DNA of 64,000 nucleotides, from NCBI GenBank assembly GCA_019671135.1, contig JAHRHY010000006.1, positions 1,302,001-1,366,000 on the forward strand, read 5' to 3'. Origin of the DNA: Linnemannia hyalina. Its lineage: Eukaryota; Mortierellomycota; Mortierellomycetes; Mortierellales; Mortierellaceae. Below are positions 1-64,000 of the stretch, one piece after another. The notes under the pieces are model-generated. The model saw only the letters and a program-made list of their open reading frames with translations. It made no database searches and had not been told where the DNA came from. Each line of letters begins with the position of its first letter. Position 1 is the first letter of the stretch. Both the position numbers and the translations under genes were made by a program.

Positions 1-2567
1 TGAGCAACATCCGAGGCCATCGTGGCAGGGGTGACCACAACCGTCTTGTACATCGATGCGCCAAAGTCGACATTGCCGGGATAGACACGAAGAGCCATGA
101 ACTCTTGTTGAGACTCTTCTTTCTTCACTGCCGTTGGCGACAAGGGGTTGCCTATGGTCGATGGACCTGTACTGGAAGAACCGACGGATCCGTTGGAGTT
201 GGAGCGAGCCCTAAAGAGATTGTTGCTGATTCCAGAGTTGGCGCTGGCGTTTGCACCTGTGGCGGTACTGGCAGAAGACTTGGCTAGGTTCTTGAGACGT
301 TCCTTTTCGAGTCGCTCCTTCTCCTTTCGCTCCTTGTCCTTCGAGTTCTTGCCAACGCTGAAAAGGCTCTTGAACTTGCCGGGCTTCTTCACGACGACAG
401 CCTCTGGTGGCAGACCACGCTCATACTCTTCCTTCGATTTCCGGACGATAGGCTCTTGAGGTCCGTTTCCGAGGATGGCGCTGATCTTCGCCTCCTTCCT
501 CTCAGCCATCGCCTTCCTCATCTTTTCCCTTTCCTCATCTTCTGAATCGATGCTCAGTGACCGGACGATGGTCAAAGGGCTGGCCTGTCGCTGTTGCTGT
601 GAAGGAGATTGCTGCAATTGCTGTGATGGTTGTGGTGAATGGCGAGGGGTGGTATCGCCGCTGAAACGCAAGTTCCTGGCCTTGGTGGGCGATTCCCGGT
701 GGATGAGATTGTCGTCGCGAGCAATAGGAGGCGTCAGAGAGATGACACGCTTCTCACTTGAGAACAGAAGATCATCCTCGTCGAGAAGTGGCTTGCGATA
801 GCGATTCGTCACCTGGACTTCTTCATCCTCGCTATTGTTGCCCTCATCTTCTGCTGCCTGCTGAGTTTGGCGGTTGTACTCTTGTTCCTTCTCCATGGCC
901 TTCATGGCAAGCATCTCCTCGTGTTTCCTTTGCTCGCTCAGAATCTCTTGCTGCACCCGCTCAGCCTCCAATTGGAGTTCGGACTTTACGCTGGCGCCGC
1001 CATAGCCTTGGTTGTGAGTCGAGTCGAGGGTGTCGTCCTTGTTTGTTGTGGCGACGTCTATTGATGCAGTTCCATGGGCGGTATCCTCAACCATGGACTC
1101 GTTCCCGTCCTCGTGCTCGTCTTCAGCGCCATCTTCCTCTTCCTCCTCCTCCTCTTCGCCTTCCTCCTCGCCGTCATCGTACCATCCTTCTTCCTCATCC
1201 TCTTCATCAGTCCATTCAGTCTCGCTAGCCTCAAGGAACTCGTTCTGGGCTGTAAAGATGACCGATCGGCGGTTCGCGGCACGCTGTTCGAGGACGGCAG
1301 GATCAAGGGGCTGGATATGTTCGTCGAAAGTTCCCCACTCTGGAGAAGGAGCAGTAAGAGACACGTTGCGGTAGGTGTTAAGCCGTGCGAGGCGCTCAAA
1401 TGGAGTCTAGATCAACAGGGTTGGAGTTGGTTAGAATAGATGGACAAGCGTAGTTTCTAAGATAGCCTACCTATGCCTAAAGGAGGAAAGGGACAATGAA
1501 CTTTGTAACACCTGCAGGGAGAAGTAGCATATATGTTTCAGCATGAATCCCCTTCAACCATCGACCATCCGCTGGCCTCAACTCGAGTTCAGAACGCTTA
1601 CCTCGATGTTCTCCGCTGGGATGTATCCAATGACGCCGGTCTTGAGGACTCTCACCAGCCACCAATAAACGTTTGCGTCCTCCAGAAGCATCAGAGAGTC
1701 GTTCCTGACCACCGAGGCCTGGCCCTCCTGTGTCGCCACAAAGGTGTGGAAGGCGTAAACAAGGTTAAAGTCGATATCGTCCTCGGTGAGAGAGATGGCC
1801 TCAGAACCTTCGTCGTCGTCCTCTTCGTCCATCATCTCCTCGTCGACCTCATCGTCTTCGACATCGTCGTCAAAATCGTCGTCATCGTCCTCGATTTCCT
1901 CAGAGAGATCGTCGTCATGGCTACCTTGCATGTCGATATCCATTTGGTGTTGGAGGTGAGGGTCGTGGTGAGGGTTCTGTTGGTAGTATTCATCCTCCTC
2001 GTGGCTATCGGTCCCAGCCATGTCGTGGTCTTGGCTCTGGTCCTGGCGGAGCAATTGCTGGATGTTCATGGCCTGGGATTTGTAGGCATCGAGGTGTTGC
2101 TGCTGCTGCAATTGGTACTGCTGTTGGATCTGACGCAGCTGCTGGTGCTGGTGGTGGTGAGGCTGCTGTTGCTGGTGCTGGCGGTGATTGGCATACTCGT
2201 CCTCGTCCTCGTCCTCATCAGCCATATCATGGTCTCCAGAACCGACAGAGCCATAATGAGGCTGCAAGTGCCTCGTCAGACCAAGGTTATGCTTTATCTG
2301 CTGTTGGTTATGTTGTTGTTGCTCCTGTTCCTGCATATAGGAGTTGTATGCATCATCTTCGTCGGTGCTGTCGTCGTCGTTGTCATCCTGGTCTGAGGCT
2401 GGCACGATGGCATCTTGGTTTTGTTGAAACCTCACACCTCGACTGGATCCGTTTGTGAGGTGGCTATTGTTATTAAGGTTGTTGTTGTTGGCGTTTATGG
2501 TGTTGTTATGGAGATGACTGACTTGTTCCTCGGTGGGGTGAGCGTTCAGTCCTGGAGAGGAGGCCAT
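1..2567 (-). CDS. SH3-domain cell-polarity protein (Tea4/Bud14-like), 3' truncated by window edge
   Basis: Two exons are visible: 2567-1602 and 1406-1 (continues outside). The 195-bp intron has a GTAAG donor and joins in phase 0. Exon 1 encodes an Asn/Gln- and Asp/Glu-rich N-terminus ending in an SH3 domain at about residues 264-325, with the conserved ALYDF-like strand (YAFHTF), the WW pair (YWWLVRV) and the GYIPAENIE end. Exon 2 continues directly with TPFERLARLN, the usual sequence after this fungal SH3. It then has an acidic stretch, a charged coiled-coil-like segment and basic Ser-rich regions. At least 790 residues are present. Fungal proteins with this SH3 (S. pombe Tea4, yeast Bud14) link cortical polarity sites to type 1 phosphatase. 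Assignment to that family is inference from the SH3 and its flank. Confidence 0.75.
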
Positions 2568-4250
2568 AGATGGTTATATGTGTAGGGGTGTGAAAGGGGG
2601 AGTAGTGAGGCAAGGGTGGGTCGGTGTGGTAATTGCTGTTCCTAATGTATGTTGTTCAAACCAGGGACGGTTGAGATTCCATACAAGAGGCCGCCGTGGT
2701 TGTTGTAAAGTGAAGTGGAGGAAGGAGGACCGCCGGCAGGATGTGGTTGTTATGGAAACGACAGAGTTAAGTGTGTGTTGAAGTGGGCTCTTGGGGTCTT
2801 TGACAGGTGTAGAAAGAGAGAGAGAGTGGGTGTGTCGGTTGAGTTGGGTTCGAGTTGAAGGAGCGAGCGAGGATTGGAAAGTGGTTGGGAATAGAAAAAG
2901 AAGGGAGATAAAAGAGGAGGAAGGAGGAAAGGGAGGGGTAGGGAAGTAAAGAGAGAGAATTGGAACAGGGGAGGAAAGAAAGGGTTTGTTCAACGGAACA
3001 AGAGGGTTCAATGTCAGAGAGGAGAGGAGAGTGTGTGTGTAAAAAGAGACGACAAAAAAGAGAGGGGGTTGGGTGGGCGAGATTGGCGGTAAAAGTGGAG
3101 TGAAGGAAGGGGATGAAATTGCAGGTTGTACAAGTAGAAGTAAATTATGAGTTAGAAAGTTAGAACAGGAGCAATTGACATTATACACAGGAGACAGACA
3201 AACAGACAGACAGAGAGACAGCTGCTCTCTTTATGGTAAAAAAGTAGGAGAGGAAGATGGTATTACCATTGACTGTTTGTGAACTAGCTGCCTTGTTCAG
3301 TTGAGCAGGCTTGTCCAGTGAAACCCTTTGTTTCCCTTTTATTGTTCCTTGTTGTTGCTGGTAGTTGGTTGCCTCCTTGGAGTTGAGTCAAACGAGGGTG
3401 GGAAGAAGGGGTTGAAGGAAGGAGAAGACAAAGAAGGGCGGGAAGAAAGGAGTAATAATGAACAACAATGAACAAAGTTTCTGGTTCCTGAGGGTCACGA
3501 GTGGTTGGGTTGGGTTGGTTGGTTTAGTTAGTTGGTTGGTTGGTTGGTTGGTTGGTTGGTTGGCGAAGGCAGGTGGAACAAAAAAGAAGAGAAACAAAGG
3601 ACCTCGTTTATAGAATAAAGGGGGAGAGAGAGTGAGTGTGAGGATGAGCAATGGATGAAGGAGATGAAGAGTGATGAGAGAAAAAGAGAGTGAGAGAGAG
3701 AGAGTGAGTGAGAGAAAGAGAGAGATGAAGAGTGATGAGAGCTGAAGAGATGAAGAAGGATGAGGGATGAAGAGTGATGAGTAATCGTGATGGAGAATAA
3801 GAATAGGGTATGAGAGAGAGGAGGGTGAGGTTAAAAAGAGGAAAGTAAGAAAAGAAGGGGAAGGGGAAGAAGGGGAAGAAGACAAACGAGAGGGTGTGAA
3901 AAGGGAGGGAAAAGGGGAAAAGGGGAAAAGGGAAAGAGAGAAGGAGGTGATGGTGGTGGTGGCTGTAGATGCTGGTACAGTTTACAGCACAGTACAGTGT
4001 ACAGTAGGATGGAAAAGAGAACAGGAGAAAGGGAAAGGGCGGGATGGCAAAGGAGAAAAGGAGGAAGGGAAGGGAAGGAGGGCAGCGAGAAATGAATGAA
4101 ATGAATGAATGGATGAAGCAGATAGAGTGGAGTGGGAGCGGAGTAGAATAGAACTGCGACCGACACACGCAAGGGGCAAGGAGGGGAACAACGGCATGGC
4201 ATGGTAATCATTTTTAAACTTCATAGTTCATACAGTCGAGGCCATTTTAA
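2568..4250. other. Purine-rich leader/intergenic DNA with simple repeats
   Basis: No supportable gene. On the minus strand this is a long CT-rich tract upstream of the SH3 gene, consistent with promoter and 5' leader. It contains a GGTT tetranucleotide repeat (about 3511-3563) and GA-rich microsatellites around 3680-3730. Open frames here are low-complexity Ser/Leu/Pro or Lys/Arg/Glu and look spurious. Confidence 0.6.
3511..3563. repeat. (GGTT)n microsatellite
   Basis: About 13 units of GGTT, interrupted once near 3525, on the + strand. Confidence 0.9.
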
Positions 4251-4262
4251 TTTGTGCTGATT

Positions 4263-4294
<32 letters not shown>

Positions 4295-6716
4295 CTTTGT
4301 TGTCTTTGTTGTTTGCTCGCCTTCCCTTCTTTTGTTGTTGTTCTTCTTCCGATTGCTTAGCTATCGTCCCTATTCGCATTTGCCACTCGGCCCCTTTGCC
4401 TCCCTCATTCGTTCTTCTCTCTATTATCTTAAGGTCTTACATTCATTTCATCCTACACAAAAGAACAACAGAACACACAGAAAACCGAAGAAGAGAAGAA
4501 CGAACTTCCAAAATAACATGCGACACACATCCTCCCTCAATTGATTCCTCTCGTCTCTCTTCTCTTCTCTTCCCTTCTTCCCCTATTGCTCCCAAGAATG
4601 GTCCTGTTCAGCTCTCATCCTCCCTCTCCCCCTCTTCTCTTTCTCTCGCTCATTAACTTTTTTAACCTTGCTACTGGAGTAAAGTTTTTGTGTGGTTTTG
4701 TGTTTTGGTTTATGGCTCGACCCACATGTTGCGATCGAGAACAAGTCAGCCCCCTCCGCGTCCCGTCCTCGCAGCTCACCATATATACATACTCTCCCTC
4801 ACTTTTCATCTCTCTTCTACACCTCCCTTCTTTCACTTTCGCGTTGTGCCACCACCACCAATTTGTGTGCCAAAATGTATTTTGGTCCATAACATAAACT
4901 CTTCCCATCTCTTTTTTTCCTTGTGCACAAACGACCATTTCTTTGTTAGACGCTCATATCCCTCATTTTATCCGTTCTTCGTAGCATTTATTTCTAACAG
5001 TAGGCAACGCTGAAGGAGGTTAGATCCTAACAAGTCCACTAAAGGACGACACAAACCTCGGACCCGGAGTAAGCGGAGAGAGAGGAAGTGGGAAACCCGT
5101 TGTTTTTAAACATCCAGGCGCCGCGACAAAACACAAACAAGAGAGCCTGTGCGTTTTATTCTCTAATTCATTATTGAAGTTACAAACTAGTCAAGCAACG
5201 TGCCGTGAGCGCATGTATGCCCCTTTCTTACTTTCATTCTCCATCTCCTCTCTCACTCCCCATAGACTTTAAAACGATCGCACTTTCAATCCTTCCGCGC
5301 CTCCTGTTCTCTATTAGCATTTCCTCCGACATTCCTTCGGCTGGGAATGTTGTCAATTGATATTCATAGAAAAGTATATAGTCGCGCTTATGGCATCGTC
5401 CGTCCGTCCTCATCGCAGTTTCTATTACACATCCGTCAGCCGAACAACATACAGCCCATAACATACAACAAGTCAATGGGTACCCCCTTCCCCTTTCCTA
5501 TTCCCCAAAGTGCAAATTGCCCTTGGCTTCAAACATAACACAATCGTTAGAGAGCCACATACATGTATATAAAAAAGTTGTGAGCACCATGGCTCTCGTC
5601 TTTCTTCCCTTGCTCGTCTTTGATGTTAATGTTGATGGTTGTGTTTATTTCACGGTTGCCCTGCCACCCTGCCTGTCAACCAGGAAGGTCGATGCATGGT
5701 CCCATGGAGATATTATTCAGAAATGCGCATCAAATGAGATTCGATGCTCCTTCATTTCAAATCCAAAACCTGTACCCATGTCCCAGGTAGAGCACCTTTC
5801 TTCCCTCACTTTTCTCTCCCTTTTGTCTCTCGTATCCCACCAAGACGGTTCCTCCACAAGTGTCACTCACTCAGGCTTGATTTCACGTTCTTTTTTTCAA
5901 ACCATACAATGGTGTAAGTACCATGGAGGACAGATGTGGACACATGCATGTCTTTGTGTCCTCTTCTCGTGTAAAAAAAGGTGGAAGAAGTAGAAAAAAT
6001 ACAACTTTTGCGTGAGCCCCCCTGGAGTTTAACAAAGGGCGGCATGTGTAGAAGGATGAAAAAGGTGCCATTACCTCTTCTTCAAAATCTTCGTTGTGTT
6101 GTTGAAGTTGGAACACCATGGGACCATAATACAGTCCACCCAGTATCTCAAATACCTTGTTTGTTTGTGTTTGCTCAAAGACGTTCGATAAGAGACGGGA
6201 AGAGCGACCGAGCTTATGTGTACGAAAGAGACAGAAAGAGAGAGAGAGAGAGAAAGAGAGAGAGCGAGTGAAAGAGGACGGAGCATCCATACCGGCTCTC
6301 ACAAAGTCTCACCATAAAAAAATTATATCCATCTTGATATTTTTCCCGCAGCGGCGCACAAGCCAGAGAGTCCGCACCTGAGGCATCATTACCACGACCC
6401 GACCCGACCTTCCTTTCTATGGGTTTGTGCATATACTATATGTCTAGTTCTGTTAGTGGCTCTCGAACCTCATTCTTCTTATGGGCATTCACTCGTTTTT
6501 GCTCATAGTCATTCATTCGTCCTACTCAAATGCATAGTATTGTATCGCAGCTCTGCGACGCCGTACAAGAAGCGCGCGGCACGAAACAAAAAGGGCGCCA
6601 TTTGCCACCAGAAGTTGGTGATTGGCTTGTAGGAGTCAAAATTGGTGGCAAAAGAAACTGTTTTGCTTGATCTTTCTCCGTGCTTATACTTTGTTCAAAC
6701 ACGTCTTTATTTCTCT
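4251..6716. other. Long stretch without a recognisable gene
   Basis: It starts with a (GTT)n microsatellite (4264-4294). From 4310 to about 4900 the + strand is strongly CT-rich, like the leaders seen before genuine starts elsewhere in this window, but no convincing coding exon follows. A GA repeat lies at about 6232-6264. The last few hundred bases are probably the 3' UTR of the minus-strand gene ending at 6717. Frames of up to 158 codons show no domain or coding character. Confidence 0.5.
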
Positions 6717-8489
6717 TTACTCGACGTTTCGTCGTGGCAGTGTAGGAACAAACATGCTAGTCGCCTTCTTATACTTCCAGTACGCAACAACATCCTTCAA
6801 CCGTCTATCATTCTCCCTCTCCAACAGCGGGATACCGCTCACACGCGTGATCAAAATGGTCACAAACATGGGACTGAAAACCGCCAGACGCGACATCCAG
6901 TGCGACATGATCGGAACAGGACTCTCCATTGCTGCAGAGAAGGCGCTAGAACAGAAGAGGTAGCTTCCGAACCAGAGAAGGCATTCTCCAAAATAGTTGG
7001 GATGGCGAGTCAACGACCTAATCATTTCAAAACAAACAAATCGAAGGACGTTGGGATTAGCAATCATAGGACACATTTTCACGTCGTTAGATAGGGGGAA
7101 AAAAAAAGTGTAAATAAGCGGGTTACGTACCACAGTCCAGTCGAAATAAAGCTGCGCTTGTAGTCCCTGCCAATCTCCTTTCGCCATTTTTGCTTCTGGT
7201 AGTTGGCAATGAGCTCAAAGGCAAAACCTGTGCCCCAAAGGGCGATTCCAAAGTAGTCCTGCAGTCCCAGGTCAGGGTGGACACTTGCCGGGATCGAGTT
7301 TGTCATGTAGCTGTTTTTCAGTTGGCAAGAACGACGGAAAATTAGCAGCTGCATTTCTTGATCCTACCATTACGACTTTTACTTCTCACCTAGTTGTCAT
7401 ACACAGATGTACACAGATGTGCACAGATGTTACGAGTAAAAATCAAATGGAAGCTTACACAGGCAGGGCTGCCAAGGCAACCCAGATACCCTGGACGAGC
7501 CAATAGACAAGGAACAGACCGGGCATCTTCTTGATCTTGTCGAACCGCTTGTCGCCGTGCTTGAGCGCTCTCGAGAATAGGAACAATCCCAGATAAGCAG
7601 CCCATACAGATGTGGTCCCCGAAGCAATGATTTGGCGTGAGTGGATTACTCTGTGAGGAGCATTTGGATTCTTGCCGTTTGCCCAGATCGAATTCTCGTC
7701 CCAGGGCTTGTACAGGGATAAGAATGTGCATAGGATAAAAGATGTCAATCCTACCAGGTCGTAAAACTGGGTGCGGAAAATAATGTAAGACATGCGTTAA
7801 TGAAGAATTCGCTTTTTTTAATTTCTTTCTTTCTCTCTTTTGCTGGTGCCATGGAGCCATGGAGACATACATTCATCTTCAAATGAATCAACCTTTTTTC
7901 TTCCTCCATTCCGAACGTTTGGTCGAAAGCGTGAATAATTGCACTGCCCTCAACGAGGCTTAATAGAAACGCAATCTCCGGTCAACAGCGCTATCTCGAA
8001 TAAGAACCCATGGATAATTTCCGCCAGCCATAGATCATTGCGTCTGTCCCGGTGTCGTGCAAATCCAGCCAATTAACACCTCCTTGTAGCTGCAGCCACC
8101 TGCTCTCCAATGTCTGAAGATCAGGGGGAGGCGAAGTAGCCTGCGATTTGATCGTCAAAAGACTGATCCCGCTGATCACTGATCAATCTGATAAGATATG
8201 TCGATTTTTGCTGTTGAGAACGCGTCCTGGGTTACTGTTCGTCAACGACAAGACTGTTTCCTCAGAGAAGCGAAAAAATCCTGTTCCATCTGATAGCCCT
8301 GTACTGCTGCTCATAAAAGTAGACCTGCACACTGCTTTGTCATTGCGTCTCTGGGGGTATCCGTGTGTAACATACCTTTTCAGTCTGAAGGAAAGCAGAG
8401 ATACCCCAGCAGGTGATCTGGATACCAAAGTCTGCAAGGAGAGTCGGCACCAAGACCTTGCCCATTTGTGTGAAATAGCTTGGATCCAT
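6717..8489 (-). CDS. DUF1295 / steroid 5-alpha-reductase-like integral membrane protein
   Basis: Four exons: 8489-8376, 7766-7459, 7310-7131 and 7017-6717. They sum to 903 nt (300 residues) with frame kept at all junctions. The start is the ATG of MDPSYF. The product is hydrophobic with several membrane helices. The family signature is in exon 4 as SRHPNYFGE-type (LTRHPNYFGECLLW), with preceding segments FYDLVGLTSF and WRKEIGRDYKRSF. DUF1295 proteins share the C-terminal fold of steroid 5-alpha-reductases and isoprenylcysteine methyltransferases and probably act on lipid substrates at the ER. The substrate cannot be told from sequence. Intron 1 is unusually long (609 bp), but the junction QTEK/FYDLVG is typical of the family, so no exon appears missing. 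Confidence 0.85.
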
Positions 8490-10760
8490 GATTTTCGTCT
8501 TTGTGCTTGCTTGGACAGGGGAGAGAGAGGGGATGTTCGTCTGTGTACTTTGTGGAATATTGAGAAAGAGAAATGTCCTTCCTTTTTATTTATTTGCGGT
8601 TTTTTAGTTGATATTTCGGTCTTAAGGGTGACGCGCATTTCGCAATTGCGCGCTCCACACGCACAAAACAAAATGAAAAGGTGGAGAGCCAACGAACAGT
8701 TCCTGGTTTGGCCAGTGTGAAATCGGGAATCAGCGCTGAAGGCCCGATCGCCTAGAAAGAAAGATTGCAACAGTAACAGCAATTAGCGCGTGCAGACTAT
8801 ATCTTTCTACAGAAGGGTCAGAAAATACACCGCGAGCATTGTATTGCAAATCTGGAGGCTACGAAAACCACGAGAGGTACAATTGGCCCATTCAAATACT
8901 GTGCCTGCTGGACACGGTTCTGCTGCAACAATGAATAAACAAGCTAGCTATGTATCCGTCTCAATGAGTCACTGTGAATGGGAATGGCAAACGCATGCAT
9001 GGGCATGGAGAATGGAGGCCTTTGTGTCCTTTGTAGGATATAACAATTTGGGGAAGGAGGAGCGTCAATTCAGTTGACGACACACAGACGGCTCTGCTTG
9101 CCGAAGATCTGTTCATATCCTTTCCCCATTCTTGAGCACGTCCGTCTTGTATATTTTTTTTGTTAGACCCCCCGTTCGAACCTGCAAAGCTTTTTTGTTA
9201 TTATTGGCACGACCCCCATTCTCGATGGCTCAAGTGCATTTGCCGAGGAGATACATTGCCGACAATTGCTTGCTTGGCGACCATGTCTCCCTCTCCCTAT
9301 CACCAACGGAGACGATAGAACATGTTTGGAAGTTTTTGTTAGGTTGAGCTGTAACCTGTGGGAAAAGCAGTTGGGTGATGCCCCACCGAATCAACCTCAC
9401 TTACCCAATTGAAAAGATGAGTTGATCCATTATCTCTCCCCAGCCAGTTGTTTTTCAAAATCAGGTCCGCCCAAGGAGGTAAGGGGATGATAAAGTCTTC
9501 GCTCCTTACTAGTATGCTCGGCTAGTTTCGCGGGAGTTAGAATCTAGTGATCACGGAAGCATATACGGACATCAAGCCAGATGGTGTACTGCCGACGGTT
9601 TGAATGAAAGTGGTACAATGGAGAGAAAAAATTGCAATTGAGAAAGTCGCCACCAATCAACGCGATCCATCTAGGGGAAGGTTCGACACCACTTTTGATA
9701 TCTAGCCATTAGTCGGTTCTGAACCGCTTGAGTATACTCCTGGAAACCTAGGTGAGTGCCGCGGGGAAAGTCCCATTGTTCAAAAAAAAAAGCGAGAGAG
9801 AAACATGGAGAAAAAGTCTTTGGTCAGACATGCTGAATAGTCTGAACACACACACACATATATATATGAGATATAATAAAGGTAGACGAGAGTCAACGAA
9901 AGTACGGGGGGTGTAGGCGGATTTTCATTTGCAAGGTTAGGTTTGATGAGAGTGAACGAGGTTAGTGAGGCAAAGAGAAAAGAGCGAATATACGAGGCAA
10001 TGAAAGTCGTTATAGTAGCCGAGGGTGATAAGCAGGGTTATGACAGACATTGAGGAGGATCCAAGCGTGGATATGATATGACCCATTGGGGCCACGCCAT
10101 GGGTTGAATGTGTACCATATTGAGGTGCTCATTCATTCTTGCCATAATTTGCTCTCTCTTTGCAGCCATGACTCCGGCACGATGTCCGTCTTTCAGTGCT
10201 GATGCAGTCGGCATAGGTTTCTGCGATGATCAATTGCCCTTGCCCAATAGTGAACAGCAGTCTAGTGCAGGGAAGAGTGGTGGTTATTTGTCAGGTGTGC
10301 GCGGACCTCGGACTTTTTTTTTTTTCTTTCTTTTCTTCCATGGTCTGGCTCTCAAATCTCGGCAAAGAGAGTAGTGAAAGTGGAGGAGGAGGAGAGGGTC
10401 GAGGTCGTTTGATCAAGGAATCGAGGGAAACAACAAGAGAGCAAAAACCAAAAAAATGCGCAGAGGAAACAATGGGAGCTGATGGTCTCTTCCTTCCTTT
10501 TTCTCACCTTGCACTTTATCCGAGCTCCTGAGACGGTGGATGGATTGGAGCAGGGGAGCAGCTTTAAAATCAAGCAGGCGACTGGCTGACTTGAAGAGAA
10601 AAAAAAGGTTTGCACTTGTCCCCTTGTCGGCAATGAGAGAATAGAGGCTATCATTGGCTGGAAGGACTTCCGGCGAGAGGGTGACCCGTCCTTTGTCTGA
10701 TCAACTTGTTCTCATGAGCAATTGACTTCCATTTCAAGGCAGCAACCACCTCTCCACTCG

Positions 10761-10795
<35 letters not shown>

Positions 10796-11199
10796 CATCT
10801 CAGCAGTCTCTCATCTCTCCCTTAGTGTCACTCACACTCACGGGCAAACATACATACCTCGCATACCTCGACAAGAAATACATAAATACCGACTCTGTTT
10901 TCTCTGCCCTTCTCATTCCTCCATCACCCTCTCCCTCCTTCTTCTCGAAGTAGTGCCTTTCTCACATCCCCCGTCATCTCTTTTACGTCCCACTCCTCAA
11001 GTCCACCTATCCCGCAAACCCCGCAGTATAAACAAGGCTAGCAAGCCCAAACCTTTTTTTGTCATAGTCGTTGTTACTTGAAAAGAGAACTTTTCTTCTT
11101 TTCTTTTTCTCTCCTTTCTCTTCACTCTTCTGTCGACCTCCCTCCTCCCCACTCCCCACTCTCCCCTCTCCTTCATACCTCTCCCCGCCCCCTCCCTTC
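8490..11199. other. Intergenic region and CT-rich leader of the ABCC gene
   Basis: No gene recognised. It holds a (CA)n(TA)n tract (about 9846-9870), a T-run near 10315 and a (GTT)n repeat at 10763-10795. A strongly pyrimidine-rich stretch runs from about 10890 to 11199, right up to the ATG at 11200. The last part is taken as the 5' leader of the ABCC transporter. Confidence 0.6.
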
Positions 11200-14100
11200 A
11201 TGAGCCCCATCGCCAGGTAAAAAAAAGAGAGGGGCACGACAGACACATATGGAAATGGAAACACCCTTTGACAGGACAGGACTCATGGGATACCAGGAAA
11301 CCCGCCTCTATTGTTCCCTCCGAAGACCCCCAGTGAGAGCTTCTGTGAAAATGAAGGAAGATCGCTCAGCCAAATTGGCCAAGCCAGGACCCGTTTTCTT
11401 ATTTCTGCACAGACAGCAGCAGCCACAAAGACAGGAGACAACCACGCACATCTCAAAGTAGAAGTAGCAAGAGACAAGAGGACTAATCATAAAGATTTTC
11501 TTCCCTCATCATCCAAATAGCATCATTGAGGGTTCCCTCCCGCTGGTCTACTCGGTTGCCTCGGCACTGACCATCCTGCACCTCTCCAGGAAACCCGTTC
11601 ATCTGGATCAATATTCCCCTTTAAACGACAATTACGAGGACGACGAAGATCAAGTCGACCACCGGCCAGTAGCCCATCCCGTCGAATCGGGTGCGTCCGT
11701 CACAGACTCTCCAACTGTCGACCAAGTTCAGGCACAGTACCAGGCACAACGCTCCTCCGGCTTGAGCGTCAATCTTGCCCGCCTTGGTCTCACAGCCTTT
11801 CAACTCGGCCTCGCCCTGTTTTCCATTATCCTCTTGAAGAACACCAATGATGATGACCAGGACCGCAACAATGGCCGCACCACCCCCTGGACCGATAGTA
11901 TCCAGATCCTCTCCTGGGTCTACGCTCTCGCTCTTTCCTTTATCTATGTCATCCGTCCTGCCATCGCCTTCCAGTTCTGGATTCGCCCTCAACTGGACTT
12001 GTTCTACGCCCTCATGATCACGCTGCAATCGATTCGCCTTTACCAGACCGACATTTTCAGCTTGCCTTTGTCTGAATTGCCTCTCTGGCTCGAGTTGGAG
12101 ACGTTGGCCTGGGTTGGCAGTGCCTTGCTCCTTTGGGTTTCCTTGGTTACCAAGCCTTATCAGCCCATGGCCGTTACGAAGAAATTGAAGGAGGGCGAGT
12201 CCTCCCGTCTCCCTTCGCCCGAATACTCGTCGTCGCTCTACTCTCAATTGGCCTTTGCATGGGTGAACCCCTTGGTCTACCTCGGATACAGACGCCCTCT
12301 TCAGGATATTGATTTGCCCGACATTGAGATTGAGGATTATTCTACTCATTCCATGAAGCGGTACAACCTCGTTAAGTACGTTTTTCTGTGCGATAAGGAA
12401 GTAGTATGTGCATCCGACCGTTTTCCTTGGAAGGAGAGAGAGAGAGCATTGCGTTGTTTTTTATCCCAGTTTTTTTACCCTCATGACTTCAAAAAGCCGT
12501 ACAAGAGATGCATGCAAGAGTGCAGCAGGCTGCGGTGCGCTGCAGCACAAAATAGGGCAACAATCTTACGACCACGAGTGAATTGTGTGTGAACAAAACA
12601 ACAACAAAGAGAGGGTACACTTGGTGAGAGAAGAGAGTTTGAGAAAATGAGGCGGGCTCACACTACTTTCCCTTCCTTCGAGGGACTAGACCCGTTGATC
12701 GATTGGACGGTCTCAACCAGGAGAATCCATACTTTATTTGGGCGCGACGCTGTTCCTGCAGTTCATCCGTCCATTCCTTCCGAAATATGTTCTCACCAGC
12801 CCAACCCTTCTATCGAAAACATACATTTTATTAGGCAGGACTCGCTCTTCTGGTCACTCTTCAAGGTCCTCAAATGGGAGTTCTTTGCCCAGTTCCTCTG
12901 GGCCCTCCCATGGTGCATCCTCATCAACGTCTCACCCTACTGCCTCAACAAGATCATCAGCTACATCGAGTGCAAGGACTGTGGACCCCCAACCGCCGCC
13001 CAGTATCTCTATGTCTTTGGTCTACTCTTCTCCTCGCTCCTCGAGTCACTCACCGACCAACAGGCCCTCCACATCGGACGTCGCATCTTCCTCCACACCA
13101 TCTCCATCTGCAACGCCGAGGTCTTTGCAAAGTCTCTCCGCCGCAAGGACATGGCCTCGCCTGCCGACAAGGAAGAGGGCGAGAAGGAGGACGGTGGTGA
13201 CAAGAAGAAGGACGGAAGTCTCAACATTGCCAGTAAGTTGTCTCTTTTTTCTTTTCCTTTTTGGATGGCATACCTGCACTGGGCCAGCAGGTCTTTTTGG
13301 CCGCACATGACGCGAGAATGAGAATTTCGGTCCCCGCCCCGGCTCTCAGCCATCCTAACGCACCTTGTTTTTTCCCTTCCTCAATCAATAGATCTTATCG
13401 CCGTCGATGTCAAGAAGCTGGAGATTCCCTTCAGTTATGTCTTTTACCTATATGGATTCCCCATTCAGTTCATTCTCGCCGGTGTTCAGTTGTACTGGCT
13501 CCTCGGATATGCTTCCCTGGTGGGCATTGCCTGCATGTTCTTGACCTACCCTATTCCTGCCAAGCTGTATTCGATGATCCTCAAGCTCTTTAAGGACATC
13601 ATGAACACCAAGGATGAGCGTATGGACGCCCTCAACGAGATGTTGTCTGCTATCCGCATTGTCAAGTTCTTTGGCTGGGAGTCCAAGTTTGAGGAAAAGA
13701 TCACCGCCGCCCGTGAGAAGGAGTTGCAGCGCACCAAGGAATCTTATATTCAAATGATTTTCACCGACATTGTCTGGATGATCGTAAGTTGCCTTGTAGT
13801 ATCATGTTGTATTTTGCACTTTGCAAGAGCTAAGATACGAAGAAACATGGACTAACAATTGCCAATGATCATTGCTTCGATTCGCATTTTTAGGTTCCTC
13901 TGCTCAACGTCGTTGTCATCTTGACAGTTTACACCAAGGTCTTTGGCCACGAGATCTCCGCCTCCAAGATGTTCACAACCTTAGCCCTTTTCAACATCAT
14001 GCGCCAGTCCTTGAACACCCTCCCCTGGCAGATCAAGAATACCATGCAAGCCGCCGTCAGTTTGAAGCGTATCAACAAGTTCCTCCTCGAGGAGGAGCTC

Positions 14101-17100
14101 GTCAAGGACACCACCGTCACTAAGCTCGACAGCAAGGCTCGCGTCGATTCCTCCAACCCTACCATCGGTTTCGTCAATGCTTCGTACATCTGGCCTAACA
14201 AAGAACATGGCAAGGAGGCTGTCGCTGAGAAGGCTGCTCCCAAGAAGGTCTCTCTCTGGCAGAAGATCAAGGCCACGTTCTCCAAAACCCCTGCCGTCGA
14301 CCTTTCAGAGGAACCCGTTGCCGATGTCGCAGCTCCCGAGGAGCGCTTCAAGCTCAAGAATGTTTCGGTCGACTTTCCTGTCGGCAAGCTCTCTGTCATT
14401 GTCGGACCCACTGGTTCCGGAAAGTCGGCTATGTTGCTCGCTCTTTTGGGTGAGCTCGACCGTTTGGATGGTCACCACTTTATGCCTCGTCTGGATTATG
14501 AGCGCCGGGCCTCTCATGCCGAGGGGTCTGGTATTGCTTATGTCGCCCAGACCGCCTGGCTCCAGAACACCACCATCCGCAGCAACATTCTTTTTGGCCG
14601 GGAATTTGATCAGGAGCGTTACGATGCCGTTGTCGAGGGCTGTGCCTTGTTGACCGATTTCGAGATCTTGGAGTCTGGTGATGCCACCGAGATTGGAGAG
14701 CAGGGTATTACCTTGTCTGGAGGCCAGAAGCAGCGTGTTTCTTTGGCCAGAGCTATTTACTCGAACGCCTCCGTCTTGCTCTTGGATGACTGTCTCTCTG
14801 CCGTCGATACCCACACTGGAAAGCAACTCTTCCAGACTTTGACTGGTCCCTTGGTCGCTGGTCGCACCACCATCATGGTCACCCATCAGGTTCAACTCTG
14901 CATGAACTCTGCTAGCTTGGTTGTCGTCTTGAACAAGGGCGAGATTCTTGGATCCGGTACTCCCGAGGAGGCTGTCCGTAACGAGTGGGTCGAGAACATC
15001 AACCTGTCTGCCCTCAATGATGGAGATTCGAGCGAGGTCAGCACTCTTCGCAACGAGGATGCTCAGACCAAGCCCAAGAAGGATGCCAAGGAAAAGACTA
15101 CCGTCAAGCTCACCGAGGACGAGAAGAAGGTCGAGGGAGCTGTCGCCTGGGACGTCTACAAGACCTACTTGGTCGCTTCTGGTGGATGGCCCTTCTGGGT
15201 CGGTCTTGTTATTCTCTTTTTGACCCGCGAGCTTGTCGATGTCAGTCAGAACGCCTGGTTGGCCGTCTGGGCCAACAAGATGGCAAAATCCACTGGCTCC
15301 TACACCGTCAAGGCCTTTGACTACATTGTCCCCGAGCCCATTTCCCAATCCTTGTACGCCTCCTTTGCCCCCGCCGACGACAAGCCCTACGGTGCCATGA
15401 CCATGTCGGTCTTTGGCAAGGGTGAGCCCGAGACTGTCAACGTCGACTTTTACCTTGGCATCTACGTACTTTTGAGCATCTCCACCCTCTTCATGGCCGC
15501 CTTGACCAACTACTATACCATCTTTGGAGGATTAGCCGCTTCCCGCTCATTGCACCAGCAGCTCTTGCGCAAGGTCTCCCGCGCTAAGGTCCGTTTCTTT
15601 GACACCACCCCCATTGGTCGTATCGTCAACCGCTTCAGTTCTGATATGTCGACCATCGATGACGATGTCAGCAACGGTCTCCAGGGTCTCTTTGGTTCCT
15701 TTGTCACCATCCTCGGGATCGTCGTCATCATCTCGGCCAACATGCCTCTGTTCATGATCCCCGCCGTCTTTATCGTTGTCGTCTACGGTATCATCGGTGC
15801 TCTCTACGTCCCTGTCTCTCGCGATCTCAAACGTCTCAACTCGAACTCTCGTTCGCCCATCTTGAACCACTTCAACGAGGCCCTGAGCGGCCTGCCCACC
15901 ATCCGTGCCTATGGTTTCGAGAAGCGCTTCCTATCCAAAAACCTCACCAACCAGGACAACAACAACCGCACCTTCATCCTGCTCTGGGCGACCAACCGTT
16001 GGTTGCACTGGCGTGTCGATATTGCCGGAGCCATGGTCGCCTTCACCACCGGTATCTTGATTTTGCAGAACTACGGCAAGATTGAGCCAGGTTGGGCTGC
16101 TTTGAGTTTGACCTACGCTCTCATGTTCACCGGTACTATTGTCTGGTTGATTCGTATCTATGCCCAGAACGAGATGAACTTGAACTCGGTCGAGCGTGTT
16201 GCCGAGTACATGAACTTGGAGGAGGAACCCCCAGCCATAATCGAGGGTTCCCGCCCCCCAGCTTCGTGGCCTCATGCCGGAGAGATTGTTGTCGACCACC
16301 TGACCATGAAGTATGCGCCCGATGCCCCTGCTGTCATCAAAGATATCTCGTTCAGAATCAAGGCTGGCGAGAAGATTGGTGTTGTCGGCCGTACTGGATC
16401 CGGAAAGTCTACCTTTGCCATCAGTTTGTTCCGCTTTATGGATCCCGTCGGAGGTACCATTACCATTGACGGCATTGATATCTGCAAGATCGGTCTCCAG
16501 GACTTGCGTTCCAACTTGACCATCATTCCTCAGGATCCCATCCTGTTCAAGGGTACCCTCCGGTCCAACTTGGATCCTTTCGGTGAGCGCGAAGACAGGG
16601 AGCTTTGGGAGGCTCTTCGTAGAAGTCACTTGCTCCCCGATACCAACCCTTCGTCCAGACTCCCAAGTCACCGTAACAGTACCGAGCTCACAGCTGATGG
16701 TCCTCAGGTCAAGTCGCGTGCTGGTTCCCTCAAGGACGCCGCTGAAGCTCTCGAGAGCGAGACAATCGATCCCTCCAAGATCACTCTGGATACCCCCGTC
16801 AAGGAGAACGGCTCCAACTTTTCTCAGGGTCAGCGCCAGCTGATCGCCTTGGCTCGTGCCTTGGTTCGCCAGTCCAAGATTATTGTCATGGACGAGGCCA
16901 CTGCCAGTGTCGACTTTGAGACTGACCTCAAGATTCAGGGCACTATTCGTGAGGAGATGGCCAACTCGACCATTTTGACGATTGCGCACAGAATCAGGAC
17001 GATTGCCGACTTTGACCGTGTCTTGGTCATGAACGCCGGAGAGGTTGCCGAGTTTGACAAGCCCTTGACGCTGATGAACCAGCCCGACAGCATATTCAGA

Positions 17101-17184
17101 TCAATGTGCGAGCGGTCGTCCGAGTTTGACGCACTGTTCGCAATTGCCGAGGAGAAGGAACGGAGGGATGCTGAGCGCAACTAG
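11200..17184 (+). CDS. ABCC (MRP/Yor1-type) full-size ABC transporter
   Basis: Model: exons 11200-11216, 11521-12375, 12835-13232, 13392-13783 and 13894-17184, totalling 4953 nt (1650 residues) in frame throughout. The architecture is TMD1-NBD1-TMD2-NBD2 with several hydrophobic helices ahead of TMD1. NBD1 has Walker A GPTGSGKSA (about residue 725) and signature LSGGQKQR (about 829). Its Walker B ends LLLDD, with Asp instead of the catalytic Glu, a degenerate site usual in ABCC proteins. NBD2 has Walker A GRTGSGKST (about 1386), signature FSQGQRQL (about 1530) and Walker B VMDEATASVD with the catalytic Glu. The family exports amphipathic anions, conjugates and drugs at plasma or vacuolar membranes. 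Exon 1 is only 17 nt and is inferred from a good donor, a CT-rich leader and phase agreement. Exons 3-5 are secure. Confidence 0.9.
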
Positions 17185-17534
17185 ATGTAGTGTATCATCT
17201 AAAAACAAAACCAAATAACCAACCCCACCATCACATAGTACATAGCCATACCATCATATATACAAGTAAATATTTTAAAGACATACAAGACCCACACTGG
17301 TTTAGAAGGAGTCAACAGGGTGTAGAATACAAATGTTGCTTTGCCTTTGTCGGGACTCTAGAGTGGTGCCTGAATTTTGAATTGATAGTATGATGCAGCA
17401 CGTGCTGCGCGGGTGGCTTTGATCATTTTTCCCACTTTCCCTTCTTTCCGGAGTTTTTGAAATGAGTAGCGGATGCAGCTGGCCACTTCTTTTTTTCGCT
17501 AAACCACTCTCCACTCTACATAAAAGAAAGCGCC
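17185..17534 (+). other. ABCC 3' UTR and short promoter of the complex I gene
   Basis: A 350-bp gap between two same-strand genes with AT-rich 3' UTR at its left end. Nothing else is recognised. Confidence 0.5.
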
Positions 17535-18854
17535 ATGTCTTCGGCAGAACAGTACATCAGGACAGAGTTCCCCGTCATCGACTCGGATCCCCACTTCAAC
17601 CGTGTCATCAGCTACATGCGCGGTTCCGACGTCGTCGCCTGGGGTGGTTTGACCGCCGCTGCTCCTGCCGCCCTCTTGGCTCTCGGTAATCAACCAAGCA
17701 TACATACACAGCTGTCTCTCCGACAGGTGGATTCCTCCGATGCAGGACCACCCGCCTCGATCACCTCGTCCCCCATTTTCCTCCTTCAACCGCAGTGGCG
17801 CAACAGGATACCGACTTTTTGCGACAAGGAAGAATACAACAAAACGGGAAGAATAGCATCGGAGGTGTTCATCACTTCTGAGAAAAGTGATGGAGCAAAA
17901 GTTGATGAGGAAGGCGAGATCAGCAGGACTCTTAACTTGGCCGATACTTCCGAACACGTCAATTGGAAAGCTACGACAGATACCACTGGAATTGGTGATA
18001 TTCCGTTTGTCGTTTGCTCAATGGATGCTGCACAAGCGGTATACCACAGGAGTACGCGCCAACCTGATCAGGATCCAGCAGAGGAGATTTAGGATCTATC
18101 ATGACTGGAAACAGTGCATGCCCATTTAATTGACGACAGGAGCTCACATTGGAGGCTATGAAAGGGACGACTAAAACGACAGACAATCGATCTGGCTTCT
18201 AGACTAACAATTGCGGGCAGCTTGTAGTAACATTTCTTTACGCCTTTTGATTGGAATTTAATAGAGCGTGTCCGTCCCGCTGCCGGACCCAAGGGAATCA
18301 ACTTTGCTTTGGGTCTTGCTACCGCCATGGGCTTCATGGGCGGCTTCCTCTACTCCTACCAGAAGTCGAGCCGTACGTGTGGAGATCGGAAAAAAAATGA
18401 ATATTTCATCATTGAACCGCGGAAGGAACTTGGGAGATGATTATTCAACTCGGACAGTTGAGAAGCTAATTTTTCTTTGATTCTTTCATTCTTATAAAAA
18501 ATAGTCCGTTTCTGGGGCTGGGAAGAGAACGCCAGGGAGCAGGTTATGAACCGCAAGGAGATGGATGCCCGTGCTGCTGCTGGCCTCCCTGCCTACGGCG
18601 AGCCAACAATGGACGAGGCTGCCCAGGCTGCCGCTGCCAGAAACTCCAAGTTTGCCGCTCTCAAGTTCGGTATGTGTCCAACTGCGTCATTGAATGAGTT
18701 GTCCTCTACAAGTCTATTCATTTTCATGTCCATTTTTCAATTGATACTCATGCATATATGTTGTGTTGTATGAATAATAGCTGCTATTCCTTGGTTCAAC
18801 ACCACCAACCACAAATATCACCTTGCCGATACCACCCCCAACAAAAGCGAGTAA
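17535..18854 (+). CDS. NUXM: NADH:ubiquinone oxidoreductase 21-kDa fungal accessory subunit (NUXM family)
   Basis: Four exons: 17535-17685, 18265-18372, 18505-18669 and 18781-18854, totalling 498 nt (165 residues). The N-terminus has the family pattern YIRTEFPVIDSDPHFNRVISYMR followed by SDVVAWGG. The middle (GPKGINFALGLATAMGFMGGFLYSYQ) is a membrane helix, then RFWGWEENARE and a conserved C-terminus ending in KYHLADTTP-like residues. NUXM subunits are accessory membrane-arm proteins of mitochondrial complex I in fungi. Intron 1 (579 bp) stays open in the exon 1 frame for about 400 bp before a stop, so intron retention would give a 185-residue product. The spliced form matches the family. Confidence 0.85.
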
Positions 18855-19630
18855 ACTTGCCTACCTTCACTAGATCCCAACACACTCCTTGATAATGAAA
18901 TGAATAGACCGAGCTCGAATAAAATCCATATGCACAATGGACCAACAACCTGTGAAAAAACACAGTGACTGTTTGTTTGCCCCTGAATGCACGAGTGTGC
19001 TCTGTGGTCTACTGCTGTTCTTAGTTTCCCAGCTCCTCCACCTCCACCCTTTCGTCCTCGTTTGCATTGCACAACTCTAAACACTTATACCCAAGTCAAC
19101 GCACAACACATCTCTTTCATCTGAAGCCACTCGACTATAAAGCCCTCTCTCTACTCTCTACTCTTTCACACCTCTGTTGCAACCCACCTATTCGTGCACA
19201 GCATCAACCTTTTTGCCAGGAACACCACTCACCTCTTCTAATTATTTACAAGGAAATACTTACTCATCGCCTGGTGAGTGCTCAGAAACAACAGCTGGAC
19301 TGCGCCCGTCAGTCAACTCAGTCATCACAACAATCGCGATGAGGGGGATGCTCTGTCAGAATACGTTCAATGAGAAGGACTCGTGGATTGATGGCGCAAC
19401 TTTTCTTTGGTTCTTTCCTTTCCTTTTCCCTTGTTAGTTCATCTCCAGCTGAAACAACAACAGCCTCTTTGAGCGAATAGGAGACCGATATCTATACTAT
19501 ACTATAAGCCTACATTTGCACCAACTACAACTACAACTTCAACCACAGCTACAACTACACCTACAACCACAGCTACAAAACGACAACTACAACTACAACT
19601 ACAGCTACAGTCACAACTACAACAGCAATA
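18855..19630 (+). other. Intergenic region and CAA/CTA-rich leader of the Aurora kinase gene
   Basis: No gene seen. From about 19515 to 19625 the + strand is a degenerate array of CAACTA/CAACCA hexamers ending just before the ATG at 19631. An unstructured, G-poor 5' UTR is the likely role. Confidence 0.55.
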
Positions 19631-21565
19631 ATGAACGCACCAGCACCCAGGAAACCGCTGTTCAAACTGGACATGGACAACGACAACAGCGCCTCGCATA
19701 GCAATAACAACAACAGTTCATATGGTACCGTCTCCAAGCTGGGTACCGTTGCCTCAATGAAGCCTGCATCCAAAGTATCGTCGTCTTCGGCTGCACTGTC
19801 CACCTCCGGCGCCGCAGCCACATCTTCCTCCTCAGCAAACACAAACGAAGCGACTTCAGGAAATGGCGCAATGACCGGAACAGCGGGCATTTTCAGCAAG
19901 CTTATCAACCGTGTTGGTAACGGAAACCCGATTGGAGGCAGCCGACATGCCAAGCTTGGAGTAATGATGCCACCGTCATCGGTTTCTGTCGGCCTGGGAG
20001 GTTCTGTTGGAGGAGCGCGGTCAAATACCGCAGCGTCGTCCAGTCAAAGAAATAATACGGGTACCGACACTCAAAACAGGAACGGAAATGAGCAACAGTC
20101 AAGCAAGAAGATGCCGCCTCCTGTTGGTGGCTCTCCACGCCGCAATCCTTACAGCCGGCCAATTGGCAGCACTTCTGGAGCAGGGACAGGACCCGGGAAA
20201 CAAGTGAGGACATTGACACACACTGATATGGCGCCGTCACTTCAAATCAGGTATATTCAATCGCTAAGAGTGTCAATGGGACGGCATTCAAGGAACTGAA
20301 GTGATATTTTAAATTGATGGCAACGACTAACATTCTAAATATTTCAATGCATGACAGTCGGGCATTGATGCCTCGGGAATGGTGCCTGGATGATTTTGAG
20401 CTGGTTCGGCCATTAGGCAAAGGGCAGTTTGGTCGTGTGTATTCGATGAGAGAGCGTCGGACAGGATTTGTTGTGGCTATGAAGGTGCTGCTAAAGTCCG
20501 AACTTTTGAACGCCAACATGGAGCACCAACTTCGACGAGAGATTGATATCCAATCTAACCTCAAGTAAGAAATGAAGATATTGGTTTGGTACCCGTGTAG
20601 AATTCAAGTCTTACAGTGGAGACTAATGCACGGAAGATTTTATTTCTCATAGGCATAAGCATATTCTTCGACTGGACACATTCTTCCATGACGAGTCGCG
20701 AGTCTATCTGGTTCTCGAATACGCACCTCAAGGCGAACTGTACAAGCAGCTGCAGAAAGCGGGAACATTCCCGGAGTGGCGAGCTTCAAAGGTGCGTACC
20801 ATTCCGCAAGTTTTACTGTGAATGCCAATTGTAGACTGGGGGACAACGGCGCGTAAAAACTAGGAGCTAACTCGAAGCCTGTCTTGGTTATGTTTCAATA
20901 GTACATTTATGAACTAGCGACAGCCCTAGCCTATCTGCATAGGAAGCATGTCATTCATCGAGATATCAAACCAGAGAACCTGCTGTTGGGATGCAAGGGT
21001 GAGATCAAGATTTCTGATTTTGGTTGGTCGGTCCATGCGCCAAGCTCTCGACGGAACACAATGTGTGGAACACTGGATTATATCCCGCCAGAGATGGTTG
21101 AAGGACAATGGCATTCGAGCCATGTGGATCTTTGGTCGCTAGGAATTCTTTGCTACGAGTTCCTTGTGGGACACCCACCGTTTGAATCCAAGTCTGTGGA
21201 AACTGAGGCTGACAACGATCGTGAGTCAACGTTCCGCAGGATTGCCAAGGTCGAGCTGACGATCCCGGACCATCTCAGTGACGATGCCAAGGATCTGATT
21301 CGCAAGGTGCGTCTATGCGAAACGTGGTATTGTTGTTCTTGTTATTGTTGGTGTTTTCGATTTTAATAGAGAAGAGAAAAACTAACCTCTGCATGCCTGG
21401 TATTTCACTCTCCACTTTCTTCTTCTGCTGCATATAATCTGGAAATGACATCATGGTTAGCTACTCCAACGGAACCCTGACCAGCGACTGGCCCTGGAGC
21501 GAGTGATGCTGCATCCGTTTATTACTCGCCACAACGGCATTGGTTCCAGCAAGAACCGATCCTGA
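19631..21565 (+). CDS. IPL1: Aurora-type serine/threonine kinase
   Basis: Five exons: 19631-20250, 20358-20564, 20653-20791, 20902-21306 and 21461-21565, totalling 1476 nt (491 residues). A Ser/Asn-rich N-terminal extension of about 205 residues precedes the kinase domain. Motifs are the glycine loop [10 protein letters not shown] (about 222), lysine in VAMKVLLK, catalytic loop [10 protein letters not shown] (about 341), [10 protein letters not shown], and the activation loop [16 protein letters not shown] containing the Aurora phospho-threonine. The Aurora-specific sequences W(C)[16 protein letters not shown] and [16 protein letters not shown] are clear. Aurora/Ipl1 is the chromosomal passenger kinase that corrects kinetochore-microtubule attachment. 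A single mitotic Aurora is usual in fungi. Confidence 0.93.
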
Positions 21566-21979
21566 AGTTTGTCCTTACTTAATACAGCTATATTATTCTT
21601 CCTTTGAATACTTCGCTTTTTTTTCTTGGCTTGGCGTGAGCAACGAATGTAATTTGCGCGTTTGCTGGGATCGAGCGTGACGGTCGTCATTTCGTGTGTG
21701 TGGACAAAAAGGGTCCTTTGACGCTCCTTGCTCTCATGATTTCATTTACCCTTTAGTCCTTTTCCTTCTTTTCTTCCCTTCTGTCCTTCTTCCTTTTTCC
21801 CTTCTTTCTTTCCTTCTCTGGCCTCTTCTTTTCTTTCTATTCCTTACCTCATTTCACTTCCTCTCCTTCTCTCGCTCTCTCATTACACCTCCACCTTTTC
21901 TTTCATTCAACACTCTTCACCAACCTAATTCAACCATTCAACCCCACCGTTTATATTACCCACAGAGCTCTATATACAA
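21566..21979 (+). other. Intergenic region with CT-rich leader of the ABCG gene
   Basis: From about 21735 to 21975 the + strand is almost entirely pyrimidine before the ATG at 21980. The pattern matches other gene starts in the window. Confidence 0.55.
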
Positions 21980-24900
21980 ATGCGCTTCTCCACAAGTGCC
22001 CTACTTCTTGTCTTGGGCGTCCTCTGGCCAGGGACAACCACCGCCGCCAGTCCCAACAACAACAACCTGGATACAGTAATACCTCGAGACACAGCTGTCT
22101 TTAGAGTTCCAGGCTCTGCCGCCGGTCACCTCGCTGCAGCGCTCGATCGCGTCAAACGGAGCAACGGTATCAACAGTGAGAGCACGTCTTTAGCCAGTCC
22201 TTTGATGGCAAACCAAGTAGAAGCGGCACTTCGCAGGCCCGAAGACTGTCCGCCTTGTTTCAACTGTCTGTTAGATGCCTTCCCGTGTTCGCATTTTGCG
22301 CCTTGTAATGCGTACGATGGTCGGTGTACCTGTCCACCTGGATTTGCGGGAGATAACTGTTCTGTTCCAGGTATGTATGGAGTTCATCTTGATTTGACTG
22401 GATACTGAAGGAGGGCAGAAAGACTTTACTCATGGTTCATGGTTCGTGGTTTAAGGTGGAAAAGAGGGTAGTTCACTCTGATCCATGAGTTTGGTCATTA
22501 TCCACCACCACCACCGCCACCCCCTTCATTTGATCCGGTTCAAGTTGGAAGACAGAAAGGGAAGATCTTTGTATGTTTGCCTGTCTTTCTCTCCATCCAT
22601 ATTCTAATGTAACCTTTTCTTTTCTTTGTCTTTGATTTAGTCTGTGGGGCCTTACCCGACGGACGGGATCGACCCCAACGCGATGACGGCGAGAAATGTA
22701 AATGCAAGGATGGCTGGACTGGTATCAATTGCAATGGTAAGTAAAGGAGAGGAGAGGAGAGGAAAGTATAGTAGTGGCCATGCTCATCCATGGGCATGGG
22801 CATGTTTGTGTTTTGATGTGATGTGTGTGCGTACTTGTTGTTGTGCGCAGACACCCAACGCACGATAGACGTCAGCTCGCATCACGGCTCACACCGTTGA
22901 CCCTTTTTTGCCTCCCTTTTTTGCCTCCCTTTTTCGCTGATGAACCTTGTTTCCAACATACTTTTTTTTCTGGTATCCAGTTTGTCAGTCCGACGATGTT
23001 TGTAACGCGTTGGTCCCGACGGGCAAGAACGCGACCTGCTATCAAGGCGGACTGACTGTCATCGAGAACTTTCAGCAATGCGATGTTACCAGTAAGTATA
23101 CTCTTGATATGTATAATGACGACCCAAGGAGCATGATGAAAAGGATCTTAAGATGCTAATCGTGGTTTTCTCTCCCATTTCAACTTATGCAGATCGAAAA
23201 ATTCTAGACACGCTTGGACCTGGCCAACCTCCAGCAATCACCTTTTCTTGCAACCAGCAGAACAAGACGTGCGACTTTCAATGTAAGTGTCTGTTTATGC
23301 TGTCGAAAACGGTTGAATGGTGGCCATTCAACTCCAGAAAAAACACGTTGGTACTGACATTTTTTTGCCATTGTTTCTGACAACTCGCGTAGTTTGGGTG
23401 GACGAGGAAGAGTCATTCTATTGCCACTTGGACGAATGTGCTTTTGGTCAAGGTAATCCGCAGCTCTGGATCATGCTAATCGTGTGGCATCATCAACGCT
23501 GTGGGTGACATCAAGTGTTAATGCTGCGACTTTTCCCTTCAACAGACGTTCAATATGACAAGACGGTTACGACCTACAAATGTCCCAAGATTAAGTGCTC
23601 GTGCATTCCGGACCGAATGCTTTGCGGCAAGGATGGAAGCGTCAGTAAGTATAACTGCCTTCGGCTATTGTATGTCGAGGTTTTGCTCACAGCGGTGTCA
23701 ATACTAATCTTATCTACTCTTTTCTTATAGATATTGATGACTTTTTGGAGGAAGAGATCCATGGACCTGCAGAATTCGAATGCACTGGCGATAACAAGTG
23801 CGTCTTTGAAGGTATGCCACTTCTGAGCTGTGTTCCTGTGAAGATGCCCTTGTTGGGCGCAGTTCATTTTCCCTCTTCATGCCTGCTAATCGCATTCCCT
23901 TCCATACAATCCTTGATAGAACCGGCGATGAACGAGTTGATTATGACAATGTTTGGTGACCCAGCAATCTACTTGAAGTGCAACGCAGGAGAGTGTCTTC
24001 ACTATACACAAGTTCCCGGATTCGCTCGCCCTCCCAGACCCGACTACACTATGGCGATCATCCTCTCAGTGGCCGGCGTGCTCTTGTTCTTGGTCTGCCT
24101 TGGTCTTGGTGTTTGTTACCTCGCCAAGAAATCGGGATCGTCAAGCGACGGCTACATCTCCCTTCCTGACGATGAGGCCGCTAAGCTGATGGCAGAGCAT
24201 ATCCCGGCGACACTGATGTTCAAGCAGATGGGATATACTATTGGCGAGATGGAGGTTCTCAGACAGGTCAGTGGCCTGGTCAAGCCCGGTCAGGTCATGG
24301 CCATCATGGGAGCCAGTGGCGCAGGAAAGACCAGTTTGTTGGATATTCTTGCGAAACGGCACAAGTCTGGCACGATCCATGGTCACATCTATGTGAACGG
24401 ACGGACTGTGTCTAGCTCGGAGTACAAGCGCGTTGTTGGGTAAGAACATTGGACTTTTTTTGCGGGTGGAAGTTGTTTCGCGTGAACACAGCCAACGGCA
24501 GAGCAGCCTGTACTCATCCACATATATTCCTCTGCGCTATTGCGATAGATATGTTGACCAGGAGGACACTCTTATGCCTACACTCACTGTGTACGAGACT
24601 ATCCTTTACTCCGCCATGCTTCGTTTGCCACGCGACATGTCTGTGGCAGCCAAACGGTTTCGCGTCATGGAGACAATGTCCGAGCTCGGGATCTTGGGAA
24701 TCAAGGACATGAGGATCGGCGCTAGTGGTCAACGTTCAATCTCTGGCGGCGAGAAGCGTCGAGTGTCGATTGCCTGCGAACTGGTCACGTCCCCTTCGAT
24801 CTTGTTCTTGGACGAACCTACTTCGGGTCTGGACTCTTACAATGCCTATAATGTCGTGGAGTGTTTGGTCACCTTGGCGAGGAACTATAACCGTACAGTT

Positions 24901-26764
24901 GTCTGCACGATCCACCAGCCCCGAAGCAACATCTTTGCCTTGTTCGACCAACTGGTTTTGATGGCGAAGGGTCATCTGATCTATTCTGGCGAGACGCGTT
25001 TTCTCAGCGACCATTTGCGGAGTTTGGGGCACCCCTGTCCGGAGGGCTTCAACATTGCTGACTACATGCTCGATCTGACAATGTACTCTGGCAAGTCTGT
25101 GAGCAGGGCCGCCGCGAACAACACTGACACTAACAGTAACGATGGTGTTGGATTGGAGAATATGTTGCGCCAACGACATGCAGTTCAGGACGAACAAGAG
25201 GAGCGACTTTATGGACGTCCTTCTGCCTTACCCAACCCCACTGAGCCTGCACTCGGATTTGATGGCTTGCCTCGCTTCACGCGAGCTTCGAGTATGGCGG
25301 ACGACACGCGTCAATGGGAGAGTGAGCTGGCTTCTAGAGAACATGAACGGCCCAGACCTGCTGCCTCGTCTCCAGGCGAGAACACGACGATCGGTATTGA
25401 TCCTTCAGGAACTTCAGATAGAGAGGCGGACCGCGCCATAACGGCAGAGGAGGAGGCTGCAGCTAATGCTCACTTGCTCTCTTTAGTGGACGGCTTCAAG
25501 CAGAGCGCCATCTTTTCTGAGGTGGAGCAATCTATCGACTCTGCAGTCCAGGGTGTGACCGGCGCTGCACCAAACGGAGACAGCAGCAGCAATGGTGGAG
25601 CGAACAATGGACGGAGTACTCCCGCCTCGCAGCAGGCTTCGAATGACATTGTCTCTGGAAAGGCTGTGGCGACTTACCGTCGAGCATCGTGGTGGAGTCA
25701 GTTCAAGATCTTGGCAGACCGGACACTGAAGAACATTTACCGCGACCCGATGCTGATGCTTTCACATTATGTGATGTCGATCTTCCTGGGCCTCCTCTGC
25801 GGCGCGCTCTTCTACAAGGTCACGAACGATATCCCTGGATTCCAGAACCGCATGGGGGTGTTCTTCTTTATGTGCGCACTCTTTGGGTTCTCGTGTCTGT
25901 CGATCCTTCCCTCGTTTGCCCACGAGCGTATTCTGTTTGTCCGTGAGCGCGCCAACGGGTACTATTCGCCCTTTACCTACTTTTTGTCCAAGGTGATATT
26001 CGATATTGTACCCTTGCGAGTCATCCCACCGATGCTGATGGGTCTGATTATATACAATATGGTGGGGCTAGTCGAGGGCTGGACCGAGTTTGGAAAGTTC
26101 TTCTTGGTCCTGGTACTATTCAATATTGTTGCATCGGGGGTTTGTTTGATGATTGGCATCATATTTGAGGCTGTTGGGGTCGCCAACTTGATGAGTAGCT
26201 TGGTCATGCTGTTCTCGATGCTCTTTGGAGGTCTCCTCTTGAACAAAGGTGAGTCTTGGAAGGCGACTTTTTTTAATGTTTAAAGTGAACAATGGTTTTT
26301 CTTGTGATGAAATGGGACTTGATAACTCACACATATTTCTTCTGAACAAATAGAATCGATCCCGGAACATCTGTCGTGGTTGCAGAAGCTGTCGTTCTTC
26401 AACTTTGCATTCGAAGCACTGTTGGTGAACGAGATTACCTTCCTGCAGTTGATCCAAAAGGAATACGGACTCGAGATCGACGTACGTTTATTTTCCCGCT
26501 TATTTTGCTGTGCTTCCCTGTCCTCTTGTCTTTATTCAGCTACCCATGCACGAAAAGTCCAAAAGGCTATCAAGAAACCTAACTAACCTACCAACTTACT
26601 ATCTGTTCCCACTTTTTCAGGTCCCGGGAGCGGTCATTTTGTCCACGTTTGGATTCAACTCGGGCGCATATTGGAAGGATGTCCAGAGTCTGGGGATCAT
26701 GGCCTGCACCTTTTTAACGGTGGCCTTCCTCTGGCTTCAATTTAGAGTGAACGAAAGGCGTTAA
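21980..26764 (+). CDS. ADP1: Adp1-like ABCG half-transporter with cysteine-rich EGF-like ectodomain
   Basis: Eleven exons: 21980-22370, 22641-22736, 22981-23091, 23193-23282, 23393-23452, 23546-23644, 23731-23811, 23920-24439, 24549-26248, 26354-26481 and 26621-26764. They total 3420 nt (1139 residues), all junctions in frame. A signal peptide ([18 protein letters not shown]) leads into a Cys-rich lumenal region with EGF-like knots ([24 protein letters not shown]), then a membrane helix ([20 protein letters not shown]). The NBD has Walker [10 protein letters not shown], signature SGGEKRR and Walker [14 protein letters not shown]. The C-terminal ABC2 domain has about six helices. This order is that of yeast Adp1. 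About 250 residues of low-complexity linker separate NBD and TMD. The substrate is unknown for the family. Confidence 0.92.
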
Positions 26765-27039
26765 CTGTGGCAACCACAACCATATCAACCTTTACATAAT
26801 CAAACAAACAACAGCACTTTTTGTTTTCTTTTTTCAAAGAGTTTTATTATTTTGGCAAGGCTCGGAAAAGTGATGTACTGAACTGAAGGGGGAAGGGGAG
26901 CATTGAAAGAGATTGATTGGGGAAAAAGGACAAAAATATTGTCAAAGCCTTGCAGTGGGGGGGGGGTTGTTGTTTGAAAGTGAGGGGAAAATGCCAGTGA
27001 ACATTTTGGGTTGCCATGGTCATGACAGAATGTTCATCC
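26765..27039. other. Convergent 3' UTR interval
   Basis: Gap of 275 bp between convergent genes, AT-rich near 26820-26860, with a short run of G around 26957-26966. No gene. Confidence 0.5.
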
Positions 27040-28962
27040 CTAATGGTCCTCCTGGCAATTGCGGTCCGTATGGCTACGCAACTCTTCGCGACTTGAGAAA
27101 CGTTTGGAGCACTTGTTGCAGCTGTAGATGTCGGTGACCTTGTGGATCGAGATCTGGTGACGCTGGCAATCGTTGCGCCGGGTAAACGTCTTGGTGCACC
27201 CTTGTTCAGGGCAAGCAAAGAGTCGGGCCTTACTCCGGTCGTGAGTGCGCTCGTGGGTGTTGAGGTTGAAGAGACGAGAGAAGGCGCGACCGCAAACGGC
27301 GCAGACAAACTGGCGAGGAGACTCCTCACCGGCTTGCTGCACCTCATCCGCCTTGCGCTTCAAGGGGTTCTCGGCGGAGGTAGCAGTCTGGGAAAGTGCG
27401 GACGCAGCAGCAGCAGCAGACAGCAAGGGCGAAGGGAACAGGGACGCCAATTGTTGCTGTTGCTGTTGTTGTTGTTGCTGACTGCAGAGAGAGAAAAAGA
27501 TGTTCATGTCCATTGGAGGAGAGGTCGTTCCTAAAGAGATCATAGGAGAAGGCTGGATCTCGAATCCATCGTTGCCAGAGTCGAACGAAAATGAATTAAC
27601 CGCGTTGGCTGCACAGTCCAAGACAAAGTCTGAGCTGAAGAGGGGGGCAGCGGTAGTGGCAGTGGCAGTGGCAGTGGGAGAAGTGGTGGTCGTCTCCATG
27701 ATGGGAGAGAGGTCGACATCAGAGAAGAGGCTTCCAAGGACGTCAGAAGTGTCGATCGTCAGGGGCGACGTCGGGGTGCTGGTCAGGGTCGATTGGCTGG
27801 ACATGCTGGCAGCAGCCGCGGCAACGAGTTGCATAGCGAGCTCGTTGGTCTCGAAATCCTATTATCACAACATGGCAAGACGCAAAACAAGGGTTAGATA
27901 TGACTGTCTTCATACACTGGTTTCTGAACTGACAGTCTATTGGATTAAAACGTGGCCTACCTTTGAATTGGCGGAAGAGGGCGAGGTAAGAGTGGTTGTC
28001 ATGGGGGTCGAAAAGGTCGAGATAGGGCTTGGGAAAGCGATATCGTCAAAGAGAACAAAGTCGAGCAAGGCGTTTTCGGCTTGAAGACGTGCATTGACCT
28101 GAACATCATCCTGAGCAGCCTGTCCGGACTGGGTCGTCGAGGACAAGGGGGCAGAGGCGGAGGATGAAATAAAGGACAGATCAAAGTCCAAGGTCGACGA
28201 AGTCTGGGCAAAACCAGTGTCATTGGCGACAGCGGAAGGGGTCCAGAGATCATCGAGTTGGAGCAAGCACAGGTCTTCAGAGGCCACAGAATCAAACAGG
28301 GGGGTCTGAGTTGGGGTTTGGTCCGGCGTGTCAAGGTAGGGCGCATAGGGCGTGTTGAGGGCAGAGGCGCAAACCTCATCGAAGGGCGACAGGTGGTCAA
28401 AACCAGAAGCGTCGCCTTTGGTCATAGTTGCTGAGGCAGAGGCAGGGGCATGGGTAAGGGCAGAGGCAGAGGCAGAGCTAGCCTCGGTTGAAAGGGAAGG
28501 GGTGAACCATCCAGAGCAATCGAGACCACTTAAAGGCTGTTGGGACAACACGGATCCATCAATAGGATTGACGGAGCCAAACTGGCCAACAAAGCCTTGG
28601 GCTTGCGTGGGTTGAGAGGATTGATCGAGGACATGTCGGTTGATAAGAGGGGGGTTAAAGGTAGAAGAAAGGGGAATAGGGATAGGAGGCTTAATAAAGG
28701 TAGAAGAGTTGTTGTTCTGAATAAAGTCGAGCTTTGAAGGCACGTTAAAAAAAGTTGGGTCTGACGGGTTGTCGAAAAATAAAAAGTCTGGGTTAAAAGT
28801 GTTTAAGGGTGTTTGCATAAGCTGAGGGGTGGGATGAATGGGAGTAAAGTCGGCGTCAGATATGAGCATGCACAAGTGGGCGAGGGAAGCTTGGTTGTGG
28901 TGTTCGAGCGTTGACGGCAAGATCGAGTGTGTGGAAGACGGCGAGAGAAGCGGAACGATCAA
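27040..28962 (-). CDS. C2H2 zinc-finger transcription factor
   Basis: Two exons: 28962-27961 and 27858-27040, totalling 1821 nt (606 residues), joined in phase 0 (NSK/DFETNE). The first ~510 residues are Ser/Thr/Pro- and Asp-rich with polyalanine and polyglutamine runs, typical of an activation region. Three C2H2 fingers lie at about residues 517-600: FVCAVCGRAFSRLFNLNTH, FACPEQGCTKTFTRRNDCQRH and YSCNKCSKRFSSREELRSH. The last ends with Cys rather than His (DRNC), so it may be a C2HC finger. A basic LKRKADE segment just before the fingers could be a nuclear signal. Target genes cannot be inferred. Confidence 0.88.
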
Positions 28963-30042
28963 AGGCCGATCGAAATTGAGTTACTCTGGTGAGGGAGTGG
29001 AGAGGTTTGTTCAAGGGAAAACTGAACAAACGTTTGTGCAAGAAAAAAAGATATCCAAATGTAGTTTCCGATACGAAGAGTAATCGAAAACAGAAGAAAT
29101 GGATATAAAAATAGAAGGGATTGACGACGGCTTGCTTGGTGGTGGTAGCTTGTCGACGAGAAAGTAAAAAAGGTGCTGTTAGGGTTGGCTAAGGTGAAGG
29201 AAGGCTTGCTTGTTTGATTGAGGCTGCTTATGCTGTTGTTGGCTGCTGTTGTTGTTGGCTGCGTTGTTGGCTGCTGGCTACTGGCTGTACTGGTTCTTGT
29301 TTGATATCGCTCAGGTGGATTGGCGATAGGAAAGTAGAACAGGAGGTTCTCTTTTGCTAGTTGTTGTTGTTGGGTTGCTGGTTGTGGGGGGAAAGGGGGG
29401 GAGGGGGGAGGAAAACGGTTGTCCTCGTATGCGTATGTGAACTGGAGAAGGGGAAAAGGGCTAGAACTGGGGGGGTGTTTTCTTTGGGAAAGAAAGGGAA
29501 AGACACTTCTTGTCCGTCGATCGGAAGAAGGTCTATTGAGAGTTGTTGTTGTGGATGAATAAAAAAAAGGAAGAGCGAAAGAAGGATGAACTTCAAACTG
29601 TCTTTTCTTTTGTTACTGGCTGTAGAAAGTGGGAAAGGGGTGTAAAAGAAGACTTTTGGCTCCGTCAACTCAAAAAGGAGTGAGGAAGGTGGAAGGTGGA
29701 TGGGTGTGGGTGTGAAAGGGAAGGGCGGCGTGGGTTATTCCTGGAGTGGAAAGGGTGAGGGAGAAGAAGGAAAGAAAAGAGAGAAAACGGAAAAAATGAA
29801 AAGTGGACAAAGGACTTCCTCCCGCTCACTCGCTCACTCACTCGCACTGCGGGTGTTATGACTCCTCGCTTGGAAAATACAGTGACGTCATGACCTTCGA
29901 ATCCTTGGTGGGCCAATCAACTGATGAGAAATCAAAATTAACGACGCCGCACTTGCAGTCCATGACACCCCGCTGTCTGCTGTGAGCACTCTGACACTGC
30001 CGATTGGATGTCATTCTTTTAAACTCAATTGAATTATTGATG
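28963..30042 (-). other. Promoter/leader region between zinc-finger and kinase genes
   Basis: No gene recognised. The + strand is G-rich at 29385-29420, and the minus strand is correspondingly CT-rich, as expected for a leader of the minus-strand zinc-finger gene. TTG-rich repeats lie near 29230-29260 and 29355-29375. A perfect CRE octamer is at 29883-29890. Confidence 0.55.
29883..29890. promoter_or_regulatory. CRE palindrome TGACGTCA
   Basis: A perfect ATF/CREB octamer about 0.9 kb upstream of the zinc-finger ORF and just past the 3' end of the kinase gene. Only the sequence match is seen; function is not shown. Confidence 0.35.
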
Positions 30043-33000
30043 CTAAGTTAGGGACCGATCGAGCATGACAGCACGGGCAAAGGACCGAGGCGTAGAAGCG
30101 CCCTCCTCCTCTTCCATTGTCTCTTCCTCGTCGGCCTCTGCACCCACATGCACATGGACTACCGGCTTGGATCTCTCTCTCTCCTCTGTTTCTCGCTGCC
30201 CCTCAGCCTGAATCTGAAGGACCTCTGGCGACAATGGGCTAGCTTCCGTCGGTGAAAAGACCCAGCTCTTGGATAACCCACTATGCACGTTGGTCATTGA
30301 TCGATTGCCAATCGAGGTTCCAAGCAGCGATGAACTCGTTTGGCCATGAGGGTCAATTGCATCGTCAGAGTACGCGCGCCGACCAAGTGATGCTTGGTGA
30401 GATACTAGTGATGAATATCCTAGAATTGAAGGCGGGCGATTTTGATTCCCGCCATGGTGCTGATGCTGATGTTGATGTTGGGTTGGAGGTAGGGGATGCT
30501 GTTGATGCTGGTGAGGTGCTGGTGGAAGTGGATGATGGTGATGGTGATGCTGGAACTGGTGTTGCTGGTGCGAGTGCTGTTGTTGATATGTTATCGGATT
30601 GATCTGGAGCGAGGGTTGCTGCCCAAAGATCCGTCTCCGTCCACTGTAAGTGCTACTTTGTGTTAACGATCCCGAGCTGGTACCATACTCCTCGCCCTCA
30701 TCCCCTTCATCAATACTGCTAGAGTTACTGCAGACACTGTTTGGCCTCTCAAGTCGGCCCGATCCAAAGCCGGACCCGGAGCCATTGTACGAGTGGTAGT
30801 GGTGGAATCGTTCAGGCAGCGACATCGGGTTGCCTCCCACTTGCTGTGTTTGTGATTGCGAGTGGCCACCCGAGTGTCCTGGTGTGGCTATTGGCGACCT
30901 TGAAAAGGGTATTCCGCCTTGCTCCGTCGTGGGAGAATCTGTGGAAAGTAAAAAACAAAACACCTCGTCAGACGTGAACGGTGGGCGGTCCTTCCATGGA
31001 TGATCAAATAATAGCAGCCTCTCGCTGCTTACCTGGTGCATGAGTGGACGAAATCGACTTGCTTCGCCGGCGGTTGATGGTAAAGTTGCTAATAGAGACA
31101 GATAGCTTGCGAATGCGGTTTTTGATTCTGTCCATGATCTTGACTGCACCCTGGACCTCATCCTCAGTGACATGCACTCTCTGGTAGTGCATAGGATCTG
31201 TCTCAATCCTCCATCGAACAGGGTCAGTAATGTCTTCAGTGACCCATGGATGCTCCTTTGAACAATAAAAGTAAGAAAAAAATATGCATGCATGACATTT
31301 GGGGTGAGTGACCGTTACGAATGCCAACAACCAACTTGTTGATGATGAGGCTTGCTGCTTTTACCTTGACCTCTTTGAGCGTGATTCGCTTGTAGACATC
31401 TTTTTCGAGAAGCCGCGATAAAAGATCCACCAAGCCAGCATCGATCGTCTCTCTCCCTGGAATGCCTTCCGGGAATGTGAGTGGCTTTCGAGGAATAATG
31501 TTGAAGAGTTCAAACTCGGTGTCCGCGATAAACGGACATCGCCCAAACACAAAGCAGTAGAGAGTGACGCCAAGAGCCCAGATGTCAATTGCCTTGGTAA
31601 TAGGTGGCCGACCAGTTGGGTGGCCATTGGAAGAAGGCAGTGGTCCAAAGGGATTAGAAAGACTTGACGCCGCAACCTGTGATGACCCGATAACAGAAGT
31701 CTGAGATGCAGTTGCCGTGGCAGAGAGGCTCTGAGAATTAAAATCGCCTAAGAAATAGGGAGAGAAATGCCGTCAGTTCATGCACATTCTATGATAAAAC
31801 TGGATTCGGCAGACAAACGTAAACATTGGATAGCATTGTAACGTTGTAACGTACTAGCGTGGCATAGCTCAGGAGCAAAGAAGGCAGGGCTGCCGGCAGT
31901 CTTGGCTAACTCGAGGTCATCGCCCCACTGTTGATACTGCGCGACCGCAGATGATTGCTTTTGCTGACTTGACTGTGACGCGTCCAGATGCTGACTACTG
32001 TTCGATGCCGAATAGTTCTTTCCGAAGGATGAAAAAATAGGCGAAGATGGCATGCTGTGCCGTGGCGAATAGTCCGGATGCGAAGTTGAAGGAACGTGAA
32101 ACCCCTTCGAGACGATGGGCGAGTTTTCCAAGTCGCGATCCAGCGAGGTTTTTTCGCTAAAGTGAGATACACCAAAGTCGGAAATCTTGACAGAACCCTC
32201 AGCGGATTTCAACAAGTTGGCTGGCTTGATATCACGATGAATGATGCCCTGCATATGGACTATAGTAGCAAAACAAAAGATAGATGAGTGATAGGTAAAA
32301 CCGCTTGTGAAACTTCTCGTCCTTGTTTCTGTGACACCAAGTGCAACCTCGGTACGTTTAACAGCCATGACACAGAAGACACAAATGAGCAACAGATAAT
32401 CAAAAACCACGTACGATATTCCAAGCCCAGGACAATATCGCGGAATATCGTCCGCGCGACCCCGAGTGGCAAAATAGGGCATTCGTTCGTATCCTTCCAC
32501 TTGACCTCGCCGCCTTCCATGTACTCGATCACTAGCGCCGTTTGTTTTGAGAGGAGAGGCGCCATTCGTCAATGTTGTGTTAGTGCTATGATTGAAATAA
32601 TTATCAACTTTGTTTGACGCAAGGAGACTTTTCGACCTTACCAAGATAGATCTTTCGGGCTGTGGGGTCGTCAATGACTTCAATGAGGCGGACAACATGG
32701 GGGTGGATGCATTTTTTCATGATGGCAATCTCGCGACGGATCTTTTGCTCGTTCGAGGCCTGGGATCTTCCCAGGCGTCTACGGGTGGTCTTGTCAACAA
32801 TCTTGATGGCCTAAAACGGAAAGCGCAGAAGCAAGCAAAAAACAACCAAACAAGAGTGCCAGCAAACAAAGTCAGGGGCTCAAACTCTGAACTCGAAACT
32901 TTTTTCTTCTTCTTCCTTGATGCAATTGTTGAACAAAGTGGGCCAAAAAAAACACACACAATGTGATAGAGGCGCTTACACAGAGTTCATCCGTAGTTGT

Positions 33001-33804
33001 ATCCCGACACAGCTTGACCTTGCCATGGACGCCTCGACCCAGCTCTTGAACGACCATGTACTTGTTAATCATCTTGTTTCCAGTCATGGGATCATACTCC
33101 TTCATCATCTTGTGGGTTTCCTTGACGGGTTGAGGGGAAGGAGACGTAATGGATCTCCCAGGTGATGTGGCATAGCAGGGCGGTCCAGGCGATTGTAATG
33201 GAGTTGTGTTACTCCGTTGGTGAGATGGGCGCATCAAGGGGGATGTAGGGATTGGGGAGTGTAAGAACGACAGCCGCGAAGAGGCCTTTGGCGCTGAAGT
33301 CGAAAAAGGTTGGTGCGTCGATTGTGTTGAATCCCGACGACCGTTATGGAACAGAGTCCGGTCCATTGGCGGCCGATCGGATGACGACCAGCCTTCCAGC
33401 GAGGATCCGAAGGTTCCATCGGGCATCATGTGAGAGCCATGTCCATCTGTGCTCTCTTGAGGAGCCATCTGAGGCTGAGACTTTGGCGCGCGCAAGCTCT
33501 TGAGACTGAGCTTGAGGCCGGACGTTTTGCTCTTCTTGCGCTCTGCTGTTGAGGGCGCTGCAGAAGGGGCTGTTCCTGTGGAAGAGGCAGTCCAGGAGCT
33601 CTGGTTGCTGCGCGGTGGCGAGGAGGAGACATCCTGAGAGGAATCTCTGTCAGAAAAGGTCTCCTCAAGATCGGTGGTCGATGTGTTGGATAGAGCACTG
33701 GATGATGTCCTTCTAGCCGGCCGCATGTCGGCATGCTTTCCCCAAGGGATCGAAAGCTGACTGTGATTGTTACTAATATGCAGGCCCTGCTGCTGCTGCT
33801 GCCG

Positions 33805-33839
<35 letters not shown>

Positions 33840-33879
33840 GCAGCAGCAGCGACGACGACTGGTCACGCTGCGATAGCAT
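30043..33879 (-). CDS. CaMKK/Sak1-Ssp1-type protein kinase
   Basis: Seven exons: 33879-32980, 32810-32642, 32531-32415, 32259-31855, 31747-31365, 31255-31033 and 30938-30043, totalling 3093 nt (1030 residues), all in frame. The N-terminal 270 residues are Ser-rich with a polyglutamine tract. The kinase domain has glycine loop LGRGVHGKVKL (about 281), AIKIVDK, YMEGGEVKW, HRDIKPANLL (about 402), DFGVSHFSE and, after a ~90-residue insert, AGSPAFFAPELC. EGGEVKW and the insert before SPAFFAPE are typical of the CaMKK/Sak1/Tos3/Elm1/Ssp1 group, which phosphorylates the activation loop of Snf1/AMPK and responds to stress or calcium. The C-terminal 330 residues are low complexity with His/Gln runs. 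Which yeast paralogue it matches best is not resolved. Confidence 0.9.
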
Positions 33880-34552
33880 GGTGTCTGTTACGGCCGTAAC
33901 GAAGAGTCGGTACTGACAGGCCTGGAAATAGAAATATTAATAATATGACTGCACTGATGTTAGACGTTTTCAGAGGAAAAGGATAAAATGGAATGCAACG
34001 GTGTGTGTCTGTGTGGGTGTGTTGAATGAGAGCCATGAGGTGGTGGTGGTTACCGATTAGGGGTGGAGAGAAGGATTTGACGACAGACGAAGGCCATGCA
34101 ACTCATGCCCTGAAGAGACCTGAAATGCGAGCGTTATATTTATTTTGTTATTCGTAGTGCTGTTCTTAACACGGACAATTGGATTCAGGAGGAATGCTGA
34201 AGGGAGAGGAAGAAGGGCGAGAGTTAAAGGAAGGAAGGGAGGACAGCGAAGGAGGAAGGAGGCAGGAAAAGAAAGGATTATATAAAAAAAAATGGAATGG
34301 GAGAAGGATGGAGAAAGGTAACGGGAAGGGAGAGGAGGAGGGGGCATGGAAGACAAAGTGGGAAAAAGGCATAACAATAATGACAGCAAACAAAAAAAAA
34401 TGGAACCCGGGGGTGTAAGTGAGTTCCCGTCCGTCCCTGAGGAGAGGTGATACTCATTGCATTGTCTCTCTCGCCACTTGTTACCTTTCTTCCCTTCCCC
34501 CCGCCAATTGCCTCTCTCTTTCTTTATTCCACTCTAACCCCTATTACTTTCC
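33880..34552 (-). other. Kinase promoter/leader, purine-rich on + strand
   Basis: No gene. From 34190 to 34390 the + strand is almost purely A/G (CT-rich on the kinase sense strand), consistent with a leader. From about 34465 to 34550 the + strand becomes CT-rich just before the inverted-repeat arm. Confidence 0.5.
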
Positions 34553-34822
34553 CCTTTGCATTGTTCAGTGCAATTGCCTTTCACCAGGGTATCCATTCGA
34601 GCTGCAAATGGAGTGAAAGAGAGTGGTTGTTGCTCGAGATTATATTTTTTTTGCTTTCTACGACGATCGTTTATATATTTCTGATCAAGAGGTTGTTGAT
34701 GAGACGGACAAAGTTATCGGTGATGGTGCCTGGATGGGAATCCACCTTCTGTTGACCGTCAATCTTAAGAGCAAAAGAGAAGGACGCCATTGTCTTTGAA
34801 GCCTGCCGACCCATGAACCACC
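34553..34822 (-). repeat. Inverted repeat arm 1 (about 270 bp)
   Basis: The reverse complement of 35941-36210, with only a handful of mismatches by eye. On the minus strand it contains a 39-codon ORF and about 90 bp of following sequence. Confidence 0.9.
34671..34790 (-). CDS. Small ORF, 39 residues, copy 1
   Basis: The ATG at 34790 opens a 40-codon frame ending in TAA at 34671. The product starts MASFSFALKIDG and ends LINNLLIRNI. It is identical in protein sequence to the copy at 35973-36092, and the only coding difference seen is a silent Ser codon change (TCC/TCT). No domain or signal peptide is recognised. Conservation of the protein in both arms could reflect selection or simply a recent duplication. 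It could also be one exon of a longer gene. Confidence 0.35.
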   Translation of the reverse strand: MASFSFALKIDGQQKVDSHPGTITDNFVRLINNLLIRNI

Positions 34823-35940
34823 TTCTTGTTTTTAATACCTTTACCACCGTTCTCCCAATTCCATTCCCTTTGGCTCTCTCTCTCTTTTCTCTTTCTCTGT
34901 CTCTCTCTTTTCATTCTCTCTTCTCTACACAGTGAGGCCATTCGGATGCAAAACGGAGACCTCGACAGTACAGGGTCTGCCGTCCCGCGGGTATATCAAT
35001 GGAGAATGCATAAAAGAAGACTAAAGCAGCAATAGTGAATCCACCAACAAGAACAAACAGCAACGAAAGCAAACACCTTTTCGCATGGTCGTTTTTCGTT
35101 GTGTTTTGTTATGTTGTGCCGTGACACCCTACAATGTCTACCCCTTTGGCGTTGTGATCCATTGATAATAGTGAACTGCAATTAACCAAGCATTGTTCAG
35201 GGCCGAGCTTGAGTCCCGCAAGGAGCGAGAGAGAATGACATGTCTGACATCATTCACACCCAAGTAGGCAGGCAGCTGGTTTCCTATCTCTCTACCTCTC
35301 AAATACACTCTCTTTCAACTCCCATGTGGCGAGCAAAGTTCAATTGGCTACAGAAAAAAACATGCAACGGTCCATTATTGGCTCAATCCATCAAGATCAG
35401 GTTACGCTGCATTGTAGATACAGTTTGGTGCAAATGACATAACCGGTCTCCCTTCCCAGCTCCTCTCCTTTTTTCCCTCCCTTTCCCCCACACACACGTC
35501 AATTGCGCATATGGGGTGGACACTGGACAGGGGAGAAAAGGAAGAAGGGAGGAAAGCAAATACGTGCAGAAGTCCTTAGGTTTTAGCATTAGTACTCGCC
35601 TGGCTTCACTAGGTGTGCACTTGGGATGTAAGAATTCAATTGGCATGAAGTGAAAAAATGAGCTTCCATAATACACGATGTTCCTTTGATGATTACGACG
35701 CGTTCAAAAAAAAAGAGGACTCTATTAATGATGATTGATGGTTGCTTGCCTTTTTTTTCTTTTTTTCGCTTTGTTCGCTTTGTATCAATATCACTCCAAG
35801 CCAAGATACGACCATGGACTGGGCCTTTCTCGCCATGTAACGCTGTAACGGCGACAAGAGGATGTGAACGGTGTGGAATTGCTCCATCGCCACTGTCCAA
35901 GATGGATGAAAGAAGGAGGATGGTAGTATTTAAGAAAAGA
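34823..35940. other. Spacer between inverted-repeat arms
   Basis: About 1.1 kb with CT-rich runs (34855-34935 on +). No convincing gene: frames of up to about 130 codons lack coding character. Confidence 0.5.
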
Positions 35941-36210
35941 GGTGGTTCATGGGTCGGCAGGCTTCAGAAACAATGGCGTCCTTCTCTTTTGCTCTTAAGA
36001 TTGACGGTCAACAGAAGGTGGATTCTCATCCAGGCACCATCACCGATAACTTTGTCCGTCTCATCAACAACCTCTTGATCAGAAATATATAAACGATCGT
36101 CGTAGAAAGCAAAAAAAATATAATCTCGGGCAACAACCACTCTCTTTCACTCCATTTGCAGCTCGAATGGATACCCTGGTGAAAGGCGATTGCACTGAAC
36201 AAAGCAAAGG
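35941..36210 (+). repeat. Inverted repeat arm 2 (about 270 bp)
   Basis: Partner of 34553-34822 in opposite orientation, carrying the second copy of the 39-codon ORF. Differences are scattered single substitutions plus one short changed triplet just upstream of the ATG. Confidence 0.9.
35973..36092 (+). CDS. Small ORF, 39 residues, copy 2
   Basis: ATG 35973 to TAA 36090-36092, encoding the same 39 residues as the minus-strand copy at 34671-34790. It is followed by an A-rich segment and about 90 bp also shared between arms. It is not recognised as any family. Too short for confident calling on its own; the duplicated, protein-identical state is the only support. Confidence 0.35.
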   Translation: MASFSFALKIDGQQKVDSHPGTITDNFVRLINNLLIRNI

Positions 36211-36786
36211 AGAATAGAAAAGAGGTAGGGTAGAGAGGAAGGTCCTTGTTTTGAATAGGTTGTGATTTTCGTGTTTTGGGTTATTGATCTTTTTTCATGC
36301 ACCGCCTCTCTGTGCGCCGCCTGGACCAAGCGAGAGAAGGCCCATTGGCGGCCATTTTTTTTCTTGTTGTCTTTGCACAGTAGCACTGCCCACAGCCTCC
36401 TTTTTAGCAACAAAATTGTATTTTTATCTCGCCTTCGACTGTCCCCTGTCGCTTTCCTCTGTTTGTGTCCATCTGGCCAGGCCTTTTTTGTTTTTTTGCG
36501 TTGCCCTGGCGAAGGTCGAACCTCATTCTTTTTTCTTTTGTCTCGCCGCAAGTACAAAAACTCTGCACACGCCCTCTTTCCTCTTTTAACCTCTTTCTTT
36601 TCCAACACCCCACTCCTTCACTTTCCCTCTCGCCTTCCCTCTCACCTTCCCTCTCCCCTCTTTTTGCGCAGTACTCAGCCCCTACTCTTGTGCCTTTTAC
36701 TTTCTCTCTCCCGCTCGTTTTGAAAGCACACCCACTCGTCGCACTTTCACCTCATCCTCGCGCCACAACATAAGACATATTCCACC
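36211..36786 (+). other. Promoter and CT-rich leader of the syntaxin gene
   Basis: From about 36580 to 36770 the + strand is strongly pyrimidine-rich and ends at the ATG at 36787. No separate gene. Confidence 0.55.
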
Positions 36787-38449
36787 ATGAGCCGTGATCG
36801 CCTTAACGACTACAACAACAATGTACGTCCCCGTTTCTGCCTCTGCTTTGCAAGGCGCAATTCTTCACTTCGTGTGAAGTTGGCTCATCTCTACATTCTG
36901 CCTCCCATCACGAACGCGAAAAAAGGAAAAAAAAAAAGTTCTATTTATGCTCACACTCAACGCCTTACTTTTATGCTCTCATTGTGCTGTAGACCGACAC
37001 CTCTGTTCACATGTACCCCTCCAATGGCGTCTATGGCAACAGCACCAACAACCAGACACCAGTTGAACTCGCGCCTCTGCGGGGTGACAGCCTGACTCAG
37101 TTCTTCCAAGAGGTAAAGTCAGCCCTCTCTAGACCTGGTATTGAATGACTTCGTTGGTGTTTGCCACCACATATCCAACTGGCTAATCGCTCTCCGCGTC
37201 TTCTTTTTTTTTGTGCAGACAGAGGTCATCTCCACAAAGATCCAGCAGTTCCAGAGCAGCATCAATGAAATCGACCAACTGTTCCTTCGCAACCTGAACG
37301 GCAGAGCTGACGCAGAAGGTACAGCCTAAGCGTTTGAGCTGCCATTTAATTTAAGGACAATCGTTTATCGTGTAATCTTACTAACTCTTCGTTGCCCCTC
37401 TTCACTGTATGTTCTAGCCGCCAAGCAATTGGAAGACACGACTCGGGCCGCCAACAACCTATCCACAGAGATCTACGACCGTCTCCGAGGTACATCCATT
37501 AAGCTATGCAATGCAGCCTCATGTAAAGATAGCTCAAGGTGAAACTGACCCATACCACCGTTCTCCTTACCTGGAATCAATCAACAATAGCCCTAACAGA
37601 GTCCAACAGAGCGGTTCGCACTCGGGAGGAATACGACCGTCGCAAATTGAGGACATCGACTCTCAGCAAACAGCTCAAGGATGCCGTGAGCAGGTTCCAG
37701 ACCTTGCAGTACCAGAATGGACAAAAGTCAAAGGACAATGTTGCCCGCCAATACCGTATCGCTAATCCTGCGGCAACCGACGAAGACGTGAGACGTTTGG
37801 TTGAGAGCGACCAGGGAGGAGCCTTTTCCCAGCAGGTACGAAGGACTCTTGTTGCTTACCGTCACCTTTTTTTTTTTTTTTTTTTTTTTTTTGGTGTTCT
37901 CCATCTCTCTCTCTCCGCTTGAGCGTCACTTATAACAGGCAACAGGGCTATACTGACACGCCTACTCTCATTGTTTCCCATCTGATGTCGGATAATAGTT
38001 GTTGCAGCAAGCAAGAGGTCAGCAAGCAATGGCGGCGTTGAACTCTGTTCAGAACCGTCAGCGCGAACTGCACAGTTTGCAGGAGAGTGTGGTCGAGTTG
38101 GCACAGCTGTACAAACAATTGGAGCAGATGATCTCTGATCAGGATGTTGCCTTCCAGGAGATTGAGGCGTCTGTTTTCCGTGCTGAGAACGATATCGAGA
38201 AGGGACATGGTGAAGTGGCCGTCGCCCTTGTTCATGGATACTCTGCGAGAAGGGTAAGTATCTGTCGAGAATATTGCTTGAGATAACACCAGTTAAAATG
38301 GATGTAGAACTCTTTGAACTCATACATCAACACCTGTCTTTTTTCCCCCATCCTCTCTGTAGTACAAATGGGTATGTCTTGGTATTGTCCTCGTGGTTGT
38401 GGCCATTGTTGTAGTCGTTGTTGTGATTCAGAACGGTGCTGCCAAGTGA
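36787..38449 (+). CDS. SSO1: Plasma-membrane syntaxin (Sso1/Psy1-type t-SNARE)
   Basis: Seven exons: 36787-36822, 36993-37112, 37219-37318, 37418-37489, 37591-37835, 37999-38253 and 38363-38449, totalling 915 nt (304 residues). After a short N-terminal peptide the Habc helices run from about residue 45 to 170. The Qa-SNARE coiled coil is about residues 190-252, with the central glutamine in ISDQDVAFQEI. The tail anchor is YKWVCLGIVLVVVAIVVVVVVIQNG at the C-terminus. Sso/syntaxin-1 proteins mark the target membrane for secretory vesicles and assemble with Sec9/SNAP-25 and Snc/VAMP. Intron 5 contains a T-run of about 27. Length and domain order are normal for the family. Confidence 0.93.
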
Positions 38450-38747
38450 GCTCGGCGACCACGATTTCTTTCTTTCACACCCTTTCGGAAGCTCATTGTT
38501 TCCCTGTATTTATTAACTCATAGCATACCACCAGCTTCATTCCCTTCATTGAACATTAAAACAAGCAAAACTATTCAGATCTATGATATTGTATATGTAT
38601 CAAGCGAGTTGTAGTTCATTCACAAGTTGCCTTTGGATAGGTACTACTAGCGAAATACTGAAGAGAAGAAAATTAAGGGGCTGGATAACCTTTTTTATGA
38701 TGTGCAATTGGCGGAATGATTGAACCTCCTCTTTCAGTTTTATCATC

Positions 38748-40926
38748 ATGTCCAGTGATTCTTTGTCTTACCGCGGTCAGCTTGTTGGTATGGATACCTT
38801 GCTCGACAGCGAAACACACACATCATCGAAGGGCAACTACCATCGAAATGGAGTGAACGGGACCATTTAGGCGGACCCATCGGCAACATCGATGAAAGTC
38901 CAGACTTATGATGGATCGATCGATGGATGGGAGGATATAGGACGGATATTTGGATGTCTAAGACGAAACAACCCACTGAGTGCCGTTGAAACGAAACCCC
39001 CAAACTTGCCGATTCTGCCATAACCGCCAATACCGAATTGCACCAGTCCTTCTCGACCCAACACCCATCTGCAGGACAAGAACCCCTTTCTGGAGACTAT
39101 TTCATCTTTGAGAACTCTTCAAACACAAGCCAACTGGTCATCAAAGGAAGCACCGAACTATACATCTGGAAGGCAATGGATGAACTATGATCCTACAACC
39201 CAGAATACTTCAGTCGACGGGAAACCTATGATGGAACAGCTTACCCAGGAACACAGGACCTTACGATCTGTTTTTTTTCGCGGATCAGGCTACAGTTCAT
39301 CAAGTAACTAACTGAACGTGCGTCTGCCCTTGTGCCTACCCCATTTGTAGGTCATCGTGACTGGGTCACGGCTATTGCCACCACCGCCGAGTCCCCCGAT
39401 ATGATCTTGACCTCCTCCCGTGGTATGTGAACGGACTCTGGAGAAAAAGGCCTGGCGCCAACTACTATAGGAGCAGTTTGCAACCTTCAGAAATACAGGA
39501 ACAGGACGCCAGTTGAAGTCTCACAGTGAGCACGAGAAGAATACAAAGAGGAAAGACGGTACTATTTTCAGGAGGAGTTGATGAGCTCGATCGTGGTTTG
39601 AGAGACGACTTTTCTGGACACGCTACTTTTTGTTCGAACCAGAGACCAACAGTCATCTCGCTGGAGAGGCACACACGACGGTCGTAGAGATGGCACCCAT
39701 CTGACAAGTCCTTTTTATACTCTTGCGTTTTTTTTAATTTTGCAGACAAGACCATCATCGTCTGGAACTTGGTCCGCGATGAGGAGGGCAACTTCGGTGT
39801 CCCCCGCAAGTCCCTCCACGGACACAACTCTGCCGTTCAGGATGTTGTCATCTCCTCTGACGGTCAGTTCGCCTTGTCCGCCTCCTGGGACAAGACCCTC
39901 CGTCTCTGGGACCTCAACACCGGCCTCACCACCCGCCGCTTCATCGGTCACACCAACGATGTCCTCTCGGTCTCCTTCTCCGCTGACAACCGTCAGATCG
40001 TTTCGGGATCCCGCGACAAGACCATCAAGTTGTGGAACACCCTCGGTGAGTGCAAGTTCACCATCCAGGAGGATGGTCACACCGAGTGGGTCTCCTGCGT
40101 CCGCTTCTCGCCCAACCCCGCCAACCCCGTCATTGTTTCCGGAGGCTGGGACAAGGTCGTCAAGGTAATTTTTCGCTTTTTCTTATTTTTGGCTTTCAAT
40201 CGGACTACACCCATTTTCTGGATGCTCAGCAACCATAACCTCAAGCCGCCACCAAAGGGATCACGCGTGTTTCTTTCGAATGATGTACTTTATATTTGCT
40301 ACTTCAGAGGAGGGCGTCGCAACCCTCCGATGAGACAAACCTTCCACTGGAAATTTCTGACCCAACAAAGAAACACGCGCTGACACTCTTGACACGGAAA
40401 AGAAAGACGCGACAAGGAGATGAAAATGATCATTTCGGATCAAAGTAACTCACCAACTTGCTTCTTTTTCTTTTCATAATTCGGAAATGGACAACTTCAG
40501 GTCTGGGAGCTCACCAAGTGCAAGCTTCGCTCCAACCACATCGGACACACCGGTTACATCAACACCGTCACTGTCTCCCCCGATGGTTCCCTCTGCGCTT
40601 CCGGTGGACGCGACGGCATCACCATGCTCTGGGACCTCAACGAGGGCAAGCACTTGTACTCTTTGGAGGGCAAGGGTGATGATATCATCAACGCCTTGGT
40701 CTTCTCGCCCAACCGCTACTGGTTGTGCGCTGCTACCTCGTCCTGCATCAAGATCTGGGACTTGGAGTCCAAGTCTGTTGTCGATGAGCTCAAGCCCGAG
40801 TTCACCAACGTTGGCAAGAAGTCCAACCCTCCCCAGGCTGTCTCCTTGGCCTGGTCTGCTGATGGCCAGACTTTGTTCGCTGGTTACACCGACAGCATCA
40901 CTCGTGTCTGGACCGTTGGCTTCTAA
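38748..40926 (+). CDS. CPC2: RACK1/Cpc2/Asc1 WD-repeat ribosomal protein
   Basis: Four exons: 38748-38787, 39351-39422, 39746-40164 and 40501-40926, totalling 957 nt (318 residues), the normal RACK1 length. Exon 1 encodes [14 protein letters not shown], and the split glycine codon joins to [11 protein letters not shown]. Seven WD repeats are recognisable ([62 protein letters not shown]). RACK1 sits on the head of the 40S ribosomal subunit and scaffolds kinase signalling. Codon use is C-ending and biased, as expected for a highly expressed gene. Intron 3 hosts a box C/D snoRNA (see 40264-40379). A likely AATAAA signal lies at 41035-41040. Confidence 0.95.
40264..40379 (+). ncRNA. SNR24: Intronic box C/D snoRNA, U24/snR24-like
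   Basis: It lies inside RACK1 intron 3 (40165-40500). A perfect 13-bp terminal stem pairs 40264-40276 with 40367-40379. Box C is ATGATGT (40280-40286) and box D is CTGA (40357-40360). Between them, ATATTTGCTAC (40292-40302) is complementary to the conserved LSU rRNA segment GTAGCAAATAT. A D'-like CAGA (40305-40308), a GGAGGG/CCCTCC hairpin and a C'-like GATGAG (40329-40334) follow. U24/snR24 directs 2'-O-methylation at that LSU site, and in yeast it also resides in the ASC1 (RACK1) intron, so host and guide agree. The guide before box D does not obviously match the canonical second target. Mature ends are probably about 40277-40361. Confidence 0.82.
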
Positions 40927-42065
40927 ATTGTTTTAGTACCTTGAGACCGACCTTGTCCCCGTCCCCTACCCTTTGCCCTCAACGACAAAAGAACTAAAAA
41001 GTTGTGTGCCAACCCACTGGAAGAAGTGTGCGAAAATAAAATATCTCCCAAGTATTTGCTTTTCCGCTCCTCTTTTTTTTCTTGCAGTTAACGATCGTTC
41101 TTTGACGAAATGAATGGTCTTTGAACGTTCAGGGGTTGCATTATTATTATTATTATTATTTTTTGGTGGATGATCATTAGAAGGATTTGTTTAGTGCTCA
41201 ATGCGACCTCAGTGGCAGCGTGGAAGATTTACAAAAATGTTCGCATCAAGTCAACCTAAGCCGTGGCATCTAAGGGAAAGGAGCATAGCTGACACTTCAG
41301 TTATATCGAAAAGTCGAATATGTTCAATAGTTGATCATATCAACGGCATTGGGGATGCACTGGCCACCGTTGAGTGATCACTGATAAAGGATCGGTACCT
41401 GAAGCAATGATCGCAATATGCTTTTCCCCATTTTGGTCAGTCTTTCTCTAGCGCTGAATGCATGATAAAAAATCACTGAGCTGACCACCCTTTTTTGTTG
41501 ATTCTTACCACAGTTGTTTTTCCCCCACAAGGTACATCAGCCAAGAGTACAGAGTTTTTTTTTGCCAAAGCATAAAATTTTTGCTGAGTGAACTCCTGTC
41601 CCCACAAGGTACATCCGTGAAGAGTACATGACCATGTTTGTTTGGAAAAGTGACTGTGTCTGTTAGAGAGTTGGATCAAATGTGTGCCCATATTTGTGTT
41701 ACAGCAAGAAAGGAAAACATGCCAAAAATCAAAATAACCACTTTCAAAACACGCCAAACGACTGGCCAGCAAAAAATAACCACTTTCAAATGATAGGCTG
41801 AGCAAAATTCTTGCAAATAAAGACAGCAAAGATCCAGGGAAGGACCATGCAATTAAAGAATATCATCTTTCTTTCTTGGACACATACATTTTCTTCTTTT
41901 TACTCTTCTCTCTTTCCCTTTCCCTCATTCTCTCTCCCTCCCTTCCACCTTCCCCCCGCCTCTCTCATTCATTGGGTCATTTACCCACTCTCTCCCATCT
42001 CAAACAGATACAATCATACCTACAAGACATATATCAAGAACTCAGAACCCCCATCCAAAGTTTTT
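40927..42065 (+). other. RACK1 3' UTR and gene-free DNA
   Basis: AATAAA at 41035-41040, an (ATT)n tract near 41142-41160, and two imperfect direct repeats (41523-41551 with 41600-41628, and a short AATAACCACTTTCAAA pair near 41738 and 41776). No gene. Confidence 0.5.
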
Positions 42066-42420
42066 AACCGATTTTTTTTGGTCAAAAGTCAATTGACCGG
42101 TTGATCGAGTCGGTTAATCGGTCAAAAGGTTAAGTCAATTTTTGGTCAATTGACAGTTAACCGATTTAGGTTAACTGGCTAATCTGTCAAATGGTTAATC
42201 GGCCAATGGATCAATCGGTTAATCGGTTAATCGGTTAGTCAGTCAATCTGTTAATCGGTCGATGGGTTAATCGGTCAATTGATTAATCGGTCAATTGATT
42301 AATCGGTCAATTGATTAATCGGTTAAAAGACGGTCAAAAAAACGGTCAATTGACTGGCAATATTTTTGGTTAACCATTTAGTCGGCCAACCGGTTAATTC
42401 CGTCAAAAAAAATTGGTTAG
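42066..42420. repeat. Degenerate minisatellite of GGTTAATC / GGTCAATTGATTAATC units
   Basis: About 350 bp dominated by variants of TTAATCGG and TCAATTGA. The best preserved parts are three tandem GGTTAATC-type units near 42216-42236 and three TTAATCGGTCAATTGA units near 42267-42320. Divergence rises toward the edges. It lies between RACK1 and the tRNA gene. Confidence 0.85.
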
Positions 42421-42625
42421 GAACACTGCCCCAATCATCAGTATATCTTTTTGCAGGTGGATAATCTGACATTTGTTGCTGTCGTATCTTAATGCTGAAT
42501 GCTATACCTGTGCAAAGCATAGGTCGTACGCTCTAATAACTGAGCGACAAGTTCGTGCTTATCCTCGCAAAAGGGTAAAAAGCGAACTCCTCGCTGGTTA
42601 TGCGAAGAGTTCAATTCAACGTTAC

Positions 42626-42698
42626 TGGAGAACCTGGGCATCGATCCCAGTGCCTCTCGCATGCTAAGCGAGCGCTCTACCATTTGAGCTAGATCCCC
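42626..42698 (-). tRNA. tRNA-Ala (anticodon AGC)
   Basis: The 73-nt gene reads on the minus strand from GGGGATC to GTTCTCCA. The D arm is GCTC-AAATGGTA-GAGC, the anticodon arm CTCGC-TTAGCAT-GCGAG and the T arm CTGGG-ATCGATG-CCCAG, a T loop known from eukaryotic tRNA-Ala. The acceptor stem has one T:T mismatch (position 6:67). A and B boxes are intact and CCA is not encoded. A T5 tract lies about 45 nt downstream (42577-42581 on the complementary strand). Its first 25 bases plus one flanking base are duplicated at 60002-60027. Confidence 0.93.
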
Positions 42699-42699
42699 G
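42674..42699. repeat. 26-bp direct repeat, left copy (probable LINE target-site duplication)
   Basis: Identical to 60002-60027. It covers the first 25 nt of the tRNA-Ala gene and one upstream base, immediately next to the retroelement island. Confidence 0.8.
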
Positions 42700-43392
42700 A
42701 CGGTTGTTACACCTCGGGTATGTTTAATTTCGGGTCATTCAGAACTCCTCCGTCTGGTTCCCGCTACCTAATTTTTGCGACGCCACCAAAAAAGGGCTGA
42801 TAAAAAAATGCTACTCTAGGATTTAAGGTGTAAAAAAATGTAGGGAGGGGACAGTAGGAAAAAGAGGGAGGGAGGATCCAAGTTGGAAGTTATAGTACAG
42901 GGCGAAGGTAAGGATGGGGGAGGGGGTGGATCTCGGCTCGGGGGGGTGTTAGAGCTGTTGGGCAGGCATCGCCGCCTTGGTACGGTGCCTGTTGGTCTTG
43001 TGTGAGCCAAAAAAACCGTTGACTGCTTGTTCAAAGTGTTTCCGCTGTTTAAACGGGTGAGATCCATGTCTTCTGTGTCTGTGATCTGATACGGAGGTGA
43101 GCATGAGCGTGTCAGGCTCGAGGGTAATGACGTTGAGGCTTGTGTGTGGGTTTTTGGTGTTTCTGTGGGTTTGTGTTTGCGGGTTTGGAGGAGAGGAAGG
43201 GAAAAGGATAATAGAGATGGTGAAAAAGAGATTAGAGATAGAAAAAGTGAAAATAAGAGTGAAAAAGAAAATAAAGAGAAAAGATAAAAAAATAAAACAA
43301 AAGGGAAAAGGTCAAGCGAAAGGCGAAAGGGGGGGTATATAGACGCTTGACGTAGAGATACAGAGAAATGAAAAAGAGAGAGAAAAAAAGAG

Positions 43393-43433
<41 letters not shown>

Positions 43434-43477
43434 ATACTAATTAATCCTGCTGGCTGCCCGTTCTCCTCCTGCTCATG
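42700..43477 (-). other. LINE 3' region with a reverse-oriented poly(A) tract
   Basis: Sequence between the RT stop and the tRNA-side duplication. The + strand has 38 consecutive A (43393-43430), so the LINE sense strand has poly(T) right after its coding region. No ORF of interest. Confidence 0.6.
43393..43430 (+). repeat. A38 homopolymer
   Basis: Uninterrupted run of 38 A on the + strand, preceded by an A/G-rich stretch. Confidence 0.95.
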
Positions 43478-46400
43478 TTATGGTGGTTGGAATGCGTCTC
43501 CGAACTGAGGTCCCTTCTTGGTCACCTTGATATGTGGTGTGTGGTGCCACATCTCATAAAAGGCGTTCTTGCCCGCGTGCGGGTCCATCGGTGCCTCCTC
43601 TTCTCGGATCGGCCTTGTTGCGTTCTTCTTGTCCTGCTGCTCCGCTCGAATCCACTCCTCCATGCCTCTGGTACGGCAATTCTGGAGAAAAATCGACTGT
43701 AGCGCGCCTGGCTCGAGTTGCTCTCCTGCTCCCAGCTTGGAAAAGGTAACATATATCGACCAGAGTGCTGCTGTTTGCAGGTGGTATACAAGAGGGTAGT
43801 CATTCATGTTGTCTCGTTCAGGCCAACAAAAAATCCTGTCCTGGGCGGTGCGAGACAAGTCGTTGAGGTCAGGGTAAATAGTCTTGATGAGGTCATGCAA
43901 GCTGTCCCAGTGTGTCGCCAACTCTGGACAGTCGTGAAAGGCATGACGGTTGTCTTCACTCGCTCCTGTATCGCACCGTCTACATGTACCGTCCGTATCC
44001 GCTTCCTTGTAGTGCTTGCGGATATTGTTGGTGGTCACCCTGTTGTAGGCCAGCTTGTATAGAAGGTCGTGCTCCTTGCGACGTAGGTTCGTGTTGTGTA
44101 CTCGGTCCCAGATCAACTTCCACTGCGCAGCCGTCCAGTCCCATGGGAAAGAGGCTTGGCCCGGGTTAGCGAGCTTGTCGGCAATGGTGATGGGCTGGGG
44201 GAGCTCAAGTCCGCTGACGATTGTGCTTCGTGCTTTGCGGACAGAAAATTCTTTGAGGGGTGACTTGTGTTTACCAAAAAGAATGGCTTCCCTTGGATCC
44301 GAGTCTGTAGTGGTTCCGTCCTTGAGTAACGCCTTGACCTTTGTCCATGACATGAGGATGTGGTGGGTGAGGGTGTCGGCTTTTCTGGACTTGATGGCTT
44401 GGGGTGTTGGGTTTTGTTGCATCTTTGTTGGTGGTAGTGCCGCAAAGTGTGTGATAGGTGTGTCTTGTTGAATAAGGGGGCGGGTGTACTGGGCAACAGT
44501 CTCAAAGGTGTGCTGCCATTTTACTCCTGGCCGTTCCGTCTTCCAACGAGCAATCCACTTTGCCTTGAGGGCAAGGACTTGAGAGCGAGGGTGTATAAGA
44601 CCCCATCCTCCGTCCTTTTTTGGCTTGAAAAATGTATCCAGCGAGATACGGACTTTTCTGCCATGCCACAGCACGTCCCTTAGGATATTTTCTATTTGGT
44701 CGTAAAAATTGTTTGTAAAGGGGTAGAACGGTGAACAGTGCCATAGTTTGGATAACAGATATGTGTTCAAGACAGTGACTCTGCCCTGAATGGTGAGACC
44801 GCGCAGCCGCCAGGCTGCGGTCGATCCCTTCAGGTCATTAATAAGTCTCTTTTCGATCACTTCCAGGTTAAATCCATTAACGGACAGTTCTACACCTAGA
44901 TGTGTGAATGGTGCTCCATATCTTTCCCAATTTGTGAGGTGATCAAAATTGAAATAGTGTTGGGCCCAAGGTTGTAGTGGTATGAGTGCTGTCTTGTCCT
45001 TGTTTACCTTGGCTCCTGATGCAAGTTCATGTAGAGCCAAGGCCCCCATCACTACTTCCTCATCCCCTCTGGAGATGGACAGGGTGGTGTCATCTGCAAA
45101 AGCGTTCACTTTGGAGGCGTCACCGTTCGGGAGCAGGGTACCACGAGCTCTCTGGCTGTAGTACCTAAGAAAGGGTTCAAGAACAAAGTTGAATAGTAGT
45201 GGTGCTAGTGGATCGCCTTGTCTCAGTCCTCGTTCAATTTGAAAAGGCTGGGTCATGCGTCCATTGACAATGATTCTGCTCGACGGATTAGTATAGCATC
45301 GAGTAATCCACGTCCTGAAGCGGTCTCCAAAGCCAAAGGCTTTGAGCGCTTCATGAAGATACTTCCATTCTACTCTGTCATATGCCTTTTCTTGGTCGAG
45401 ACTAAGAAGGGCATCAGCAGGGAGGTCGGGGCGTGGGTGTCTCTCCATCGCGTCATTCAGATCCAAAAATTGGAGAATGCGATGTTGTGCCAACTGTTCG
45501 TCTGTGATTTGTTTCTGCACATGCTGCATCAAAAGATGCATATTAAGTACGTTGTCATGACCCTGCCTGCCCTTGACAAAACCTGTTTGCCAGGGCTGGA
45601 GAAGGTAGGTGGCGACCTTGTTGACTCGTTCTGTCAGTGCTTTTGTAAAAATTTTGTAGTCGCACCCAGAAAGGGATATAGGGCGATAATTTTTGCACAA
45701 CGATCGTTCTCCTTTTTTAAAAAAAAGAGCGACGGCCGACTTTTTGGTCGACGGGGGCAGGTCAAAATCCTCTTTCGTTGCCTCGTTGTATACTTGTGTC
45801 AGCAGGCCGGATAGCATGTCCTTGAATGTCTTGTAGAATTCAAAAGGTATACCGTCCTCACCTGGCGCTTTGCGGTTTGCACTCATATCAATTGCTTTTT
45901 CTATCTCGACCGGGCTCAAGTCACTGTCCAGAATGGCGACATGCTGGGCTGTGACCTGAGGAAGATCCCGGAGGAGAGCTGATCTAGCCATCGCGTCTGA
46001 GCCTTGTGATGTGTATATGGTCTTCCAAAAGTCCCTGACTACTTCTTCTCTCTCCTCGGTTGTGGAGGTAAAAGTGCCGTCTGGTTTCTTTAAGTGTGGA
46101 ATTAATTTTTTCGCTCTTGATCCTTGCAAGACCCGTGTAAAGTAAGGAGAGGGGATCTCTCCTTCTTCTATCCACTTTACCCTGGCCAAGATAGCGAGAC
46201 GCTCTAGAGACTGTTGTTCGAGATCAATAGCCTCCGCCGTGAGGCGGGCATAAGTGTCTGCTGCGTCCTGGTCAGAGGGGTCTGCAATCAATTGCTCGTT
46301 TGTCTGTTTCATTTTTCGTTCAATGGTGTGTTTCTTTTGGATTTGTTTTTTTCGCTCCTTTTTTCCAAATTCGGACGACACCTCCAGAATCCTTTCCTTT

Positions 46401-46642
46401 GCTCTATCCCAGAACTCGAACGCTTTTTCCTCTGGGATGGAAATGCGTGAGGACATGAGATCATCCCACAATTGTCGGATAAGAGTAATGTACTCTGGAT
46501 TCTTAAGGTGGCGGACATCGATCGCACGCTTGCGATCGTCGTCTGCAATGGTCTCGGTGGATGACAGTTGACAAGAGATGACCGCATGGTCGCTCTGTAT
46601 ACCTGTGCACACTGTGACTTTTGCATCTGAGGCAATTGGAAA
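43478..46642 (-). pseudogene. LINE ORF2, reverse-transcriptase half (3' part of split ORF2)
   Basis: On the minus strand this continues the endonuclease half at 55845-56533. It opens with the SDHAVIS motif carrying the endonuclease catalytic His. RT blocks follow: RPISLSGCDYKIF, LSLDQEKAYDRVEW (first catalytic Asp), GLRQGDPLAPLLFNF and the FADD box (AFADDTTLSI). Near the C-terminus is the zinc-binding CRRCDTGASEDNRHAFHDC typical of zf-RVT. No RNase H domain is seen. The frame is open to the stop at 43478. The nearest ATG (46705) lies inside the LTR, so any product made now would begin with LTR-encoded residues. Excising the LTR element and one target duplication would leave a single frame of 1282 residues. 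Broken only by the insertion. Confidence 0.9.
46638..46642. repeat. Target-site duplication GGAAA, left
   Basis: Five bases next to the left LTR, repeated at 55845-55849 next to the right LTR. Confidence 0.93.
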
Positions 46643-46783
46643 TGGAGAATAATAACCGGGGTTGTGATAGTAAAGGTTATGATGGGAATAGGAATAACGA
46701 AACAAAGAGAGGGATCTGTTTAATTCAGGGACGAAGAGTCCTTATGTACTCTTCGTCCTAATGATACACGTGATTATAGCACA
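46643..46783 (-). repeat. 3' LTR of chromovirus (141 bp)
   Basis: Identical by eye to 55704-55844. On the element sense strand it begins TGTGCTATAATC and ends TTATTCTCCA, with the usual TG...CA ends. It contains a perfect 11-bp hairpin stem (46729-46739 with 46748-46758). Confidence 0.95.
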
Positions 46784-47317
46784 TAACCCTCCACGGGGGG
46801 AGAGGCTGTAAGCCGGGTTTAAGACTAGGGCTAGAAGTAGTGTATCTATGCTAGTAATTGTGTGTGCTTCTTACTAACTGACAAAACGACGTGGAGTAGA
46901 GTGCTATGACTAAACGAAAGAGTTGTCGTTTGGATGTTTGAGGGAAAAAAGAAAACCTCATATGAAAGAAGGGGTGTAAGGGAAAAAATCGAAAAAACCT
47001 TGGAAGGGCAAAGCCCTGGAGAGCAGGTGTAGAAAAGACAATAATGACTACAGTAGAATATGTGTATATGTGTGTGTGAGGATAAAAAATAAAAACCTCG
47101 GTAGATAAGTTGATAAGCTGTGAGGAAAAAATAAAAACCTCAATATAGTGAATTTGATTGCAAGAGGAAAGCGAGAAAACCTCTGCAGATGTATGTTATT
47201 ATTGTGAGGAAAAAGGTTGTGACACCATTAAAAAACCTCGAACAAATCGTCAGAGCGATTTCTGTTCAAACAAAACGTCGATGCGTTTTATGTGTCAATC
47301 GGAGGATATGATTGTCT
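46784..47317 (-). other. Chromovirus 3' non-coding region with repeated hairpin motifs
   Basis: Between the pol stop and the 3' LTR. It carries six short inverted repeats of form GAGG-(A-rich spacer)-CCTC or variants with matching changes in both arms (see findings). No ORF of note. Confidence 0.7.
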
Positions 47318-50300
47318 TCAATCCTTCCCGATCCGAGAACGAGTTCTAGGTCTCAACTCATTGATTTTTGATTGACTGGACTGAGTGAGCTTATTGCGAT
47401 TAAGGTTGTGTTCACCTTTTTTAGGTGTGAACTTGTTCTTCTTTGTGTTCAAGCGATTGCTACTTTGAGGTTCGCTCATTAGTTCGTCGGTAGTAAGCAT
47501 TGGCTGATCCGTTTGCGAATCATGACGAGAGTGCGGACGAGGATCCTCATTACGGGGTGGGTGATCGGCCCAATAGTCCGTGATGCATTTCCTCTCAACA
47601 AAATTGTCCTCTGGTTCCCAGGTGTTGTCGTTATCAGAATAATTTCTCCACTTGACAAAGTACTCCCATGTCCCTTCCTTTGTACTACGAGCGTCAAGAA
47701 CTTTCTCGACTTCGTACGTAAGGAAAGAGTCTGGGTCTTCATATACAAGTTTGAGCTGCGAGGGCGCATAGTTACGACCAAGCATAGAGCCAGTGCCATC
47801 TTTGAGGATGTATGCACCGCCCTTGTTTTTACGAACAACAGTAAACGGTCCTTCATATCTCGGAGAGAGGGAGTCTCCTTTGATAGGATCAACCGCCATA
47901 ACTGTGGAACCATCAGGAAATTCGCTGTGCAGTATCGTTTTATTGAATCTCTCAATCATTTTCCGCTGATTAGATTTCGCCTTCGCTTCAATAGCGGGGA
48001 ACACGATCGTAGTCATAAATTCGAGTCTCTTCAGCAAGTCTTCGTGGGACATGACCTGGTTCAAGGGGTCAGTGTAGTTGTAGTGTCCGTTTTCCTTGCG
48101 TGCGAAGAAAAGAGAGTAAGGCGTGGAACCATGCAAACTCGCAATATTTGCATTGAGGGCAAATTGGGCCATGGGAACATGACGATCCCACTCGTGGTTT
48201 TTGCCTTTGGTCTCTTTTCGAAGAATTTCTTTGACCGCTTTAACCCGGTTCTCGGCTAGTCCATTGCCTCTCGGATGATAGGGTGTGACAAGACGGTGAT
48301 GGATACCCAATTGTTCTGTCATTATTTTTGTGACCTGATTGGAAAATTCTTTTCCGTTATCTGATTGAAGGACTCGGGGGAATCCGATCAGAGTAAAAAT
48401 GTCAAACAGCGTGGTCGCAACAGTAGCGGCTGTTTTATCAGGTATAGCTCTCAAAATAACGAAGCGGGTGCATACGTCTGTCAGGACGAGAAGATATTTG
48501 TTGTTTTTCGAGGACAAATGGAATTCACCAGCGAGATCTACAGTCATATGCTCGCCTGGTAAATGTGCATGAATAGCCTTGAGGGGATGGTACCCTTTGC
48601 GAGTGATATTAATGCGTTGACACTCAGGGCATTGTTTGACGTGCTCAAGACAATCCTTGACCATGAATGGCCACGTCTTGTCTTGGGCGTGAATTTTGTC
48701 AACCATTTTGTTCGCACCAATATGACCGAGGGAGTGAACCTCAGTCATGAGTGAAGGACGGTCTTTCGCTGCGACAGTGATTCTAGGAACCGATTTGTCT
48801 TTCAGCATATGAATGTAGCCGTACACTTTCATTGGTGTTTTCAACTTAGGCCTGTCAGTCCACAACTTCTGAGGGAACTGACGAGATAACGCATCAGGTA
48901 ACACATTGAGTACTCCAGGACGGTAAACAATGTTGAACGAGTAAGCCATGATGGTGTCAAACCAAGTTGTCATCATTGGGTTCAAATCTTGCTGTGAGTG
49001 AAGAAAAGTAAGAGCCCGATGATCGGTGAACAAGGTAAAATGGTAACCCCAAAGATATTGATGGAATTTTTTCAATGCGAAAACAATCGCTAATAACTCC
49101 TTCTTAGTAGCGGAATATTTTCTCTCTCGGTCCTGCAGAGTGCGAGCCATGAAAGATATGTAGTTGACGTTCGAGGGAACGGACTGTATATCCTTCGGTT
49201 CGGGTACACCTTCCGGCAACTGATACAGTACCGCACCAATTCCAACGTTGGACGCGTCCGTGGCAACGTAGAACGGTCGACTGAAGTCTGGGAAGGATAA
49301 CACGGGAGCTCGTACAAGTAGTTCCTTGAGTCCAATGAAAGAATCCATTTCATCTTTTGATAATTTAAAAGTTCCTTCTCTATGACGAAGTGCATCAAGT
49401 GGTGCAGCAATAGTACTGTAGAGAGGGATATATTCACGAAAGAAATTGAGGGTACCCAAATACGATTGCACTTGTTTGGCGGTGGTAGGTGGTGCCCATT
49501 CGTGAATGTTAGCCAACTTGGTAGGGTCGACTTTCTTTCCAAAGAGATCAACAATGAATCCCAGCAGAGAGATCTGTGTGCTGAAAAAATTGCACTTGTT
49601 CTTGTTGATGATCAATTTCGCCTCGTTGAGTCTTTCGATCACACATTTGACATGAGCTGCATGCTCTTCTCTGCTCTTTGAAAAGATAACAATGTCATCA
49701 ATAAAGTTCAGAACAAAAGGCAAATCGCCAAGGATGCGAGACATACCTCTTTGGAACAAGCTCGAGAGTGGCTTCAGACCAAAGGGGGCCTTTTTGAACA
49801 TGTATTGTTTTCCCTCATGCATGAAAGCAGTGAGGTGCCTGTCTTCTTTATGAATAGGTAGACGATGGTACGCCTGTGTAAGGTCGATGGTGCTGTAGAT
49901 GGAATGACCAGCTACTTTTTGCATAATATCGGAGATGAAAGGGAGAGGGAAATTATCCTCTGGTAAATGTACATTGAGAGCACGAGGGTCAAGACACACT
50001 CGCCACAATGACTTTTTCCCATCCAAATCCTTTTTAGCTGCAAGTGTGAGGGTGTTGTTATGTGGGTTGCCAGCAGGTGCTAGCTCGATCACATCATCCT
50101 CTAGCCAGCGTGCGACCGTTTCATCCAATATGGGTCTCTGGGAGTGAGCAAATTGTCTAGGTCGTCGATATACAATGGTACCTTTTGGAACAGGTAGATA
50201 CACCATCATCTCAGGAACGGGGCAATGACTTGTCTTTGAGATATTTTCATTGTCTTTGAGTGCTTTGCTGATGGCATCTAGGAATCTTCCTTTCATGCGC

Positions 50301-52768
50301 TTAAACTCAGCGGTGAGTTCCTCTTCAGGGGTGGTAATCGGACGCAAAGATGGTTTCTCGTCTTCAACGGGAACATCATGTGCAGGTGACATCTCTTTTA
50401 TTTCTGGGAGACCGCAGAGAGCGAAGCCCATATGATAAAAAAGATCCATTCCGATTGTAAGAGCAAACTCTTGATCTTCGATTATTTCAAAAGGGGCAGA
50501 GAGAAACCGACCATTGAATTCGAATTCAACTTGATCAGTTACACCAATGCGTTCGACAATAGTCTTGTTTGCTAGTGTAAAATTACCAAGGATCTTAGTG
50601 AAAGGAATGTTATGTTCCTTGACTATGTCCTGTCTGATAAAAGAATGTGTAGCACCAGTATCTATTAACGCATGGTGTGTCCTCTTGAATGCACGGATTT
50701 CGATTCGAAATCTATTGTCGTGTTCTACTGCATCCTTAATAGCAGCATAGTGTCTGATAGTTAATTTGTCAGATGCGAAAGTGTCGAGTTCCTCAGTCGT
50801 CATACCAAAGCTACTGTCATCGTCACTGTGGTAGTCCATGTTAGCCTGACTTTGAGAAGCAAGGTTAGACAGGCTAGCAAAAGACGGTTCTTTTGTTTCA
50901 AAGTATGGCACAGAGACAAAGGCAGATTGTTTTGTTGGCAATGAGCGAAACGCGTATTGGGGTCGTGCACTCGTAGGTGCAGGTACATCCTTATCAGTTG
51001 TAACTGATTGTTCGCTATCCGGTAAAGGGGTTACAGACAAATCATTTTCTGTAGTCACAGACACATTATTTTCTTCTGCTGAAGAAGTATGGACAGCAAG
51101 TGAAGGAGACAGAATTGGACCAATAGGGATAGTGTTAGAACCAGTCAGTGGTAATTTTTTATTACTAAGTTCTGTTATGACAGGAGAGGGAAGTGTCATG
51201 TCGTTCGTCTCTACGAGGTCCTCAGGTTCACTTGTCTGTAGAGAAATAGTAGCATGAGTGAGCAAGGTTTGATCAGACACAGAGAAAAATTCAGATTCAG
51301 AAAAAGGAGGTATAGACAATTTACCTTCTTTCTTGTTCTTGTAGCTCTTGCCGCCCTTGCTGTCAGAGTTCTTCTTGCGATCACTGTTGCAGTAGGGGGC
51401 AGTGTGGCCATTCTTGTTGCACTTGGTGCAGTGCCTGCAGTTCTTGGTATCATGCGAGCGATTTTCACCGTGATTGTCACAGTGGAAAGTCTTCTTGCCA
51501 GAGTTAGACGAAGATGGGAACGACGACGAATCAGCAGTCGGTTTGCCTTTGCCACTGCGGTCGTTCTTGCGGTGACGTTGTCGCTTGTGACCATGGTTAT
51601 TACCGGTCTTGGACGAGGAGGCATCCTTGTCATCTTCATCATCGTCGACGAGACTGTGGGGTCTCTTGAGAGAGTCGTCTGGTCCTTCCATTACACTGAG
51701 GTTGGTAAGGATCTCACAAATAGAGTCCAGCTTGACCTCAGATAAGGAGGTGCCAGTCTTTTGAATCGATGTCTTGATCAGGTTGAGCTCCACCGATGGG
51801 ATTGAACTCATGATGCCAGACAGTACAGTGGCGTTGTTATCATCAATTCGATACACGCGCACTGATCGTTGGAGACGAAGAGCGAAGTTTCGGTACGACT
51901 CCTTGTGACGACGGCCAATTTCGGCGACACGAGCAACGGTTTTGAAGCGTTCCGTCGGAGTCAAAACACTGTCGACGAAGGCAACTTCACATTCCTCCCA
52001 AGTTAGGGAAGAACTGCCGTGACGAGACAGCTCATCAGTGAACTGCTGTCGTGTCTGATCGTCCAGAATCGCCATACAGAGCAGGCGTTGGGCACTGGCG
52101 AGGAAAGGAGTCTCGCCGTAACTGTTCTCACAGTAAGTCTTGAATCCATCGAGGAACAAGTGAGGGTCGCGGATGACTTGATACGATTGTCCCTTGCCGT
52201 GCTTGATGTCACCAAATCGGGGAGTGCCCGAGTCGAGTGTCAATTTGTTGCTGTCAACCCTGATAGCGGTGGCAATAGTCGCCGTGGGATCGGTCACGAT
52301 CGGTGCCATCGGTTGGTCGAGAGCCAGTGCTGCTGACAGACGCGCACAATCCGCGGTCTTTTGGCGCACGACTTCTAAGAGTTGGATGGCTTCCTTCTGC
52401 CACATCTGGTAATTGACATCGAGAGGGTTCTTGTGCATCTTGAGCAGGGTGCGACGGTATAGCTTGGACCAATTAGAAAGATCGTGTTTCTTGGTGGTGA
52501 TGGCTTCCTCAAGACCGCTGGTGAGCTCGGAGTCACTCACGTCGTCAGCATCCGTCATGGCAGAAAAAGTGTTCGGGTCGAAGACTGGAGAGGGCTGCAT
52601 GTGCTGGTTTGCCGACAAGATGGACGAGGCCTGTTCGTTGTCATCGCTCATAATGATGTCCTCTCGGAATACAGGGACGGGGGATGGAGCGACAACAAAG
52701 GTGCCGGTGGCATCGATAGCCAAGTCTTGGAGAGTGGGTAACTCGTTGTTGTCAGAGTTGTCAGACAT
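47318..52768 (-). CDS. Chromovirus Gag-Pol polyprotein
   Basis: A single open frame of 1816 residues. A gag region is followed by the zinc knuckle CTKCNKNGHTAPYC (about 450) and protease ALIDTGATHSF (about 700). RT has the box NFIDDIVIFSK (about 1020). RNase H starts at YVATDASNVGIG (about 1170) and includes LFTDHRALTFL. Integrase has an HHCC zinc domain ending CPECQR (about 1345-1390) and a DDE core, with Asp in VDLAGEF, Asp in QSDNGKEF and Glu in AENRVKAVKE (about 1410, 1470, 1507). A C-terminal chromodomain (YEVEKVLDAR to WEPEDNF, about 1690-1740) defines it as a chromovirus; such chromodomains can steer integration to marked chromatin. No frameshift separates gag and pol. All catalytic residues looked for are present. 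Confidence 0.95.
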   Translation of the reverse strand: MSDNSDNNELPTLQDLAIDATGTFVVAPSPVPVFREDIIMSDDNEQASSILSANQHMQPSPVFDPNTFSAMTDADDVSDSELTSGLEEAITTKKHDLSNWSKLYRRTLLKMHKNPLDVNYQMWQKEAIQLLEVVRQKTADCARLSAALALDQPMAPIVTDPTATIATAIRVDSNKLTLDSGTPRFGDIKHGKGQSYQVIRDPHLFLDGFKTYCENSYGETPFLASAQRLLCMAILDDQTRQQFTDELSRHGSSSLTWEECEVAFVDSVLTPTERFKTVARVAEIGRRHKESYRNFALRLQRSVRVYRIDDNNATVLSGIMSSIPSVELNLIKTSIQKTGTSLSEVKLDSICEILTNLSVMEGPDDSLKRPHSLVDDDEDDKDASSSKTGNNHGHKRQRHRKNDRSGKGKPTADSSSFPSSSNSGKKTFHCDNHGENRSHDTKNCRHCTKCNKNGHTAPYCNSDRKKNSDSKGGKSYKNKKEGKLSIPPFSESEFFSVSDQTLLTHATISLQTSEPEDLVETNDMTLPSPVITELSNKKLPLTGSNTIPIGPILSPSLAVHTSSAEENNVSVTTENDLSVTPLPDSEQSVTTDKDVPAPTSARPQYAFRSLPTKQSAFVSVPYFETKEPSFASLSNLASQSQANMDYHSDDDSSFGMTTEELDTFASDKLTIRHYAAIKDAVEHDNRFRIEIRAFKRTHHALIDTGATHSFIRQDIVKEHNIPFTKILGNFTLANKTIVERIGVTDQVEFEFNGRFLSAPFEIIEDQEFALTIGMDLFYHMGFALCGLPEIKEMSPAHDVPVEDEKPSLRPITTPEEELTAEFKRMKGRFLDAISKALKDNENISKTSHCPVPEMMVYLPVPKGTIVYRRPRQFAHSQRPILDETVARWLEDDVIELAPAGNPHNNTLTLAAKKDLDGKKSLWRVCLDPRALNVHLPEDNFPLPFISDIMQKVAGHSIYSTIDLTQAYHRLPIHKEDRHLTAFMHEGKQYMFKKAPFGLKPLSSLFQRGMSRILGDLPFVLNFIDDIVIFSKSREEHAAHVKCVIERLNEAKLIINKNKCNFFSTQISLLGFIVDLFGKKVDPTKLANIHEWAPPTTAKQVQSYLGTLNFFREYIPLYSTIAAPLDALRHREGTFKLSKDEMDSFIGLKELLVRAPVLSFPDFSRPFYVATDASNVGIGAVLYQLPEGVPEPKDIQSVPSNVNYISFMARTLQDRERKYSATKKELLAIVFALKKFHQYLWGYHFTLFTDHRALTFLHSQQDLNPMMTTWFDTIMAYSFNIVYRPGVLNVLPDALSRQFPQKLWTDRPKLKTPMKVYGYIHMLKDKSVPRITVAAKDRPSLMTEVHSLGHIGANKMVDKIHAQDKTWPFMVKDCLEHVKQCPECQRINITRKGYHPLKAIHAHLPGEHMTVDLAGEFHLSSKNNKYLLVLTDVCTRFVILRAIPDKTAATVATTLFDIFTLIGFPRVLQSDNGKEFSNQVTKIMTEQLGIHHRLVTPYHPRGNGLAENRVKAVKEILRKETKGKNHEWDRHVPMAQFALNANIASLHGSTPYSLFFARKENGHYNYTDPLNQVMSHEDLLKRLEFMTTIVFPAIEAKAKSNQRKMIERFNKTILHSEFPDGSTVMAVDPIKGDSLSPRYEGPFTVVRKNKGGAYILKDGTGSMLGRNYAPSQLKLVYEDPDSFLTYEVEKVLDARSTKEGTWEYFVKWRNYSDNDNTWEPEDNFVERKCITDYWADHPPRNEDPRPHSRHDSQTDQPMLTTDELMSEPQSSNRLNTKKNKFTPKKGEHNLNRNKLTQSSQSKINELRPRTRSRIGKD

Positions 52769-53309
52769 AGGAGTGATGATTTGTGATTTAGAGTGAGAGT
52801 GTCGGACAAAAGTTCAGAAGTTCTTGAGTGGATCGAAAAGTTGCCTTTCTTGTTAGGGAAGAGGTTTCTTTTAAATACTCATTACCGACACGTGTCATAG
52901 CAGCGTAGATTTTTAATCCGTATGCAACGTTTGCAGTGTTATAGCAAGGATGTTGTTTGTACCTAGTAATGGTGTAAAGGGAGCATTTATTTTCCTTTAT
53001 TTTCCTTTATTTTCCAATTAGCAAGCAAAAATAACAAAGATAAAAGAGTGAGGCTCTTTGCTGTTGTTTCTGTCAGCATTTATTATTTTGATTTCGCTGC
53101 TATTCGCATAGGTGTCACAGATCGCTACTTATGTATGCTAATTGCTCTTCGGTCATATCCGAGGGTGACATAGGTTCGAGGTTGCGTCTGACAGTCTCCG
53201 GTGATGGAGGTGCGAAGGAAAGAAACAAATGCAATCGCTCGATTAGGAACTCAACATCGACGAAAATACTAGAGATAGTGTTTATTTCTATTGAAGCATC
53301 ATACACAAC
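52769..53309 (-). other. Chromovirus internal spacer upstream of gag
   Basis: Leader of the gag-pol ORF, with a repeated TTTTCCTTTA-type stretch near 52990-53015. It contains a 63-codon minus-strand frame (53306-53115) starting 4 bp after the stop of the 223-residue ORF. That frame may be spurious or a further exon. Confidence 0.45.
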
Positions 53310-53981
53310 CTAAGGATTAGACTGCGCATGGGAGTTAAGGTACGTCAGGCGCTGCTCGTATGTACGGGCGAAAGATTCCCAGGCTTGTCGTGCTTCCAAC
53401 ATGTATCGAAGCTCCTTTTCTTTCTGATCTAGGTGTTGCCTCACCAACGTCAGCTGATCGTATTCCTGCTGCGAGGTGCAGGAGAGAAGCCTCTCGTACA
53501 CCCGCCCGGCCTGAGCAAAGAGCTCTTGCTGTTGCTGAGTGTAGGCCACTAGCTGTTCTTGTTGGAGAGAGGTCCACCAAGCCTGAGGAATGTTCTCCGA
53601 AGATGGTGCCGGTGCAGACAACAGTACAGGTACAGGTGAAGAGACGGGTATAGGCGAGGAGACTGGTGGAGGCGATCGGTCTTCCGCGACTTGCGAGAGC
53701 GGGTCCTGTGAGAGACAAACCGTCTCATCGGCCTCATGATCGATACAGTCTTCATGCTCAATACTGTCCTCCTGCTCGACGCTGTCCTCCTTGGACCAGT
53801 TGTTAGACGCAGACAGTTGCTGTTGTGACGACTCCAGCTCGTGTGCAAAGCGAGTGTTCTTGACTGGCCTTTTGGTGCCATGGGTGGAGCGGGTTGAGGT
53901 CATTGTGAAAGTTGGTAGTGAAGGGTGTTTGTGTGAATGGGATGGAAAGCGAAGAATGTGGAAAGAAGTTGTTTCTTTCAT
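53310..53981 (-). CDS. Chromovirus accessory ORF B (unknown function)
   Basis: A frame of 223 residues in the same sense as gag-pol, ending 541 bp upstream of it. The start may instead be the internal Met of MTSTRSTHGTKR (residue 27). The N-terminal half is Ser/Pro/Glu-rich and the C-terminal half is Gln/Glu-rich and probably helical (LQQEQLVAYTQQQQELF to ARTYEQRL), suggesting a coiled coil. No known domain, signal peptide or membrane helix is seen. It lies in the element between the 5' LTR and gag, where most Ty3/Gypsy elements have only a short leader. A CCAAT box and an AT-rich CATAAAAAG lie just upstream on the sense strand. Confidence 0.55.
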   Translation of the reverse strand: MKETTSFHILRFPSHSHKHPSLPTFTMTSTRSTHGTKRPVKNTRFAHELESSQQQLSASNNWSKEDSVEQEDSIEHEDCIDHEADETVCLSQDPLSQVAEDRSPPPVSSPIPVSSPVPVLLSAPAPSSENIPQAWWTSLQQEQLVAYTQQQQELFAQAGRVYERLLSCTSQQEYDQLTLVRQHLDQKEKELRYMLEARQAWESFARTYEQRLTYLNSHAQSNP

Positions 53982-54468
53982 CCTCTCTCTCTTTTCTCAT
54001 TCTTTTTATGTCTCTTCCTTTTCTTTTCCTGAATGCCAATTGGATCAAGGAAATCAGGACGTGGTGCATGGTGATTGGTCGAGACACTCATGCAAAGATG
54101 GCGTGCTTGTAAAAGCGAAAAGAAAAACAACTCATTCTCATGCATACATGTCTTGTGCCAACAGCGCTTGCATCATCCGCGGAGAAGATAAATAAAAAAT
54201 ATAACACGATGCATGATGACATCGATTTTTCTACATCATCTACTGATGAGGGTGATGACATCGTCTTTCATTGTGCATCCTGTGATCTGCAGGTGAAGAC
54301 TCACCTTCGATGACGCGCAGGAGCAAACATGCTATTGTGCGGGAGTATATTTTATCCTTGTGATTAGGCTTGAGTCATGAGGGAGAGAGAAGTACAACGA
54401 TTCAAGAGAGAAAACAAAACTGTATTAGTCAGTTCTTTTTATTTAGAGTTGTGTTTGAGATCTTGTTA
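53982..54468 (-). other. Spacer between chromovirus accessory ORFs
   Basis: About 490 bp holding a GATGACATCG-type motif pair (54216-54270), the better copy of which recurs at about 55363-55380 upstream of accessory ORF A. Confidence 0.5.
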
Positions 54469-55143
54469 CTACTGATCCTGCCGTGGCGACACAACTTGCT
54501 GATGTTGTTCTTCCGTCTCCTCGTGCGTGGAGTGTTGTTCAGCGTCAGGTCTGTTTGTTTGTACAGCCGAACTCCTTTTTGTGACGTATGGCCGATGAAA
54601 GTAGTTGTGCGTGTCGAGGCGTCGAGAGGGAGGAAATGCGACTCTCCTCTGCCAATAATCATCGAAATGGGATAGGGTGCGCTTGACAACCTGTATTTTT
54701 GTCTCCAATCCTTCCATCATATGATTGTATTTCCAGTACTCCTGGTCCTGGAGGTCGATGGTGGTACCGATGTCAATGGGTGGCTCGGTTTCCGAGTCGA
54801 ACATGCCGTGCATATCGCACAGTCGGTGGATGGTTTGGGCGGCAGCGTATGTCTTCGAGGATTGAAGGTGTACAAGAAGGGATTGGGCGTTTCGTATCGC
54901 TACAGTGCCTATCCTGCCTTCATCGGGTTGAACCGCCCAGAAGTGCGGTGGAGCAACGTCATGAAGATAGTTGTGAGTCGGTCGCTGGGGCGTTGTAGTG
55001 CTGTTCCTTCTGTCAGCGTATGGGTGCGCGCGTGTGGGCGACGTCCTTCGTGGCGGTGTTCTGCCGCTGTCGCTAGTAGAGCGAGGAGGGGACGGGGTAT
55101 TGTCTCCTTGGGGACCAGATGAGGGAGCGTTGTCATCGTTCAT
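54469..55143 (-). CDS. Chromovirus accessory ORF A (unknown function)
   Basis: A frame of 224 residues, same sense as gag-pol, starting about 560 bp inside the 5' LTR. The N-terminal 55 residues are Ser/Thr/Pro/Arg-rich. The centre (AIRNAQSLLVHLQSSKTYAAAQTIHRLCDMHG) and the following YWKYNHMMEGLETKIQVVKRTLSHF segment look helical. The tail is Gln/Glu/His-rich. No recognised family. It resembles accessory ORF B in size and layout (disordered N-terminus, helical C-terminal half), but no clear sequence similarity is seen by eye. Confidence 0.55.
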   Translation of the reverse strand: MNDDNAPSSGPQGDNTPSPPRSTSDSGRTPPRRTSPTRAHPYADRRNSTTTPQRPTHNYLHDVAPPHFWAVQPDEGRIGTVAIRNAQSLLVHLQSSKTYAAAQTIHRLCDMHGMFDSETEPPIDIGTTIDLQDQEYWKYNHMMEGLETKIQVVKRTLSHFDDYWQRRVAFPPSRRLDTHNYFHRPYVTKRSSAVQTNRPDAEQHSTHEETEEQHQQVVSPRQDQ

Positions 55144-55703
55144 GATGCGTGTGTTTTGTTGCGCTGTCGAGAAGGAGAGTTGTTGGGAGATGGTAAAGGT
55201 GTGTTGACAAAGTGTTTTACTTTTTCATTCCTCCTCCATCCTTCTCACTTGTGATCTTGTGCAAAGTTCTCACAAAGCGCATTCATCGCTACCTGATGGT
55301 CATCTGCCATTGGTTCATGCTTGAATCACGCCATCCCATAGAAAATCTTGAGAATCAACAAACGATGACATCGTCTTTTATTTTCAACATCATGTGACAC
55401 TAATCGTCAGTGGAGATCTTACCTGCGGTGAGGTTTTGTCTCTGCTCAAGCATCACAATCGATGCGAGGTCGTGCTTTTGATACCCTTGAGTATAAGCGG
55501 TAGTGGTTCCAGTGTTTTCAGACTGGAGTGGTGCCAGTAGTGAGACGGTGCTCTGTCAGCTGCATGGCTGACCTTCCATACGGTGATGGGTGTGCATTCA
55601 TTCCTTTCGTGTCTTTTTTTTTTTTTTTTTTTTTTAGAAAAGTGAATGCGTGTAGGGGTGTGTGAAGTGGGGAAGATCCCTATTGTGAATTCGTTAAGAA
55701 AAA
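55144..55703 (-). other. Chromovirus 5' untranslated region
   Basis: Between accessory ORF A and the 5' LTR. It contains a T-run of about 23 (near 55613-55635 on +). Directly next to the LTR, TTCGTTA (55690-55696 on +) is complementary to TAACGAA inside the LTR (55756-55762). Confidence 0.5.
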
Positions 55704-55844
55704 TGGAGAATAATAACCGGGGTTGTGATAGTAAAGGTTATGATGGGAATAGGAATAACGAAACAAAGAGAGGGATCTGTTTAATTCAGGGACGAAGAGT
55801 CCTTATGTACTCTTCGTCCTAATGATACACGTGATTATAGCACA
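55704..55844 (-). repeat. 5' LTR of chromovirus (141 bp)
   Basis: Identical by eye to 46643-46783. It is followed on the right by the target duplication GGAAA (55845-55849) and the LINE endonuclease. Confidence 0.95.
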
Positions 55845-56533
55845 GGAAATAAGGTTGGGGTAGAGACAAAAATGTAATCGATGCGTGTTTGCACAATCTC
55901 ACTTTTGTCTGCCCCTATTTTTCTGTGTTTGGTTCGACAGGTGAACCGACCGGCTTTTGTAGGGCCTCCCTCTTCCACTGGTGGCATAGTTTCTCTCAAG
56001 TCGAGACGAGTGAGAATATTCTCAAGGTGGTGCCAGTGGGAGCGGTTGCGTTGCCCCGCCTGCAGGGCGGGCAAGCGATCGTTCTGTATGTCTTTGTATG
56101 TGTTGAAGTCACCTCCAATAACCAGTCGTTGATGTTGGAGTACATCGACTGGGAATCGAAGGAAAAATGCTCTTCTTTGGTTGTGGTCAGAGGGGGCGTA
56201 CACACTTGCGAAGCGGTATTCTACCCCGTCTACTAAAAAGTCAAAGTAGACGATACGACCGTTCTCCAGCGTGTGGCACTTGTCTGCATCCATCTTGATG
56301 TGTTTTGATTTGATCAGAATGGCCGTATGCTGGGAAAAATAGCTCTCTCGAGCCCATTCTCTCCTCCATTCGGGAATCTGGTTGTCTTTAGGGTTACACT
56401 CTTGTAGCGCAATAATGTCAAACGGTTGTGTTTTGAGCCAGCGGAACAAGTTCTGCCGTTTTCTCGTATCCACAACACGATTGCAATTAAACGATGCAAA
56501 TGATAGACTGGTCATTAGAAAAAAATATATCAA
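55845..56533 (-). pseudogene. LINE ORF2, APE endonuclease half (5' part of split ORF2)
   Basis: Starts at MIYFFLMTSLSFASFNCN (the second Met is a plausible start). Endonuclease motifs are IIALQECN (catalytic Glu), YAPSDHNQRR, VIGGDFNTY (Asp, Asn) and TRIDYIFVSTP. The remaining catalytic SDH motif lies on the far side of the LTR element, at the start of the RT half. The frame currently runs into the LTR and stops after two foreign residues. It lies 68 bp downstream of the preceding ORF (ends 56602). The protein half is otherwise open and undamaged. Confidence 0.9.
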
Positions 56534-56601
56534 TGAAAAACAAAGATCTAAATAAAGATAGACAGAAAAAACGGATGATAAAGAAAAGGGTAAACTTCTT
56601 T

Positions 56602-57330
56602 TTATTGATCCATATCTCCACCACCTCCATTCTGTTCTAGTTCTCTTTGGGCTTCTTCTCTCTCTGCCGCGGTCCAGAGACGATCGAGACTATCGCCCAT
56701 GTCGTCGTCCTCATCGTCATCGGTCTGTAAGTGGTTGTGCTGTTGTTTGTTCGTAGTATCATGGGCGTCGCATTCAACACCTGAGGGTGGTACGCTAGCC
56801 TTCTGATGGGGTGATGCTGGCGTGCTGCTGCTGCTGCCGGAGCTGCTGCTGCTGCTACCATCACTAGAAGTAGCTGGGGGGCCAGAAGTGCCTTGAGCAT
56901 TAAAGACAAAGGCCTCTGCATGTATGGACGCCACACCAAGCCACCCCTGGGTTTGAGCCTGGGGTGTAGGTGGGTCCACAACTTGCATTGGTGAAGCCTG
57001 TTGTTCTCTGTTGCTTGCGGGCGCGACCTGCTGATGGGGTACGGGATTGAAGCTCAGAGCGGGCTTCGTCCCATTCAACCCTTCAGCTTGGACAGGAGGC
57101 CTCTGTTGGGGTACGGATGCATTGGTCACGGGGACCTTGCTTCCATTCAACCCAGCAGCCTGCGGTGCAGGAGTGGTGGCCTGTCCAGCGGTCTTTGTCT
57201 TCTTCTTCCTTGGCTTCTTCTTCTTGGGGGCGCCATCCAGAGACCTAAGTCTCTTGTGGTCCTGGTGTGGTGATGTAGATGGGGATCTGCTTTTCGAGTG
57301 ATATTTTGGTGGCGTTCTTGTGACCACCAT
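56602..57330 (-). CDS. LINE-associated ORF, basic low-complexity protein
   Basis: Starts at the Met of MVVTRTPPKYHSKSRSPS (57330); an upstream in-frame Met at 57441 is also possible (279 residues). The 242-residue product has an Arg/Ser-rich N-terminus, a very basic APKKKKPRKKKTKT run, Pro/Gln/Ser-rich middle and an acidic end. No zinc knuckle. It sits directly ahead of ORF2 in the same sense, so it may be the tail of ORF1 or a separate nucleic-acid-binding ORF. Its 5' end and leader fall in the left arm of the foldback. The inverted copy in the right arm has a stop after 11 codons. Confidence 0.55.
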   Translation of the reverse strand: MVVTRTPPKYHSKSRSPSTSPHQDHKRLRSLDGAPKKKKPRKKKTKTAGQATTPAPQAAGLNGSKVPVTNASVPQQRPPVQAEGLNGTKPALSFNPVPHQQVAPASNREQQASPMQVVDPPTPQAQTQGWLGVASIHAEAFVFNAQGTSGPPATSSDGSSSSSSGSSSSTPASPHQKASVPPSGVECDAHDTTNKQQHNHLQTDDDEDDDMGDSLDRLWTAAEREEAQRELEQNGGGGDMDQ

Positions 57331-57777
57331 ATGTAGTGTAGAAAATGAGAATAAATAATTCTGAACCGAGCTATTGGCTCGGGATGCTTCTTTTCTCTTA
57401 CTCTTTTTGATCCATTCTTTTGTTGTGTTTCCTTTGAACAAACGCCAGTGAAAGCAGGATCAGCGCTCCCTTTATTCTCGACCTCCTTTATGTTGCGACC
57501 AATACCCAGGCGTTAGAAAACGTACGGGCGATCGAACAGTCGGGACGCGCGATGAAAGCATCATATTCCAGGGTCTACTTCATTGTCAGTACTCTTTTCA
57601 CCATCTTTTCACCCCTTCCTTCCCCTGTTTGTTATAAAGATCTCATATATGCGAACTCCTTGGGACTACCCCAGTCGTTTCTTAAAAGAACTCAGTCCTT
57701 TTTGCTCTTGGTGTCCGTTTGACTAAACTAGATCCCCTCCTATCTTCTTTTGTAACAAGCAACCACATCACGACACT
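57261..57777. repeat. Foldback inverted repeat, left arm (517 bp)
   Basis: Reverse complement of 58089-58605, same length, with about eight substitutions by eye and no gaps noticed. It includes the leader and first codons of the ORF at 57330-56602. Confidence 0.93.
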
Positions 57778-58088
57778 GGGGGTCCTGGCCGGAGGGCCCC
57801 GGGTCCTTGATGGTGGGTTTTGGCGCATGGCGGGTCTGAAATCCATTCTGGTCCGGCGCCGAGATTCTCTTTGATCCCTGCTCCTTGTTGTTGTTGTTGT
57901 TGTTGTTGTTGTTGCTGTTGCTGTTGCTGTTGCTCTTGCTGTTGTTGTTGTTGTTGCTTTTGTTGGGTTGTTGTCTGTTGCTGTTGTTACCTCTGCTACT
58001 ACTACCGAGTTGGTTGACTGTAGGCGTTCCCTCCATGTAGCGGTACGACATGATGGTTTTAGTCAGCAGGGGTGTGTTGCTCAGGGCT
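57778..58088 (-). other. Foldback spacer with polar ORF fragment
   Basis: The 311 bp between the arms encode on the minus strand MSYRYMEGTPTVNQLG followed by Ser/Asn/Gln runs (CAA/AAC microsatellite near 57886-57960) and then GFQTRHAPKPTIKDPGPSGQ. The open frame (58147-57740) reaches into both arms. It could be the N-terminus of another LINE ORF1 or a remnant. Confidence 0.45.
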
Positions 58089-58605
58089 AGTGTCGTGATG
58101 TGGTTGCTTGTTACAAAAGAAGATAGGAGGGGATCTAGTTTAGTCAAACGGACACCAAGAGCAAAAAGGACTGAGTTCTTTTAAGAAACGACTGGGGTAG
58201 TCCCAAGGAGTTCGCATATATGAGATCTTTATAACAAACAGGGGAAGGAAGGGGTGAAAAGATGGTGAAAAGAGTACTGACAATGAAGTAGACCCTGGAA
58301 TATGATGCTTTCATCGCGCGTCCCGACTGTTCGATCGCCCGTACGTTTTCTAACGCCTGGGTATTGGTCGCAATATAAAGGAGGTCGAGAATAAAGGGAG
58401 CGCTGATCCTGCTTTCACTGGTGTTTGTTCAAAGGAAACACAACAAAAGAATGGATCAAAAAGAGTAAGAGAAAAGAAGCATGCCGAGTCAATAGCTCAG
58501 TTCAGAATTGTTTATTCTCATTTTCTACACTACAAATGGTGGTCACAAGAACGCCACCAAAATATCACTAGAAAAGCAGATCCCCATCTACATCACCACA
58601 CCAGG
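58089..58605. repeat. Foldback inverted repeat, right arm (517 bp)
   Basis: Partner of 57261-57777. On the + strand it holds the same leader and MVVTRTPPKYH start (58536), then a TAG at 58569 where the left arm has a Ser codon (TCG). It joins the ORF1 fragment abruptly at 58606. Confidence 0.93.
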
Positions 58606-59531
58606 CTTGCTGTTGCCTTGCTGCAGCTTCTAGAGTCGTGTCCAGTAATGCCGCATCCCACGAAGAAGGCCGGGGCGTTTCTCCTGAAAAAGTACGTGTT
58701 CCAGCGAAGAAAGTTGGCGATCCTGGGCAGCTGTGGGTTGGACGGGATGTTCTCGTGGAACGTGAGTCGGAAGGATATGTTACCATCCTTGATTGTGTGT
58801 GTTGGGTGTCGAATGTACCCAAAGCTGATGTTGTCAACGGTCCCGTGGTTACCGAAGATAGCCGTCAGTTCGGTCTGGATCTGTTCCAGATTGTCGGTGC
58901 AGGCGATGTTGTTGGCGAAGATCGTCTCCTCCACTCCCGAGGTGTACACCGTCTTGGATGGCTGAATCCAGAAGGTGGTTGTAATCTCCAGGGGGATGTT
59001 AAGGGCAAAGTCAAACTCAGCCTTATCCTTGAAAATCGCTGCCATATATTTATGGACTTGGTCGAATCGCAGCTCCGTCACGCCCCTGACTTGGTCTGCG
59101 ATGGCATTCATCACCTGGGTGTATGTGATGCCTTGGGGCGTGTCCTTCTTGCCGGGAAGGGTGGAGGCCAGGACATAGTCGTTCCTGAACACGGTCGCGG
59201 GGAGCGTGTCTGCTACTGGGCGATACTTGCCCGCTGCAGCCTTTTTCGCCCATGTTGCTGTTGACTCCAGGGGTGGGCGAAACACAACCGGTTGTTGCTG
59301 TTGTTGTTGTAGTTGTCGTTGTTGTTGTTGTTGTTGATGCTGTTGCTGCTGTGGTGGGTTCGAGGTGTCGGGGGTTGAATTCGACTTTTGATGGATGGGT
59401 GGATGGGTCCCAGATCCATCCATCGCCAACCTGGGCGCTGCAGATGCCGATCTGGTTCCAGTTTCTGGATTCGGGTCGGTACCTGGCGGAACTGTTTCTG
59501 CCGCCAGGGCCATGTCGTGATTGACCGACAT
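58593..59531 (-). pseudogene. LINE ORF1 (gag-like), 3' end replaced by foldback arm
   Basis: Frame of 312 residues starting MSVNHDMALAAE. After a polyglutamine-rich N-terminus there is a conserved gag-like body (TYTQVMNAIADQVRGVTELRFDQ, NIACTDNLEQIQTELTAIFG, SFGYIRHPTHTIKDGNISFR) and one zinc knuckle written as FFVGCGITGHDSRSC. A CCHC knuckle needs Cys three positions before the first visible Cys, where Phe is found. The last residues (SLVW, stop) come from the foldback arm, so the original C-terminus is lost. Confidence 0.75.
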
Positions 59532-60001
59532 GGGTAGGTGGGAGATAAAAAGGAAAAAAGAGAGGTGGTAGTGTTACTCAGGGGAGAGGGTTGACGGCCA
59601 GAGTTGTAGGACCGCTGTTAAGTCCTCAATTGGTACGAGGGGGAGGGGAGGTTGTAGGTTGGAGGGGGGGGGGGAAGTGATAGCGTCCTAAACGAATCAC
59701 ACGAAACGATACACTGTAGCGCGACAGCGAAACTCTTGTTAATACTGCTCTCGTCCAAGAAGTGATGTGTAAAAGGACCTTGAATTCATATTATCAAAGA
59801 GGGGGTTGTTACCTGCAGCGCGCCAGCGAAACTCTTGTTAATACTGCTCTCGTCCAAGAAGTGATGTGTAAAAGGACAAAGAGGGCTCGGCGCACTACTA
59901 ATACTATGTCTACTAAGGAATATGACTGCTAACCTAAGGCATCGCCGCCACTGCCTAGCCACCACAACTTTTTGTAACAGTAGAAAGGGGAAGAAAGAGT
60001 T
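59532..60001 (-). other. LINE 5' region
   Basis: Contains a G-rich tract on + (59639-59678) and two copies of a 64-bp block (59715-59778 and 59814-59877) spaced 99 bp apart. It ends at the tRNA-derived 26-bp repeat. No ORF. Confidence 0.6.
59715..59877. repeat. Tandem monomers in LINE 5' region (period 99 bp)
   Basis: Blocks 59715-59778 and 59814-59877 differ at only two positions by eye. The sequence following the first block (CAAAGAGGG) recurs after the second in shortened form. Confidence 0.88.
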
Positions 60002-60027
60002 GCTCTACCATTTGAGCTAGATCCCCG
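60002..60027 (-). pseudogene. tRNA-Ala 5' fragment (right copy of 26-bp duplication)
   Basis: The first 25 nt of tRNA-Ala(AGC), including the A box, plus one flanking base, identical to 42674-42699. The rest of the tRNA is absent here, since LINE 5' sequence follows on the minus strand. Confidence 0.85.
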
Positions 60028-60437
60028 GAGGCAGATGTTTTCCACTTTTCTCACTCAATACAGGACGTGGGAAGTTGCATCACGTGACTAACCACGTGAC
60101 TAGACCTGGCAGCGCTTTCAGCTTTGCTAACCCTGAAGTGATCAAGGACCCAACGCATTGCTGACGAGCGGCCGTTGGAAGGAGGAGGTTATCAGTGATG
60201 AAGAAGTGAAGAATCCCCTTTATTCGCATCTGACATTTGCCTTCCGTTTAAGCTGTTAAGAGCAGCGATAATTGTTGTGCAGAGTAAGGTTCTGGACTGG
60301 ACTGTCACTAGTGGATGGTACACAATGGGTTTGGTCTGTTACCCCCTAAACCTCCAAATGCTTCCTTTATGTTGTTTGTCAGAGAAATAAAAAAAATAAA
60401 TCACTTCAACCCTTAGCTTCACATTCTTTTTTTCTCA
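60028..60437 (+). promoter_or_regulatory. Promoter region of the GDSL-type gene with paired CACGTGACTA sites
   Basis: Two copies of CACGTGACTA at 60081-60090 and 60093-60102, 12 bp apart. The core CACGTG is an E-box, and the extended GTCACGTG (reverse strand) resembles Cbf1/USF-type bHLH sites. The sites lie about 340 bp upstream of the ATG at 60438. No gene in this interval. Confidence 0.4.
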
Positions 60438-61964
60438 ATGGTGACGTCCGACACATCAACTCCCGACACTACATTGCGTCGACGAGCAGGCAATGCCGAC
60501 ACTGCTCCTACTGCGCCCTCTTCTTCTTCTTCTTCTTCTTCAGCGATAACAACAGGAGCGACGAATGAAGGAACAGGAACTTCAACAGCAACTTCAACTA
60601 CTCGAGCTGGCCCTCCCTCGTCCTCAACTTCAGCAGTGGACGAAACCACCTCAATAACAACACAGCAGGACGAGAAACCGGTCTACGAGGGCAAGGTCTA
60701 CTACAACGGACAGCTGTACGAGGGAACAGGACGGTTACCCCGAGACGCGCCCTTCACCCCATCCTATGTCAATACCTACACAGTCAATTCCGCCATCGCT
60801 TTTGTATCGCTCGTGGTTACCATAACCTTCTTCTATTTCAAGATTGTGGCTGGACTACTCGAGTCCCCGCAAGTCGGACCCGACCGCGAGTTCCTGGCAT
60901 CGATGGTGATGGATCATCATGGACCCATTGACGGTAGTGAGCCTCGACCGTTCCTGAAGCCGATCTGCCCCTCGCCTGAAGCGTTGTTGGATCAGCAGCG
61001 GCAGAGAAGTGGTAGTAGTGGACAGGGAGGAGTGGGGAATGACGATTGTGTGTTGTTTGGGAAGATTGTTGTGCTAGCGGATTCGATCTCAAAGTACGGA
61101 TACACTCATGCGACTCATGGCTGGCTTGGGTTCTTGGCGGACGAGTGGGCGGGTCGTGCTGACGTTGTTCTTCGAGGATTTCCAGGTGCAGTTCTGAAAA
61201 TAGTTTTGCTTGGTTTCTCGGCTTTCCTTGCATGGGTCTCTGAAACTCACTCCCTTGCACTAAAAAATGTCCAATGATGCATAGAGTACAACACCCATTG
61301 GGTCAAATCGATCTTTCCTGAAATCCTCCACCAAGAGTCCCCCTCTGTCGTCCTTGCAGGCAGCAACGGAGCTTCTACAGGCACCACCATAGGAGCCATC
61401 AAACTGGTGGTCATTGCTCTGGGCACCGACGACGCGTCGTTCCCCAACACGCGTCATCACGTCTCCCTGTCGGCCTACAAGGACAACCTCCGCACACTCA
61501 TCAACACCATCCGCTTTCCCGACTCTCCCAACTACTCGCCCGATACCCAAATCATCCTGGTCACCCCCGCACCTGTCGACACCGAGATGTGGGCCGCATC
61601 CCTTGCAGCCATCAACTTGCCACTAGACCGGTCCAATAATATCACAGAGGAGTACGCACATGCCTGTGTCGAGGTTGGAGAAGAGCTCCATGTCCCTGTG
61701 GTCGATCTGTGGTCCGATATCGATTGTCAAGTCCAGGGGACGTGTGATCTTCACGAGTCTAACCGTCTGCCAGATTTCCTGATGGATGGCTTGCACCTGA
61801 AGCGACTTGGGAATGAGGTCCTGTACAAGGGGATCTTGAACGCGGTCGCGCATCATTATCCGCATCTCCATCCAACCTGCTGGCCTAGTGTTTATCCTGG
61901 CTACACCGAGTCCTCGAGTCCCAACGAGTATGCGCTCAAGCGACCATGTGTTAGCAGGCACTGA
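60438..61964 (+). CDS. Membrane-anchored GDSL/SGNH-like esterase (IAH1-like), active-site variant
   Basis: Two exons: 60438-61185 and 61285-61964, totalling 1428 nt (475 residues). A Ser/Thr-rich N-terminus of about 110 residues precedes a hydrophobic segment (SAIAFVSLVVTITFFYFKIVAGLL), so the enzyme domain is probably lumenal or extracellular. The domain follows the isoamyl-acetate hydrolase pattern: block I LADSISKYGY (Ser present), block II RGFP(E)YNTHW, block III ALGTDDASF, block V DGLHLKRLGNEVL (His present). The family has Gly in block II (SGYNT) and Asn in block III (GAND). Here the spliced codon gives Glu and block III has Asp, so two usual oxyanion-hole residues are changed. Catalysis is therefore uncertain. 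A different acceptor 2 bp downstream would not restore a Gly-Tyr junction in frame. Confidence 0.8.
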
Positions 61965-62068
61965 AGATATAGCACAAAACGCGCTGGCTGTTTGGAATAA
62001 AACTCTAAGAAATAATTATATTGACAGCACTTATTCTATGATCTATGATGGAGCTTGATCTAATACAC
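61965..62068. other. Convergent 3' interval
   Basis: Only 104 bp separate the stops of two convergent genes, so 3' UTRs must be short or overlap. AATAAAACT occurs at about 61996. Confidence 0.5.
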
Positions 62069-64000
62069 TTACTCGATCAAGAACAAACGCGCCTCTTCGT
62101 TCTTCTGACTGGCCTCAATAACGACTGGATGGACCTTTGATGCGTCATGAAGAAGCTCCGCCGAGTACGAGCCCTTCTCCTCTCCAGCTGCTCTCAAAAG
62201 ACTGCTTCCACTAGCAAGACGCCAAAGGACCTCAAAGACCGGTTTCCGACCACTGATTCCCCAAGGCGACCGATCCTTCCTTCCTCCTCCTCTTCCTGCT
62301 GTCACTCCTGTCCCTGTTTGTCCTTCTTCAACAGAATGACTCCATTCCTCAACAGCCTTTTGAACCCGCGTCGCCTGCTGGATGGATTCTTGTTGGTATG
62401 CTTGAAGAGCGGCCAGTGCGGATGCGAGAAGGTTGGGTCGGTTTTGGATCTGTTCCAGGGCGCGTTGGGTCAATTGCATCGAGATGAGGGGTTCACGGTA
62501 CAAGTTGGGGGATTCCTTGTCGAAGAGGGTCTTGCTTGGCTGCAGAGACTCTGACACAATACGCGCTATTAACATTGCAAAAAGGTAAATTGAGGCAGAG
62601 GTTGATGTTAGTATCGATCTTTTTTTGTGTTCGTGACTGAAAAAAACAACAAGAGATAACGATGGGTAACAAAACAATAACAAAAAAAAAAAAAAGACTT
62701 ACCTGGGTCTTCAGTTCCCAATAATCCAAAAACAAGCGCCTGAATCAACAACCGGATCTGCTCTTCGTTCGCGTCCGGTCCCGCAAAGAGTACAACCTGG
62801 TGGTCGTAGACGAGCGTCAATGCCTTCTCGGACGAGACGGCATATGGAAGCTGGATTCCTCTAGAAACAATCAGCGTAGCTTCTTCACGGACTTCTGCTT
62901 CATCGTCCTGAAGTTGCCAGGTCAAGGTTTCAAGAAGTCGAAGGTAGGCTGGTGTTTTGGTGGTGGATGGGTGTGGTTGGTGCGGGTCCATGAGCTGGGA
63001 TGTGAAGAAGGAAATTGATTCCAGGGCTGCCTCTCGGAGCTGCAAGGTCTATTTGTTTTTTTAAAAAAAAGAGATACGTTTTGGGTTGAGTATGTGTGGT
63101 CATATGAGTTATTTCATAACTGAAAAGAACGCAAACAAAGGGTATGGTGCGTACTTGATATTCGTTGGCGTATTTGTGGATGGAGGTTGACCAGCGGTTC
63201 AAGCAGTCAATCCGCAGGGACTCTTCAACCTTGGAATCGTTCCAGATCTATCAATGTAAATCAACCATAAAAATGAACACGTTTAGAAGGTCAATTCTTG
63301 CATCGAAATATGAAAAAAAATCGCATTCACATCAAAAGAAACCTTACTTGAGCAAAGACGTTTCCAGTGGCAGGCAGGATGGCTTCGACAACAGCAATAC
63401 CGCCCATGGTCTCATCATCAATATGCGTGCAGAGACGGTTCCAGAACTCGACAATGTCAATATGGGATCCCTCGGGGAAGGGCTTGTTGCCTCCAAACTT
63501 GGACATCAACGCAACCTCGAGGCGGAGACACTCCAGATTCTCCTCGCCCTTGAACAGTGTGTTGATGAGCGTGTTGTGAATGACAGACGCATCCAAGTAG
63601 GTCTGAACACCCTCCCGGTTCGACTCGAGCCACATCTGCAGGGTCTCCAGTGTCTCCAAGCGGACTTCATAGTCGGCGTCATTCAAGAGGGATGTCACAA
63701 TGCCGGTGATCTGGTCCCTGGTCATGGCGGCGTTCACTCCAAGAACAGTTGCTGAAATGACCGTTCTGGCCATAAGGCGGCGAACAAGGTGGCCTCCGAT
63801 GTGTTGACGATAAGTCTTCTTCTCCTCCAAGAGACCGACCACAGCATAGTCGATAATAAAATCGCGGATGCTCTTGAAGTGGATAGTACTCAGACGCTTC
63901 ATCTCCTCCCTCTCACTCTCCATCTCCATCTCTGCACCTTCCTCCTCCTGCACAGAGTTACGACCCATCCAGGTCTCCCCGAGGACAAACTCGGCATAGA
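62069..64000 (-). CDS. TRM732: THADA/Trm732-like (DUF2428) protein, C-terminal part
   Basis: Four exons visible: 64000-63348 (5' side outside the window), 63247-63155, 63039-62703 and 62550-62069 (stop), encoding the last 520 residues in frame. The visible part begins YAEFVLGETWMGRNS. It is helical and repeat-like (DYEVRLETLETLQMWL, LREAALESISFF, EAEVREEATLIVSRG), as in HEAT/ARM proteins. The C-terminal pattern resembles THADA/Trm732, which partners Trm7 for 2'-O-methylation of tRNA position 32. The diagnostic DUF2428 core would lie further 5', outside the window, so the family call rests on the tail only. Confidence 0.6.

Follow-up and report, generated by a model that had tools for sequence, protein, structure and literature searches.

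A site-specific LINE at tRNA-Ala(AGC) genes of Linnemannia hyalina that probably rebuilds its target

The locus and its element

The window analysed here is a stretch of 64,000 nucleotides from the fungus Linnemannia hyalina (GenBank assembly GCA_019671135.1, contig JAHRHY010000006.1, positions 1,302,001 to 1,366,000). On its minus strand, the initial annotation had described the order flank, tRNA 5' stub, LINE 5' end, ORFs, LINE 3' end and complete tRNA, and this layout holds. The features are as follows.

42626..42698, minus strand: complete tRNA-Ala(AGC), the target and 3' neighbour of the LINE (ARAGORN; Rfam RF00005, 52.2 bits)
42674..42698, minus strand: tRNA nt 1-25, 3' copy of the 25-bp duplication (sequence identity)
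42699..60001, minus strand: LINE with full-length 5' and 3' ends and nested insertions inside (ends common to other copies)
43478..46636, minus strand: LINE ORF2, 3' part with the reverse transcriptase (Pfam RVT_1, 1.6e-30)
46640..55844, minus strand: later insertion, Ty3/gypsy chromodomain element (144-bp identical end repeats, 46640-46783 and 55701-55844)
55835..56533, minus strand: LINE ORF2, 5' part with the APE/EEP endonuclease (Pfam Exo_endo_phos, 2.8e-12)
56602..57441, minus strand: LINE ORF1, 3' part (open reading frame)
57261..57777, no strand assigned: later insertion, repeat of about 0.5 kb, one arm of a 98% inverted pair (repeat comparison)
58089..58605, no strand assigned: later insertion, repeat of about 0.5 kb, the other arm of the inverted pair (repeat comparison)
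58593..59531, minus strand: LINE ORF1, 5' part, broken by the repeat of about 0.5 kb (open reading frame and repeat comparison)
59570..59980 (approximate ends), minus strand: later insertion, solo LTR of a high-copy LTR element (at least 54 genome matches)
60002..60026, minus strand: tRNA 5' stub (nt 1-25), 5' copy of the duplication (sequence identity)

The tRNA gene is identical over 72 nt to the other 13 tRNA-Ala(AGC) genes found. Direct comparison in the window confirms that 42674-42699 and 60002-60027 agree letter for letter. The 5' part of the tRNA is indeed duplicated, but the unit is not the 26 bp first reported: it is 25 bp long and corresponds exactly to tRNA nt 1-25. The 26th matching base is due to chance: C is the last LINE base at 11 of 11 on-target 3' ends, and the left flank of the window copy also has a C at its end by coincidence. 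The element ends, expected near 42700 and 60001, are found at 42699 (one base off) and 60001. A LINE is present between them as proposed, but it does not fill the whole of 42674..60027, since the 17,303 bp from stub to tRNA also hold other insertions. The LINE itself measures about 6.7 kb, and the later insertions have enlarged the span to 17.3 kb. Among them, the gypsy element separates the endonuclease part of ORF2 from the reverse transcriptase. The LINE begins with AACTCTTTC... and ends with ...ACAACCGTC, without poly(A).

Judged by its sequence, the element is an L1-type (APE/EEP) LINE without a poly(A) tail. Such a tail is usual, though not universal, in L1-group LINEs; here, 11 of 11 on-target copies run from ...ACAACCGTC straight into the tRNA. 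The APE/EEP endonuclease at the start of ORF2, a feature of the L1 group, is detected by Pfam, and L1 endonuclease structures are among the matches of a profile built from 19 family members. In the PDB search with this profile, LINE-1 ORF2p was the best match (1.3e-114), with R2 at 9.8e-32. The C33 copy has an uninterrupted ORF1 of 629 aa with a CCHC motif recognized by eye (the Pfam zinc knuckle scores only E 0.46), and its ORF2 contains, also by eye, NCN, LQE, YAPS, GDFN and SDH, which we take to be the catalytic endonuclease motifs. In the ORFs submitted to Pfam, no nuclease besides APE/EEP, and so no restriction-like endonuclease, was detected, a result that argues only weakly for its absence. 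The same ORFs yielded no transposase; an endonuclease and a reverse transcriptase were found instead. In a tree containing no curated clade references, a clade of 21 rows stands apart from the poly(A) family of this genome.

The protein encoded by the 3' part of ORF2 is 99-100% identical across 10 LINE copies. At the DNA level, nine comparisons of the window copy with 8 other copies give 99.70-99.96% identity over the reverse transcriptase region; the differences are 18 synonymous and 5 nonsynonymous. By this measure, the LINE is recently active in this Mortierellaceae fungus.

Copies and target across the genome

A genome search with tRNA nt 1-25 (at most 2 mismatches) gave 25 matches, all of them explained: 14 are complete tRNA-Ala(AGC) genes, and 11 are stubs, every one of which leads into LINE sequence. 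A DNA search with the LINE 3' end, in which all 23 candidates were scored, identified 12 places that contain the LINE, 11 of them at tRNA-Ala(AGC) loci, and a junction-pattern search recovered the same 12. This pattern included tRNA-Ala bases, and absence at other tRNAs rests on separate genome searches, including that with the LINE 3' end. The genome searches score the best candidates, so that decayed or very short copies elsewhere could escape. As expected for a site-specific LINE of the R2 or Utopia kind, nearly all copies are thus found at one base of one gene family, with the LINE 3' end at tRNA nt +1 in 11 of 12 cases. The check proposed with the initial annotation, to inspect the ends of all copies, gave the anticipated picture of a 25-nt stub on the 5' side and tRNA-Ala(AGC) on the other for these 11. 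The exception is an off-target fragment at C15:643352-643748.

The 11 insertions are spread over 7 of the 14 tRNA-Ala(AGC) genes. Six copies share the full 5' end AACTCTTTC, and five start internally, at coordinates 1396, 3962, 4069, 4544 and 6681 of the C33 copy. The truncated copies are still preceded by the 25-nt stub, with at most 1 nt of microhomology at the junction (by eye). In the copy starting at 6681, 198 nt of filler lie between stub and LINE, and the stub carries one mismatch; this variant stub (C17:437602) is the only one. The copies at C33:352112 and C33:358708 have 3' flanks that agree in 47 of 47 bp and outer 5' flanks that are 95% identical over 245 bp. They may derive from a duplicated locus, and hence not all 11 copies would be independent.

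Insertion after nt 25, with duplication of the 5' tRNA part and a complete tRNA left behind, had been proposed from the window alone. Two paralogous empty loci, C17:545759 and C1:1688596, show this: with a single tRNA copy each, they align to occupied loci whose flanks have been joined.

At each of two tRNA genes, three insertions stand in an array, and the site has therefore been reused. These arrays could alternatively have formed by unequal crossing-over between LINEs rather than by repeated insertion. Three C33 copies share an ORF2 interruption of the same size and in the same place (its sequence was seen in one of them), which makes some duplication at C33 likely. As a general explanation of the arrays, crossing-over is nevertheless improbable: the C17 array combines three distinct 5' ends (one with the 198 nt of non-LINE filler) with three 3' lineages in its three members, and the middle member of the C33 array differs in 3' lineage from both of its neighbours.

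It is also conceivable that the tRNA is cargo, and that LINE and tRNA move as one composite unit. In favour of this, 7 of 7 occupied genes have the LINE 3' end directly before a complete tRNA. However, the downstream flanks of the tRNA mostly differ from locus to locus, and the occupied locus C17:579510 resembles the empty paralog C17:545759 on both sides. The four inner array members are followed by the 25-nt stub alone, without a complete tRNA, and the C15 copy stops after 14 nt of tRNA. Contradicted by flanks, inner array members and the C15 copy, the cargo explanation is rejected as extremely improbable.

The tRNA-Ala(AGC) gene is the only LINE target established by these genome searches. 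Its core TAGCTCANNNGGTAGAGC occurs at 52 genome sites, 27 of them outside Ala(AGC), and 19 of the latter are confirmed tRNA genes. The LINE is present at 0 of the 27 other sites, versus 7 of 14 Ala(AGC) genes (Fisher p = 1.5e-4; 8e-4 for the 19 confirmed tRNA genes). It is absent from the single Ala(CGC) gene of the genome, which is one of these 19, and from all 3 Ala(TGC) genes examined. In another LINE family of this genome, which is poly(A)-tailed, 3 of at least 11 copies were sampled, and none has a tRNA in the 253 nt to 1.8 kb of 3' flank covered.

Since the position is invariant and a single isoacceptor is used, the LINE most likely recognizes DNA sequence. Recruitment by the Pol III machinery on the tRNA gene, as proposed for Dictyostelium TRE5-A, would be an alternative. 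In its favour, tRNA-Ala(AGC) is itself a Pol III gene, and its A box falls within tRNA nt 1-25, the segment that is duplicated. The A box is therefore kept in the stub at the 5' edge of the LINE, as first suggested. Pol III targeting appears unlikely in view of the use of one isoacceptor, of the other core sites and Ala(TGC) genes without a LINE, and of an insertion position that is invariant to the base.

How the tRNA gene may be rebuilt

The best explanation for these observations, to which we assign a probability of roughly 0.85, is a site-specific L1-type LINE that would rebuild tRNA-Ala(AGC) in the course of staggered-cut, target-primed insertion. Across the copies found, the junction of the sense strand with the LINE 5' side falls exactly after tRNA nt 25. 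The LINE 3' end exactly abuts nt +1, nt 1-25 are present on both sides, and the downstream duplication copy completes an intact tRNA gene. The APE/EEP endonuclease would nick the antisense strand at the 5' border of the tRNA, and the LINE RNA would be reverse transcribed from the nicked 3' end. A cut in the sense strand 25 nt downstream, followed by fill-in, would then create the 25-bp duplication. As the staggered segment would start at +1, the downstream copy would regenerate the gene, and the 14-copy target would not be depleted. Each new insertion would displace the older ones from the tRNA, giving rise to arrays.

The 25-bp copy could come from the staggered cut or from read-through RNA. 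In the latter case, the LINE RNA would extend into the donor tRNA, its tail would anneal to the cut target, and nt 1-25 would be rebuilt from it, with a product that looks the same. The off-target C15 copy has 14 nt of tRNA past the LINE 3' end, joined at a 6-nt match (AGCTCA) and flanked by a 16-bp duplication, and the template RNA has thus reached into the tRNA at least once. However, this is a single case, nt 1-25 are identical in 14 of 14 complete genes and so provide no marker for donor and target, and the variant stub at C17:437602 fits later mutation equally well. We consider an RNA-borne copy possible, but clearly the less probable source.

Comparable elements and relatives

The initial annotation correctly described the TREs as LINEs that insert beside tRNA genes, but they are not the sole precedent. 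Specificity for tRNA genes has already been published for other LINEs and alone is not new. In PMC4640811, NeSL-related LINEs are assigned to tRNA-Pro (NeSL-1_TV), tRNA-Arg (LIN15_SM) and tRNA-Glu (LIN25_SM), and the NeSL clade is placed in the restriction-like-endonuclease class. Like these, the Linnemannia LINE is specific for one kind of tRNA gene. In contrast to the elements as described there, it has an N-terminal APE/EEP endonuclease, and its best match is LINE-1 ORF2p.

With the dictyostelid elements TRE5, TRE3, NLTR-A and NLTR-B, which are APE-type LINEs that use tRNA genes as safe sites (PMC5911963, PMC5006619), the Linnemannia LINE shares both the endonuclease type and the association with tRNA genes. 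TRE5-A and TRE3-A end in oligo(A), NLTR-A and NLTR-B have RNase H, and NLTR-A inserts just 2-6 bp upstream of the tRNA (PMC5911963, PMC5006619). The dictyostelid elements lie beside tRNAs at variable distance, whereas the Linnemannia LINE uses a fixed base with a duplication inside the tRNA. TREs insert at a distance, up- or downstream, from many kinds of tRNA gene; here, the distance to +1 is 0 bp, and one isoacceptor is used. No APE-type LINE inside a tRNA gene was found in the open-access papers searched.

Insertion within tRNA genes, tRNA-Ala among them, is known for Dada elements (PMC8869645). These are DNA transposons with a transposase, unlike the Linnemannia element with its endonuclease and reverse transcriptase. 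The rotifer R9, going by the title of its report, is a LINE that is site-specific for an RNA gene and makes an unusually long target site duplication there; its target is rDNA. Utopia and Keno target U2 snRNA genes, of which around 10 are intact in Phytophthora, and section 11 of PMC4640811 asks how a LINE persists on a target of about ten copies without destroying it. The Linnemannia LINE likewise depends on a low-copy small-RNA gene, with 14 tRNA-Ala genes. It differs in that it would rebuild the target with each insertion, removing the depletion problem raised there for U2. It thus offers a testable answer: the duplication starts at the first base of the gene, a complete gene is left, and the site can be reused, as in the arrays. 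Moreover, it is a tRNA-gene LINE of the APE type that inserts with single-base precision, and elements of this sort are sought for directing integration to multicopy safe sites.

Within the same genome, the nearest relative, L081 (39% by reverse transcriptase), lacks a tRNA in the roughly 5 kb that follow its reverse transcriptase. ARAGORN finds none in L081 or the next 3.4 kb (L087), L081 shows no stub-like motif, and its last 1.7 kb hold no Rfam tRNA remnant. Therefore, not every member of the clade sits at a tRNA. In genome contigs, relatives occur at two loci, L085 and L086, both in bacterial records that are presumably eukaryotic DNA; none of 56 pattern matches in viral contigs is a relative. 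L086 is a partial match without a tRNA by ARAGORN. L085, 40% identical, runs into a tRNA-Lys(CTT) gene, which is a hint of target switching. In the Linnemannia genome, the 18 one-mismatch sites to the 5' end of this tRNA-Lys, and two further sites with 3 mismatches, are all complete tRNAs rather than stubs.

L085 also bears on a broader reading, which we regard as rather doubtful. The tRNA would be part of the LINE life cycle, as a self-renewing pad and an RNase P 3'-end signal, and other clade members would have changed to different tRNAs, as suggested by the L085 copy. Cleavage of a LINE-tRNA co-transcript by RNase P at tRNA +1 would yield exactly the poly(A)-less 3' end of all 11 on-target copies. 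A conserved 3' structure is not claimed, as four of five folds had z-scores of -1.65 to -2.15 and one of +1.05. Together with the initial G residues of the tRNA, the LINE 3' end can form a hairpin, and one is present at the corresponding position in L085. The closest relatives of all are two metagenome proteins, P0002 and P0003, at 48-49%.

The LINE and its tRNA-Ala(AGC) junctions

In the window of Linnemannia hyalina, a soil fungus, the LINE lies between two stretches of tRNA-Ala(AGC) sequence. The window also encodes a host ABC transporter, for which the matches among Mortierellaceae proteins reach 98% identity; an L. hyalina protein is among the more distant ones (66%).

42626-42698, minus strand: complete tRNA-Ala(AGC) gene
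42699-60001, minus strand: LINE copy
60002-60026: stub, i.e. tRNA nt 1-25 alone, at the 5' side of the LINE

The initial annotation had claimed that the 26-mers at 42674-42699 and 60002-60027 are identical, and that the minus strand reads flank, tRNA stub, LINE, complete tRNA. Identity and layout both hold, but the duplication is 25 bp (tRNA nt 1-25) and not 26 bp, because in 11/11 cases the downstream tRNA copy is preceded by the LINE's final C, and the base before the stub depends on the locus. The LINE encodes both an APE/EEP endonuclease and a reverse transcriptase (RT). It is indeed present in the 17-kb unit, which is however not LINE throughout: a LINE of ~6.7 kb (the 7,188-bp copy on contig C33, once the 490-bp insertion and four surplus bases in that copy are subtracted) has been enlarged by later elements. 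A Ty3/gypsy chromodomain element with identical 144-bp terminal repeats lies inside it, and a solo LTR is found near its 5' end. A ~0.5-kb repeat is inserted twice in ORF1, in inverted orientation and ~300 bp apart (57261-57777 and 58089-58605, 98% pair). Some 300 bp downstream of the tRNA, at 42193-42326, there is a tandem array with 8/16-bp units, GGTTAATC and GGTCAATC.

The LINE start, AACTCTTTC, directly follows the stub in six copies, counting C33:344899 (contig:position; L070), where an extra GAGC is found in between. This GAGC is a repeat of the stub's final four nt, and the donor RNA could have begun inside the stub. Five copies have internal start points behind the same stub, and the sense-strand join after nt 25 is therefore independent of copy completeness.

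Genome-wide association and target specificity

With up to 2 mismatches, tRNA-Ala nt 1-25 occur at 25 sites in the genome, namely in 14 complete tRNA genes and 11 stubs. LINE sequence follows the stub in 11/11 cases, although at C17:437602 (one mismatch; L078) 198 nt of non-LINE filler, perhaps due to a template jump to another RNA, precede a LINE 3' end of ~0.5 kb. Among the complete genes, the LINE 3' end directly adjoins nt +1 in 7/14, and 7/14 have other upstream DNA. At four stubs, too, a LINE 3' end is found immediately upstream, so sites have been reused. When the LINE 3' end plus the tRNA served as DNA query, 23 matches were obtained: 12 to the LINE, 7 to tRNA-Ala(AGC) genes free of the LINE, and 4 weaker ones to tRNAs. 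As the proposed association predicts, 11 of the 12 LINE 3' ends abut tRNA-Ala(AGC) at loci with a stub, the exception being a fragment on contig C15; a junction pattern search recovered the same 12 places. An RT protein search identified 10 near-identical copies (one in two pieces), all at tRNA-Ala(AGC) loci, and the eleventh on-target copy is without RT.

The core TAGCTCANNNGGTAGAGC is found at 52 genome sites, 25 of them Ala(AGC). The 27 others comprise 18 tRNA-Lys-like sites (listed complete tRNAs), one Ala(CGC), and 8 further sites; DNA and RT protein searches detected no LINE end or RT copy at any of the 27. The contrast between 7/14 occupied Ala(AGC) genes and 0/27 other core sites is significant (Fisher p = 1.5e-4), also against the 0/19 confirmed other tRNA genes (Fisher p = 8e-4). 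The LINE is likewise absent from the three Ala(TGC) genes examined (0/3). The published genome of strain SCG-10 (PacBio) has 317 tRNAs (PMC8444964). If tRNA genes were equal targets, the chance of finding all seven occupied loci among the 14 Ala(AGC) genes would be ~3e-10, or 7e-9 with two C33 loci counted as one. Since occupied loci are confined to Ala(AGC) genes, the distribution favours a LINE that would recognize DNA sequence over one guided generally by Pol III.

Empty sites and insertion history

When the two flanks of C17:584814/579510, an occupied locus, are joined via one tRNA copy, they align on both sides with the empty paralog C17:545759, with the closest likeness over the 100 bp that precede the tRNA. 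For C1:1807643/1786119 and the empty C1:1688596, the left flank and tRNA align, and the right flanks are little alike. These paralogs show that, before insertion, the tRNA was already part of the locus and the 25-mer was present only once. This bears out the idea that insertion occurred near tRNA position 25 and duplicated the 5' part.

Three insertions in line are found at C17:430964, each with a 5' end and a 3' lineage of its own, and at C33:358708, where the 3' lineage of the middle one differs from its neighbours'. Eleven insertions are an upper count, because some C33 copies may stem from locus duplication; at least 7 events are separate (5 truncated copies, C1 and C47). Compared with the window copy, the RT-region DNA of 8 other copies is 99.70 to 99.96% identical in nine comparisons, two of which concern overlapping stretches of a single copy, and most of which have partial coverage. 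All nine together contain 18 synonymous and 5 nonsynonymous differences. ORF2 is open across 1,281 to 1,334 aa in 3 copies. The LINE thus appears to have been active recently.

The 490-bp repeat at C33:347830-348311 interrupts ORF2 of one copy, and in two further C33 copies the same place of ORF2 holds an interruption of equal size. In L081, a relative in the same genome, a 94% copy of the 490-bp repeat is found 3' of the LINE (7106-7595). Near several tRNA-Ala(AGC) genes, whether occupied by the LINE or not (e.g. L054, L055, L064, L065, L069), other long repeats end ~100-300 bp upstream of the gene. These repeats are mostly >90% alike (some pairs 74-80%), do not match the solo LTR or gypsy element of the window, and possibly represent another tRNA-associated element.

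Proposed mechanism and related elements

The sequence itself shows that the LINE is joined after nt 25 and ends at +1. Target-primed reverse transcription could account for both if the DNA is nicked at the tRNA border and cut a second time 25 nt within the gene; the antisense nick and the order of nicking are inferred. The off-target C15 fragment (C15:643352-643748, L012) is a 397-bp match consisting of the LINE 3' part and 14 nt of tRNA. It is flanked by the 16-bp direct repeat AGCTCACCCTCTGGTG, which has AGCTCA in common with the tRNA part. In the simplest reading, RNA continuing into the tRNA would have been reverse transcribed after priming at this short match. Read-through templates of this kind thus exist, and the 25-bp copy might sometimes be carried by such RNA instead of arising at the target. 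RNase P cuts tRNA precursors at tRNA +1. As the LINE 3' end, which has no poly(A), coincides exactly with this place, it is suggested that RNase P could generate it from a LINE-tRNA co-transcript.

LINEs with specificity for tRNA genes are already known. PMC4640811 names NeSL-related elements with tRNA-Pro, -Arg and -Glu genes as their targets, and these resemble the L. hyalina LINE in that each is specific for one kind of tRNA gene. All tRNA-associated APE-type LINEs in a review table (PMC5911963) insert beside tRNA genes, as the initial annotation had stated more generally, whereas the L. hyalina LINE inserts inside the tRNA-Ala(AGC) gene. Dada elements also insert inside tRNA genes, but are DNA transposons (PMC8869645). 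What we consider new is that an APE-type LINE inserts at a fixed base within one tRNA gene family and restores its target.

In a search for relatives, the 120 of 643 matches listed include P0002-P0019 (33-49% identity; sources ena, lgn, jgi). Together with L081 and L085 they form a 21-row clade (support 99/99), apart from the genome's poly(A) LINE family. No tRNA was found at L081 in the ~5 kb downstream of its RT, and tRNA adjacency is therefore not a uniform rule among the relatives. L085 (NZ_JANXSO010000066.1) is a 6.7-kb contig in an Iodobacter-labelled bacterial MAG, presumably contaminant eukaryotic DNA; its RT core and that of P0016 are identical. It has a cut ORF1, a 1,335-aa ORF2 (LINE RT 40% identical) and a 3' part; a stub is not visible because the contig begins inside ORF1. 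In this single copy, the 3' part runs into a complete tRNA-Lys(CTT) on the same strand (6094-6166), 570 bp after the stop, for which the chance, given the density of tRNAs in the L. hyalina genome, is ~0.2%.
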